This document shows, in pieces, positions 1 to 64,000 of a stretch of 64,000 bases of DNA. The notes below the pieces were generated by a model that searched no databases, was not told where the DNA came from, and saw nothing but the letters and a program-made list of their open reading frames with translations. How positions within the stretch are numbered: position 1 is the first letter of the stretch; each line of letters starts with the position of its first letter. Position numbers and translations under genes: made by a program. The DNA comes from Ampullaceana balthica (Eukaryota; Mollusca; Gastropoda; Lymnaeidae), in NCBI GenBank assembly GCA_944989445.1, contig CALYLW010000496.1, forward strand, positions 261,810-325,809. The letters run 5' to 3'.

Positions 1-413
1 ACTCTCCCGCCCCTTACACAGGCAAGCCACACCCATTCCTAACGTGGACGGACACTCTCCCGCCCCTTACCCAGGCAAGCCACACCCATTCCTAACGTGG
101 CCGGCACTCCCCCCCCTTACCCAGGCAAGCCTCACCCATTCCTAACGTGCACGGACACTCTCCCGCCCCTTACCCAGGCAAGCCACACCCATTCCCATCG
201 TGGACGGACACTCTCCCGCCCCTTACCCAGGCAAGCCACACCCATTCCCATCGTGGACGGACACTCTCCCGCCCTTTACCCAGGCAAGCCACGCCCATTC
301 CTAACGTGGACGGACACTCTCCCGCCCCCTTACCCAGGCAAGCCACACCCATTCCTAACGTGGACGGACACTCTACCGCCCCTTACCCAGGCAAGCCACA
401 CCCATTCCTAACG
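1..413. repeat. 53-bp minisatellite, ~8 copies
   Basis: C-rich unit containing cccaggcaagccacacccat, repeated at 53-base spacing and cut by the window start. Substitutions are few. Open frames across it in both directions come from the repeat. Confidence 0.95.
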
Positions 414-777
414 TGGAATCAAATGACCATCACATCACAGGCGATACAAAAAAAATGCCAGTATGAAATACATGTACTCTAGTTTAAAATTACATAGTAT
501 GTTCATATTATTCAGCCTCACAACGATGCTGGCTAAATACATTAGACCAGGGATCCTCAAAAGACGGCACACGGCCCGAATGCGGTCGCTAATACCACCA
601 CACACATATCAACCCCAAATATCTGACAGGTATTTTTCTATGTCATTAGTCAAACTTCGCTTGGAAAGACTATCACTTTAAAGTTCATTAATAATAGTTT
701 CTGACTTTCGTTGTTGCTTTTTAGCCTAGTTTATGTATAGAATTTTTAATGAGAAACGAACATTTTTGAAATGGATT
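414..777. other. Non-repeat stretch, no gene seen
   Basis: AT-rich intronic sequence apart from a solo hAT-like end near 548. Short open frames have no recognisable content. Confidence 0.5.
548..585 (+). mobile_element. Solo hAT-like transposon end
   Basis: CAGGGATCCTCAAAAGACGG followed by a CGGCCCG..GCGG stretch resembles the common hAT terminus (CAGGG.TCCTCAAA..GCGGCCCG). No matching partner end was found within about 1 kb, so this is a truncated remnant. Confidence 0.4.
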
Positions 778-878
778 CGTTTGTGGATACCACCCCTCCC
801 CTACTAGGTGTGTGGATACCACCCCCCTACTAGGTGTGTGGATACCACCCCCCCCTACTAGGTGTGTGGACACAACTT
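778..878. repeat. 27-28-bp repeat, ~3.5 copies
   Basis: Unit tgtggataccacccc plus a variable C run and tactaggtg. The copies differ mainly in C-run length. Confidence 0.85.
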
Positions 879-1596
879 CAGGCACCTACCCCCCCCCCTT
901 CTCTTTTTTCGCGTGTAAAGCCATATGAATACTGTTAGATTAAAATAACATAAGATAAAATAACCACAACGTTCGTCCTGCCACAACTGTGACGAGACTT
1001 GGAGGCCTATCAAGTGACCAAGTCACAAGTTCCTCTGGTGACTCCTCTGGTGGGTAGCTGATGCTTTATGCCTGGTCACGGCATCACACTTCACAAACAA
1101 ACCCTCTTCCGGTTTCGGTATTGTTAGTCACTCTGGTTGGCCGATGGGATCTCCTGGCTGAAGCGAGCCATCTTATGTCGACTGGCATTCTGGACGGAAA
1201 CGGAGAGATGGCTCCCGGGACAACTTCAGGAACATTAGACGAATTAACAGAAAACAATTTTATTCGTTGCTCAGTTAAAAAATTATTATTATTACTTTTA
1301 TGGTAATACCTTATTTCAGCGCATTTTAAATATTTAGAACAAAATAAATAAAATAACTTACTCTTACTAATTTAAACACTTAAATCAGAAATAAAAAAAG
1401 TAATTAATGCTTTACAATTAGTTTTTCGTGTGTTTTGTTGAGTTTAAAGGGGGTTTTAACTTAGAAAAGGGTTTTTAAAAGCAGACTTCCAACAACAACA
1501 ATGGCGCCGTTAGTCACAGAAGACAGTGAAATATACACATTTTTATTTCGCACAAATCGTATAATAGTAATTTATTTCAACAAAAAAATAATGTCT
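879..1596. other. Unassigned intronic stretch
   Basis: A moderately GC-rich block at about 980-1250 with an 81-codon open frame is followed by AT-rich sequence. The encoded peptide matches no family I recognise. The local duplication cctctggtgactcctctggtg is visible near 1032. Confidence 0.4.
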
Positions 1597-2920
1597 TGTT
1601 ATATTTCCCCACGACTGATCCATGTCATATTTCCCCACGACTGATCCATGTCATATTTCCCCACGACTGATCCATGTCATATTTCCCCACGACTGATCCA
1701 TGCCATATTTCCCCACGACTGATCCATGTCATATTTCCCCACGACTGATCCATGCCATATTTCCCCACGACTGATCCATGTCATATTTCCCCACGACTGA
1801 TCCATGTCATATTTCCCCACAACTGATCCATGTCATATTTCCCCACGACTGATCCATGCCATATTTCCCCACGACTGATCCATGCCATATTTCCCCACGA
1901 CTGATCCATGTCATATTTCCCCACGACTGATCCATGCCATATTTCCCCACGACTGATCCATGTCATATTTCCCCACGACTGATCCATGCCATATTTCCCC
2001 ACGACTGATCCATGCCATATTTCCCCACGACTGATCCATGTCATATTTCCCCACGACTGATCCATGCCATATTTCCCCACGACTGATCCATGCCATATTT
2101 CCCCACGACTGATCCATGCCATATTTCCCCACGACTGATCCATGCCATATTTCCCCACGACTGATCCATGCCATATTTCCCCACGACTGATCCATGCCAT
2201 ATTTCCCCACGACTGATCCATGTCATATTTCCCCACGACTGATCCATGCCATATTTCCCCACGACTGATCCATGCCATATTTCCCCACGACTGATCCATG
2301 CCATATTTCCCCACGACTGATCCATGTCATATTTCCCCACGACTGATCCATGCCATATTTCCCCACGACTGATCCATGCCATATTTCCCCACGACTGATC
2401 CATGCCATATTTCCCCACGACTGATCCATGTCATATTTCCCCACGACTGATCCATGTCATATTTCCCCACGACTGATCCATGCCATATTTCCCCACGACT
2501 GATCCATGCCATATTTCCCCACGACTGATCCATGCCATATTTCCCCACGACTGATCCATGCCATATTTCCCCACGACTGATCCATGCCATATTTCCCCAC
2601 GACTGATCCATGCCATATTTCCCCACGACTGATCCATGCCATATTTCCCCACGACTGATCCATGCCATATTTCCCCACGACTGATCCATGTCATATTTCC
2701 CCACGACTGATCCATGCCATATTTCCCCACGACTGATCCATGCCATATTTCCCCACGACTGATCCATGCCATATTTCCCCACGACTGATCCATGCCATAT
2801 TTCCCCACGACTGATCCATGTCATATTTCCCCACGACTGATCCATGCCATATTTCCCCACGACTGATCCATGCCATATTTCCCCACGACTGATCCATGTT
2901 ATATTTCCCCACGACTGATC
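1597..2920. repeat. 26-bp minisatellite, ~51 copies
   Basis: Unit atatttccccacgactgatc plus catgyc. The copies are almost identical except for a T/C variant (catgTcat or catgCcat) that alternates irregularly. Because 26 is not a multiple of 3, a reading frame passes through all three phases; all minus-strand phases are open, giving spurious overlapping ORFs. Confidence 0.97.
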
Positions 2921-2990
2921 TGTGTTGTATTTTTTCTCTACTGTCCGTTGTTATATTTGTTCACAACTGATCCATGTTATATTTGTTCAC
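2921..2990. repeat. Degraded edge of the 26-bp array
   Basis: Two or three diverged units with tgttcacaact in place of ccccacgact. Divergence is concentrated at the array edge, as expected when the centre is homogenised. Confidence 0.7.
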
Positions 2991-4390
2991 AACTGCCTTT
3001 TATTCAAGACCCTCACTTGAATTAAGAAACGATTTAATATTATCACTTGATTCACTTATTAAACGAAAATAAATTACTAAAGGTATCTGACACAACATTG
3101 AGACTTTGAGATTTCAATATCAGGGTATATCAATGTTACCTCTAACCTGCGCGGTCGCGTAGCTTTCTGCCATACATTATACACTCGCATCGAATTTCTA
3201 TAAGATTAATACAGGCCTTTTTGTTTTTGCTGGATGTAAAATTTTGGACACAATATATATAATGTGCAAACGAGCTAATTTTTCAACACCAACAAACGAA
3301 GCTTAGATGTAAAATTGGTCGTAGCCATCCTCTATCGGGTTGTGAGGACCGTTCAAGTCAATAAGCTATTAGTAGAACCGTGACAAAGCGGGTGGGCACT
3401 CACACCGGCCCCTCTACTAATGACAGTTGAACACCCCGCCCCCCCCCCTTTCCCCCGCCCCGCCCGTGGGTCGCAGGTTGATGTGCTTCGTGTAAGTCCC
3501 ACTATGACACAGCTTATCTCTGTAGTAGGCCCAGTAAATTAGCCTTTCAGGTAATAGCCTTCTGGGTCCTCACATTCCAGACTTTCGTGGGTCGTTAGGA
3601 CGACACTAACCCGTGTGTGTGTGTGTGTGTGGAATACCTAGCCGCTCCCGACCCGGAGGCGGGAGAGGGTGAGGAAAGTTGTCAGCGAAAGTGGAAGTGT
3701 TTTTTTTTGGTGGGTGGGTGGGGGGGGGGCGGGGCGTTATACTATTAAATTATCTCAGTAGGGGCGTGATGATAAACTCTTCTTGCTAATATTTATGGCA
3801 GAAATGTTGTTTATAGCTGATAGTTTTAACCCAATACGGCTAACCCTTCATACACGAACTGTGGCTTGTAGTTAACATTCATTGTGCAGTTAGCTGTCAT
3901 AACTATGTACTACAATAAAAGTATTGCCGTCTTGACACAACAAACCTTACAGTTAACAACATAATTATTAATCCAAAAGTTAACGATATTTTTTCTTTCA
4001 AAACTAATTTGTGTATGACGGACATAATTCATTTTTCTTTTCTCCCCACCATAGATCGATGTTTGGGCAGTTTTTAGAAAACAATATCGTTTAGGTTTAG
4101 ACTTAGACCAACTACAAAATGTTTTAGTGGGTTAAAAAAAAACACAGTCTCCTTCGTATGCCAAATCTGGTTAAATAAAAAATATAAAAAAAGAAGTAAA
4201 TATACCTTTTCTCACCACTTGAAAGGTTGGGCGCCCCTCTCACTAACATTGTTGACTGAAAAATTCTGCAAGTTTGTGACAGAATGGCCAGGTAAACCTT
4301 GACAAGCTGACCAAAAAGCCGGAATGTGTTTTGGGATCTCAAGTCACTGTGTGACACATTGTCTGTCATTGTACTGTTACGCTCATTCAG
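2991..4390. other. Gene-free stretch with C- and G-rich runs
   Basis: Holds a MITE remnant (3132-3306), a pyrimidine block at 3433-3470, a (GT)n run near 3617-3631 and a G-rich tract at about 3708-3738 that could pair with the C-rich block. Otherwise AT-rich with no coding evidence. Confidence 0.5.
3132..3306 (+). mobile_element. MITE family M, copy 1 (degraded)
   Basis: Starts aatgttacctctaacctgcg and ends caacaaacgaagcttag, the same order as the best copy at 45239-45386. The right terminal repeat is lost. Confidence 0.6.
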
Positions 4391-4662
4391 TTTGTGTTGT
4401 CACAACTTGTACGTCACATGTCTGTATTGTCACAACTTGTACGTCACATGTCTGTATTGTCACAACTTGTACGTCACATGTCTGTATTGTCACAACTTGT
4501 ACGTCACATGTCTGTATTGTCACAACTTGTACGTCACATGTCTGTATTGTCACAACTTGTACGTCACATGTCTGTATTGTCACAACTTGTACGTCACATG
4601 TCTGTATTGTCACAACTTGTACGTCACATGTCTGTATTGTCACAACTTGTATGTCACATTTC
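4391..4662. repeat. 30-bp minisatellite, 9 copies
   Basis: Unit cacaacttgtacgtcacatg plus tctgtattgt, nearly perfect except in the first and last copies. 30 is divisible by 3, so several frames stay open; these are not genes. Confidence 0.95.
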
Positions 4663-5207
4663 TGTACGTATTTTTGTCCCAAAATGCGCAGTTATTATGT
4701 ATTATCATCTTTTTAAACTTTAACTGCTATTGAATTAATTAAGACAATTAAGTGTCATAAATAGTATATTATCCCTTGAACTATTGGGTTTTCCATTTTT
4801 AAAATGACTTTTTTAGAACTGAAACCTTTTTTTGCTTTTGTTTTGGTTATCCTGTTGCTATTGTTCCTCCCATCTACGGTATCGCTCCCCACCCCCTGGC
4901 GTGACACCACTTCCGGCATTCGGCGGGATATATTGGGGTTACCTGCGGGCCCTGATAACCTTTTCCGCAACTCCTAATTGTTACGCCCAAGAGATAATTA
5001 CCCTGTAACTCTATCTCCCAACAATTTGTTACGGCGTCTTGACTTTGTGTCACTCGCCCCAGTCCACCAGCTACAGTGTTTTTAAGTGGCGTCCTCTACC
5101 AACGTTCCCTGGAGTTTCCCAGGCGGACCGAAGCGGCCCTGTGATACTGGTGCCGTCAACATAAACAGTGATGGTCACATGAAACAACTTGTAATTGATG
5201 AATCTGC
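4663..5207. other. Unassigned stretch
   Basis: AT-rich start, then a GC-richer block (about 4860-5180) with a short minus-strand open frame of no recognisable family. It may be upstream debris of the LINE at 5343. Confidence 0.35.
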
Positions 5208-5355
5208 CACCGGTCTCTGTTGCAGTTTGTCCACATGTCTCTGTTGCAGTTTGTCTACCGGTCTCTGGTGCTGTTTGTCCACTTATCTCTGTTGCTGTTT
5301 GTCCACCGTTCTCTGTAGCAGTTTGTCCACCGGTCTCTGTGGCAGTTTGTCCACC
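5208..5355. repeat. 24-bp repeat, ~6 copies, ending at a LINE fragment
   Basis: Imperfect unit cggtctctgttgcagtttgt plus ccac. The last unit (cagtttgtccac) continues in frame into the LINE reading frame, so the array may have grown from the truncated LINE edge. Confidence 0.85.
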
Positions 5356-6011
5356 AGTACGGCATGGAAATCAATGCAGAAAAGACCAAGGTCATGGCAA
5401 ATAGTAAATTCACAAGCGAGATTCAGATAAACGAGCAAAAACTCGAAGAAGTCTCCACCTTCAAGTATCTAGGGGCCATAATATCCGACGAAGGCTCAAA
5501 GCCAGAAATTCTTGCCAGAGTAGCCCAAACAATGGCAGCATTGAACAAATTAAAGCACATCTGACAAAGTAAGAAACTCTCCCTGAGATCAAAGATCCGG
5601 CTAATGCGCTCTCTGGCGATGTCGGTCTTTTTGTATGGTTGTGAGGCTTGGACGCTCACTGCAGACCTCCAAAGAAGAATCAAAGCGCTAGAGATGAGAT
5701 GTTTCAGAAAGATATTGAACATCTCCTACACAGCGCACATCACACACGAAGCGGTCCGCAACACAATAAGTACTGTCATTGGCCCCTACGATGACCTACT
5801 CACATCAATTAAGAAGAGGAAATTACGATGGTACGGACACGTGACAAGAACTGGAGGTCTCGCAATAACCATATTACAAGGCACAGTCCAGGGAGGAAGG
5901 AAAAGAGGCAGACAAAAGAAGAGATGGGAGGACGATATCAAAGAGTGGACCGGTCTGTCATTCAGCGACTCTCAAAGGGCAGCACAGGACCGTGACAAAT
6001 GGCGTGTGTAA
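5343..6011 (+). pseudogene. Non-LTR retrotransposon (LINE) ORF2 C-terminal fragment
   Basis: Open frame with one in-frame TGA (5562-5564) separating two parts in the same phase. Part one has GMEINAEKTKVM and KYLGAIISDEGS, typical of the end of a LINE reverse transcriptase. Part two has SVFLYGCEAWTL, RCFRKIL, KRKLRWYGHVTR, GGRKRGRQKKRWEDD and AAQDRDKW, the usual C-terminal tail of invertebrate LINE ORF2. The catalytic RT motifs and endonuclease are missing, so this is a 5'-truncated dead copy. The stop most likely replaces a Trp codon. The clade cannot be fixed from this fragment. Confidence 0.88.
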
Positions 6012-6350
6012 GTGAGCAGTTCACGATGGTGCCCCAACGACCCAACAACGGGTTAAGGGATAGTTCAAGTTCACAGCTGATTTGAAAGCTTTGAACATGC
6101 CGCTTCTCGAAGCACCCACACAGTTCTCGGAATGACTTACACCCAGTCAACATTCAAAATGTATTTCTAGATAAACCAAGCTCAACTCATAAGTTATCAT
6201 CGGCCATGAATATTGTGGGCCCTGTATTCAGGTCATAATGACTTTTTCATATTAAACCGTTACGTTTTAGAAACATTTTGACTGCCCCTGAATCAGCCAA
6301 AATCACCCAGTTCGGACAACAGGAGATGTACAAGCTCCCCCCCCCTTTCC
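6012..6350 (+). other. Probable LINE 3' tail, then unique sequence
   Basis: The stretch just after the LINE stop (to about 6060) looks like its 3' UTR. The remainder shows nothing recognisable except a C run at about 6337-6354. Confidence 0.35.
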
Positions 6351-6825
6351 CCCGGTACTCCTTACACCTTTAAGCCGGTACTCCTTACACCTTTAAGCCG
6401 GTACTCCTTACACCTTTAAGCTGGTACTCCTTACACCTTTAAGTCGGTACTCCTTACACCTTTAAGCCGGTACTCCTTACACCTTTAAGCTGGTACTCCT
6501 TACACCTTTAAGCCGGTACTCCTTACACCTTTAAGCCGGTACTCCTTACTCCTTTTAGCCGGTACTCCTTACACCTTTAAGCCGGTACTTATTACACCTG
6601 TTTAGCCGGTACTCCTTACACCTTTAAGCCGGTACTTATTACACCTGTTTAGCCGGTACTCCTTACACCCTTAAGCCGGTACTTATTACACCTTTTAGCC
6701 GGTACTCCTTACACCTTTAAGCCGGTACTTATTACACCTTTTTAGCCGGTACTCCTTACACTTACACCTTCAAGCTGGTACTTATTACACCTTTTAGCCG
6801 GTACTCCTTACACCTTTTATGCCGG
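6351..6825. repeat. 23-bp minisatellite, ~20 copies
   Basis: Unit gccggtactccttacacctt plus taa. The 3' half alternates with a variant unit (ggtacttattacacctgttt), giving a two-unit higher-order pattern. Confidence 0.93.
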
Positions 6826-7285
6826 GTTGTAAATTGACCTGGACAATAACGGTCGCCATCTTATAAGACCAATTTGTTTTTTTTCTTACTACGCGGCCAC
6901 GTGTTAAGACTTTGCAATCATTGCCTAGCTCTCATTTCCCCTAACACGAGAGAGGGGGGGGGGAATGTCATTCCAGCGACTCTCGCCCATGCCGCGCTTT
7001 TCTCCCTATTTAAAAATGTATCGCGCCTCTTGCTTGACGATAATTTCTGGAGCGGTCCTTCACGAGGAGCACAAGAATTTCGCCATATACCAGCGTGGGC
7101 TCGCCACCAGGCTTGAGGGACAAGTACAGGTGTGATAGAAAACAAAATAAAATAATCTAGGAACATTTCGTGTCCTAAAAGTGAGTGTGCATATCGCTAT
7201 GTTGCCATGTGATGGTACTTGTTAGGGATATTAGGTTATTGAATCGGCTACAACGAAGGTATTTGCTCGTTGGCGTGTCTATATT
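6826..7285. other. Unassigned stretch
   Basis: Relatively GC-rich with a G run at about 6953-6963 and short open frames on both strands without recognisable content. Confidence 0.35.
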
Positions 7286-8105
7286 GGGGATTTATGGCCC
7301 TTGGATTGACTCTGGCAGGGATTTATGGCCCTTGGATTGACTCTGGCAGGGATATATGGCCCTTGGATTGACTGTCTGGGATATATGGCCCTTGGATTGA
7401 CTGTCTGGGATATATGGCCCTTGGATTGACTGTCTGGGATATATGGCCCTTGGATTGACTCTGGCAGGGATTTATGGCCCTTGGATTGACTCTGGCAGGG
7501 ATTTATGGCCCTTGGATTGACTCTGTCAGGGATATATGACCCTTGGATTGACTCTGGCAGGGATATATGGCCCTTGGATTGACTCTGTCAGGGATATATG
7601 ACCCTTGGATTGACTCTGGCAGGGATATATGGCCCTTGGATTGACTCTGGCAGGGATTTATGGCCCTTGGATTGACTCTGGCAGGGATATATGGCCCTTG
7701 GATTGACTCTGGCAGGGATTTATGGCCCTTGGATTGACTCTGGCAGGGATTTATCGTCCTTGAATTTACTCTGTCAGGGATATATGGCCCTTGGATTGAC
7801 TCTGTTCAGGGATATATGGCCCTTGGATTGACTGTCTGGGATATATGACCCTTGGATTGACTGTCTGGGATATATGGCCCTTGGATTGACTGTCTGGGAT
7901 ATATCGTCCTTGAATTTACTCTGTCAGGGATATATGGCCCTTGGATTGACTCTGTTCAGGGATATATGGCCCTTGGATTGACTGTCTGGGATATATGACC
8001 CTTGGATTGACTGTCTGGGATATATCGTCCTTGAATGTACTCTGTCAGGGATATATGGCCCTTGGATTGACTCTGTTCAGGGATGTGTGGTCCTTGGATA
8101 GTCTC
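7286..8105. repeat. 28-31-bp minisatellite, ~27 copies
   Basis: Unit ggcccttggattgactctgg plus cagggatatat. Length variants (tgtctggg versus tctggcaggg) occur in blocks, and a segment with atcgtccttgaatttactct recurs three times, which shows higher-order duplication. Confidence 0.93.
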
Positions 8106-8241
8106 TGTAGCATGTATCTGAAATTTCATAACAATGGTTGGAACGTTTTATAAATTAAAGCAGTTGGGTTGAGGTTACTGAGTTCATGAAAAAAACGTTC
8201 ATGGTCATAAATGGATAGGAATCTTTGAAATAAATAAAAGG

Positions 8242-8512
8242 CTATATATGTTATGTAAACAACATACTACAGGCTGTATACGTTATGTAAACAACACACT
8301 AGAGGCTGTATACGTTATGTAAACAACATACTACAGGCTGTCTACGTTATGTAAACAACATACTACAGGCTGTATACGTTATGTAAACAACATACTACAG
8401 GCTGTATATGTTATGTAAACAACATACTACAGGCTGTATACGTTATATAAACAACATACTACAGGCTGTATACGTTATGTAAACAACATACTACAGGCTG
8501 TATACGTTATAT
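8242..8512. repeat. 32-bp minisatellite, ~8.5 copies
   Basis: Unit gttatgtaaacaacatacta plus caggctgtatac, nearly perfect. Confidence 0.94.
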
Positions 8513-8649
8513 AAAAGCTTTGCAGTGAGTTCTACCCATGTAAAATTAATTTCCAACTAATCCGTACAGTCCATGCTCTTATCATTCTTAATTACCGGAT
8601 TTACCGAGATTAAAATGTTTAAGCCTCTAGTAGTTTCCCATGGAGCAGT

Positions 8650-8995
8650 GTGAGAACATCTGCATGGCATGACGTAGCTTCATTTGCAGTGTGAGATCTC
8701 CTATATGACATGACGTATCTTCATTTCTAGTGTGAGAACCTCTGCATTCACCTCCAGTGTGAGAATCACTTCATGGCATGATGTAGCTTTACCGTTTACC
8801 TCCAGTGTGAGAACCCCTATATGCCATGACGTAGCTTCACATCCAGTATGAGAATCTCTGCATGACATTTTTTGTGGATTTTTTTTTCTACAAAAAATGC
8901 TGCGCAGATTAAAGGGAACATTTGACATGGCGTAGCTTCAACCTCTAGTGTGAGAAGCCCTGCATGACAGGACGTAGCTTCACCTCCTCAAGTTT
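8650..8995. repeat. ~40-bp imperfect repeat, ~8 copies, with a MITE fragment inside
   Basis: Unit includes gtgtgagaa, gcatgacatgacgtagcttc and acctc. It is interrupted at about 8862-8922 by a fragment of MITE family M. Confidence 0.8.
8862..8922 (-). mobile_element. MITE family M terminal fragment
   Basis: Ends with tgctgcgcagattaaaggga and acatt, the same terminus as the copy at 51841. It splits the surrounding 40-bp array. Confidence 0.5.
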
Positions 8996-10185
8996 CACAG
9001 CGACCTGACCTGGAATGTATGTCCAGTCGAATAATTCACGCGAGACTAACCTCCCATACCTTATTATTGTGTTAGCGGTTATACAACCCCCCCCCCACCA
9101 CAGGGGATCTTGTGGACAGTCGGTCATTCATGGCTGGGGTCATGTAGTCATGTAAGAGGTCAAACGTTGCATTCTGGGACACGGGAGCTCCTATGTGGCA
9201 CATTCCTCACTCACAAAGACTTGGATTGGGGTGTCGTTGGAAAAAAAATAATCGCTTAAGTTTTGATATCGGAGATGCTTCCAGCAATAGTTTGGAGAAA
9301 TCATTTTGACATTTAGGGGTTTGGATACGCTTAGGACGCAATAAACCTCTGTTTAGAAGGAGCACTTGTAACAGATCAGATAAAATAAATAAAAACAAGT
9401 AATAAAAACTCGAATGAGTATTTAAACGCAGTTTCTAACAAAGAATTTCAGATTTTTTTAATTCAAGGGAAATAATTATAGATTACATTAAAAGTCGATT
9501 CAAATATGTAATTATGCAACTAAACACAATATGACGTCATATCCCCTCACGCTACATCACACCAAAAATGTGTCAATATAATGCGCACCGCGAAACAATC
9601 TATTTCTAACATAAGCATTCACATAGCGGGAAAACCCCATTAACTATCATTCTAGATTACATTCAAAGCCATTTCAAATCAATAATTTTGAAGCGAAACA
9701 AAACAATTGCTATCTACAAATTGCTGCTAAAATTACGAGAGTCTAACTAAAGAGATTTTTTCAAAAATTCCTTCTCCAACTTTGTTCTAAATATTATTAG
9801 CTATCGTTTGGCGTTTGTTTCAACCCGATAACTGTTATGGTTGTCGAGAAATTGACAAAATACTGATATTTTTTCGTTTTTTAAAAATTTTCCAAGATAT
9901 CCAGTAAATCGTTTCGTGAATTTTTTTTGGTCCGTGCACATCCTTGGGACCTCCTTAACATATTTGCAAAAGACCCGAACCCTCTATCTGGTATGGTTCA
10001 GGGGAGTTCCTGTTCAAAGCGCGAAAAGACTAGCCAGACTTTTCGAATCTATAAACGCAAACGCAATTCCCAAGGGAAATTGCGTTAACATCAATTATTC
10101 TAATTGTGAAACTTAATTTGAAATTGGGTCGCTGGTATCACATATTAGGTCACTGTAAGCCGTAAGCACATAATTGATCAGACTA
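8996..10185. other. AT-rich stretch with one dispersed-repeat trace
   Basis: No gene. The motif ataatgcgcaccgcga near 9578 is shared with dispersed family A (24421, 62196), and two similar segments near 9480 and 9650 (tagattacatt.aaagtcgattcaaat-like) are an old local duplication. Confidence 0.45.
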
Positions 10186-10430
10186 TGTTACAACGGATTG
10201 TGTCTGTTACAACGAATTGTGTCTGTTACAACGGACTGTATCTCAGTTACAACGGATTTCATCTCTGTTACAACGGACTGTGGCTCTGTCACAACGGACT
10301 GTGTCTATGCTACAACGGAATGTGTCTCTGTTACAAAGGTCTGTGTCTCTGTTACAACGGTCTGTGTCTCTGTTATAACGATATCTGTCTCTGTCACAAA
10401 GGACTGTGTCTCTATTACAACGAACTGTGT
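10186..10430. repeat. 19-21-bp repeat, ~12 copies
   Basis: Unit tctgttacaacggactgtgt with many substitutions. Short open frames on both strands across it come from the repeat. Confidence 0.88.
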
Positions 10431-11139
10431 TCATAATTTTGATCAATTTCACAACTACTTGTGCCCTGTAATTTATCTTTGCCCCAATTCCTAATGGGGT
10501 TATTTGTTCTCGGCTGGGGGCGTTGGTATAAGAAAGTTCAACTGTTCACATCCGCTTGTTTGTTTCCCGAGTTCGAGTCACAGCTCATCCCCGTTAGGAG
10601 ACGCTTGGAATGGGAGGAATGCCATGGGAATTTATTTCATTCACTCAGGGGAGTGACATGTTTAGTGGGGGTGGAGGTGCTACAGGAGGGGGGATCAGTT
10701 GAGGCATGAAGTTAAAGGGGGGGGGGAGGGGGGAGTAACTGCAGTTTGAGTTGTGTCGCTCAAATCACTTGATTTGATCCGCACACAAACATAAGGGTCG
10801 TAGGCGTAAACTCGCTTAATGGTCGTAGGCGTAAACTCGCTTAATGGTCGCAGGCATAGACTAACTTGACGGGTCCAGTGTCAAAGGTTTTAGAAAATTC
10901 CTTAAAGAAATGTAAAGGGTGCCTATATTATCAGTAACACAGATAGTTCATTTAAATGTATTCTCCTCAGTCAGGTCTCTTAGAATGGATATAATCATAG
11001 CATAATATAACGATAGAATCATGGACATTTTTAAGTCTAATTAGCGTTAGACAATGTTATTTTGTTGGGAGCTCTCCTCTTCCTGCTGGAGCCATGGAAA
11101 AAAACAACATTGCACTGGTTATATACTCACCACTGCACA
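10431..11139. other. Unassigned stretch with a short repeat and G run
   Basis: Includes a G-rich tract at about 10718-10735 and a 25-bp unit (gtcgtaggcgtaaactcgct plus taatg) in about 2.5 copies at 10795-10860. Confidence 0.5.
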
Positions 11140-12130
11140 TAACGTACACTCAGCCCTGCACTAAAATTTCACTCAGCCCTGCATTAAACTTTCACTCAGC
11201 CCTGCACTTAAACTTTCACTCAGCCCTACACTAAACATTCACTCAGACCCTGCACTAAATATTCACTCAGACCTGCACTAAATATTCACTCAGACCTGCA
11301 CTAAATATTCACTCAGACCTGCACTAAACTATTCACTCAGACCTGCACTAAATATTCACTCAGACCTGCACTAAACTTTCACTCAGACCTGCACTAAACT
11401 ATTCACTCAGACCTGCACTAAACTTTCACTCAGACCTGCACTAAACATTCACTCAGACCTGCACTAAACATTCACTCAGACCTGCACTAAACATTCACTC
11501 AGACCTGCACTAAACATTCACTCAGACCTGCACTAAATATTCACTCAGACCTGCACTAAACTATTCACTCAGACCTGCACTAAACTTTCACTCAGACCTG
11601 CACTAAACTATTCACTCAGACCTGCACTAAACATTCACTCAGACCTGCACTAAACTTTCACTCAGACCTGCACTAAACATTCACTCAGACCCTGCACTAA
11701 ACATTCACTCAGACCCTGCACTAAACATTCACTCAGACCTGCACTAAACATTCACTCAGACCCTGCACTAAACATTCACTCAGACCCTGCACTAAACTAT
11801 TCACTCAGACCCTGCACTAAACTTTCACTCAGACCTGCACTAAACATTCACTCAGACCCTGCACTAAACTTTCACTCAGCCCTGCACTAAACTTTCACTC
11901 AGACCCTGCACTAAACTTTCACTCAGCCCTGCACTAAACATTCACTCAGCCCTGCACTAAACTTTCACTCAGCCCTGCACTAAACTTGCACTCAGGCCTG
12001 CACTAAACTTTCACTCAGCCATGACACTAAACATACAGTTGGCCATGCACTAAACTTTCACTCGGCCATGAGCCATGAACTAAACTTACAGTTAGCCATG
12101 CACTAAACTTATAGTTGGCCCTGCATTAAA
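11140..12130. repeat. 23-24-bp minisatellite, ~42 copies
   Basis: Unit cctgcactaaacattcactc plus aga. Variants (aaatatt, aaacttt, aaactatt, gaccctg) occur in runs, with diverged copies at both ends. Confidence 0.95.
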
Positions 12131-12344
12131 TTAATTCAACTGGATATTGATGTCAAACGGCAGTATCACGATTTGAAGATAAAAAAACTTTACTTGGGGG
12201 TGGGGGGGGTGGTGAGGATGGAGTTGGTGGCGTGGGTGGTCGTATGAAATTTATTTTTGCGCTAAAATATTTTATACATAAATTATTTGTTAGGCTTTTT
12301 TGTACCAGAGGAGACGAAAATAATATATAGAGTTGCGTGGATAT
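12131..12344. other. Spacer with G-rich tract
   Basis: G-rich run at about 12194-12240; otherwise AT-rich with no feature. Confidence 0.4.
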
Positions 12345-12865
12345 GGGTTAATGCAGTTGGCGTAGCAAGGGATAATGCAGTTTGCGTAGCTAGGGTTAAT
12401 GCATTGGTGTAGCTAGGGTTAATGCATTGGGTGTAGCTAGGGTTAATGCATTGGTGTAGCTAGGGTCCATGCATTGGTGTAGCTAGGGTTAATGCATTGG
12501 GTGTAGCTAGGGTTAATGCATTGGTGTAGCTACGGTTCATGCATTGGTGTAGCTAGGGAAAATGCATTGGTGTAGCTAGGGTTAATGCATTGGTGTAGCT
12601 AGGGATAATGCATTGGTGTAGCTAGAGTTAATGCATTGGTGTAGCTAGAGTTAATGCATTGGTGTAGCTAGGGAATATGCATTGGTGTAGCAAGGGATAA
12701 TGCAGTTTGCGTAGCTAGGGTTAATGCATTGGTGTAGCTAGGGTTAAGGCATTGGTGTAGCTAGGGTTAATGCATTGGTGTAGCTAGGGTTAATGCAGTT
12801 GGTGTAGCTAGGGTTAATGCCTTGGTGTAGCTAGGGTTAATGCAGGTGGCGTAGCAAGGGTTAAT
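12345..12865. repeat. 23-24-bp minisatellite, ~22 copies
   Basis: Unit tagctagggttaatgcattg plus gtg. It includes a TAGGGTTA core resembling the telomere hexamer, but the unit is otherwise unrelated. Confidence 0.93.
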
Positions 12866-13536
12866 GGTGCAGTCGTATCAGGAACAATATTTCTCCACCG
12901 CCCCATCAAAAAAATGCGTTTCTCTGAACACGCAACACTCAATATTTTTACATTGTCCCCCGGGACGAACAGCCACCTCAGCTCGGCGCCCACCCCCCTT
13001 TTCCCTCTCGTTCTACGTCCATAAATGTATCAACAAAGATGTTAAGTAGAGAAGTGTTTTTGCATGAGGTTAACTGTGTTTAAAGTTGTGAACCGTGTGA
13101 GCTGTGTATGACGAAGGAAACTATTAATGGTATATGGCGTGTCTGTGTAAACAAAACAATGATAATTAGAATGATCATAAACTATACCATCCCCTCCCAC
13201 ACAATAATGATTACAAAACTGATACTTGTAACAATCATGAGTTATTTGGACAACGTTCAGTAACAGCTGTTGTGATTTTTTTTTAAATTTCTAAAACTTA
13301 GTTAAAATAGTGAGACTTCAGTGCTTCGCACCATTTTAAAATAGAGAGACTTCCGTGCTTCTCACCAAATGAGCAGACGACAGTCGCGCCTTCCAACAAG
13401 TATAAGCCTATGAAATGTGGTTGTAGAATATATGACTGTGCACGCGTGAATCATAGCCCGCACGTGTTCGGCGGGTTTAACTCTTCGTTCTCAGCTGTTG
13501 TTAGTGCTGTCCCTTTGTTGGCGGTCCGAATATGTG
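12866..13536. other. Unassigned stretch
   Basis: No coding evidence. A short local repeat near 13307-13360 (gagactt.cgtgctt.caccat type) occurs twice. Confidence 0.4.
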
Positions 13537-14135
13537 TCAGAGGTAAATTGGATGTTGGTGATATGTGTGGGCTGTAAATTAGTGGTGTGTCAGAGGTAAA
13601 TTGGATGTTGGTGATATGTGTGGGCTGTAAATTAGTGGTGTGACTGGTGTAAATTGGATGTTGGTGATATGTGTGGGCTGTAAATTAGTGGTGTAAATTG
13701 GATATTGGTTATATGTGTGGGCTGTAAATTAATGGTGTAAATTGGATGTTGGTGATATGTGTGGGCTGTAAATTAGTGGTGTAAATTGGATGTTGGTGAT
13801 ATGTGTGGGCTGTAAATTAATGTTGTAAATTGGATGTTGGTGATATGTGTGGGCTGTAAATTAGTGGTGTAAATTGGATGTTGGTGATATGTGTGGGCTG
13901 TAAATTAGTGGTGTAAATTGGATGTTGGTGATATGTGTGGGCTGTAAATTAATGGTGTAAATTGGATGTTGGTGATATGTGTGGGCTGTAAATTAGTGGT
14001 GTAAATTGGATATTGGTGATATGTGTGGGCTGTAAATTAGTGGTGTAAATTGGATGTTGGTGATATGTGTGGGCTGTAAATTAATGGTGTAAATTGGATG
14101 TTGGTGATATGTGTGGGCTGTAAATTAGCTTGTAA
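13537..14135. repeat. 44-bp minisatellite, ~13 copies
   Basis: Unit includes gtaaattggatgttggtgat and atgtgtgggctgtaaattag. The first copies carry an extra insertion, the others are nearly identical. Confidence 0.95.
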
Positions 14136-14984
14136 ATTTGTAAAAGTGTGTGTAGTGTAACGTTTTCAACTGTGTGTATGAGTAGTCAGAAAATTAATTG
14201 TGTTTTATTTTAATTTTATCTTGTGACTTGCACTGTACATTTGAACAAACAAGGCTGTTTTAAACCGAAAACATTACTGACATAAAACTGGCTTGAACTA
14301 TCTCTTCTTCATCCTGGGTGCTCTCTCTTACATTTCTGACAATCCAACTGACGATAGAGATAGGCACTGGTCTCTGCCTTGTCTGTCTCTCACGCTCCTG
14401 GCTGGGCCGAATACGAGGACATAGCTGCAAAATGTAAAAAAATCAGCGCTGTTATAACAACATAAAACTCATAACGAAAAATCTTCCGGTCCCTGCTCCT
14501 GTTATCGCGGTTAAAAAAAAAGTTTTTGAAAAATTGAACAACGGAACAGTAGCACTCTTTGATTAATTCCCTCGTACACCCCTCGTGAAACAATCTTTAG
14601 CCCAGGAGGGCGAATTTAAAACCGTTTCGTGGCTATGAATCTTTCGTCTACTCAGCTTCTTTCACCTTTGCTTCCGTGACCTTTAAACGTGTAGTTTTAG
14701 TTTTAAAGAAAACCCATTTGTACATCACTTGGATAAAAGTTGCACTTTTTAACGGAATATCATGAACATAAGATTATATCTTAAATTGGTACTTGTTTTT
14801 TTTATCCGACCACCGAAAACGAATTATTTATTACTTTAGTATCAACTGTTGGAAACTCCGCGATACTTAGGCTATTACTACTAGATGGCTATGGTCACCG
14901 TGGACTTCTCCCACTTACGACGATAAAGATTGAATAAATTAGTATTAAAATCATTAATCTAGTTTTATTACTGTACTAGGTTGT
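14136..14984. other. AT-rich stretch, nothing recognised
   Basis: The 67-codon minus-strand open frame at 14390-14593 has no recognisable content. Confidence 0.4.
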
Positions 14985-15500
14985 GCTGCGGCGCCGTGGC
15001 GCCAGCGGCGCCCACTTTTTTTAAGAAGCCTACGGCGCCCACCTTTTTCAAAAGCACAACTAACTTGTCCTTGTATGATAAATACGTAATATTAAACTTC
15101 CTGAAATGTACACAAAGTATTTTATAATAGGGGCTATAGGGCGCCTATGGCGCCCACTTTTTTTTTGGGGGGGGGGTCAAAAGCGTCGTAAGTTATCCTT
15201 GTTTTAGTAGCGTCACGAAATCGTGTGGTGATTAGCACTGTAAAAAAATGTTATATTAAATACTTTGTGTACATTTCAGGAAAATTTCGTATTTATCATA
15301 CACTAATTTTAGAAAGCAGCGCACCAAATTACTGCACCAAAACAAAAAAACTATTTGAGTCAGTCAGCACTGTTTGAGTTTTAAAAATGTTATATAAATA
15401 CTTTGTGTACATTTCAGGAATATTTCGTATTTATCATACACTCATTTTAGAAAGCAGCGCACCAAATTAGTGCACCACTCTTTGAGTCAGTTAGCACTGT
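14985..15500. repeat. Inverted and direct repeat module with GCGCC boxes
   Basis: A ~52-bp arm at 15073-15124 (gtatgataaatacg..cctgaaatgtacacaaagta) is repeated inverted at 15250-15301 and again at 15389-15440. The last two belong to a ~100-bp direct duplication that includes agaaagcagcgcaccaaatt. GGCGCC-rich boxes at about 14991-15020 and 15145-15160 flank the first arm. It looks like a non-autonomous element that fold-back rearranged. Confidence 0.65.
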
Positions 15501-15636
15501 TTGAGTCTATGTTTAAAAAAAAGCAGAGTGATGTCCATTAGCTTTAGGCATCAGTGATAATTGAGCGTAAATATAATAATCATATATATATTAGTATTGC
15601 TTATAAATAATTTTTAAAATTTATTTTTTAAAAATG

Positions 15637-16115
15637 AATGATTGTGTTGTATGTGAGGTTAGTGAGTGAGATTGTGTTGTATGCGTGATGTCAGTGGGGA
15701 GATTGTGTTGTATGTGAGGTCAGTGGGGATATTGTGTTTTTATGTGAGGTTAGTGTGGGAGATTGTGTTGTATGTGAGTTTAGTGGGTGAGATTGTGTTG
15801 TATGTGAGGTCAGTGGGGAGAGTGTGTTGTATGTGAGGTCAGTGGGGAGAGTGTGTTGTATGTGAGGTCAGTGGGGAGAGTGTGTTGTATGTGAGGTCAG
15901 TGTGGAGAGTGTGTTGTATGTGAGGTTAGTGTGAGAGATTGTGTTGTATGTGAGGTCAGTGGGGAGATTGTGTTGTATGTGAGTTTAGTGGGTGAGATTG
16001 TGTTGTATGTGAGGTCAGTGGGGAGAGTGTGTTGTATGTGAGGTCAGTGGGGAGAGTGTGTTGTATGTGAGGTCAGTGGGGAGAGTGGGTTGTATGTGAG
16101 GTTAGTGTGAGAGAT
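15637..16115. repeat. 30-bp minisatellite, ~16 copies
   Basis: Unit gtgttgtatgtgaggtcagt plus ggggagatt. GT-rich and strongly strand-asymmetric. Confidence 0.94.
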
Positions 16116-16169
16116 TGTGGACCACACCGTAGTTCCCATTCTCCGAAAAACGAGTCTCTGGGTCTTCAA

Positions 16170-16352
16170 AACACCATTTCCCAGTCTACCAAACACCATT
16201 TCCCTGTCTACCAAACACCATTTCCCAGTCTACCAAAGACCATTTCCCAGTCTACCAAACACCATTTCCCAGTCAACCAAACACCATTTCCCAGTCTACC
16301 AAACACCATTTCCCAGTCTACCAAACACCATTTCCCAGTCTACCAAACACCA
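16170..16352. repeat. 22-bp minisatellite, ~8 copies
   Basis: Unit caccatttcccagtctacca plus aa, nearly perfect. Confidence 0.94.
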
Positions 16353-17073
16353 TCCCACACTTTTGTAGTATTAAAATTCCTTACAATCTCTGGGCTCCTT
16401 GTGAACTTTCTTTGCTCGACTCTGTCACCTGAGCTTGAATCCAACTCGTGAATTCTAAAGCCAGCTTTCATGTGACGAGGAAATGGCGATATAAATGAGA
16501 GGAACTAATATTACTTATTCTCCAATACAATCGGCTCGTCTCAACTATTTTCACGTTACGTTAACAGCACAAAAGGCGCACAGAACAGCGACCGCATTGA
16601 CGAGGATTAGAAAAGAGCAAAAATTGTATGTGTATTCATGCAGCTGTCTCGTGGCTTGTGTGAATGTGTACAAGAAAGGTTAGAGTTAGGAATAGGGAGG
16701 GGGTGGAGGGGGACGAACAGTTATTCACTGGCCATATATTATGTTAACTTTTCGTTAACATTTAACAATTACCTTCACTTAATGTACATACGCTCATTCA
16801 TATTATTGGTGTTCCTATTCAGAATTTTCTATGAAAAAAAAATAAGTTAATTTTTTTTTAAAAGAAAGAATTTTTAATGGGGAAAAATAAGCATTTGAAG
16901 GGAAATAACCATTTTTTTTTGGGGGGGGGCATTTTTCTCATTTTGATTTATAACAATAAAATCTAATTATTTGTCATGGTTGTAAATTCTGAGTAATAAA
17001 TTTAAAATTTGAATTTGAGATTATCTTTGCTCTGTCACATCAACGAATATTTATATATGCATATTATATATAT
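16353..17073. other. AT-rich stretch, nothing recognised
   Basis: Contains homopolymer runs (T and G at about 16910-16929). No coding evidence. Confidence 0.4.
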
Positions 17074-17856
17074 ACTAGGGGCAAGTACCCGGCTCCCGCC
17101 CGGGTTTAACAACAACAGCAACAAAACAAAAACAAAAAAAACAACAACAAAACAACAAAAACAAAACAACAACAAAACCAACAAAACAACAAAAACAACA
17201 AAAACAACAACAAAACAAAAACAAAACAACAACAAAAACAACAACAAAACAAAAACAAAACAACAACAAAACAACAACTACAACAACAACAACAAAACAA
17301 CAACTACAACAACAACAGCAACAACAACAAAACAACAAATACAACAGCAACAACAACAAAGCAACAACAACATGAAGGACATTGTCGTCGCAGGGCAAGG
17401 GATGTGGACAACAACAACAACAGCAAAAACAACACAAAAGCAACAACAGCAACAACAACAACAACAGCAACAACAACAAAAACAAAACAACAACAAAAAC
17501 ATCAACAACAAAACAACAACTACAACAACAAAAGCAACAACAACAAAGCAACAACAACAACAAAAATTATTTTATGGCGATAATCGCCTTCTTGTTAATC
17601 TCGACACCAAAATGTTTATTAATTTGCGTCATTATTTTACGTCTTAATTTTCAATAATTTTTATTTTATATAGCTCATATAGGGAAAAACTACATTTTGG
17701 GCCCCCGGGCCCCAGTATCTTATATATATGGAACGAAACCCGTTTAATAACCTTTCCGGTATAATTTTGTGTACGTGTACCAAATTTCACGTTATTTGGT
17801 TGTCTGGATCTTGAGTTATTAGGGAACAGACAGACAACAAATGCGGCTTATATATT
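17074..17856 (+). mobile_element. AAC-rich composite element, copy 1
   Basis: Layout: head actaggggcaagtacccggc; A/C-only stretch of AAC and AAAAC units; conserved core of about 38 bp starting atgaaggacattgtcgtcgc (17371-17408); second AAC/CAG-type stretch; then a ~280-bp unique tail from ttattttatggcgataatcg to gggaacagacagacaacaaa and TATATA. The head hairpin, AGACAGACA and TATATA tail resemble 3' ends of dispersed invertebrate non-LTR or SINE-like repeats, but I cannot name the family. Long Gln/Asn/Thr or Leu/Cys/Val open frames are by-products of AAC units. Confidence 0.75.
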
Positions 17857-18925
17857 ACTAGGGGCAAGTACCCGGCTCCCGCCCGGGTTTAACAACAACA
17901 GCAACAAAACAAAAACAACAAAAACAACAACAAAACAACAAAAACAAAACAACAAAAACAACAAAAACAACAAAACAACAAAAACAAAACAACAACAAAA
18001 CAACAAAAACAAAACAACAACAAAACAACAAAAACAAAACAACAACAAAAACAACAACAAAACAAAAACAAAACAACAACAAAACAACAACTACAACAAC
18101 AACAACAAAACAACAACTACAACAACAACAGCAACAAAGCAACAACAACAAAACAACAAATACAACAGCAACAACAACAAAGCAACAACAACATGAAGGA
18201 CATTGTCGTCGCAGGGCAAGGGATGTGGACAACAACAACAACAGCAAAAACAACACAAAAGCAACAACAGCAACAACAACAGCAACAACAACAAAAACAA
18301 CAACAGCAACAACAACAAAAACAAAACAACAACAAAAGCATCAACAACAAAACAACAACAAAACAACAACTACAACAACAACAGCAACAACAACAAAGCA
18401 ACAACAACAAAACAACAACAAAACAACAACAAAACAACAACAAAACAACAACAAAACAACAACAAAACAACAACAAAACAACAACAAAACAACAACAAAA
18501 CAACAACTACAACAACAACAGCAACAACAACAAAGCAACAACAACAAAACAACAACTACAACAAAAGCAACAACAACAAAGCAACAACAACAAAAAAAAT
18601 TATTTTATGGCGATAATCGCCTTCTTGTTAATCTCGACACCAAAATGTTTATTAATTTGCGTCATTATTTTACGTCTTAATTTTCAATAATTTTTATTTT
18701 ATATAGCTCATATAGGGAAAAACTACATTTTGGGCCCCCGGGCCCCAGTATCTTATATATATGGAACGAAACCTGTTAAATAACCTTTCCGGTATAATTT
18801 TGTGTACGTGTACCAAATTTCACGTTATTTGGTTGTCTGGATCTTGAGTTATTAGGGAACAGACAGACAACAAATGCGGCTTACATATATAGAGATATAT
18901 ATATATATAGATAATATATATATAT
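17857..18925 (+). mobile_element. AAC-rich composite element, copy 2
   Basis: Same head, core (18193-18230) and tail as copy 1, joined directly to it. The second AAC stretch is longest here, which explains the greater length. Confidence 0.75.
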
Positions 18926-19822
18926 ACTAGGGGCAAGTACCCGGCTCCCGGCCGGGTTTAACAACAGCAACAAAACAAAAACAACAAAAACAACAACAAA
19001 ACAACAAAAACAAAACAACAACAAAAAATACAAAAACAACAAAACAACAAAAACAAAACAACAACAAAAACAACAAAAACAACAACAAAACAACAAAAAC
19101 AAAACAACAACAAAAACAACAACAAAACAAAAACAAAACAACAACAAAACAACAACTACAACAACAACAACAAAACAACAACTACAACAACAACAGCAAC
19201 AACAACAAAGCAACAACAACAAAACAACAAATACAACAGCAACAACAACAAAGCAACAACAACATGAAGGACATTGTCGTCGCAGGGCAAGGGATGTGGA
19301 CAACAACAGCAAAAACAACACAAAAGCAGCAACAGCAAGAACAACAGCAACAACAACAAAAACAACAACAGCAACAACAACAAAAACAAAACAACAACAA
19401 AAACATCAACAACAAAACAACAACAAAACAACAACTACAACAACAACAGCAACAACAACAAAGCAACAACAACAAAACAACAACTACAACAACAAAAGCA
19501 ACAACAACAAAGCAACAACAACAAAAATTATTTTATGGTGATAATCGCCTTCTTGTTAATCTCGACACCAAAATGTTTATTAATTTGCGTCATTATTTTA
19601 CGTCTTAATTTTCAATAATTTTTATTTTATATAGCTCATATAGGGAAAAACTACATTTTGGGCCCCCGGGCCCCAGTATCTTATATATATGGAACGAAAC
19701 CTGTTTAATAACCTTTCCGGTATAATTTTGTGTACGTGTACCAAATTTCACGTTATTTGGTTGTCTGGATCTTGAGTTATTAGGGAACAGACAGACAACA
19801 AATGCGGCTTATATATATAGAG
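18926..19822 (+). mobile_element. AAC-rich composite element, copy 3
   Basis: Same head, core (19264-19301) and tail. Preceded by a TATATA-rich joint. Confidence 0.75.
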
Positions 19823-20665
19823 ACTAGGGGCAAGTACCCGGCTTCTCCCGGGTTTAGCAACAACAGCAACAACAACAAAAACAACAACAGCAACAAAACA
19901 ACAAAAACAAACAACAAAAACAAAACAACAACAACTACAACAACAACAGCAACAACAACAAAGCAACAACAACAAAACAACAACTACAACAACAACAGCA
20001 ACAACAACAGCAACAACAACAGCAACAACGACAAAACCAACAACAGAAACAGCAACAGCAACAAAACAACAAAAACAAAACAACAATAAAAACAACAAAA
20101 TTAACAACAAAACAACAATAAAACAACTACAACAACAACAGCAACAACAACAAAGCAACAACAACAGCAACAACAACAGCAACAGCAACAACAACAAAAA
20201 CAACAACAGCAACAACTACAAAAACAAAACAACAACAACAAAACAACAACAAAACAACAACTACAACAACAACAGCAACAACAACAAAGCAACAACAACA
20301 AAACAACAACTACAACAACAAAAGCAACAACAAAAGCAACAACAGCAAAGCAACAACAAAAAAATTATTTTATGGCGATAATCGCCTTCTTGTTAATCTC
20401 GACACCAAAATGTTTATTAATTTGCGTCATTATTTTACGTCTTAATTTTCAATAATTTTTATTTTATAGAGCTCATATTGGGAAAAACTACATTTTGGGC
20501 CCCCGGCCCCCAGTATCTTATATTTATGGAACGAAACCTGTTTAATAACCTTTCCGGTATAATTTTGTGTACGTGTACCAAATTTCACGTTATTTGGTTG
20601 TCTGGATCTTGAGTTATTAGGGAACAGACAGACAACCAGACAGACAACAAATGCGTCTTATATAT
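19823..20665 (+). mobile_element. AAC-rich composite element, copy 4 (core absent)
   Basis: The head is diverged (cccggcttctcccgggttta) and the 38-bp core is missing, while CAG/CAA units are more frequent. The tail is intact and the AGACAGACA end duplicated. Confidence 0.72.
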
Positions 20666-20667
20666 AT

Positions 20668-20709
<42 letters not shown>
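20666..20709. repeat. (TA)n-(CA)n microsatellite
   Basis: A pure TA run passes into CACACACA at the end of the fourth AAC-rich copy. Confidence 0.9.
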
Positions 20710-20710
<1 letters not shown>

Positions 20711-21512
20711 TCATGCTACTGTCATTATTGGTATTTATTAGAAGCCATGCGCATGTTACTTTCAGTGTATGAATTTATGACTACCATTTACGTTTGCAGA
20801 GATTGAATTTCAAACTGTGCTCATTTGTTTGGCAAGACATCGGCATTATTGGTTCATGTGTGGAAAACCCAATACCATACACTCTAATTGTATTATTTTT
20901 CTGTCTGCTCTGTGTTATTGTGATTTTTATGTTATAAACATGTAAGGGGAAAGAGACATACATATATAGAAGCGAGCCACTGTATTATAGAAGCAGGCGT
21001 GCTCCTTAGATCAGTGCTATTTCACCTGTACCAAAGAACACCTGAATCTCCCGACCCTCTCCCAAGCCAAGTGAATTCACACGTTTCATAGCCGGTGGCT
21101 GTGACTGTTACAGGAATGAAAATTAGATTTGAAATGAAAGATTTTTTGGTTAGATTCATATTTTTAAAACTTTGAGTTTCATTTCTTTATCTTGCTGCAT
21201 TGACTTATGGGCATTTCAAAAAGTTTATTGACTTGAGGACATTTTTGTAAGACGTATGGACATTTCATAAAGTTGATTGACTTATGGACTTTCATTAAGA
21301 GGATTGACTTATGGACATTCCATGAAGTTTATTTACCTAAGGATGGGACTTATTTCTCAACATTCACATTCTTATAAGCACTGATTGGTACATGCATCTG
21401 TTAAATTCTTTAATTTTTGTGGAAACCAATTTTCCACTGAACAGGGCGAGGGAATAACATTGTTTTTGTGTTAAGTATAGTCTTTAAATGAGCACCCCCG
21501 ATACGCCCCGGT
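20710..21512. other. AT-rich stretch with a weak repeat
   Basis: Around 21195-21345 a ~35-bp imperfect unit (ttgacttatggacatttca) recurs about four times. No gene. Confidence 0.5.
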
Positions 21513-21909
21513 TAACACTTTATGAACATCTGGTAGCTGAACGACTAACAACACTTTGGGAACCTCTGGTAGCTGAACGACTAACAACACTTTGGGAACC
21601 TCTGGTAGCTGAACGACTAACAACACTTTGGGAACCTCTGGTAGCTGAACGACTAACAACACTTTGGGAACCTCTGGTAGCTGAACGACTAACAACACTT
21701 TGGGAACCTCTGGTAGCTGAACGACTAACAACACTTTGGGAACCTCTGGTAGCTGAACGACCAACAACACTTTGGGAACCTCTGGTAGCTGAAAGACTAA
21801 CAACACTTTGGGAACCTCTGGTAGCTGAACGACTAACACCACTTTGGGAACCTCTGGTAGCTGAACGACTAACAACACTTTGGGAACCTCTGGTAGCTGA
21901 ACGACTAAC
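21513..21909. repeat. 36-bp minisatellite, ~11 copies
   Basis: Unit gaacgactaacaacactttg plus ggaacctctggtagct, nearly perfect. 36 is divisible by 3, so several frames on both strands remain open; none looks like a protein. Confidence 0.95.
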
Positions 21910-21967
21910 GTACAGGGCATCTGGCTGGGACAAGTCACACCTCCTCAAACGACTTGTCTTGAAAAGT

Positions 21968-22106
21968 TCTACAAATTGTAGATCTTTTCTATATAGCTAT
22001 ACACAAATTGTATATATTTTCTATAAAGCTCCACAAATTGTATATTTTCTATATAGCTATACACAAATTGTATATTTTCTATATAGCTATACACAAATTG
22101 TATATT
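21968..22106. repeat. ~30-bp repeat, ~4 copies
   Basis: Unit tatagctatacacaaattgt plus atattttcta. Confidence 0.9.
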
Positions 22107-22671
22107 GTGACCGCCTAATACCTCACAGCAGGTGACCATTATAATCCATTAGTATTGACATTTCTTGAACTAAATATAAAAAAATTTCAAGAAGGTCTTC
22201 GGTGTTTGTAAAGCGCTATTAATGGTGGCTTTCATCTGTCAAATCTATCACCCTCACCATGAGATCTTTCACTTATCTGCCACACCCCATGCCCCTCAAT
22301 CCAGACACAGCCAATAAGCCTTTGGTATTGAAACTGTTTCCTGAAGGATTTCTGTCTTGTATTTACGACCAACTTTGATTTCTTTGGTGTGACGCTTGGT
22401 CATTATTAAGAGAAACGTAGAATTTATTGTTGTTATTGTTTTGGTCACGGGTCCTCAAACTTGTGGAACATTCTTCTAACTGGTGTTTGTGCCCATTTGT
22501 TAATAATTAAATGTGTGCAAGTCATCCCTATGTTCACAAGAAGGTAACTGTTCCAAGTCATCCCTATGTGCACAACAAGGTAACCCTTAATTTTGAGAAA
22601 GTCTTTTATTTTGGGAAAAGTCCGTGATTTTAACAAGCTGCAATTTTAATTGAAACTCCTTTACTTTACAG
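22107..22671 (+). other. Intron end before glypican exon A
   Basis: Unique AT-rich sequence with a two-copy motif (ccaagtcatccctatgtgcaca type) near 22515-22580 and the acceptor tract just before 22672. Confidence 0.5.
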
Positions 22672-22802
22672 AGGCTCTCAACAAAGTGGCCCAGCGACTG
22701 GAAGGGCCCTTCAACTTCGAGACGGTCATGGACCCCATTGACGTCAAGATCTCAGAGGCCATCATGAACTTCCAGGAGAACTCTGAAAAAGTTTCATCAA
22801 AA
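22672..22802 (+). CDS. GPC4/6: Glypican (GPC4/6, dally-like class), internal exon A
   Basis: This exon of a glypican gene encodes about 44 residues including EGPF and [14 protein letters not shown], the hallmark segment just before the Cys-Gly-rich part of the GPC4/6 core. Glypicans are GPI-anchored heparan-sulfate proteoglycans at the cell surface that modulate Wnt, Hedgehog, BMP and FGF signalling (family knowledge). The acceptor is a pyrimidine-rich run ending in ttactttacag and the donor is aaaa|gtaagc. The exon opens with the last two bases of a codon and ends on a complete Lys codon, so the next exon is in phase 0. The preceding exons were not found in the first 22.6 kb, so the N-terminal half of the protein is encoded upstream of the window. 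A minisatellite begins about 40 bp after the donor. Family assignment is very secure; GPC4 versus GPC6 orthology cannot be decided. Confidence 0.95.
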
Positions 22803-22842
22803 GTAAGCTCCCTTAGTCTTGTCTATTGGACATGAGTTGTCC

Positions 22843-23231
22843 TTTGCTAGTTCATCTTGTACATGTTCCTCTGCTCGGTTCATCTTATACATGTTCCTCT
22901 GCTCGGTTCATCTTATATATGTTCCTCTGCTAGGTTCATCTTATACATGTTCCTCTGCTTGGTTCATCTTATACATGTTCCTCTGCTTGGTTCATCTTAT
23001 ACATGTTCCTCTGCTTGGTTCATCTTATACATGTTCCTCTGCTTGGTTCATCTTATACACGTTCCTCTGCTTGGTTCATCTTATACATGTTCCTCTGCTT
23101 GGTTCATCTTACACGTGTTCCTCTGCTTGGTTCATCTTATACATGTTCCTCTGCTTGGTTCATCTTATACATGTTCCTCTGCTAGTTCATCTTATACACG
23201 TTCCTCTGCTTGGTTCATCTTATACATGTTC
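22843..23231. repeat. 28-bp minisatellite, ~14 copies, next to exon A donor
   Basis: Unit cttggttcatcttatacatg plus ttcctctg. It begins about 40 bp downstream of the splice donor. The sense strand is pyrimidine-rich. Confidence 0.95.
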
Positions 23232-23449
23232 ATCTAAGTCAAGATATAACACGACCCAGAGAATTTCTTTCTTCACCTCTAGTAATTGCTGTAGTTTCAG
23301 CTGATGGATGGAAACGTCTTGGTAAAGGAAACAGAAACTTAACTTTTGTCACTTAGTTGAATTAATAAAGTAATATTTGTGTATTTCCTTGTCTTGAACA
23401 ACGCTGGGGGGTGGCCATCATAAACACCATCTATCAGTTAACAATAATT

Positions 23450-24352
23450 CAGGGGTGGGCAAAGTGCGGCCCGCCAAGCCAGCCAGATGAGGCCCGCCAC
23501 AGAGTTTTGTTGTTGTCCGCCAAGACATTCAGAAAACCCGTCATGAACTGAGAATTGCTTCATGTCTCAACAAGCAAGTTTTCTCCTAGTTTTAAAACAA
23601 AAATTGTAAATTAAACAACCCCGTAAAAACAAAGTTTTTGATTATAAATCCCTTATGTATGAGACATAACTAAAAGTATTGATTATGTTCAAACGCGACA
23701 AACATTTACAGACTGAAACCGAATGATATCCCCTGGCTTTGAAACCTGGGGAAGGGACGGGAGGGGGTGTGGACATCGACGAGTGGCGTCAACGCGTGAA
23801 ATCAAATGGCACGTGAAAGAAAAACAATAACAAACCGTGAATTTGAATTACATATGTTATATAGAGATAAACTAAAAATGCATTAATTTAATTACGGTAC
23901 GTTCGATCGATCTGAAATTTTGATACCATGCATTGTTAGATGACACGAGTCTATGTGCCAAATTTCATTTTTGACTTTTGTTTTTCCGCCGACCAAGACA
24001 GACAGAGAGAGAGAGAGATGACGACAAGATTTCGAAGTTAATATAAGGGATTTAAAAAGTGTAGTGGATGCACTTGCCTCATAAAACTGAATCTATAATT
24101 AAATGTGTTAGCAGCTACAGATCTAGATAAATGACATTAGCTCAATAATTACATTCAACAAAACTACCACTTTTGTTTAAGTTTTACTTCTTTATTTTTA
24201 TGAAAGCATTCATACATTTTCTTAAATGAAATGTAATGTTAACTAAAGAATTAATGTTAACTAAAGAATTCCATCATTTTAAACAGTGCGGCCGTCCGCT
24301 AAAATTCACTACCACAAAGTTGCCCGCGAGCCTAAACAATTGCCCACCCCTG
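23450..24352. mobile_element. hAT-type non-autonomous element (903 bp)
   Basis: Perfect 13-bp terminal inverted repeats: CAGGGGTGGGCAA at the left and TTGCCCACCCCTG at the right. The flanking octamers caataatt and ctataata agree at 6 of 8 positions, consistent with a worn 8-bp target duplication. Subterminal GCGGCC-rich sequences occur at both ends, as in many hAT elements. No transposase frame. A dispersed family B element is inserted inside. Confidence 0.85.
23614..24053 (-). mobile_element. Dispersed family B, copy 1, nested in the hAT element
   Basis: Runs from cccgtaaaaacaaagttttt through gattataaatccctta to a GACAGACAGAGAG run and gttaatataagggattt. Same order, reversed, as 41437-41970 and 60562-61040. 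Confidence 0.75.
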
Positions 24353-24420
24353 CTATAATATATACAAATACGCCTGTCTTACTTTGGGTCATGGAATTTT
24401 AAGAATATTGTTTTGTTATT

Positions 24421-24935
24421 AAATCCTTTATATTAACTCGTGGTGTCTGCGGCCGACCGACCGACCTTGCTTGCTTGCTTGCTTGCTTGTCGCCAAAACT
24501 TTTGATCGATTTTTAACCCACTTGCTCGCAAGATAGCGAGCTGAAATTTTGCAGGCAGTTTCGTACCGATGATAAAAACAATGTATCAAAATTTCAGATC
24601 GATCGCATGTACCTTAATTAAATTATTGATTTTTTAGATTATTTTATTTATTCCTATGTATCATGCTATTTTTTGAGATAGAGCGTCGCGGTGCGTATTA
24701 TATTGAACAACCTTTCTGTCGCGCAATAAGGTGCGTATTTTACTGACAACACTTTTTATAAACCTATTCCTGATCGGTGCGCATTATATTAAACACGTTT
24801 TACGACACAACTGCAATTTTGTATTTTTGGATGGTCTTGCGCTGCGTGTTATAATGAACATTCTTTTAGTTACGTCTCATACGTAAAGGATTTATAGTCA
24901 AAAACTTGTTTTTTTACGGGTTGTTTTTATTTTTA
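24421..24935 (+). mobile_element. Dispersed family A, copy 1
   Basis: Begins aaatcctttatattaactcg and reaches cgtaaaggatttatagtc, then tttttacgggttgttttta. Internally has tgcttgcttgcttgc, tttcagatcgatcg and four spaced copies of a GGTGCGYATTA-type motif. About 0.5 kb, no coding content. Confidence 0.8.
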
Positions 24936-25859
24936 TCGAATGGAAATCTTCCCCGATAGAAAATTGACTCCGGTTTTAAAGTACGTTTTTTTAAACGGTT
25001 TTAAAGTACGCTTTTTTTTTAAAAAGTACATCTTCGTTTAAATGACGTTATATTTTAACTTTTATTTCCAAACGGCTACCACCACACGAAATACCTCTCG
25101 GGAATTGGATTTATTATTTGACATTAACCTCTCACTTGTCACGGTTTCGGCCTACCAACAGTCAAGGTCAGGAAATAAGCCCAATCTCCGTGTCGTCTGC
25201 CCGGAAAACCCTTTGGCTGACGCGAGCAAGTTTGCTTCATTGATTGAAACCGACGTTTATTGCCTCCCTTGTTCTAGCCTCAGTGTTCAGCGGCGGCCTT
25301 GGTTGGGCAAGGCAAAGGCGGGTGCTAATCACCGTCACCAGGGTCTTCCAAGAGCCTTTAGTGACACGCCAGCTTGAAAAAAAAACTGAGCTAAAAAAAA
25401 TGTTTGCTGGAGGAAGAAGAAAAAAAGGGGGGGGGGTCTTTAGCAGCACCGAGTCGGAGTTCCTATCTTTTTCCGACGGCCCGACGAGGGACTGGATCGT
25501 TGTCCTTCTAACCTGAGCGGGACGACGCGGCCTTGGTGACCCGTCCCTGATCATATAAACTTTGACCCGGGCCTGGCTGAGCACACTTGGATACAGTTTC
25601 AATCATTCATTTGGAATACGCGTTTACATTTTAATGTTTCGATAGCGCGTCACAGCTGGACACTGCCTTGCAACTGGACACTACCGTGTATTTACCGGTC
25701 ATTGTCATATAACGATGGGACACTTTCGTGTCACTAATGGACATTGTGTAACATTCGGAAACTATTTTATAGCAGCTGGCCATCAGTGGTCTCGAAAACT
25801 CCTTTATCCAAATACCACTGATTTCTGGTAATTAAAGTTTTGCCACTGGCCTCTACAAG
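24936..25859. other. Unassigned stretch, locally GC-rich
   Basis: Between 25180 and 25570 composition is GC-rich with overlapping open frames of 90-121 codons on both strands; none has recognisable motifs. A run of A then G lies at about 25418-25438. Confidence 0.35.
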
Positions 25860-26230
25860 TTTGTACCATTGGCGACTACATTTTCGTACCATTGGTGACT
25901 AAGTTTTCGTACCATTGGCGACAACATTTTTGTACCATTGGCGACTACATTTTTGTACCATTGGCGACTACATTTTTGTACCATTGACGACTACATTTTT
26001 GTACCATTGGCGACAACATTTTTGTACCATTGGCGACTACATTTTTGTACCATTGGCGACAACATTTTTGTACCATTGGCGACTACATTTTTGTACCATT
26101 TTGACGACTACATTTTTGTACCATTGACGACTACATTTTTGTACCATTGGCGACTAAATTTTTGTACCATTGGCGACTACATTTTTGTACCATTGGCGAC
26201 TACATGTTTGTACCATTGGCGACAACATTA
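25860..26230. repeat. 23-bp minisatellite, ~16 copies
   Basis: Unit ccattggcgactacattttt plus gta. Confidence 0.94.
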
Positions 26231-26705
26231 CACAGTAAATGCCATCCCCAAACTTGCCCCTTAAATGGGGAAAAACAACAACACAACTAGCGCCTGATCC
26301 CTGCCTTGTTTCCCTTGTCTTCATCTCCTTTGTTCAGCTCAACAAATTATGCGTCAGACAATTCGCCTAATTACTCCCGAGCGACGTGCAGATTAAGACG
26401 TTTTGTTTTTGGTCCCAACTTCTCTTAGCATGTATTACGGATCCCTTAAATTGTGTAGTAGCATGTATTACTGATCCCTTTGTGCAGTAGCCTGTATTAC
26501 TGATCCCTTAAATGTGTAGTAACCTGTACTACTGATCTCTTAAACTGTGTAGAAATGGTCTCTGTCTCTATGTCAATACTTGTAGCCAACAGCATTAGTT
26601 TACTATAGAAAGAACTATCATTACTGTTTCATTTGTTTACTATTGAAGGGACCATCTTTACTATTTCATTTGTTTCCTAATGGTGCATTTCCTAAAGATG
26701 TTTTC
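26231..26705. other. Spacer with a weak repeat
   Basis: At about 26430-26560 a unit like agtagcctgtattactgatc recurs roughly four times. Otherwise no feature. Confidence 0.5.
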
Positions 26706-26942
26706 CAATCTCTCAGATAACATTTCTAAAAACACGTTCTACACTCTCTCGGGGAATATTTCCAAAACACGTTCTACCATCTCTTATGGAACATTTCCAA
26801 AACACGTTCTACCATCTCTCAGGGAACATTTCATAAACATGTTCTATCATCTCTCAGGGAACATTTTCTAAACACGTTCTACCATCTCTCAGGGAACATT
26901 TTCTAAACATGTTCTACCATCTCTCAGGGAACATTTCCTAAA
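26706..26942. repeat. ~34-bp repeat, ~7 copies
   Basis: Unit aacacgttctaccatctctc plus agggaacatttc. Confidence 0.9.
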
Positions 26943-26975
26943 CTAGGTCAGCTGCTTGTCATCTTTAGAAGAACG

Positions 26976-27200
26976 TTTCGAAACTATGTCAAACACCCAC
27001 CATCTCCAAGGGAACACGTTCAAATTATGTCAAACACCCATCTCCAAGGGAACACGTTCAAATTATGTCAAACACCCACCATCTCCAAGGGAACATATTC
27101 AAACTATGTCAAACACTATCATCTCCAAGGGAACACATTCAAACTATGTCAAACACCCACCATCTCCAAGGGAACACGTTCAAACTATGTCAAATGTCAA
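26976..27200. repeat. 41-bp repeat, ~5.5 copies
   Basis: Unit includes aacacccaccatctccaagg and gaacacgttcaaactatgtc. Confidence 0.92.
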
Positions 27201-27584
27201 CACTGTCCTTCCACCGCTCTATTCGGAAAGAAGCGTGTGTGTGTGGGGAGGGGGAGAGAGAGCAGTGAAAGAAAGAGAATGTGTCCGCGCTGAAACTCAC
27301 TAAATATTTAGTGACCAGGGAAACTTGGAGATAATTACTATAGCATCTGCGCCCCCACCCCCTTTTTGTTCCCTTTAACTTGGGGTTGATGCATGCTGCT
27401 GTTTTAAAAAAAAATTAAAGTTAGTAAAAAAAAACATTGTATTACACACACACACGCAGTCAGTCACTAAGAAACGTTTCTTAAAATCATTTCATGAGCC
27501 ATTATCATCGTTTAGGAGGTGCAGAAGTAAAAATGATTGTAACTTAATTTCGAAAACATGTTTTTAATTTCGTGATATAATATA
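27201..27584. other. Spacer, nothing recognised
   Basis: Contains G/A-rich and (CA)n-like short runs. No gene. Confidence 0.4.
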
Positions 27585-27586
27585 GT

Positions 27587-29808
27587 TACGGTAATAGAAG
27601 TCACACACCATCATGTACGTTATACCATAACGGTAATACAAGTCACACACCATCATGTACGTTATACCATTACGGTAATACAAGTCACACACCATCATGC
27701 ACGTTATACCATTACGGTAATACAAGTCACACACAATCATGTACGTTATACCATTACGGTAATACAAGTCACACACCATCATGTACGTTATACCATTACG
27801 GTAATACAAGACGCACACCATCATGCACGTTATACCATTACGGTAATACAAGTCACACACAATCATGTACGTTATACCATTACGGTAATAGAAGTCACAC
27901 ACCATCATGTACGTTATACCATTACGGTAATACAAGTCACACACCATCATGTACGTTATACCATTACGGTAATACAAGTCACACACCATCATGCACGTTA
28001 TACCATTACGGTAATACAAGTCACACACAATCATGTACGTTATACCATTACGGTAATACAAGTCACACACCATCATGAACGTTATACCATTACGGTAATA
28101 CAAGTCACACACCATCATACACGTTATACCATTACGGTAATACAAGTCACACACCATCATGTACGTTATACCATAACGGTAACACAAGTCACACACCATC
28201 ATACACGTTATACCATTACGGTAATACAAGTCACACACAATCATGTACGTTATACCATTACGGTAATACAAGTCACACACCATCATGAACGTTATACCAT
28301 TACGGTAATACAAGTCACACACCATCATACACGTTATACCATTACGGTAATACAAGTCACACACCATCATGCACGTTATACCATTACGGTTATACAAGTC
28401 ACACACAATCATGTACGTTATACCATTACGGTAATACAAGACACACACCATCATGCACGTTATACCATTACGGTAATACAAGTCACACACAATCATGTAC
28501 GTTATACCATTACGGTAATAGAAGTCACACACAATCATGTACGTTATACCATTACGGTAATACAAGTCACACACCATCATGTACGTTATACCATTACGGT
28601 AATACAAGTCACACACCATCATGCACGTTATACCATTACGGTAATACAAGTCACACACAATCATGTACGTTATACCATTACGGTAATACAAGTCACACAC
28701 CATCATGAACGTTATACCATTACGGTAATACAAGTCACACACCATCATACACGTTATACCATTACGGTAATACAAGTCACACACCATCATGTACGTTATA
28801 CCATAACGGTAATACAAGTCACACACCATCATACACGTTATACCATTACGGTAATACAAGTCACACACCATCATGCACGTTATACCATTACGGTAATACA
28901 AGTCACACACAATCATGTACGTTATACCATTACGGTAATACAAGTCACACACCATCATACACGTTATACCATTACGGTAATACAAGTCACACACCATCAT
29001 GTACGTTATACCATAACGGTAATTCAAGTCACACACCATCATACACGTTATACCATTACGTAATACAAGTCACACACCATCATGTACGTTATACCATAAC
29101 GGTAATACAAGTCACACACCATCATACACGTTATACCATTACGTAATACAAGTCACACACCATCATGTACGTTATACCATAACGGTAATACAAGTCACAC
29201 ACCATCATGTACGTTATACCATAACGGTAATACAAGTCACACACCATCATACACGTTATACCATTACGTAATACAAGTCACACACCATCATGTACGTTAT
29301 ACCATAACGGTAATTCAAGTCACACACCATCATGTACGTTATACCATTACGGTAATACAAGTCACACACCATCATGTACGTTATACCATTACGGTAATAC
29401 AAGTCACACACCATCATGTACGTTATACAATTACGGTAATACAAGTCACACACCATCATACACGTTATACCATTACGTAATACAAGTCACACACCATCAT
29501 GTACGTTATACCATAACGGTAATACAAGTCACACACCATCATGTACGTTATACCATAACGGTAATACAAGTCACACACCATCATACACGTTATACCATTA
29601 CGTAATACAAGTCACACACCATCATGTACGTTATACCATAACGGTAATTCAAGTCACACACCATCATGTACGTTATACCATTACGGTAATACAAGTCACA
29701 CACCATCATGTACGTTATACCATTACGGTAATACAAGTCACACACCATCATGTACGTTATACAATTACGGTAATACAAGTCACACACCATCATGCACGTT
29801 ATACCATT
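27587..29808. repeat. 42-bp minisatellite, ~53 copies, with higher-order structure
   Basis: Unit includes acaagtcacacaccatcatg and tacgttataccattacggta. Variants at fixed sites (catgtac, catgcac, cataca; cacaa versus cacca; attac versus ataac) recur as blocks, and a segment of about 334 bp is repeated nearly exactly (e.g. 29256-29459 against 29590-29793). 42 is divisible by 3, so a 492-codon minus-strand frame exists with no sign of being a gene. Confidence 0.97.
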
Positions 29809-29900
29809 TCAATCGATTACACGAACATTTTGGTTTTAAACTATGGACTGACGTGAATGTTCAAAATGTTGATAAAGGTTATGTGTCCATTGAGAGAAAT

Positions 29901-30052
29901 CGTTTGCCTACAAAAAACTCGTGTGCAAAGTTGCACAACGTCCATTTTTTGTGCAAAATATTTTACAAAATTTGATGCTTGGTGATTCTAAACTCCTGCG
30001 TGGCGTCGGTCAAATATCATCACAGCCGCGCTGCTTAAATGCATGGAACATT
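29901..30052 (-). mobile_element. MITE family M, copy 2
   Basis: Contains gtgtgcaaagttgcacaacg, tccattttttgtgc and ends gcttaaatgcatggaacatt. Collinear with 51678-51841. Confidence 0.65.
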
Positions 30053-30160
30053 GCTACCATGGTTCTAACACTTCGCTTACAAATCACCTGGAAACCAAAT
30101 ATCCACTACAGTATCAGAAACTTCAGCTGAGACAATCTAAAGCTATGTGAACGATTGTTG

Positions 30161-30276
30161 ATACACTACAATAACCTTATCTAATACGTATATACATCTA
30201 TACACTACAACAATAACCTTATCTAATACGCATATACATCTATACACTACAACAATAACCTAATAGGTATATACAT
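30161..30276. repeat. ~40-bp repeat, 3 copies
   Basis: Unit includes acactacaacaataacctta and atatacatctat. Confidence 0.85.
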
Positions 30277-31214
30277 CTATGCGCAAAAAAATAATAATAA
30301 ACAAGCAACAATTTAAAAATCAATAACTTTATTTTAATATTAAATTATAATACTTGTTTAACGGTTGATTTTTCCCGGGGAAAACGCGAGTTTTAAGACG
30401 AACGTGTGATCTGAGATTAGGAAAACGTAATTGCCTTTTTCACAGATTGGGAGAAACCTTAGCCAAAATGAAATTATAAAATACATCCCTAATTTTCAGG
30501 CGGAACAAAGAAATGTGTGTACTTGGCCAAATCTAATTTTGAAATTTTATTATTATTATTTTAATTGACATAACGTTTTTAGGATGTAAAGCCCGTAGAA
30601 AAAATACAAATATTATTTGGAAGTGGACAGACCTGGTGTCCACTTCAATTCCCCCCCCCCACACACACACATTAATCTCCTCCCGCCACACACCCCCACC
30701 CACTTCGTCACCCTTCTTATAGCATAGAACGAGCTACGCCCTCCTGTTTCATGTCATTAAACTGCCATAATCCTCAGAGAAAACATTCGCCGCACCTCCC
30801 CGCCCCCCAATGTTCCTTGCAATTATTTATTGATTTTCTCCATACAAGGACGATGTCTCATTCAATGTCCTCTAAACTCAAGAAATTTAGGCAAAGGCGT
30901 GATGACGTCATTTTGCTTTGGGTTGTATCTCACGAAAACTCACTCATGTCAAGGTAACAGCCTCACTATCCCATTTATTTAACCTCACACGTTTTATACA
31001 GGACCAATCCCTCAAGACACAAATATCACATCTGTCATTTTTTTTACATGGCCAATCTGATGTTATACATTGGCCATATGATATTATATTATTACGTTTC
31101 TTATAAGTCATTCATGGTCTATCTATCATGTTATACATGGCCCATCTGTCATGTTATATATATATATATGTATGCATGACCCATCTGCACATCGGGTCCT
31201 GCAGGTTATACACG
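30277..31214. other. AT-rich stretch, nothing recognised
   Basis: A C-run and CACACA segment lies at about 30651-30670. Near 31060-31180 a weak repeat of the following array type (catggcc.atctg) is visible. Confidence 0.4.
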
Positions 31215-31627
31215 ACCTATCAGAAATGCTCTACAGGTCCCATCATAAATGTTATACAGGTCCCATCATAACTGTTATACAGGTCCCATCATAAATGTTA
31301 TTCAGGTCCCATCATAAATGTTATACAGGTCCCATCATAAATGTTATACAGGTCCCATCATAAATGTTATTCAGGTCCCATCGGAAATGTTATACAGGTC
31401 CCATCAGAAAGTTTATACAGGTCCCATCATAAATTTTATAAAGGTCCCATCAGAAATGTTCTACAGGTTCCATCAGAAAGTTATACAGGTCCCACATAAA
31501 TTTTATACAGGTCCCACATAAATGTTATACCGGTCCCATCATAAATGTTATACAGGTGCCATCGGAAATGTTATACAGGTGCCATCGGAAATGTTATACA
31601 GGTCCCATCATAAATGTTATACAGGTG
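31215..31627. repeat. 23-bp minisatellite, ~18 copies
   Basis: Unit cccatcataaatgttataca plus ggt, with cggaaa and cagaaa variants. Confidence 0.93.
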
Positions 31628-31734
31628 ACAAGTCCCATCTCACTGTAAGAATGTTACATTATTACCAATATTACCTGACATCCCTCTACACTCTACTTGT
31701 TTTAATCGCATAATTAGTTTTTGTTGTTTACAAA

Positions 31735-34700
31735 TGGATGTTGGACGTTTTCAACAAGTATTCTCAATTAAATAAATAGACGAAATGGATAGTGGACGTT
31801 TTCAACAAGTATTCTCAATTAAATAAATAGACGAAATGGATGGTGGACGTTTTCAACAAGTATTCTCAATTAAATAAATAGACGAAATGGATGGTGGACG
31901 TTTTCAACAAGTATTCTCAATTAAATAAATAGACGAAATGGATGGTGGACGTTTTCAACAAGTATTCTCAATTAAATAAATAGACGAAATGGATGGTGGA
32001 CGTTTTCAACAAGTATTCTCAATTAAATAAATAGACGAAATGGATGGTGGACGTTTTCAACAAGTATTCTCAATTAAATAAATAGACGAAATGGATGGTG
32101 GACGTTTTCAACAAGTATTCTCAATTAAATAAATAGACGAAATGGATGGTGGACGTTTTCAACAAGTATTCTCAATTAAATAAATAGACGAAATGGATGG
32201 TGGACGTTTTCAACAAGTATTCTCAATTAAATAAATAGACGAAATGGATGGTGGACGTTTTCAACAAGTATTCTCAATTAAATAAATAGACGAAATGGAT
32301 GGTGGACGTTTTCAACAAGTATTCTCAATTAAATAAATAGACGAAATGGATGTGGACGTTTTCAACAAGTATTCTCAATTAAATAAATAGACGAAATGGA
32401 TAGTGGACGTTTTCAACAAGTATTCTCAATTAAATAAATAGACGAAATGGATGGTGGACGTTTTCAACAAGTATTCTCAATTAAATAAATAGACGAAATG
32501 GATGTGGACGTTTTCAACAAGTATTCTCAATTAAATAAATAGACGAAATGGATGGTGGACGTTTTCAACAAGTATTCTCAATTAAATAAATAGACGAAAT
32601 GGATGGTGGACGTTTTCAACAAGTATTCTCAATTAAATAAATAGACGAAATGGATGGTGGACGTTTTCAACAAGTATTCTCAATTAAATAAATAGACGAA
32701 ATGGATGGTGGACGTTTTCAACAAGTATTCTCAATTAAATAAATAGACGAAATGGATGGTGGACGTTTTCAACAAGTATTCTCAATTAAATAAATAGACG
32801 AAATGGATGGTGGACGTTTTCAACAAGTATTCTCAATTAAATAAATAGACGAAATGGATGGTGGACGTTTTCAACAAGTATTCTCAATTAAATAAATAGA
32901 CGAAATGGATGTGGACGTTTTCAACAAGTATTCTCAATTAAATAAATAGACGAAATGGATGGTGGACGTTTTCAACAAGTATTCTCAATTAAATAAATAG
33001 ACGAAATGGATGGTGGACGTTTTCAACAAGTATTCTCAATTAAATAAATAGACGAAATGGATGGTGGACGTTTTCAACAAGTATTCTCAATTAAATAAAT
33101 AGACGAAATGGATGGTGGACGTTTTCAACAAGTATTCTCAATTAAATAAATAGACGAAATGGATGGTGGACGTTTTCAACAAGTATTCTCAATTAAATAA
33201 ATAGACGAAATGGATGGTGGACGTTTTCAACAAGTATTCTCAATTAAATAAATAGACGAAATGGATGGTGGACGTTTTCAACAAGTATTCTCAATTAAAT
33301 AAATAGACGAAATGGATGGTGGACGTTTTCAACAAGTATTCTCAATTAAATAAATAGACGAAATGGATGGTGGACGTTTTCAACAAGTATTCTCAATTAA
33401 ATAAATAGACGAAATGGATGGTGGACGTTTTCAACAAGTATTCTCAATTAAATAAATAGACGAAATGGATGGTGGACGTTTTCAACAAGTATTCTCAATT
33501 AAATAAATAGACGAAATGGATGGTGGACGTTTTCAACAAGTATTCTCAATTAAATAAATAGACGAAATGGATGGTGGACGTTTTCAACAAGTATTCTCAA
33601 TTAAATAAATAGACGAAATGGATGGTGGACGTTTTCAACAAGTATTCTCAATTAAATAAATAGACGAAATGGATGGTGGACGTTTTCAACAAGTATTCTC
33701 AATTAAATAAATAGACGAAATGGATGGTGGACGTTTTCAACAAGTATTCTCAATTAAATAAATAGACGAAATGGATGGTGGACGTTTTCAACAAGTATTC
33801 TCAATTAAATAAATAGACGAAATGGATGGTGGACGTTTTCAACAAGTATTCTCAATTAAATAAATAGACGAAATGGATGGTGGACGTTTTCAACAAGTAT
33901 TCTCAATTAAATAAATAGACGAAATGGATGGTGGACGTTTTCAACAAGTATTCTCAATTAAATAAATAGACGAAATGGATGGTGGACGTTTTCAACAAGT
34001 ATTCTCAATTAAATAAATAGACGAAATGGATGGTGGACGTTTTCAACAAGTATTCTCAATTAAATAAATAGACGAAATGGATGGTGGACGTTTTCAACAA
34101 GTATTCTCAATTAAATAAATAGACGAAATGGATGGTGGACGTTTTCAACAAGTATTCTCAATTAAATAAATAGACGAAATGGATGGTGGACGTTTTCAAC
34201 AAGTATTCTCAATTAAATAAATAGACGAAATGGATGGTGGACGTTTTCAACAAGTATTCTCAATTAAATAAATAGACGAAATGGATGGTGGACGTTTTCA
34301 ACAAGTATTCTCAATTAAATAAATAGACGAAATGGATGGTGGACGTTTTCAACAAGTATTCTCAATTAAATAAATAGACGAAATGGATGGTGGACGTTTT
34401 CAACAAGTATTCTCAATTAAATAAATAGACGAAATGGATGGTGGACGTTTTCAACAAGTATTCTCAATTAAATAAATAGACGAAATGGATGGTGGACGTT
34501 TTCAACAAGTATTCTCAATTAAATAAATAGACGAAATGGATGGTGGACGTTTTCAACAAGTATTCTCAATTAAATAAATAGACGAAATGGATGGTGGACG
34601 TTTTCAACAAGTATTCTCAATTAAATAAATAGACGAAATGGATGGTGGACGTTTTCAACAAGTATTCTCAATTAAATAAATAGACGAAATGGATGGTGGA

Positions 34701-36217
34701 CGTTTTCAACAAGTATTCTCAATTAAATAAATAGACGAAATGGATGGTGGACGTTTTCAACAAGTATTCTCAATTAAATAAATAGACGAAATGGATGGTG
34801 GACGTTTTCAACAAGTATTCTCAATTAAATAAATAGACGAAATGGATGGTGGACGTTTTCAACAAGTATTCTCAATTAAATAAATAGACGAAATGGATGG
34901 TGGACGTTTTCAACAAGTATTCTCAATTAAATAAATAGACGAAATGGATGGTGGACGTTTTCAACAAGTATTCTCAATTAAATAAATAGACGAAATGGAT
35001 GGTGGACGTTTTCAACAAGTATTCTCAATTAAATAAATAGACGAAATGGATGGTGGACGTTTTCAACAAGTATTCTCAATTAAATAAATAGACGAAATGG
35101 ATGGTGGACGTTTTCAACAAGTATTCTCAATTAAATAAATAGACGAAATGGATGGTGGACGTTTTCAACAAGTATTCTCAATTAAATAAATAGACGAAAT
35201 GGATGGTGGACGTTTTCAACAAGTATTCTCAATTAAATAAATAGACGAAATGGATGGTGGACGTTTTCAACAAGTATTCTCAATTAAATAAATAGACGAA
35301 ATGGATGGTGGACGTTTTCAACAAGTATTCTCAATTAAATAAATAGACGAAATGGATGGTGGACGTTTTCAACAAGTATTCTCAATTAAATAAATAGACG
35401 AAATGGATGGTGGACGTTTTCAACAAGTATTCTCAATTAAATAAATAGACGAAATGGATGGTGGACGTTTTCAACAAGTATTCTCAATTAAATAAATAGA
35501 CGAAATGGATGGTGGACGTTTTCAACAAGTATTCTCAATTAAATAAATAGACGAAATGGATGGTGGACGTTTTCAACAAGTATTCTCAATTAAATAAATA
35601 GACGAAATGGATGGTGGACGTTTTCAACAAGTATTCTCAATTAAATAAATAGACGAAATGGATGGTGGACGTTTTCAACAAGTATTCTCAATTAAATAAA
35701 TAGACGAAATGGATGGTGGACGTTTTCAACAAGTATTCTCAATTAAATAAATAGACGAAATGGATGGTGGACGTTTTCAACAAGTATTCTCAATTAAATA
35801 AATAGACGAAATGGATGGTGGACGTTTTCAACAAGTATTCTCAATTAAATAAATAGACGAAATGGATGGTGGACGTTTTCAACAAGTATTCTCAATTAAA
35901 TAAATAGACGAAATGGATGGTGGACGTTTTCAACAAGTATTCTCAATTAAATAAATAGACGAAATGGATGGTGGACGTTTTCAACAAGTATTCTCAATTA
36001 AATAAATAGACGAAATGGATGGTGGACGTTTTCAACAAGTATTCTCAATTAAATAAATAGACGAAATGGATGGTGGACGTTTTCAACAAGTATTCTCAAT
36101 TAAATAAATAGACGAAATGGATGGTGGACGTTTTCAACAAGTATTCTCAATTAAATAAATAGACGAAATGGATGGTGGACGTTTTCAACAAGTATTCTCA
36201 ATTAAATAAATAGACGA
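31735..36217. repeat. 51-bp satellite-like array, ~88 copies, almost identical
   Basis: Unit includes gtggacgttttcaacaagta, ttctcaattaaataaataga and cgaaatggatg, at exactly 51-base spacing. Only the first two junctions (gttgg, tagtgg) and a few 50-bp units (near 32350, 32505, 32910) differ; the last two-thirds look perfect by eye. Each unit has AATAAA on the + strand, the sense strand of the glypican intron. This is the largest array in the window. Confidence 0.98.
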
Positions 36218-36332
36218 ACAAAAAAATATTTATAACTAAATAAATACATTTAAAAAATAAGAAAGATATAAAAATATGTATTACAAAAATAGTATTGAAT
36301 GAATGTGAAAGGCCGGACGATGATATCATATA
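36218..36332. other. AT-rich spacer
   Basis: A/T-rich bridge between the 51-bp array and a transposon end. No feature. Confidence 0.4.
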
Positions 36333-36605
36333 CAGTGGTATCTCGGTATACGCCCTTAATCAGTTACAGATCCTTGTATTTATACCAAAAAGGACGTTAA
36401 AAAAAACGTATTTTTTTCCACAAGAAATTATTGCGTTTGTAATTTTGACTCATTCAATTTCTAGCACGCGGGCTTATTCCAAACAAAGGTCGTATATTAA
36501 ATAACTGTTTCGCGTCCAAACAGGACGTATACCAAGTTGGACTTATACCAAGTTGGACGTATACCAAGTGAGACGTATACCAAGTTGGACTTATACCAAT
36601 ACCGG
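36333..36605 (+). mobile_element. pogo/Tigger-like transposon end, right end converted to a 16-bp array
   Basis: Begins CAGTGGTATCTCGGTATACG, close to the terminus of the element at 60207 (CAGTGGTGCCTCTAGATACG). The expected inverted right end is replaced at 36520-36600 by about five 16-bp units (gacgtataccaagttg) whose complement resembles the terminal CTCGGTATACG. Confidence 0.6.
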
Positions 36606-38465
36606 CATCAAACTAACAAGTCAGGGTTGTTGAAGATATAATGAAGATATAATGACGATTTCAATTGGCCCACTGCCAATATTTTAGCTTATAAATAAAT
36701 AGCCATAACAAACAATAATAATAAATAAAAAAACACCTTAAATTAAAATATTTATCGAATGTAGAACACGTTTTTTTTCTCACTTATATGAAAAGGTTAA
36801 AAGCTTGTATAGACAAATCTGAACCACTTTGGGTGTGTGTTACGACCGTCCAGGGGGCTTACACGCTGGGGGAGAATTTATCGCAACTGTCCGACGGTCC
36901 GATGGAATGCAAAGAGGTTGTCAGTGATGGATGACCCCAATGATTGGCTTGCATTGAGTGTGGGTGATCGGGGCGGCGGCAGAGGGGGGGTGCCCAGATC
37001 CACACACTGCTGATCTTTTCATGTCCATTTCTTGTCATTTTCTACCAGAGTACGTGTATCCTGAGTCAGTCCCCACAGCATCGCTAAAAAACAAACTCTG
37101 AAGTTTTCTGCGGCCATTCTCGAAAATGTAGCTAGAATCTTTATCTAGAGTTTAGCTGAGGTAATGACATGACCTGTAGAGTTGAGACTAAAAGAACTAA
37201 ATCGTGACCAGCACCCTTCAAGAAAAAATAAAACTTAACAAAATTCATTCCTTATCTAATTTTGTCATGCTCAAGAATGTAACAATAGGGCTATTCTGTA
37301 ACTATTCTGTATTCTATTTACTTTCCAAGTCAAAACTATTAAAAAGAAGAAGATTTTCTTGAGTGCAATTAAAACTACGACCTCAGTATTTGCTCTTGGT
37401 TATTCCATTTGCCTAGTCGCGCATTTTTATTTAAGTTTCAAATGTTGATAGAGTGTTGGTCTTCCTGGTTTCATCAGGCAACCCATTCCACATCAGAATT
37501 GCGGACGGGAAGAACGAGAATCTGTACGTGTTTGTTGCTGCACACGGAACAAGGAACGTGTTTTTATCCCTTTGTCTATTTGAGGGCTGTATTGGAATTA
37601 ATTTCCGTATGTAAATTACTACTTTGTTCTTTGTTCTTCTATCCTACGGTGTTTGAAGGTTTCACGATTTAACCAATGGTGTTACTCTCGTCAGTTTTGA
37701 GTATTCACCAGAAAGGAATCTGCATGGCATCTCTTATTTTACCCTTCCATGAAGCTGTGGATTTCTGTTACATTGGAGTGGAGTCTTCTTTCTACAAATT
37801 GCGTGTTTTTAAAATATATTTTATATATATATATTTTTTTTTAAATTTAATGTATGACATTTTACCTGGTTTCCAAACCAAACTCTCTCCCCCCCCCCTC
37901 TCCCAAAGATCTGAACGCCCATGCAACTCTTGAATTTCATTATGGGCATTCATTCCCTGCTAATGAACTTTTCTTTTTGAACATTTTACCAGAACACGTT
38001 TTCGCTCACACGTTCCATCGATTTTCACTTTGCATTCTATTAATCTGCCAAGTGATGTAATGCTAATCAATATAATAGTACTGCCTAGCCGTAATCAGTG
38101 GCGTCGTATGGTATAACCGCTCCTTCCTTGGTATAGGTGCTATAGTATGTACTGCACGGCCATAGGCAGTGGCTTCGTATGGTAGTAACGAGTGTCTATT
38201 CAACTGGAACCTCACTAGCTTATAGTTACTCGGGACTTGCCCGTAATGGCAAAATTATAATTAGACGGTGAATTATGTCGGTGGTAGCTTAGAAAAGAAT
38301 ATTTCATGGTCTGGGATTCACAAGTTTGTTCGGTTTAATATATACTGTCAGCTAGTTTGAAGAAATAATTGATCGGCTAATTCCTCTGTTTAGAGGTTAT
38401 TTTAAATTGCCATCTCTGAGGTACTTTCTTGACATCGACTGACATTAAATCAGAGGTCATTTCGG
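36606..38465. other. Long AT-rich intronic stretch, nothing recognised
   Basis: Short open frames at 37409-38060 overlap in several phases and show no family motif. A GC-richer patch at about 36840-37010 also matches nothing I know. A weak repeat (ggcgtcgtatggta) recurs twice near 38100-38185. Confidence 0.4.
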
Positions 38466-39597
38466 TAACGACCGTGGTATTGAGATTACATGTTGTCGTC
38501 TGGTCATCCTAGGACGGATGTCTTATTATGTCTAAGTAACGACCGTGGTATTGAGATTACATGTTGTCGTCTGGTCATCCTAGGACGGATGTCTTATTAT
38601 GTCTAAGTAACGACCGTGGTATTGAGATTACATGTTGTCGTCTGGTCATCCTAGGACGGATGTCTTATTATGTCTAAGTAACGACCGTGGTATTGAGATT
38701 ACATGTTGTCGTCTGGTCATCCTAGGACGGATGTCTTATTATGTCTAAGTAACGACCGTGGTATTGAGATTACATGTTGTCGTCTGGTCATCCTAGGACG
38801 GATGTCTTATTATGTCTAAGTAACGACCGTGGTATTGAGATTACATGTTGTCGTCTGGTCATCCTAGGACGGATGTCTTATTATGTCTAAGTAACGACCG
38901 TGGTATTGAGATTACATGTTGTCGTCTGGTCATCCTAGGACGGATGTCTTATTATGTCTAAGTAACGACCGTGGTATTGAGATTACATGTTGTCGTCTGG
39001 TCATCCTAGGACGGATGTCTTATTATGTCTAAGTAACGACCGTGGTATTGAGATTACATGTTGTCGTCTGGTCATCCTAGGACGGATGTCTTATTATGTC
39101 TAAGTAACGACCGTGGTATTGAGATTACATGTTGTCGTCTGGTCATCCTAGGACGGATGTCTTATTATGTCTAAGTAACGACCGTGGTATTGAGATTACA
39201 TGTTGTCGTCTGGTCATCCTAGGACGGATGTCTTATTATGTCTAAGTAACGACCGTGGTATTGAGATTACATGTTGTCGTCTGGTCATCCTAGGACGGAT
39301 GTCTTATTATGTCTAAGTAACGACCGTGGTATTGAGATTACATGTTGTCGTCTGGTCATCCTAGGACGGATGTCTTATTATGTCTAAGTAACGACCGTGG
39401 TATTGAGATTACATGTTGTCGTCTGGTCATCCTAGGACGGATGTCTTATTATGTCTAAGTAACGACCGTGGTATTGAGATTACATGTTGTCGTCTGGTCA
39501 TCCTAGGACGGATGTCTTATTATGTCTAAGTAACGACCGTGGTATTGAGATTACATGTTGTCGTCTGGTCATCCTAGGACGGATGTCTTATTATGTC
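38466..39597. repeat. 71-bp array, 16 copies, almost identical
   Basis: Unit includes taacgaccgtggtattgaga, ttacatgttgtcgtctggtc and atcctaggacggatgtctta at 71-base spacing. I found only one difference (last copy, tgtccaag). Confidence 0.97.
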
Positions 39598-39644
39598 CAA
39601 GTTTTATTCAGTTTTTTACTTTCATTGATCAGAAACGCCCCCTC

Positions 39645-39745
39645 TCAGGTTCGTTGTTCCGTGTGTGTAGTTGCTCAGCATCTATTATTCTAAACTGCTT
39701 CGTGGCATCACATATATCTGTGCAGCCGAGTAGCTTAAAGGCACC
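39645..39745 (-). mobile_element. MITE family M, copy 3 (internally deleted), seed of an array
   Basis: Contains caggttcgttgttccgtgtg, then tctaaactgcttcgtggcat and gcagccgagtagcttaaagg, collinear with 51678-51841. The following array repeats its right-hand part. Confidence 0.6.
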
Positions 39746-40229
39746 AATGTTGATCAGTCTCTAGGACAGGTGCCCCCCCCCCATCACAGATATATGTGCA
39801 GCCGAGTAGCTTAAAGGCACCAATGTTGATCAGTCTCTAGGACAGGTGCCCCCCCCCCATCACAGATATCTGTGCAGCCGAGTAGCTTAAAGGCACCAAC
39901 GTTGATCAGTCTCTAGGACAGGTGCCCCCCCATCACAGATATCTGTGCAGCCGAGTAGCTTAAAGGCACCAACGTTGATCAGTCTCTAGGACAGGTGCCC
40001 CACCCCCATCACAGATATCTGTGCAGCCGAGTAGCTTAAAGGCACCAACGTTGATCAGTCTCTAGGACAGGTGCCCCCCCATCACAGATATCTGTGCAGC
40101 CGAGTAGCTTAAAGGCACCAACGTTGATCAGTCTCTAGGACAGGTGCCCCCCCCCATCACAGATATCTGTGCAGCCGAGTAGCTTAAAGGCACCAACGTT
40201 GATCAGTCTCTAGGACAGGTGCCCCCCCA
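39707..40229. repeat. ~73-76-bp array, 7 copies, derived from a MITE end
   Basis: Unit includes atcacagatatctgtgcagc, cgagtagcttaaaggcacca and gatcagtctctaggacaggt plus a C run of variable length (6-10). Unit length varies only through the C run. Confidence 0.94.
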
Positions 40230-40299
40230 CCCACCCAAAAACAAACACAAACACACTCCGTTTTACTCTTCTTTTGTATTACATCCCCCACAAGCCTCT

Positions 40300-40584
40300 A
40301 TCTGACATAGACTATTGGACCGTATATCTGATATAGACTATTGGACCGTATATCAAAAATAGACTATTGGACCGTATATCAGAAATAGACTATTGGATAG
40401 TATATCTGATTTAGACTATTGGACCGTATATCAGAAATAGACTATTGGACCGTATATCAGAAATAGACTATTGGACCGTATATCAGAAGAAATAGACTAT
40501 TGGACCGTATATCAGAAATAGACTATTGGACCGTATATCAGAAGAAATAGACTATTGGACCGTATATCAGAAATAGACTATTGG
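40300..40584. repeat. 26-bp minisatellite, ~11 copies
   Basis: Unit agactattggaccgtatatc plus agaaat, with occasional agaagaaat insertion. Confidence 0.93.
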
Positions 40585-40822
40585 GCCGCCCATTAATTAT
40601 GATTTAGTATTTCAACATAATTTTACCTTCAATCCCCGCCTCCCCAAAGTCAACAGCTGTGAAACAATCCATGACCCTCCTAATGCGTTATTTCATACTT
40701 AATTTAGACTTGTCCCCGAAATAAAATTAACAATCTGCATTAAATTATGAGGAACAATTAAAAATAATTTGTCAATAATATTATACAGGGAAATAAAATG
40801 ATATCACAGAAACATTTAGAAG

Positions 40823-41436
40823 TTTGATTCCTCACTTCACCCTGGGCACCAAATTTCACTTTGTTGATTCCTCTCTTCACCATGTGCACCAAATATCACT
40901 TTCTTAATTCCTCACTTCACCCTGGGCGCCAAATATCACATTGTTGATTCCTCACTTCACCCTGGGCGCCAAATATCACTTTGTTGATTCCTCGCTTCAC
41001 CCTGGGCACCAAATATCACTTTGTTGATTCCTCTCTTCACACTGGGTACCAAATATCACTTTGTTGATTCCTCTCTTCACCATGTGCACCAAATATCACT
41101 CTGTTGATTCCTCTCTTCACCATGTGCACCAAACATCACTTTTTTTATTCCTCTCTTCACCATGTGCACCAAATATCACTTTCTTGATTCCTCTCGTTAC
41201 CATGTGCACCAAATATCACTCTGTTGATTCCTCTCTTCACCATGTGCACTAAACATCACTTTGTTGATTCCTCTCTTCACCATGTGCACCAAACATCACT
41301 TTGTTGATTCCTTTCTTCACCCTGGGTACCAAACATCACTTTGTTGATTCCTCTCTTCACCATGTGCACCAAACATCACTTTGTTGATTCCTCTCTTCAC
41401 CCTGGGCACCAAACATCACTCTGTTGATTCCTTTTT
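40823..41436. repeat. 40-bp minisatellite, ~15 copies
   Basis: Unit ttgattcctctcttcaccat plus gtgcaccaaacatcactttg, with a gggc variant. It ends exactly where dispersed family B copy 2 starts. Confidence 0.94.
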
Positions 41437-41970
41437 AAATCCCTTATATTAACTTCACCGGCGTCTCTCTCTCTCTGTCTGTCTTGGGCGGGCGGAAAAA
41501 CAGAAGTCAAAAATGACCCACTTCCCATGATCCGATCGAACTGAAATTTGGCACACGGACCCGACTAACCTAACAATGCATCGTATCAAAATTTCAGATC
41601 GATCGAACGTACCGTAATTAAATTAATGCATTTTTAGTTTATCCTTATATGAGGTATGTAATTTAAATTCACGGTTTGTTATTGTTTTTTTTGCCACGTG
41701 AAAGTTTGAGCTGACGCATTGAGGCGACCCAACGAAGCGACGGGGCGCTTTTGTTTACATTTTACGTGTCACTCTGAGCTCGGTCAAGCGAATCGGTGAC
41801 CAGACTTTTCCCCTCTCCCCCTCCCCCCCACCCTCCCCCCCTAGGGTTATGAAGCAAACTTGAGTTAAGACAGATTCAGTCTGTAAATGTTTGAAAATAA
41901 TCAATACTGTTAGTTATGTCTCATATATAAGGGATTTATAGTCAAACACTTTGTTTTTACGGGTTTGTTT
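41437..41970 (+). mobile_element. Dispersed family B, copy 2
   Basis: From aaatcccttatattaacttc and a TCTCTCTCTCTGTCTGTC run through tttcagatcgatcgaacgta and aaattaatgcatttttagtt to tatataagggatttatagtc and tttttacgggtttg. Confidence 0.8.
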
Positions 41971-42624
41971 TATTACTACGTTTTTATTAGCTCGCTTTCG
42001 TTGGTGAGGCATTGTCCAAGATTTTTTCAAAAACGTGGGGTGGGTGTTTGGTATAAAAATTAAAGATTTCTAATGTAGAAGGCAAAAGAGAGATCTATAA
42101 GTGAGAGAATGAGTGAACCGCATATGTTTATAAGCGCCCGCCCCACGTTTTTAGTCATATTAAATCGAAGTACTTGAACTAATAAGTTTTAAATTATTTT
42201 CTTCTTTTTAGTCCGCTTATAAAAACGTGGTTTTTAAAAATCTTTTTTTTACTTCTATTTATTTACCCAGTGGTCAAACTTTTCGCCCACCCACCCCCTA
42301 ATGTTTTGACCTAAATAATGGACAGTCCTACTCTCTTTAAGTGTTTTAATCTATTATCTGTTATTTTCCTCTGATCTTTGTCTTTTAGATAACATCTCAT
42401 CTCTCCTTGTCATTTTACAAACTGGTTCTCATCTGACCCTAATTCTATGACCATTATCTTTGATTCTCCTCTGCCCCTCATCCTATGACCATTATCTTTG
42501 GACCCCCCCCCACCATCATCTCACCTATCATTTTGTTAAAGATGTTTATGACTATGTAACTAATCTATCCAGCCACCAAGATGTTTATTACTATGTAACC
42601 AATCTTGTTTGTTTACTTGGCCAG
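41971..42624 (+). other. Intron end before glypican exon B
   Basis: AT-rich. Contains paired, roughly inverted segments with aaaaacgtgg (about 42031 and 42228), a two-copy tctatgaccattatctttg motif (42446, 42483) and the pyrimidine-rich acceptor. Confidence 0.5.
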
Positions 42625-42920
42625 ATCTTTACAGGTTGCGGACAACCAAGACTTGCAAGGAAGCGCCGTGACGCCCAGACAGAGACCGAGACACAGAAAC
42701 ACACATTCGAGTTCCCCACCAACGTGACCAAAGCCAACCGCGCTCGTCCAACCACAGCGGCCGGCACCAGCCTTGACCGCCTGGTCCGTGACATCAAGGA
42801 CAAGGTCAAAACAGCAAAGGACTTTTGGGTCCAACTGCCTTATGTTGTCTGCAACAACGAGCAAGTGGCTGCTGCAGCTTCTAAGGAAGACGACTGTTGG
42901 AATGGTCATGATAGAGCCAG
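42625..42920 (+). CDS. GPC4/6: Glypican exon B: convertase-like site and conserved Cys block
   Basis: This exon begins IFTGCGQP, which continues the Lys of exon A exactly as in GPC4/6, and encodes about 99 residues. In order: GCGQP (conserved Cys), a basic RKRRD stretch, an N-glycosylation sequon NVT, the family signature PTTAAGTSLDRLV, a helix-forming KDKVKTAKDFW, then VVCNN and EDDCWNG with two more conserved Cys. RKRR fits a proprotein-convertase site and sits where vertebrate glypicans have a basic cleavage region, so two-chain processing is inferred. The acceptor is tacttggccag|ATC and the donor gccag|gtacgt, splitting an Arg codon 2+1. Overlapping reading frames on the other strand are shadows. 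A 21-bp array starts about 60 bp downstream. Confidence 0.95.
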
Positions 42921-42980
42921 GTACGTTTGCTCTGGCCACTCTTATTTATATGGTCAAGATAGAGACAAGCAGGTTTGCTC

Positions 42981-43344
42981 TTGACTGATACGATCTTGGA
43001 CTTGTCTGATACAGTCTTGGACTTGTCTGATACAGTCTTGGACTTGAATGATACAATCTTGTACTTGACTGATACAATCTTGTAATTGACCGATACTGTT
43101 TTGTAATTTACTTATACAATCTTTGACTTAGCTGATACAATCTTGTACTTGACTGATTCTGATACAATCTTGGACTTGGCTGATACAATCTTGGACTTGG
43201 CTGATACAATCTTGTAATTGAGTGGCACAATCTTGGACTTGACTGATACAATCTTGTAATTGAGTGACGCAATCTTGGACTTGGCTAATACAATCTGAGA
43301 GTTGACTGATACAATCATGTAATTGACTTATACTATCTTGGACT
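42981..43344. repeat. 21-bp minisatellite, ~17 copies, next to exon B donor
   Basis: Imperfect unit ctgatacaatcttggacttg plus a; starts about 60 bp after the donor. Confidence 0.9.
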
Positions 43345-43871
43345 GGTGCCTAGGTAAAATGGTGGAAGCTTGTTAAAGTGACAAGATGCTTTCGCGGAAA
43401 ACATGGGGAATAAGGGAGTGAAATGCTCAAGGGAGATCACTGACATCACTTGTGTTACGTTCACTTACACTTACAGCCCTTCCACGAAGTCATTTCAGTT
43501 AAGGATCAGAAGAATGTTATTGGACTTGATTACATGTTAAGATTACACCGTTCCTGTGGTGTGGTTACTATGTGGTGGTTCCCATGCCTATACAATAGTT
43601 TCTGTGGTGTGGTTAAGTTACTGTGTGGTGAATTTTGTTGTTTATGAACACACATATTCCCAAAACAATTACTTTTAAAAAAATGGTTTGGCAATATCTA
43701 GGTTTGTGAGTTAATTGTTTGTGTGTGTCTGTGTGTGTTTGTGTGTGTTTGTGTATGTGTGCCTAGGTGAATGTGTCTGTGGTTGGTGTATTAGCTTCAA
43801 GTCTGATGGTTTAGCCAAAAATAGATCTCTCCTAGTGATAGGCTGCTCACACCTGTTGTAGATCCATCAGG
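43345..43871. other. Intron stretch, nothing recognised
   Basis: Includes a GTGTGT-rich segment at about 43718-43765. No coding evidence. Confidence 0.4.
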
Positions 43872-44055
43872 AGGAGAGGGGGAGCTGGGTTCATGTTGGG
43901 GAGGGGGTGTATGGGGAGGGGGTGCCTGAGGCTGGGGAGGGGGTGCCTGGGGCTGGGGAGGGGGTGCCTGGGGATGGGGTGGGGAGGGGGTGTATGGGGA
44001 GGGGGTGCCTGGGGCTGGGGAGGGGGTGCCTGGAGCTGGGGAGGGGGTGCATGGG
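43872..44055 (+). repeat. G-rich ~22-bp repeat, ~8 copies
   Basis: Unit ggggagggggtgcctggggc on the transcribed sense strand. Runs of 4-5 G every few bases satisfy the usual G-quadruplex pattern many times over. Confidence 0.9.
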
Positions 44056-44118
44056 GCATTTCTGATTCATTGACATGAAAAGTGCATCCAAATTTCTTTA
44101 TTTCTTTAAGTGACCATA

Positions 44119-44441
44119 GATGGATAATGTTGTATAGGATTGAACCTAAATAAACAAGTACATGTCCCAAGATTTAGGGACAATATGTGGATTATGTTGA
44201 ATAGGATTAAACCTAAATAAACAAGTACATGTCCCAAGATTTAGGGACAATATGTGGATTATGTTGAATAGGATTAAACCTAAATAAACAAGTACATGTC
44301 CCAAGATTTAGGGACAATATGTGGATTATGTTGAATAGGATTAAACCTAAATAAACAAGTACATGTCCCAAGATTTAGGGACAATATGTGGATTATGTTG
44401 AATAGGATTAAACCTAAATAAACCACTACATGTACCAAGAT
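44119..44441. repeat. 67-bp repeat, ~4.5 copies, split by an insertion
   Basis: Unit includes attatgttgaataggattaa, acctaaataaacaagtacat and gtcccaagatttagggacaa. One more partial copy at 44858-44918 shows that about 0.4 kb was inserted into the array. Confidence 0.93.
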
Positions 44442-44857
44442 GATTATTATTATTTTGTTCACTTATATAGCGCAGTACCCCAGTCTACAGCTGGGCTCAC
44501 AGCGCTTTACAAACATGTTCAACAACTACATAAAACACATTGCACTTTAAATCTTCCTAAACATTGTTACACACACAAAATTACAAAATTTCATATAAAT
44601 GTTCAGAAATGGACGCATCGCCGCCATAGACTGTTAATTTAATGGAGAAATCCTTAGCGAAAAAGGAATCCATGATCAAGATCCTGATCCAGAAATAATA
44701 ACAAGACAAATACACACAATTAAAACAAGAGTTCAAGGCTATGCATGCCTGTTAGGCGTAGTCTCTCTCGTTCTCAAGATTCCACCAAGAAGTTTAATCG
44801 CAATGGTCATCCCGTGGTTCGTTGTAGTCTGTATCACTTCCATCAGGTTGAACCGAG
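44442..44857. mobile_element. Insertion in the 67-bp array, SINE/MITE-like at its left
   Basis: Begins with a GATTATTATTATT run followed by ttatatagcgcagtacccca and cacagcgctttacaaacatg, a motif pair seen in short dispersed repeats of invertebrates. The right part (about 44640-44857) is unrecognised. Array sequence resumes at about 44858. Confidence 0.5.
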
Positions 44858-44918
44858 TCAATATGTGGATTATGTTGAATAGTATTAAACCTAAATAAAC
44901 CACTACTGAGATCTTTAC

Positions 44919-45238
44919 CAAGGAAATAAAAGAATGACATTAATCACACAAAACCCTAAAAATGACTTTCAAAAACCTAACAATGTTAATGATCAAAATA
45001 AAACACCAATTACAAATATCCAAATTATCAAAAATAAAATTACAGCTCTAACAAACAAAGAACCAGACCTAATTATAAGTTCACAAACCAGCTTAACCAT
45101 AATATTTATAATTATACTAAGATAGTAATAATCAAAAATATATAACAAAAACATTATTAAATACATTTAAAACTCTATTAAAATGTCAAAACTAGCCATA
45201 AAACATGGAGTATATAAAACTATTTTGCCTTTGCTAAC
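44919..45238. other. A-rich intron stretch
   Basis: Strongly A/T-rich with no structure apart from short A-rich repeats. Confidence 0.4.
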
Positions 45239-45386
45239 AATGTTCCCTTTAACCTGCACGGCTGCGCGGATATCTGACAGATGCAGTGCAGCATTTTAGA
45301 ATTACAGCGCATCAAATTTTATAAAATAATGCACAAAAAATGGATGCAACTTTGCACACGGACCAACGAACCTTAGAGGGAACATT
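45239..45386 (+). mobile_element. MITE family M, copy 4 (best preserved, 148 bp)
   Basis: Terminal inverted repeats AATGTTCCCTTTAA and TTAGAGGGAACATT match at 13 of 14 positions. The interior has cctgcacggctgcgcgg, ggatatctgacagatgcag, tgcacaaaaaatggatgc and accaacgaacc, shared with the other copies. A 32-bp array starts 3 bp later. Confidence 0.8.
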
Positions 45387-45388
45387 TT

Positions 45389-45774
45389 GTGCTGCCTGTG
45401 CAATACAAAGCTGTTTGCCTGTGCTACATGTACAATACAAAGCTGTTTACCTGTGCTACCTGTACAATACAAAGCTGTTTGCCTGTGCTACATGTTCAAT
45501 ACAAAGCTGTTTACCTGTGCTACCTGTACAATACAAAGCTGTTTACCTGTGCTACATGTACAAATACAAAGCTGTTTACCTGTGCTACATGTACAATACA
45601 AAGCTGTTTACCTGTGCTACATGTACAATACAAAGCTGTTTACCTGTGCTACATGTACAATACAAAGCTGTTTACCTGTGCTACATGTACAATACAAAGC
45701 TGTTTACCTGTGCTACCTGTACAATACAAAGCTGTTTACCTGTGCTACCTGTACAATACAAAGCTATTTTGTCT
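45389..45774. repeat. 32-bp minisatellite, ~12 copies, abutting exon C acceptor
   Basis: Unit ctgtttacctgtgctacatg plus tacaatacaaag. The last unit ends about 10 bases before the exon. Open Cys/Leu-rich frames in all three phases run into exon C but are repeat products. Confidence 0.95.
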
Positions 45775-45784
45775 CTGTCCAAAG

Positions 45785-45960
45785 GTATCTCCCAGAAGTA
45801 CAGAAAGATGGAAGCCTTCATCAGATCAACAATCCGGAGGTGGATGTGGATGTAACAAAGTCCAACACTGTGGTCAGTAGACAGAAGATCCAACTTCAGC
45901 TCATCACCACCAAACTCCACAACGCCTACAGCGGGGAGGATGTGGACTGGATTGATACAG
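45785..45960 (+). CDS. GPC4/6: Glypican exon C: membrane-proximal core
   Basis: The single first base completes the Arg codon from exon B, giving RYLPEVQKDG, then NNPEVDVDVTKS, a helical RQKIQLQLITTKLHNAY and SGEDVDWID. This matches the GPC4/6 order (RYL, NNPEV.VD, NAY.G.DVD) at the end of the globular core. The acceptor is gtctctgtccaaag and the donor acag|gttagt; the last base is the first of a Glu codon finished by exon D. A 32-bp minisatellite runs up to about 10 bp before the acceptor, so the branch point must lie inside or next to repeat sequence. Confidence 0.94.
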
Positions 45961-46170
45961 GTTAGTCTGGCCTTGACCTTAATAAGGTTGCCTGGTCTTG
46001 ACCTTAATAACAACCACTAACAACAGGTTGGCCTGGCCTTGACCTAGATAACAAGCATTAATAACAGGTTATCCTGGCCTTGACCTTATCAGCTTCTTAA
46101 AAAGATGTTACATTATATTACTATTATCTTAACATCTGCAATGTAAATGACTTTTTTTTCTTTTTTATTA

Positions 46171-46291
46171 TATGACATGGGTCCCAACATATTTTTTAGG
46201 AAAATATTGAATTTAGTCCCAACATATTTTTAGGAAAATATTGAATTTAGTCCCAACATATTTTTAGGAAAATATTGAATTTAGTCCCAAC
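46171..46291. repeat. ~34-bp repeat, 3.5 copies in the last intron
   Basis: Unit cccaacatatttttaggaaa plus atattgaatttagt. It lies about 90 bp before the last acceptor. Confidence 0.9.
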
Positions 46292-46380
46292 AAAATAAAT
46301 GTAAAAATGCCAACATCAATTCATTTCTTTCATAGCTTGAAGAGTAACTCTTGAATTGTGTTTGTTTCAATGTATTTCAG

Positions 46381-46700
46381 AGGACACTGAATCCAGCGGC
46401 AGTGGCAGCGGGGATCTAGCAGAGGGCAGCTCGTCTGGTGACAGAGTGACAGATGAACAGGTCAACGGCAGCATCGACATCGACAGCCTACCAACCACCA
46501 CCAAAAAGACCGTGGTCAAACGACCAACAACAGAAAAGCCCAAAACTCCAGGCACCCCTAAACCTGAGAACGCTGATAAAACTGGGCCAATGGTCAAAAA
46601 AGAGAACGGAAGCAGTGGCGGCTCAGCACTTTCATTGGGACTCGTGTTATTGGTTCTATCTTTACACTGTGGCTTGAAGCAAGTGCTGGTATTTTGTTGA
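46381..46700 (+). CDS. GPC4/6: Glypican last exon: heparan-sulfate sites, stalk and GPI signal
   Basis: The exon encodes the C-terminal stalk. It opens EDTESSGSGSGD followed by EGSSSGD: clustered Ser-Gly pairs in an acidic setting, the usual heparan-sulfate attachment pattern of glypicans. A Thr/Pro/Lys-rich linker follows, then a small-residue stretch GSSGGS (likely GPI omega region) and the hydrophobic tail ALSLGLVLLVLSLHCGL that a GPI transamidase would remove. TGA is at 46698-46700. The acceptor is caatgtatttcag. The linker is low in conservation, as is usual for the family. Phases of the four exons sum to 307 residues, a bit over half of a typical glypican of roughly 550-600 residues. 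Confidence 0.94.
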
Positions 46701-46721
46701 TGTGTCCGAGGTCATGGGGGA

Positions 46722-46727
46722 AATAAA
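46722..46727 (+). promoter_or_regulatory. Possible proximal poly(A) signal of the glypican gene
   Basis: AATAAA lies 22 bases after the stop codon. Use here would leave an almost absent 3' UTR, so it may be skipped or serve a short isoform. Only the hexamer is seen; no strong GT-rich element follows closely. Confidence 0.3.
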
Positions 46728-47182
46728 CTTGTATAAATCAGAGGATAGTAACCGCCAAGATTCTCTGGCGATGGAGTCAAGTGGAGATTAGTGGAGGGAA
46801 TCAGTCATATGAATAACACTTTGAGTTAGCTAGGGTAGAGATTATTACGTTTTCTGGAGTACCAAGGAACTATATGCTTTATAAATAGACTAATATACTC
46901 GTGATGTGCCTGGTTAAGAAGCCATAGTCAGAAATGACCCATAATAACGGACAGAGAAGAACTGAGTGTACAGCGTTATGTTTATTTGCAATATTGGTTG
47001 TGAAGGATTCAAAGGGGCAACTTGTCTGGGCACACTCAATGGTATGTTCAGAATCAACTATTGGGCAACTTGTCTAGGCACACTCAATGGCATGTTCAGA
47101 ATCAACTATTGGGTTAATTCTGTGTCCTAACTCAATGATAATTGGAGTTTTACATGGAATCAGCATTTTTGTGTGGCCGATC
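46728..47182. other. 3' flank or 3' UTR, with a ~50-bp duplication
   Basis: Unique sequence apart from a two-copy repeat at about 47017-47112 (gggcaacttgtct.ggcacac and atgttcagaatcaactattg). Confidence 0.5.
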
Positions 47183-47560
47183 TGTTGGCCACACATACAC
47201 CTCATGTTGGCCACACATGCATCTCATGTTGGCCACACATGCATCTCATGTTGGCCACACATACATCTCATGTTGGCCACACATGCATCTCATGTTGGCC
47301 ACACATGCATCTCATGTTGGCCACACATGCATCTCATGTTGGCCACACATGCATCTCATGTTGGCCACACATACACCTCATGTTGGCCACACATACACCT
47401 CATGTTGGCCACACATGCATCTCATGTTGGCCACACATGCATCTCATGTTGGCCACACATGCATCTCATGTTGGCCACACATGCATCTCATGTTGGCCAC
47501 ACATGCATCTCATGTTGGCCACACATGCATCTCATGTTGGCCACACATGCATCTCATGTT
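47183..47560. repeat. 22-bp minisatellite, ~17 copies
   Basis: Unit tgttggccacacatgcatct plus ca, with catacacct variants in three copies. His/Cys-rich open frames are artefacts. Confidence 0.95.
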
Positions 47561-47993
47561 ACGCCACTCGCACACATCCCCTGGCACCAGGAACATGACA
47601 GGTAGCATCTACTTAACGGGCCGTCATCCATCAGTACAAAGCACTAACTCGATGGCGCGTTGTTTTAACAGTTGGTGCCTTCTAATGTTCTTCAGACTAC
47701 TTGCCGCTCTTATTACCACGTCAACCACATCCGATAGAAGCTCAGCTGGCTAAATATCAACTCGAGGCTCACTGCTTCTTTCTCATGTCAAGGCCGCGAA
47801 CTGCCACCATGAACCTGCTGTCTCGTCTCTTTAAAGAGAAATGAGATTTGTAGAACATAGAACTTTATATCTGGAATGTAGAACTTTTTACCTGGAATTC
47901 TGTGGGGTGGGAGCTCACAATTATTCCATTTATTTTGGGGGGCTATACGGACTGTTTACCACAGATAACATGGAGTTCAGAGGTCATGTCATT
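47561..47993. other. Spacer, nothing recognised
   Basis: Mixed composition with no coding evidence apart from frames continuing out of the array. Confidence 0.4.
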
Positions 47994-49138
47994 GTCATCA
48001 AGCAGACTGTCATCAAGCAGACTGTCATCAAGCAGACTGTCATCAAGCAGACTGTCATCAAGCAGACTGTCATCAAGCAGACTGTCATCAAGCAGACTGT
48101 CATCAAGCAGACTGTCATCAAGCAGACTGTCATCAAGCAGACTGACATCAAGCAGACTGTCATCAAGCAGACTGTCATCAAGCAGACTGACATCAAGCAG
48201 ACTGTCATCAAGCAGACTGTCATCAAGCAGACTGTCATCAAGCAGACTGTCATCAAGCAGACTGTCATCAAGCAGACTGTCATCAAGCAGACTGTCATCA
48301 AGCAGACTGTCATCAAGCAGACTGTCATCAAGCAGACTGACATCAAGCAGACTGACATCAAGCAGACTGACATCAAGCAGACTGACATCAAGCAGACTGA
48401 CATCAAGCAGACTGTCATCAAGCAGACTGTCATCAAGCAGACTGTCATCAAGCAGACTGTCATCAAGCAGACTGTCATCAAGCAGACTGTCATCAAGCAG
48501 ACTGTCATCAAGCAGACTGTCATCAAGCAGACTGTCATAAAGCAGACTGTCATCAAGCAGACTGACATCAAGCAGACTGTCATCAAGCAGACTGTCATCA
48601 AGCAGACTGACATCAAGCAGACTGTCATCAAGCAGACTGTCATCAAGCAGACTGACATCAAGCAGACTGTCATCAAGCAGACTGTCATCAAGCAGACTGT
48701 CATCAAGCAGACTGTCATCAAGCAGACTGTCATCAAGCAGACTGACATCAAGCAGACTGTCATCAAGCAGACTGTCATCAAGCAGACTGTCATCAAGCAG
48801 ACTGACATCAAGCTGACTGACATCAAGCAGACTGACATCAAGCAGACTGTCATCAAGCAGACTGTCATCAAGCAGACTGTCATCAAGCAGACTGACATCA
48901 AGCAGACTGTCATCAAGCAGACTGTCATCAAGCAGACTGACATCAAGCAGACTGTCATCAAGCAGACTGTCATCAAGCAGACTGTCATCAAGCAGACTGT
49001 CATCAAGCAGACTGTCATCAAGCAGACTGTCATCAAGCAGACTGTCATCAAGCAGACTGACATCAAGCAGACTGTCATCAAGCAGACTGTCATCAAGCAG
49101 GCTGACATCAAGCAGACTGTCATCAAGCAGACTGTCAT
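47994..49138. repeat. 15-bp minisatellite, ~76 copies
   Basis: Unit catcaagcagactgt with a single T/A alternative (actgTcat or actgAcat). The other changes are rare: cataaag at 48537, agctgactg at about 48813, and aggctgac near 49100. Because 15 is divisible by 3, five of six frames are open over the unit. This yields 435- and 389-codon frames on opposite strands; neither is credible as a gene. Confidence 0.97.
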
Positions 49139-49919
49139 TAACACTTGAAGCATATCAGGTAGTGGTGGATTGGATCTTTCAGAAAAGCCTGCCTAGAATG
49201 TTCTGAAAACCTGCCTAGAATGTTCTGCTTTATGGCTTCCAGAGGAGATGTTTTTTTTATTGCATTGACTAATTTGGTCATGTTTTGATCAGGGCCTAAA
49301 GATTACGAGCATGTGTAAGCTGACTGTGTAAATTGGTGTAACTACTTTTGACGGTGTGAGGCTCTGTCACCAATGCCAACCAGAAATTTCTGTTAATCTC
49401 AACTCAAAGGATTCCTCACTAAAACCATCGAACTTGTGCATAGAGCTACTATTGAATACCACTTGTAAAGATAACATTAACCTTATGTAGGATGACCACA
49501 AATTAATTAACCACCCTATCGTTTAAATGCTTTCTCTTTACCATGATATAATGTCAAGTCCAAGGTGTTTACTATACAGCACCGAATCCCTTGGTAATGT
49601 GTGTGCAGCTATTTGTTGCTGATGAATCTGGACACATTTGTTTGGCAGTAGAAATTTGGTCAGGGGTGGACAGGTCTTGGATGACATTGTGAGATACTTT
49701 CTCTGTAAAAGAAAGTAGGGTCAACCATGTCTATAAAACTGAATGTAACACTGTTCTGAGAGTGCGTGTGTCAAGTCTTGGTATCTTGAGGTATTGAATG
49801 TATAAACTATCAATGGTTTTTAATTGGATCATTATATAGTGCTGTACTTAGAAGATCAATTGTTTTGTGACTTGCAATGTATGGCCTGAAACTACTGTTG
49901 GCGTGACTTCTTTCTTTTG
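49139..49919. other. 3' flank, nothing recognised
   Basis: Unique moderately AT-rich sequence. A short duplication (gcctagaatgttctg) lies near 49190-49225. Confidence 0.4.
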
Positions 49920-50432
49920 GTCAGCGTATCTGAAAGCCAAGACTGTTGTGTTCAGCGTATCTGATAGCCAGGGCTGTTGTGGTCAGCGTATCTGATAGCC
50001 AGGGCTGTTGCGGTCAGCGATAGCCAGGGCTGTTGAGGTCAGCGTATCTGATAGCCAGGGCTGTTGCGGTCAGCGATAGCCAGGGCTGTTGTGGTCAGCG
50101 TATCTGATAGCCAGGGCTGTTGTAGTCAGTGTATCTGATAGCCAGGGCTGTTGTGGTCAGTGTATCTGATAGCCAGGGCTGTTGTGGTCAGCGTATCTGA
50201 TAGCCAGGGCTGTTGTAGTCAGTGTATCTGATAGCCAGGGCTGTTGTGTTCAGCGTATCTGATAGCCAGGGCTGTTGTGGGCAGCGTATCTGATTGCCAG
50301 GGCTGTTGTGGTCAGCATATCTGATAGCCAGGGCTGTTGTGGTCAGCGTATCTGATAGCCAGGGCTGTTGTGGTCAGCGTATCTGATAGCCAGGGCTGTT
50401 GTGGTCAGCGTGTCTGATAGCCAGGGCTGTCG
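49920..50432. repeat. 31-bp minisatellite, ~17 copies
   Basis: Unit gtatctgatagccagggctg plus ttgtggtcagc. Two shorter units lack gtatctg. Confidence 0.94.
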
Positions 50433-51341
50433 TCCTTGTTATGAATAATTCTTGATTTTATTTTCCCTATTAATTGAGTCTTTTCTCATCACTAAATTTA
50501 CAGTTACATTTTGTATTTCCTTTTATTCTTTCATTTAATCCAATTAAATAAACTGCAGCTATATGATGGGTCAGCAGCATAAGATCAAACACATTCTTGA
50601 CTTTAATAGTAAACTGAACCACAATATTACAACTTGAGGGCCCGGCTAGGGAATGTCAAACCTTGTGGGCTAGTATGGATACAGTTAAGATACAATAATT
50701 AAATGAATCAACTTTTCTATGGGAAAATTTCAACCAGGAAACCAATCATTGTTGTGACATTCCCTCCACCATGTTCGCCTTCCATTAGACTTTTCTTTCA
50801 TTAGCTTACAATGTATGGCCAGTAACTCAGAATTTCTTTAATTAGCTTGCAATGTGTGGCCAGTAACTAAGAACTTCTTTCATTAGCTTTATGTATGGCC
50901 AGTAACTAAGAACTTCAAGATCATGTCAACTAAACTTGAAATGTTTGTTCAGATCAGACAATATTTCTACCTCCGTCTCTACCACCGAGCTTCAGTTTTC
51001 AGATAGACATGCCGTCACAAACCCCTATTTCAATATTCAGGTTGTTGTTTGCCTAGATTGAGCTATTTGACAAGCCAAGTATATTTTGATACCTTTCTGT
51101 CTATATCTTTTTATGAGAATGTAATTCAGTGAACAGTCACAAGTCATCTTAACCCAGCATAATATCATTCAGTGCAGGATTTTTTCCTATTAACACATCT
51201 CTAGAATTTGCTTGTTCATATAGAAAGATATTTTTTTTTAAAAATTATTTCATGTCAAATATTTCTTACACCACTTAAAAATGAGTAACGTCAATTTCAT
51301 CAATATTATTATACAAAACCATTTTCATTTAACTTGTTAAT
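50433..51341. other. 3' flank, with a ~47-bp triplication
   Basis: At about 50795-50915 a unit with cattagctt.caatgtatgg and ccagtaactaagaacttct occurs about three times. Otherwise AT-rich with no gene. Confidence 0.5.
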
Positions 51342-51486
51342 ATATTGTCTTACGAATTTTAAAAAGCAACTATAAATATTGTCTTATGAATTTTAAAAAG
51401 AAACTATAAATATTGTCTTACGAATTTTAAAAAGCAACTATAAATATTGTCTTAAGAATTTTAAAAAAGCAACTATATATTTTTAA
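51342..51486. repeat. ~35-bp repeat, 4 copies
   Basis: Unit atattgtcttacgaatttta plus aaaagcaactata. Confidence 0.9.
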
Positions 51487-51596
51487 TCCTTTTTAAATAA
51501 AAGTTCACTTAATAGAAAGAAGGGGCACAAATTTAATGTAGAAATGAGCAAAATACTCTTTGCAATTGGCTGCCACATGCCTCAAAGACAAAGTGC

Positions 51597-51968
51597 TGTG
51601 AGGTGTCATGGCCACCAGGTGCTGTGAGGTGCCGTACCCACCAGACGCTGTGAGGTGCCGTGCCAACCAGGTGCTGTAAGGGTTCGTTGGTCCGTGTGCA
51701 AAGTAAAAAAGCTTGTGTGCAAAAGTTGCACAGTATCCATTTTTTGTGTAATATTTTACAAAATTTGCTGCGCCGTAGCTCTAAACTGCTGCGCGGCATG
51801 TGTCAGATATCTGCGCAGGTGCGCAGCTTAAAGGGAACATTGGTGCCCACCAGGCGCTGTGAGGTGCCGTGCCCACCAGGTGCTGTGAGGTGCCGTGCCC
51901 ACCAGGCGCTGTGAGGTGCCGTGCCCACCAGGTGCTGTGAGGTGCCGTGTCCACCTGGTGCTGTGAGG
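51597..51968. repeat. 26-bp minisatellite, ~8 copies, interrupted by a MITE
   Basis: Unit gtgctgtgaggtgccgtgcc plus caccag. Units lie at 51597-51677 and 51843-51968 with MITE family M between them. Confidence 0.93.
51678..51841 (-). mobile_element. MITE family M, copy 5, inserted in the 26-bp array
   Basis: From aagggttcgttggtccgtgt through tgcgcagcttaaagggaaca and tt. Array units on both sides mark the insertion limits. The outer bases of one terminal repeat are missing. Confidence 0.75.
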
Positions 51969-52649
51969 TGCCATGTCTAGACCCATTGACCCTGTGGCGA
52001 TTCCATCATCCCAGTGCAGTCTAACTTAAATGGCAGGCAAGTCACACAACGTGCCTCACTTCTCATTCACATCCTTACAAGAAAAGTTGATTCAAAGTGT
52101 TTCAATCATTTCAAATCTCCCTACTCACTTGCAAGATAATTATTTCACTTCTGGGAAAAGAACATTATTATCCTCTGTGACACAATTCTAGGGGAGGTAA
52201 ATGTTATTGTTTCAACAATTTTGTTTCTGGACCTGGTGCAAAATATTTGAAGGGAAAAAAAAAGCAAATGCTTAAAATGATATCAATTTACCCAACAACA
52301 CTATGAACAATTTCATTCTGCCCATTTCATAGAAAATATTATCATTCAATAGATCACCAATAACTTATTTTGTGTTAACTACCTCAACTTTAAAAGAGCC
52401 TTTAATTAATTTTATTTAAAGGTAAGTTTCACATTTAAACGATTCAATATCATTATTACTGGTCTGGTCGTTGACAATCGCTTGCCTTTTGAGATATTAT
52501 TTTTAAGTAATAACATTTATAACATAACGAAATACTCTTCTTAAAATTTCCTTGTTTCTTTATTGTAGCATTGTGTTGGATTATTTCAGTTTACCTGCCA
52601 ACAAAACAATCAAATATTTATTTCAATTGTGTGGATGACAGTTCGACTA
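51969..52649. other. AT-rich stretch, nothing recognised
   Basis: No structure or coding evidence seen. Confidence 0.4.
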
Positions 52650-52858
52650 CAGTGTACAGTTCCAACATGGGTCCATACAGTGTACAGTTCCAACATGGGT
52701 CCATACACTGTACAGTTCCAACATGGGTTCATGTTAGTGTCTGTTCCAACATGGGTCCATACACTGTACAGTTCCAACATGGGTTCATGTTAGTGTCTGT
52801 TCCAACATGGGTCCATACAGTGTACAGTTCCAACATCGGTTCATGTTAGTGTCTGTTC
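52650..52858. repeat. 28-bp repeat, ~7 copies, two alternating unit types
   Basis: Unit tgtacagttccaacatgggt plus ccatacag, alternating with a ttcatgttagtgtctgttcc form. Confidence 0.9.
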
Positions 52859-52944
52859 CTTTTGTTCCATGTCCCATCTTTTTCTTGCTTCCTTGTCTGT
52901 GTGCCTTGTAGTGACCACATGTTTACCATAAATCATCTTTAGTA

Positions 52945-53030
52945 CTATGGAGATGCTTGGGGGGGGGGTGTGTGCTCCAATGAGATGCTGGGGGGGGGTT
53001 GGTGTATGGAGATGCTGGGGGGGGGTTCAT
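52945..53030 (+). repeat. G-run repeat, ~3 copies
   Basis: Units ggagatgct followed by 8-9 G and a short T/G linker; G-quadruplex capable. Confidence 0.8.
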
Positions 53031-53149
53031 GGGAAGCAATAATTATTTTGATATGATATTTGGAATTCCAAAGGTTGGTTGGGTTACCATTAATATTTAG
53101 GTTGGAATTTCTCTGTGTCCTGTAATTTTCTTTATGACAATTTGAATGA

Positions 53150-53212
53150 CTTAACTCTGACTGAGGTAACTCTGAGTTAGATAACTCTGACTGAGGTAAA
53201 TCTGAGTGAGGT
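53150..53212. repeat. ~24-bp repeat, ~2.5 copies
   Basis: Unit taactctgactgaggtaact, diverged. Confidence 0.7.
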
Positions 53213-53261
53213 ACATTTTGCAGTGGGATATCTGTTGTAGTATATGAAATTGACACATTGT

Positions 53262-53745
53262 GTCTTAAGAGAACCAGCTGTGTACTGCTAACATAGAAGT
53301 ACCAGCTGTGTACTGCTAGCATAGAAGTACCAGCTGTGTACTGCTAGCATAGAAGTACCAGCTGTGTACTGCTAGCATAGAAGTACCAGCTGTGTACTAC
53401 TAGCATAGAAGTACCAGCTGTGTACTACTAGCACAGAAGTACCAGCTGTGAACTACTAGTACTAGCATAGAAGTACCAGCTGTGTACTGCTAGCATAGAA
53501 GTACCAGCTGTGTTCTACTAGCAAAGAAGTACCAATTGTGAACTACTAGTACTAGCATAGAAGTACCAGCTGTGTACTGCTAGCATAGAAGTACCAGCTG
53601 TGTACTGCTAGCATAGAAGTACCAGCTGTGTACTACTAGCATAGAAGTACCAGCTGTGAACTACTAGTACTAGCATAGCAGTACCAGCTGTGTACTACTA
53701 GCATAGAAGTACAGCTGTGTACTTCTAGCATAGAAATAGCAGTTA
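53262..53745. repeat. 28-bp minisatellite, ~16 copies
   Basis: Unit agctgtgtactgctagcata plus gaagtacc. A longer variant with actactagtactagc recurs three times. The palindromes GCTAGC and ACTAGT make the unit partly self-complementary. Confidence 0.94.
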
Positions 53746-56195
53746 GTGTGACTAGAAAAATAGAAGACACCGTATAAATACATTGTTTTGGTTAGAACTT
53801 TAATTTTTTGTCTTATTACTCTCAGTAGACCAATCAATATTCAGTTTTAAAAATCTCAGATCATAACTAGAACTTTGCGTATAAACATTTTCTGTGCCAT
53901 GATCATTTTCAATTATTTAAATTGAGTAAAACTTCAATTTCAGAATCCTTGCTTTTGGTAACTTTGAGAAAAATGTTTACCATGATAAGTAATTTTGTGT
54001 GTTTTTTTTTGTTCTTAACCACTGAAGGGTTTACATATTAACCTTTATGTCCATTGTTTCTTAGTACCTGAAAAAAAATATGCTTAGACTTAGAGAAAAT
54101 ATATCATCTTAATGTCCTAAAACCTATTATATTTATTATATCACACAAATTGTGACAGTACATGTGGTGTATACTATGATATATAGTGTGTCATGCTGTT
54201 TTATGATAATTTTTCTTCATTGTAAATCGTAAATTTCAGCATTCTATGAACCATGTGGTTTTGTTTCAAACACTGTTACTGTTACTAAAAAGATTTTTTT
54301 AACAAAAACTTCTTATTTAGTATGAGAGAGGTAATTTTAAGTTTATTAAGCTTTAATTTATTGTGCATTTCGTAAATTGTTCTTTTAAAGAATTATAATC
54401 AAATCGTTTAGGTTAATATTTAAATTACTCTTTATTTTAAAAACGCAGCATTCAAAGTCTGTAAATGATAGTTGCTGTTATTATTGTTGTAGAGAAAATT
54501 TAAACAAAAAATATTTTCAATAAATATATTGTTATTATACAAATTTACAAAATGTGTGTACATTAATTAAATTTTGCTAACATGATTTGTAATCTATTGA
54601 ATATGTTTGATGCATGTCATTGACTAAAGATCCCACCTTTAATGAGAATGGGTCTTTCAATGTACAGGGTTGTATGCTGACACAATACGCAGCATACAAA
54701 TGTCTATAATTTCTGTACAATAATAAAGAACAAGAAGACAATGTTTTATTGTCTTACGTTCAAGTTGTGATGTTAATGTATTATTTTTGTGTCAATTCAA
54801 TTTAACAGTTAACTTTTTTGTCTAACTACGATAGATAATGAAATAATCATTAGGGACAAGAAATTCTTTTTTTTTGGTTACTGAAGCTGAAAAGAAAACA
54901 AAATATTTATAACTTTTTTTTGATCGACTAGTCAAATAAAAATTTTGTTTGCTTGAATGTAGAGCAAAGATTTTAAGATCAGAATTACATTTTCAATTTT
55001 AATTGAAATAAATTTTAGGTTTTGGATCAGAATTTCAGTTTTCATTTATATGTATTATGTATGTCATTATTGCTAAATTCTATAAATAAATAAAAAAACC
55101 AGCAACCCATTGTTTCTCAATGCGGTTAATATAAAAGACAACAACAATGATTAGACAATAAATATCACACATGTATGCAGATTTTATCTTCAGTTATTTA
55201 TTTACAAAAATAAATGTGTGTTAATAAATATTTAACTCCTGAGTTCCTGGGCTAATATTCACATAGAGTTGATAGTTGAAGGTCATACCCATGTTCAGCA
55301 CAACCGGCTGCATGGAATATTCGTTATTTTGAATAGAGGGTAGTAACAAACCACTAGGTGTTCACATTTACATGTAATTTAAAAACAACACACACACACA
55401 GAAAAAACCTGCACTGTGATTAATCACTTTCTTAAAACCTCATTGTTTTTTTATAATGAATGAGAAATACAAACTTAACCAGCTGAACAAGTTCTTAACT
55501 ATGATTTAATTTGATCTGCTGTTGAGACAGGCATCTAGTTGAACATTGAGGTTGTATGCATGACATTAAAAGAACTGTCATATTTTTGATAGCGTCACCT
55601 AAATATCCATTTATTCTATGCAATAGTGGGACAACGTTTTATGATTTTTCTTTCTGGCAGGTGAAATGTCAACAAAACATCATCAATTAGTCCTTCTCCA
55701 CCATTCATTCACCCTTTTAAAATATGGATTGGCATAATTTATGTTAGCTATACATTAGCATTAAGGAAGTCTAATTAATTTGTGTACTTGTACAAATGAA
55801 AACCTAATGCCATCAATCATTGATATGTTGTGAACAATTACTTCAGCTACAAGACCATGGACTAGAGGTCCACATATTCCTGTTCTAAAAATAAAATGAA
55901 CTTATTTCAACTGAATTTCTTCCAGGATGTGTTTCAAGTTTGTTTCAAATAGAATTAATGAAGACGTTATTCCAGACTAGAGAAAACATCAGCCTGAATT
56001 AGAATATAGAAATAAGCAGTAGGTCTCTCTCTCTTTTAACGAGATGTGGAGATCTGGGGAACATCATGATAGTTCAGACGAGTATTGCCTTTTTAAATAC
56101 ATTTTGATCTCGACATAACGAAGTTAAGTGAGGAATTAAAGCTTATCTAAAAATACTGTTATCAATTGTAAGGAGGATGAATTACCTCTTGAGTC
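53746..56195. other. AT-rich unique stretch, possible distal 3' UTR
   Basis: No minisatellite and no recognisable gene. A candidate poly(A) signal is at 54722. Confidence 0.4.
54722..54727 (+). promoter_or_regulatory. Possible distal poly(A) signal
   Basis: AATAAA in an AT-rich, non-repetitive stretch, followed within about 50 bases by T/G-rich sequence (gttttattgtcttacgttc). If used by the glypican transcript, the 3' UTR would be about 8 kb and include several minisatellites. This is inference from position and base composition only. Confidence 0.25.
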
Positions 56196-56338
56196 TTATG
56201 ATCAGTTAAGGTGTCATTGCTGATCAGTTGTCATTATGATCAGTTAAGGTGTCATTGCTGATCAGTTGTCATTATGATCAGTTAAGGTGTCATTGCTGAT
56301 CAGTTGTCATTATGATCAGTTAAGGTGTCATTGCTAAG
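56196..56338. repeat. 38-bp repeat, ~3.5 copies
   Basis: Unit ttatgatcagttaaggtgtc plus attgctgatcagttgtca; TGATCA palindrome twice per unit. Confidence 0.92.
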
Positions 56339-56634
56339 CATGGTGTGATTATATATGCCAAAAGATGGTTTTTAAAAAAAGGAATGTCGTGACTTGATCA
56401 TTGGGCACATATCTTCTGTGTAACACGATGTGTGATGTTTGTAATGTTAACTCATGAATTCATTTCTTTTCAAAAATGGAAATTAAATATTTGTTAGTAA
56501 CATGCAGTCTTCAGCACTTCATTGCATGCTTAGAAATAGTTGACGAAAATAACGCTTAAGATTTGATTGTATGATTATAATAACTTTATTTGTGTAAAAC
56601 TCCTTAAAGGAACAGTATATCATGTATATATATA

Positions 56635-56919
56635 TTATGTATTAGCAGCGTGGGAAACTTTCAAATGTAAGCTCTTACATTTATTGTCATTTTCATGAAA
56701 GAACTTTTTTTGTGTTTTAAAAAATTGCTCCTGCAGATTATGATCCAATAAAAATTCAATAAAACATCGGAAGCGTATTATTTCAGGATATTTGTCTTGA
56801 ATTAAGACAAAGACATCCACTGGAAGACCTGTTGCAGATATTGCATAAATCAACTTTGCCCTGTTTAAATTATTGACTCTAATAATGCAAACAGCACGTA
56901 AAGCACAATTTCTTACCAA
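56635..56919 (-). pseudogene. Possible coding remnant, function unknown
   Basis: A 94-codon minus-strand frame with mixed protein-like composition (AISATGLPVDVFVLIQDKYP; FRCFIEFLLDHNLQEQFF). I recognise no family, there is no good splice or start context, and random AT-rich ORFs of this length occur. It may belong with the remnant at 57841-58400. Confidence 0.15.
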
Positions 56920-57317
56920 AAAAAACCTGATGGTCTGAAAAGGAGTTACCGATAGTTTATACAGAATCTGAAGTGTAATGGTGCATTAACACCACATCCA
57001 GCATGATGTAAGAACAACACCAGTATACAAAACTGCATTTAAAACAATTGTTGCAAGAATGTTAATTTAATTAAACTTCAATTGGAATATTTTAATGTCT
57101 AAAATGGGAAATGAAAGTAGAGTCTGACCACCTGCTGTGTGAAATAGAAAAACTTGTATTATTTATGGTGAATGCCAATGGTCGAATTATTGAATTGCTA
57201 AGGTAGATAGAAATATTTGCAGCTGCAATTCTAAGTCAAACTAATCGCTTTTCACCAGTTCATTATGCTTTTAAAAGGTTTAAAATCCATTTCAGCATTA
57301 ATGAAATTATTTAGGAT

Positions 57318-57623
57318 ATCTTATACTTATACCACAGGATCTATGTAAAGGTATTCAATTATCTTATACCACAGGATCTATGTAAAGGTATTCAATTATC
57401 TTATACCACAGGATCTATGTAAAGGTATTCAATTATCTTATACCACAGGATCTATGTAAAGGTATTCAATTATCTTACACCACAGGATCTATGTAAAGGT
57501 ATTCAATTATCTTACACCACAGGATCTATGTAAAGGTATTCAATTATCTTACACCACAGGAGCTATGTAAAGGTATTCAATTATCTTATACCACAGGATC
57601 TATGTAAAGGTATTCAATTAATA
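57318..57623. repeat. 37-bp minisatellite, ~8 copies
   Basis: Unit atcttataccacaggatcta plus tgtaaaggtattcaatt, nearly perfect. It is the last minisatellite in the window. Confidence 0.95.
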
Positions 57624-57840
57624 ATATATGCACTAAAATACTTCAAGAGTACTTTAACATTTCAGTCACCAATAATAGTAAGTAGAGTTATTTGTCAGTA
57701 TTAGTAGAGTAGAGTTATTTGTCAGTCAGTGCTGCTATTCAAAGTTTTGATTAATATTTTTTTAAAAAGCAAGGTTTCTAATAAGCAATATATTATATAG
57801 TAAATATGTGTGAGTATTTTGCTCCAGAAAATGATAAATC

Positions 57841-58400
57841 TTAGACGTGTTTAATGCAGTTTAATATCATCTCTTTTCCTGTTGGATGTCTTGGACTTGA
57901 TTTAATGATGGGTTTATTATATTTAATGCAGGGCAGTGAGGGCCTTGTTGCATTTGGACTCCCATCTTCAGATAACTCTAACCATTCATTTAAATTATCC
58001 CTGATATTAAATATTATTTTGGTTGGATCAGTTTTGATGTCTAATGTTAACATTAAGAAAATTCTCATCTACAGATTTCCCAAAGCATATTAAGTAGGAT
58101 GCTCCTTGAGTAATTATAGTCTTTCTTCCTTTGATCTGCTGATAAATACAGACTGACCTTAGCTATTACTGCTCCATATTGTGTATGCAAAGATTCTTTC
58201 TTTTTCCTTTCTGGCAATTTGAAATTCTCATTACTTTGAGCAATATTTTCTGTTCCTTTTCTTCTTTTGCTCTTTGTCTAATTCTTTTATACTCACAGTA
58301 ATTCTAAATATTTGGCCATGAATGCCATGATAAAAATTTTTTCCAGCTTCATTTATTTGACAATTGTATGTCACAAATTGAAGATCTTAATGCTGAAAGT
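57841..58400 (-). pseudogene. Possible decayed reading frame, function unknown
   Basis: Minus-strand reading finds protein-like pieces in different phases: GKNFYHGIHGQIFRITVSI (about 58300-58360), YGAVIAKVSLYLSADQRKKD (about 58120-58180) and a 75-codon piece with IRDNLNEWLELSEDGSPNAT ending at 57841. Frame changes and stops between them suggest a decayed transposon ORF or pseudogene. I do not recognise the family. Confidence 0.2.
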
Positions 58401-58498
58401 ACTTAATAGTCATAAATTAGTATTTGGTTACACTCAGTCAGAAATATGTTTTTAAACAAATCAATACACAAAATTTATACCATGACTGGACAGGGATG

Positions 58499-58615
58499 AG
58501 ATTGAACGAATTACTGGCCGCCGCTCAGATAGGCGATGTGGAGATCGTTGTCTGTTGATGTGTCCATGCGCTCCCCCCAACGACCGCAACCGTCACGGGA
58601 CTGATGAAACTGATA
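58499..58615 (-). mobile_element. Possible LINE 3' end fragment
   Basis: A GC-rich island in AT-rich sequence. Read on the minus strand it gives SRDGCGRWGERMD, loosely like the DR..W tail of LINE ORF2. Weak evidence. Confidence 0.2.
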
Positions 58616-59327
58616 ATCAGTATGTCAAATTACAAAGATATTTATTATAAAATTATCAATTGTAACACAATATGATATTAAACATTTATCAAAATCAAGT
58701 ATTCATAAGTAACACTAAAATAATGGATTACATATTTACAATCAGAAAAAAAAGAAAGAAAAAACATTTATAACAACAATGTAAATGCAAAGATTTAGAC
58801 AAAGATATTTATACAAAGTAGACCACTTCAGAAAGTAGTTAAAAGTTATGACCACATATAGAAAGCATTGCACGAGCAAATGCAGCAATAATAAAAATTA
58901 CAATATATCAGAAACAAATAATACAATTCACATACTGAACACACCAAAAAATGGTCTGACAAATTTTACAAGAAGGTGTCATTCCAATTATCACAATTTT
59001 GAAAATAAAAAGAAAGAGACCCTTTCCTATATGTACCTATATGCCTGTATTTTATTATTCTAGACAGAAATAGAAAATAATAATTCATTAAATCAAATTA
59101 AGATTGTAATACATTACAATGTCTTAGTAGCCTCCTAGCCAACCTTAATGAATAAACAAGTGCAGTTTAATTCCATATGGAATAACATGCTTATTGGGTA
59201 AATCATTAATTTATTATTTAAATTATTAATTAGATACTTCTTCTTGACACTGGACTTGCAATATTGGAATCACTTGATGCCTTACAGTCAATATAATCAT
59301 TCTTCAGAGACTACCATCAGACATGGG
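58616..59327. other. AT-rich stretch, nothing recognised
   Basis: A reverse-strand AATAAA (58641-58646) could be a 3' end signal of a minus-strand gene, but no coding exon supports this. Confidence 0.3.
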
Positions 59328-59770
59328 TGACTATAAATCATTTATATACGGGACATAAGCAAAAGAATGTTCATTATAATACGCAGCGCAAGACAATCTA
59401 AAATTTTAGATATGTCTCGTAAAACATGTTTAATTTAATGCGCACCGATCGGGAATATATTTTTAAAAAGTATCGTCAATATAATACGCACCTTACCGCA
59501 CGACAGGAAAGATTGTTCAATATAATACGCATCACGACACTAGCACAATAATTAACAAGCTACGTAGAGATAAATAGAGATAATCTAAAGATGCATTACT
59601 TTAAATACAGTACATTCGATCGATCTGAAATTTTGATAGATCATTTTTATCATCGCCACTGTCTGCCTGCAAAATTTCAGCTCTCCAGCATACGGGGAAG
59701 TTGGGTTAAAAATCGATCCAAAGTTTTTTTCGGCAAGCAAGCAGACACCACGAGTTAATATAAAGGATTT
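59328..59770 (-). mobile_element. Dispersed family A, copy 2 (degraded)
   Basis: Reversed relative to 24421: gactataaatcatttatata, three ATAATRCGCAYC motifs, tacattcgatcgatctgaaa, gcaagcaagcagacaccacg and gagttaatataaaggattt. Confidence 0.75.
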
Positions 59771-60206
59771 TAAAAAGACACACAAAAATAAATGAATCAA
59801 GAACATTTGAAATATACATATTAAGGAGATATCCAATCATATATAAAGTATAAACATGAAATATTCTTGGTTTAAATTTTAAATCTGAAACTTCCTTTAA
59901 AAAAATAGCAACAAACCAAAAGCAAAAAAAATATTAAAAATTTAAATTTAAAAAAAAATATGTATTTTCACTTAAAGCAGTGCCTTGCCCGTATAAAATT
60001 CCCTCACTATTTAAAAGTTATTTTTTAAATTTATTTATGAATTTTGACTACCATAAAAACTAAATTCACAATTTCATTCCCACATGCCACATGCACTATA
60101 TAAATATAAACATAATAAAATTGACAGTTTATAAAACGATCTACCACCCTCGTCACTCAGAAAGCGTATATATTTACGACACTGCATCGTAAAACAATTT
60201 TAAGTA
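59771..60206. other. AT-rich spacer
   Basis: Long A and T runs. No feature seen. Confidence 0.4.
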
Positions 60207-61328
60207 CAGTGGTGCCTCTAGATACGAATGCTTCAAGATAAGAAAAATCCAAGATACGATAGACCACTGTAAGAATTTTTTATTTCCAAGATGCGAAAAA
60301 ACGCACACCTGACAACACTGGAAATAACGTGACGTCATTTAACGTGCAACTAACAGTTCTGCTCTCCTATTGGTCAATTCCAGCCCTACTGCTGTGTGTT
60401 CGTGCTTGTCATGCTTTATTTACGGTGTAGTTCGTTTGTTGTTGTTGCCCTAAATTCCTGAATATTTTGGTGAAATCTTTGGAAAAGCGTATTTTTATGG
60501 CCATGGATTCAAAGAAATTAATAATTAATCGCCTTACTCGAAAGGTAAAAGTTACATTTTTAAATCCCGTATATTAACTTCACGGCCGTCTCTCTCTCTG
60601 TCGTCATCTCTCTCTCTCTCTCTCTGTCTTGGGCGCGGCGCAAAAATAAAAAAAGTCATAAAATGACCCACTTACCGTGATCCGATCGAGCTGAAATTTG
60701 GCACACGGGCCCATCTCACCTAACAATGCATCGTATCAAAATTTCAGATCGATCGATCGTACCGTAATTAAATTAATGCATTTTTAGTTTATCCTTATAT
60801 AACGTATGTAATTCAAATTCACGGTTTGTTATTGTTTTTTTTCCCCACGTGAAAGTTTGAGTTGACGCTTTGACGCGACCCATCGAAACACCGGCGTGCT
60901 TTTGTTTACATTTTACGTGTCATGCTGAGCTCGGGTCCCGGGTCCCCCCCCCCATAGGGTTATGAAAATAATCAATACTGTTAGTTATGTCTCATATATA
61001 AGGCATGTATGTTCTTAAACTTTGTTTTTACGAGTTTTTTTATATACATTTTATTTTTCATTTATTTTATTCTGTTTTCATTTTTTAATTTTTTTAAAAA
61101 TTATTATTATAATTATTATTTTTAATAATGTATACTTTTAAGCATTGAAGTATCCTACTTTGTTTTGTTTTGTATAGTTTACCATTATATTTTCCATTTT
61201 TAGTGTTGTTTCTGTGTGGCTTGGAACGGATTTGGTATTTTACATGTAAATCTTTGTTCGAAATACGAAAGATCAAGATACGAAAGGCACCCCGGAACAG
61301 ATGAATTTCGTATCTCGAGGTACCACTG
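60207..61328. mobile_element. pogo/Tigger-like Tc1-mariner element (1122 bp), no transposase
   Basis: Left end CAGTGGTGCCTCTAGATACG and the reverse complement of the right end CAGTGGTACCTCGAGATACG differ at two positions, and a flanking TA is present on both sides (60205-60206, 61329-61330), as expected for this superfamily. Subterminal aagatacgaaag-type repeats occur at both ends. No transposase frame; a family B element is nested inside. Confidence 0.85.
60562..61040 (+). mobile_element. Dispersed family B, copy 3, nested in the pogo-like element
   Basis: taaatcccgtatattaactt, TCTCTCTCTC runs, tcagatcgatcgatcgtacc, ttaatgcatttttagtttat, ctcatatataaggcatgtat and tttttacgag follow the order of 41437-41970. 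Confidence 0.8.
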
Positions 61329-61649
61329 TAATACAATATTTGTAACAGCATCTATTAAATAAATAACTTGAAGCACTTATCCTCTCAAACAGGCTACTGC
61401 TACTTACCCCGTAGCGCCAATAAACTAAATTATAAAGTTATAAAAGAAAAATAGTTTCTAAAAGACTTTAAAGAATCAAAAGAAGTGGTATTTAAAAAGG
61501 CTTCAAGAAAATCTGCGCACCGTATTTAGACAATTAAATATAATAGGAAGATTGCCGCTTATAACAAAGTCTTGTAATAATGTTGTTGCTGTTGAGCCTT
61601 CTCATCCATGAGGGCCATCCACCGATCATCGTCGGCGTCTGCGAATCCT
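61329..61649. other. AT-rich spacer up to a LINE tail
   Basis: Unique AT-rich sequence. The last ~60 bp (from about 61595) are probably LINE 3' UTR on the minus strand. Confidence 0.4.
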
Positions 61650-61976
61650 TCAAGGGCATAGGCCACCTACGAGAGACCTCCAGGCCTTTCTATCCTGGGC
61701 CAGCCTCTCCAGGATCGTCCAGTCATGGCCAATTCTCTCAATGTCTGCCTCCAATTCTCGGCGCCAAGTATTTCTTGGACAGCCTCTTTTTCGCTTTCCC
61801 TTGGGGTTCCATTTCAGGGCTTGCCTTGTTGTATTGGAGGCAGGTTTTCTTAGGGGATGACCAATCCACCTCCACCGCTTCTGGGGAATCTCTTCCTCAA
61901 TTGGATTCTGCTTTGTCCGCTGCCACAGTTTCCGGTTGCTGATTTTGTCCGGCTTGTAATGAAGTACTGCATCAAA
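61650..61976 (-). pseudogene. Non-LTR retrotransposon ORF2 C-terminal fragment (minus strand)
   Basis: A frame without ATG reads on the minus strand from about 61976 to TGA at 61650-61652: HYKPDKISNRKLWQRT, KRWRWIGHPLRKP, ALKWNPKGKRKRGCPRNTWR, RRELEADIERIG and LAQDRKAWRSLVGGLCP. This is the characteristic C-terminal tail of a LINE ORF2. It is a 5'-truncated copy with an intact tail and belongs to a different lineage from the 5.3-6.0 kb fragment. Confidence 0.88.
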
Positions 61977-62195
61977 AATAACTCTACCTTTTGAACGTTT
62001 TTATAGGAGTTTCAATATGGAAATGATACAATTTTACATAATTTTTCGCTATATTTTACGATTTAAATTTACGGCTTTTATGCAATTGGTATAATTTCAA
62101 AAAGGAATGCAATTCTCTCTTGGATCCCGTTTTTCGATAAGACATCATATTTTTTAAATTATATTCCATAACCCCACACCAAATTTTGTTTATGA
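61977..62195. other. AT-rich spacer
   Basis: Nothing recognised. Confidence 0.4.
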
Positions 62196-62694
62196 ATAAA
62201 AACAACCCGTAAAAAACCAAAGTTTTTGACTATAAATCCTTTACGTATGAGACGTAACTAAAAGAATGTTCATTATAACACGCAGCGCCAGACCATCCAA
62301 AAATACAAAATTGCAGTTGTGTCGTAAAACGTGTTTAATATAATGCGCACCGATCAGGAATAGGTTTATAAAAAGTGTTGTCAGTAAAATACGCACCTTA
62401 TTGCGCGACAGAAAGGTTGTTCAATATAATACGCACCGCGACGCTCTATCTCAAAAAATAGCATGATACATAGGAATAAATAAAATGATCTAAAAAATCA
62501 ATAATTTAATTACGGTACATGCGATCGATCTGAAAGTTTGATACATTGTTTTTATCATCGGTACGAAACTGCCTGCAAAATTTCAGCTCGCTATCTTGCG
62601 AGCAAGTGGGTTAAAAATCGATCAAAAGTTTTGGCGACAAGCAAGCAAGCAAGCAAGGTCGGCCGCAGACACCACGAGTTAATATAAAGGATTT
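62196..62694 (-). mobile_element. Dispersed family A, copy 3
   Basis: Nearly the exact reverse complement of 24421-24935 by eye: aaaacaacccgtaaaaaacc, gactataaatcctttacgta, four spaced TAAYRCGCASC motifs, gcgatcgatctgaaagtttg, gcaagcaagcaagcaaggtc and gttaatataaaggattt. Confidence 0.82.
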
Positions 62695-63033
62695 AAAAAT
62701 AAAGAAATAATTAAACCAAATTTTAAAAAAAACATCACCAATAAATCAACCGTCTGTTTCAAAACGCATGTGGAACAATGACTAAAAATTAATTTAAAAA
62801 ATGGCCTTTAAATTGTCATTCCTGCTTCAAATTCAAAAGAAATTAACATGACATGTTGAATTCGCAATTTGCAGCACAAATTAATTAAGGATTTTCAGGT
62901 TCACTTGCATTAAGTTTAATCTACTACTGTTAATAAGTCGTAGATTAAACAATCAGTTGAGAGATCAACTGTACGTCACCTTTTATCGATTCTATTTAAC
63001 CCCACAGTCGCCATAAGCCTCTATACTCTATAC
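62695..63033. other. AT-rich spacer
   Basis: Nothing recognised except a short palindromic segment with taatctactact and gtagatt near 62918-62950. Confidence 0.4.
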
Positions 63034-63354
63034 CAGGGGTCGGGAAACTATGGCTCGCGAGCCAAATGTGGCTCTATTGATGGCTGCATCTGGCTCTCAG
63101 ACAAATGTTCGATTATTTAAAAAAACAACAACACAGTTTATTCAGACTCCTTTGATCTACATATTAATTGCATATAAAAAAAACAGCAAAACAATGATAA
63201 GACATAATTATTGTTCTTTTAGTGTTGAAATTACACACAATGCACACATTACACATTACTTGAATTTTTACTTTTACTATGGCTCTCAAAGAATTACTTT
63301 TCAAAATATGTGGTGTTGATGGCTCTCACAGACAAAAAAGTTTCCCCACCGCTG
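63034..63354. mobile_element. hAT MITE (321 bp) with perfect 8-bp target duplication
   Basis: The octamer ctctatac lies on both sides (63026-63033 and 63355-63362). Terminal repeats CAGGGGTCGGGAAAC and the reverse complement of the right end CAGCGGTGGGGAAAC match at 13 of 15. The ggctctcagaca motif occurs at both subterminal ends. No transposase. Seen directly in sequence. Confidence 0.93.
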
Positions 63355-63442
63355 CTCTATACTCTTCAGAGAGTCGTTGTGCTGAAGTTCGACTGTGCTA
63401 ACTTATAGCCTACTCATACGCGAGCTGCAGTGTGAATATAGA

Positions 63443-63484
63443 AGAGCCGCATGCGGCTTGGGAGCCGCAGTTTGAAAACCGTTG
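63443..63484 (-). mobile_element. Solo hAT-like end
   Basis: gagccgcatgcggcttggga and gccgcagtttgaaaaccgtt followed by g resemble the right terminus of hAT elements with GCGGC-rich ends. No left end found. Confidence 0.45.
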
Positions 63485-63534
63485 AATTAGACAAATATTT
63501 TTTAAAAATAAAATGGCACAAATTTATTACGCAC

Positions 63535-63665
63535 CAAAGGGGCCCTCCATAAATGACGTCACGCGATTTTGGCCGATTTTTGACCCCCTCCCCCCTCGTC
63601 ATGCGTCGTCACAAAAAGTTAGACCCCCCCCCTCTAAAAATACGTCACAACGCTTTGACTCCCCC
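63535..63665 (+). mobile_element. Fragment of a widespread invertebrate dispersed repeat
   Basis: ggggccctccataaatgacg followed by C-rich runs and two gacgtcac / acgtcac boxes. The motif ccataaatgacgtca with a ttttgaccccc tract is familiar from invertebrate DNA-transposon remnants, but I cannot assign the superfamily. Confidence 0.4.
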
Positions 63666-64000
63666 CCCCCAAAAAAAAACAACAAAAAACAAAACACTTA
63701 TTTTTTTTATTTGAAAAATAAGTATGTTTCAAATCACTTTTATTGTAATTTAAGCATTTATTATTTATTTAGTGAAGGTCTGCATTGTAATATCGTAACC
63801 TGCGTGAAGCATTTTTTAAAAACGTTTAACCGGCCTTCAGAAAACGAACTGTGTTAACATCCTTAGATTATATTTTATTTTAATGCATACAAATTAAACA
63901 TTGACTATTAATCATCAAGGTTATTGTCTTTGTCTTTTTCAAAATATTTAAAAATAGTATTTTTAAAATGTATTTTTTTAAAAAATCCCTCAATTGACTG
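63666..64000. other. AT-rich end of window
   Basis: C run then A run at about 63661-63680, then AT-rich sequence. No feature. Confidence 0.4.

Follow-up and report, generated by a model that had tools for sequence, protein, structure and literature searches.

In Daphnia, Drosophila and the honeybee, tandem repeats with units of 1-50 bp are reported to make up 1.3%, 2.4% and 2.9% of the genome, respectively, and units of 7-50 bp are given as 26-84% of tandem repeats in 12 genomes (PMC3152781). In the genome of the slug Deroceras laeve, also a pulmonate gastropod, Tandem Repeats Finder (TRF) is described as adding 28.39% of tandem repeats, for total repeats of ~72% (PMC12506671). The "mirage" minisatellites of amphioxus are described as tandem duplications that take in exon-intron boundaries in several genes, with units that are homogenized within clusters and cluster boundaries that are left out (PMC3087553). 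In the short-repeat origin of Haber and Louis, as summarized, a duplication at short homologies is followed by expansion, and the unit is flanked by a direct repeat of 5-10 bp. The birth of minisatellites has seldom been caught in numbers, and we found no account of single-locus minisatellites at the density described below for a snail in the open-licence literature that we searched.

We analyzed a stretch of 64,000 bases (the window) from the snail Ampullaceana balthica. It very probably contains dozens of independently born minisatellites, located within the introns of a glypican-4/6 gene and in its 3' flank, that are a dense sample of a genome-wide process of local tandem duplication followed by growth and homogenization. 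TRF with standard settings gave 108 rows, which merged into 71 arrays. The 67 arrays with a period of at least 10 bp cover 26,544 of the 64,000 bases (41.5%), and units of 15-76 bp account for 25,772 bases. A stricter filter (P 10-100, at least 3 copies, score at least 100) leaves 48 arrays, or 7.50 per 10 kb, with 39.2% coverage. The original prediction of about 50 arrays agrees with these counts; its estimate that they fill roughly 28 kb of the 64 kb was right about dense coverage and slightly high in amount. Twenty simulated 64-kb sequences, ten from an order-1 and ten from an order-3 Markov model, each contained only 0-2 arrays and at most 80 array bases.

Minisatellites are head-to-tail arrays of ~10-100 bp units, ~0.1-20 kb long. 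The 67 arrays have a median unit of 28 bp and a median length of 224 bp (the longest is 4,487 bp), and they are minisatellites by both unit and array length, with the shortest falling below 0.1 kb. Units shorter than 10 bp occupy 3.7% of the window. The last array with a period of at least 10 bp ends at 57,726, and TRF found no other in 57,731-64,000. A search of Rfam at gathering thresholds gave 0 matches. Arrays called by TRF are listed here as minisatellites (unit x copies) with no strand assigned; any additional evidence is in parentheses.

1..417: 53 bp x 7.9, runs off the window start
1601..2920: 26 bp x 50.8, 98% match
4393..4666: 30 bp x 9.1
5207..5355: 24 bp x 6.2
6352..6825: 23 bp x 20.2
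7287..8108: 31 bp x 26.9
8239..8515: 32 bp x 8.7
10186..10430: 21 bp x 11.9
11133..12130: 23 bp x 39.8, with alternative periods of 47 and 70
12345..12866: 23 bp x 22.4
13530..14128: 44 bp x 11
15640..16119: 29 bp x 16.2
16162..16353: 22 bp x 8.7
21514..21909: 36 bp x 11
22850..23235: 28 bp x 13.8, starts 48 bp downstream of exon A
25853..26229: 23 bp x 16.3
26686..27194: two related minisatellites, 35 bp x 7.3 and 41 bp x 5.6 (unit comparison)
27586..29808: 42 bp x 53 (assembly unit search)
31205..31626: 23 bp x 18.5
31732..36218: 51 bp x 88, 99% match (assembly unit search)
38465..39602: 71 bp x 16, 99% match
39706..40233: ~76 bp x 7, MITE-like 3' end plus target duplication plus flank (sequence)
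40299..40588: 26 bp x 10.9
40824..41432: 40 bp x 15.2
42980..43344: 21 bp x 17.1, starts 60 bp downstream of exon B
44121..44441: 67 bp x 4.8
45388..45769: 32 bp x 11.9, its end 16 bp upstream of exon C
45959..46088: four units starting AGGTT, overlaps the final 2 bases of exon C and includes the splice donor
47183..47560: 22 bp x 17.2
47993..49138: 15 bp x 76.4
49918..50430: 31 bp x 16.9
51593..51972: single 26-bp array cut in two by a MITE-like element at 51682-51842 (unit comparison)
52648..52859: 28/56 bp
53273..53742: 28 bp x 16.2
56196..56335: 38 bp x 3.7
57321..57620: 37 bp x 8.1, 98% match

The units of these arrays are mostly unrelated to each other, as had been proposed from inspection by eye. 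Only 8 of 2,211 pairs of window units scored at least 30, compared to 2 of 2,211 for shuffled units, and these 8 comprise four pairs of neighboring arrays, three of AAC-rich arrays and one G-rich pair. Merging the high-scoring pairs (e.g., 51593 and 51843, which are one array) reduces the 67 arrays to 60 lineages. When units from the window and the fetched stretches were pooled (257 kb, with 9 of 181 arrays dropped as low-complexity), 172 units fell into 159 clusters. Two of the 67 window units were also searched for in the 1.1-Gb assembly, with counts that are lower bounds (very common words were skipped, and diverged relatives would be missed). All 82 exact matches to a 34-base piece of the 51-bp unit were inside 31732-36218, and all 48 matches (with up to 2 mismatches) to a 27-base piece of the 42-bp unit were inside 27586-29808. 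Each of the two units searched matched at one locus, and neither has the distribution of a satellite family, in which the same monomer occurs at many loci. The unit clustering and the two assembly searches rule out the spread of one satellite. Repeated independent origin, as originally postulated, is supported by the clustering, by the two units found in their own arrays only and by a unit that was cut from local DNA, in the array at 39706-40233. This array overlaps a dispersed element:

39633..39749, + strand: MITE-like dispersed element, ends placed by eye (aligned with four other copies)

The element is flanked by an 8-bp target duplication, TTGATCAG, at 39625-39632 and 39750-39757. The 76-bp unit of the array consists of the 3' end of the element, the 8-bp target duplication and flanking DNA, indicating that the array formed in situ after insertion. 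The four further copies that were aligned show no tandem repetition. Other dispersed segments abut window arrays, and for these few elements the arrays were absent from the other copies that we looked at; arrays as internal parts of transposons are ruled out for the elements examined.

These observations also make it very unlikely that the window was filled by the spread of a few satellite families or of families carried by transposons. Such spread could explain why two of the random stretches (L015 and L016), which proved to be copies of one dispersed sequence, have a 46-bp unit in common, why four AAC-rich arrays are part of one repeated composite, and why three of the four MITE-like copies in the window are at an array. 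However, it does not fit with units that are mostly unclustered, with the two units that matched at this locus only, with dispersed segments for which the other copies looked at have no array, or with the inverse relationship between array coverage and dispersed-repeat coverage across 27 tiles (rho -0.56, p 0.0025).

The original prediction left a choice between a local and a genome-wide process, and a genome-wide process is favored. We sampled 16 other stretches (143,318 non-N bases), of which 15 came from random contigs no shorter than 50 kb, always at the same offset, and the remaining one from a contig hand-picked from a second random list. All 16 contain arrays, with a mean coverage of 21.6% (bootstrap 12.3-32.0%), a range of 0.8% to 62.5% and 5.4 arrays per 10 kb. 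The arrays are similar to those in the window (median unit 29 bp outside vs 28 bp in the window, median match 91 in both), and units shorter than 10 bp occupy 1.0% of the outside sample. Array abundance is a genome-wide habit, on average about half as strong as in the window. A local hot spot, in which something about the glypican gene or the chromatin region generates minisatellites in an otherwise ordinary genome, is an unlikely explanation. It would account for the roughly twofold excess of the window over the sample (Mann-Whitney p 0.013 for coverage and 0.0008 for array number, with the window entered as six 10-kb tiles of positions 1-60,000 and its array-free last 4 kb left out), for the 12 arrays and 39% coverage in the 10 kb directly upstream, and for the 9.25 arrays per 10 kb in four stretches elsewhere on the contig that carries the window (contig 496). 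It is difficult to reconcile with arrays in every stretch sampled elsewhere, three of which exceed the window mean (44.8%, 59.2% and 62.5%), and with coverage of only 12%, 15% and 24% in three stretches of contig 496 other than the one directly upstream. A local excess of about twofold may nonetheless add to the genome-wide process.

The tandem-repeat content of this snail is comparable to that of D. laeve, for which long (>100 kb), GC-rich tandem repeats are mentioned, especially at chromosome ends (PMC12506671), whereas the snail arrays are short and interspersed and have unrelated units. Compared to the values given for arthropods, obtained with different detection settings (PMC3152781), units of at least 10 bp occupy ~21.6% of the snail sample and shorter units 1.0%. 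At 5.4 arrays per 10 kb, a 1.1-Gb genome would contain ~590,000 arrays, an extrapolation from 143 kb. With hundreds of thousands of mostly single-locus arrays, such a genome would serve as a natural catalogue of the breakpoints and ages of duplications and would allow the birth of arrays to be separated from their spread. Repeat annotation that is based on families only can overlook a fifth of a genome.

The window carries the final four exons of the glypican-4/6 gene:

22672..22802, + strand: exon A, acceptor ..acag, donor gtaagc (Pfam PF01153, E 2.3e-14; Dally-like, E 1.8e-9)
42625..42920, + strand: exon B, donor gtacgt (PF01153, E 1.2e-25)
45785..45960, + strand: exon C, donor gttagt (tblastn with six animal glypicans, 54-69% identity)
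46381..46700, + strand: exon D, last coding exon, with stop (open reading frame across the joined exons; alignment with Lymnaea stagnalis P0121)
42902..42981, + strand: imperfect 32-bp duplication across the exon B/donor junction (42902-42933 and 42950-42981; local score 39 vs a maximum of 23 in 2000 shuffles)

Almost no exon sequence is array (2 of 923 bases, placement p 0.016), presumably because selection removes arrays from coding sequence. The splice donor of exon C is inside the array at 45959-46088 and exon B has an imperfect duplication of its donor, which resembles the arrangement described for amphioxus; the amphioxus cases are from a chordate and are described gene by gene (PMC3087553), whereas the gene in the window is from a mollusc. 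With two-fifths of the sequence in arrays, arrays at junctions are to be expected, and the involvement of two of the three splice donors in the window may simply result from high array density. Arrays were not significantly drawn to exon edges (median distance 74.5 bp for eight edges vs 189.5 bp for random array-free positions, p 0.053). That the arrays are false tandem copies made during assembly is most improbable. One array of 88 near-identical copies is the kind of feature that such an error could produce, but the arrays differ from each other in unit, variants, decay and edge divergence, and they occur in all 16 sampled stretches and are almost lacking in the four exons.

We postulate that a local stretch of ~15-80 bp, in an intron, a transposon end or an exon-intron junction, would occasionally be duplicated in tandem, with breakpoints that share few or no bases in part of the cases. 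Slippage, or unequal exchange involving adjacent units, could then enlarge and homogenize the duplicate. These molecular steps are inferred, and the arrays show a signature of turnover. Neighboring units are more alike than distant ones in 25 of 31 arrays (p 3e-5), and edge units are less like the consensus than central units in 22 of 31 (p 0.011). Among 57 clean arrays pooled from the window and the fetched stretches, the overhang beyond a whole number of units is no more than 7 bp in 24, compared to 14.8 expected (p 0.005). The signal is modest (p 0.12, 0.23 and 0.02 at 7 bp for the copy-number classes taken singly), and overhangs exceed 7 bp in 33 of the 57. The excess of small overhangs would fit with the short-homology duplication and expansion of Haber and Louis, as described, although an earlier test restricted to the window arrays gave no significant result (KS p 0.55 with 45 arrays, 0.13 with 25 arrays). 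The overhang is 0-4 bp in 19 of the 57, below the 5-10 bp in that proposal.

Births, rather than slow losses, may set the density of arrays. A process that keeps making minisatellites, as suggested in the original prediction, would imply a high birth rate, and slow loss would leave a similar pattern. The main competing explanation is passive build-up, in which birth is ordinary and deletion of, or selection against, intronic and intergenic arrays is weak in this lineage. We consider this plausible but less than even in probability. It is consistent with the wide range of array ages (the interquartile range of the match is 86-95.5% for the 67 window arrays) and with the decayed arrays in array-free DNA, which amount to 67 rows and 3,907 bases compared to 11-23 rows and 480-974 bases in simulations. 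In contrast, the large arrays of 51 bp x 88 and 71 bp x 16 are near-perfect (both 99%), so their growth looks recent, and units shorter than 10 bp might be expected to accumulate too, yet they are scarce both in the window and outside. For the birth of arrays by local duplication, one further speculation, which we hold only tentatively, is that the rate of short tandem duplication is raised genome-wide in the snail lineage. This would be a mild mutator state specific to loops of ~15-80 bp, due, for instance, to a change in how flaps or loops are processed during replication. If true, such a state would leave microsatellites scarce and minisatellites as about a fifth of the genome.

The gene is assigned to the glypican-4/6 group based on the predicted PF01153 domain and its closest similarity to GPC6, and exon D encodes a Ser-Gly run and a hydrophobic tail. 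We found no earlier glypican exons in 1-22671 using tblastn with six relatives, five of which have the upstream part; the matches in this region with E values up to 1 coincide with repeat arrays, either at 7.3-8.1 kb or at 16.2 kb. Because of this result, we read 1-22671 as a single intron of at least 22.7 kb or as containing earlier exons too diverged to see. A Pfam search of long translations with stops as X (+ strand, 13000-22992 only) had no match and missed even the known exon A, and thus is no evidence of absence. Among the matches listed, glypican-6 of Lymnaea stagnalis is the closest (80% identical), compared to 54% for a Branchiostoma lanceolatum glypican. Physella acuta is also a pond snail, and its glypican matches at only 50%, possibly as another gene copy.

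Tandem Repeats Finder (TRF) reported 108 rows in the window, which merged into 71 arrays. Units of at least 10 bp account for 67 of these arrays and for 26,544 of 64,000 bases, whereas simulated 64-kb sequences (n = 20) yielded 0-2 arrays apiece, confirming the crowding of minisatellites first noticed from the sequence alone. The median unit in the 67 arrays is 28 bp (10th-90th percentile, 20-52 bp), and copies per array have a median of 6.2 and a maximum of 88. Array bases per 4-kb bin range from 988 to 4,000 as far as 52 kb and are 827, 491 and 0 in the last three bins. TRF found no arrays in the final 6 kb, where dispersed repeats prevail.

The crowding is not confined to the window, which occupies positions 261,810-325,809 of contig CALYLW010000496.1 (contig 496) in an assembly of 1,097,344,711 bp and 3,363 contigs. 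We sampled 20 random contigs at position 50,001, of which five were too short and 15 were used, and added one hand-picked contig; four further stretches came from contig 496 itself. Because arrays (units of at least 10 bp) occur in all 16 outside stretches and cover on average 21.6% of their 143,318 non-N bases (bootstrap 12.3-32.0%), compared to 34-205 array bases in five simulations matched in size to that sample, the phenomenon is genome-wide. The outside stretches have 5.4 arrays per 10 kb and coverage of 0.8-62.5% (median 14.1%); leaving out the hand-picked stretch gave 20.8% of 143,318 bases (Ns counted) and 75 arrays. Under two stricter array rules, coverage was 39.2% in the window versus 19.9% outside and 35.9% versus 18.6%, with arrays in 15 and 13 of the 16 outside stretches, respectively. 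In the outside stretches (L009-L023 and L028), arrays with units shorter than 10 bp account for just 1.0% of the sequence, and those with longer units exceed them by about 20 to 1.

The original prediction invoked a local or genome-wide process. The genome-wide part holds, and a local cause is not needed. Density in the window does not equal that in the sampled stretches: its coverage is about twice their mean (Mann-Whitney p = 0.013 for coverage and 0.0008 for array number, using six 10-kb window tiles and leaving out the last 4 kb). Coverage in the four other stretches of contig 496 is 39%, 12%, 15% and 24%. The glypican locus in the window is rich, though not exceptional, for its species, and the genome, rather than this locus, is the notable thing. 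Either fast birth or slow loss of arrays may have produced it.

There is a pulmonate precedent for a high total, since TRF added 28.39% of the genome of the slug Deroceras laeve as tandem repeats (PMC12506671). The available portions of other reports give 7.38% simple repeats for Batillaria attramentaria (PMC10382545) and 1.3-2.9% tandem repeats for three arthropod genomes (PMC3152781); such portions contained no tandem-repeat totals for Arion, Meghimatium, Achatina, Laevicaulis or Biomphalaria sudanica. In the literature searched, we found no snail account of single-locus minisatellites this dense.

Independent origin of the arrays, as originally proposed, is supported by the grouping of 172 units from 257 kb into 159 clusters (low-complexity units dropped) and by two units that, in searches of the full assembly, matched only in their own arrays. 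For the 51-bp unit (array 31732-36218), a 34-base fragment gave 82 exact matches, and for the 42-bp unit (array 27586-29808), a 27-base fragment gave 48 with at most two mismatches; none of these lay outside the respective array. Eight of 2,211 unit pairs in the window score at least 30 (2 of 2,211 for shuffled units), and these eight are neighbouring, AAC-rich or G-rich arrays. Unit groups shared between loci are low-complexity, weak or short and AT-rich, with the exception of one 46-bp unit in outside stretches L015 and L016, which are two copies of one dispersed sequence. These copies (L015:1791-4024 and L016:9-4425) have pieces that are 78% and 93% identical. A second array there, made of 60-bp units, has about six of them in L015; in L016 it has about three and is interrupted by an insertion of about 2.4 kb.

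The window contains the last four exons of a glypican-4/6 gene:
22672-22802, + strand, glypican exon A
42625-42920, + strand, glypican exon B
45785-45960, + strand, glypican exon C
46381-46700, + strand, glypican exon D with stop
The exons have proper splice signals and a single open frame through to the stop. Among the best 120 of 914 matches, the 307 residues are closest to glypican-6 of Lymnaea stagnalis (Hygrophila, Panpulmonata; 80% identity), and the remaining gastropods show 50-68% identity over varying lengths, with Physella acuta at only 50%. The intron between exons A and B is 19.8 kb. No glypican exon upstream of A was detected in 1-22671, so we take this stretch to be a single intron, 22.7 kb long or longer. 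The glypican exons are spared by arrays, with 2 of 923 exon bases inside them (placement p = 0.016).

Some arrays retain traces of their birth. The MITE-like element at 39,633, aligned with four other copies, is flanked on both sides by TTGATCAG, an 8-bp target duplication; this length is a hallmark of hAT and would suggest such an element. The array from 39,706 has a unit composed of the 3' end of the element, TTGATCAG and flanking DNA with a terminal C run, and was therefore duplicated in situ after insertion. In the converse case, a 26-bp array (51593-51972) contains a MITE-like element. Array 45959-46088 opens on the splice donor of exon C together with that exon's final two bases, and its four units all begin with AGGTT. 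The exon B donor has an imperfect duplicate 48 bp further along (score 39; at most 23 in shuffles). Among 57 clean arrays (no indels and a match of 93% or more; those of the window pooled with those of the fetched stretches), 24 end no more than 7 bp past the last full unit (expected 14.8, p = 0.005). This is compatible with some arrays having arisen with little or no homology; window arrays tested on their own did not show the excess.

In 22 of 31 arrays (p = 0.011), the units at the centre lie closer to the consensus than those at the edges, and in 25 of 31 (p = 3e-5) adjacent units resemble each other more than distant ones do. These patterns reflect turnover that is local and leaves the edges sheltered, a behaviour also described for the mirages, minisatellites of amphioxus (PMC3087553). 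Relaxed TRF on array-free DNA gave 67 rows (3,907 bases), compared to 11-23 rows (480-974 bases) in eight simulations, and this excess represents decayed arrays.

Array coverage falls as dispersed-repeat coverage rises (rho = -0.56, p = 0.0025, 27 tiles); a dispersed family counts here only if it occurs at least twice in the 257 kb. MITE-like copies with TIR-like ends lie at 29912-30059, 39633-39749, about 45238-45386 (- strand) and 51682-51842, and at 6746-6911 of outside stretch L021; of the four copies in the window, three adjoin a minisatellite or sit within about 2 bp of one, and the L021 copy does not. One dispersed family, or a group of related families, is found at 23594-24062, 24406-24935, 41433-41994, 59328-59777, 60630-61333 and 62181-62709, with up to 15 overlapping matches in the 257 kb. 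Its copy at 41433 starts at the exact end of an array, and the other copies examined have no array there. At 17080-20660, four copies lie head-to-tail (spacing 1033, 928 and 837 bp) as a tandem transposon-like composite, whose unit has a ACTAGGGGCAAGTACCCGG start, a long irregular AAC repeat inside and a TA-rich end. Remnants of LINE reverse transcriptase-like frames occur at 5358-6008 (+ strand), part of which matches RVT_1 at only E = 0.025, and at 61653-62000 (- strand); apart from that one part, the likeness was judged by eye, with no Pfam match.
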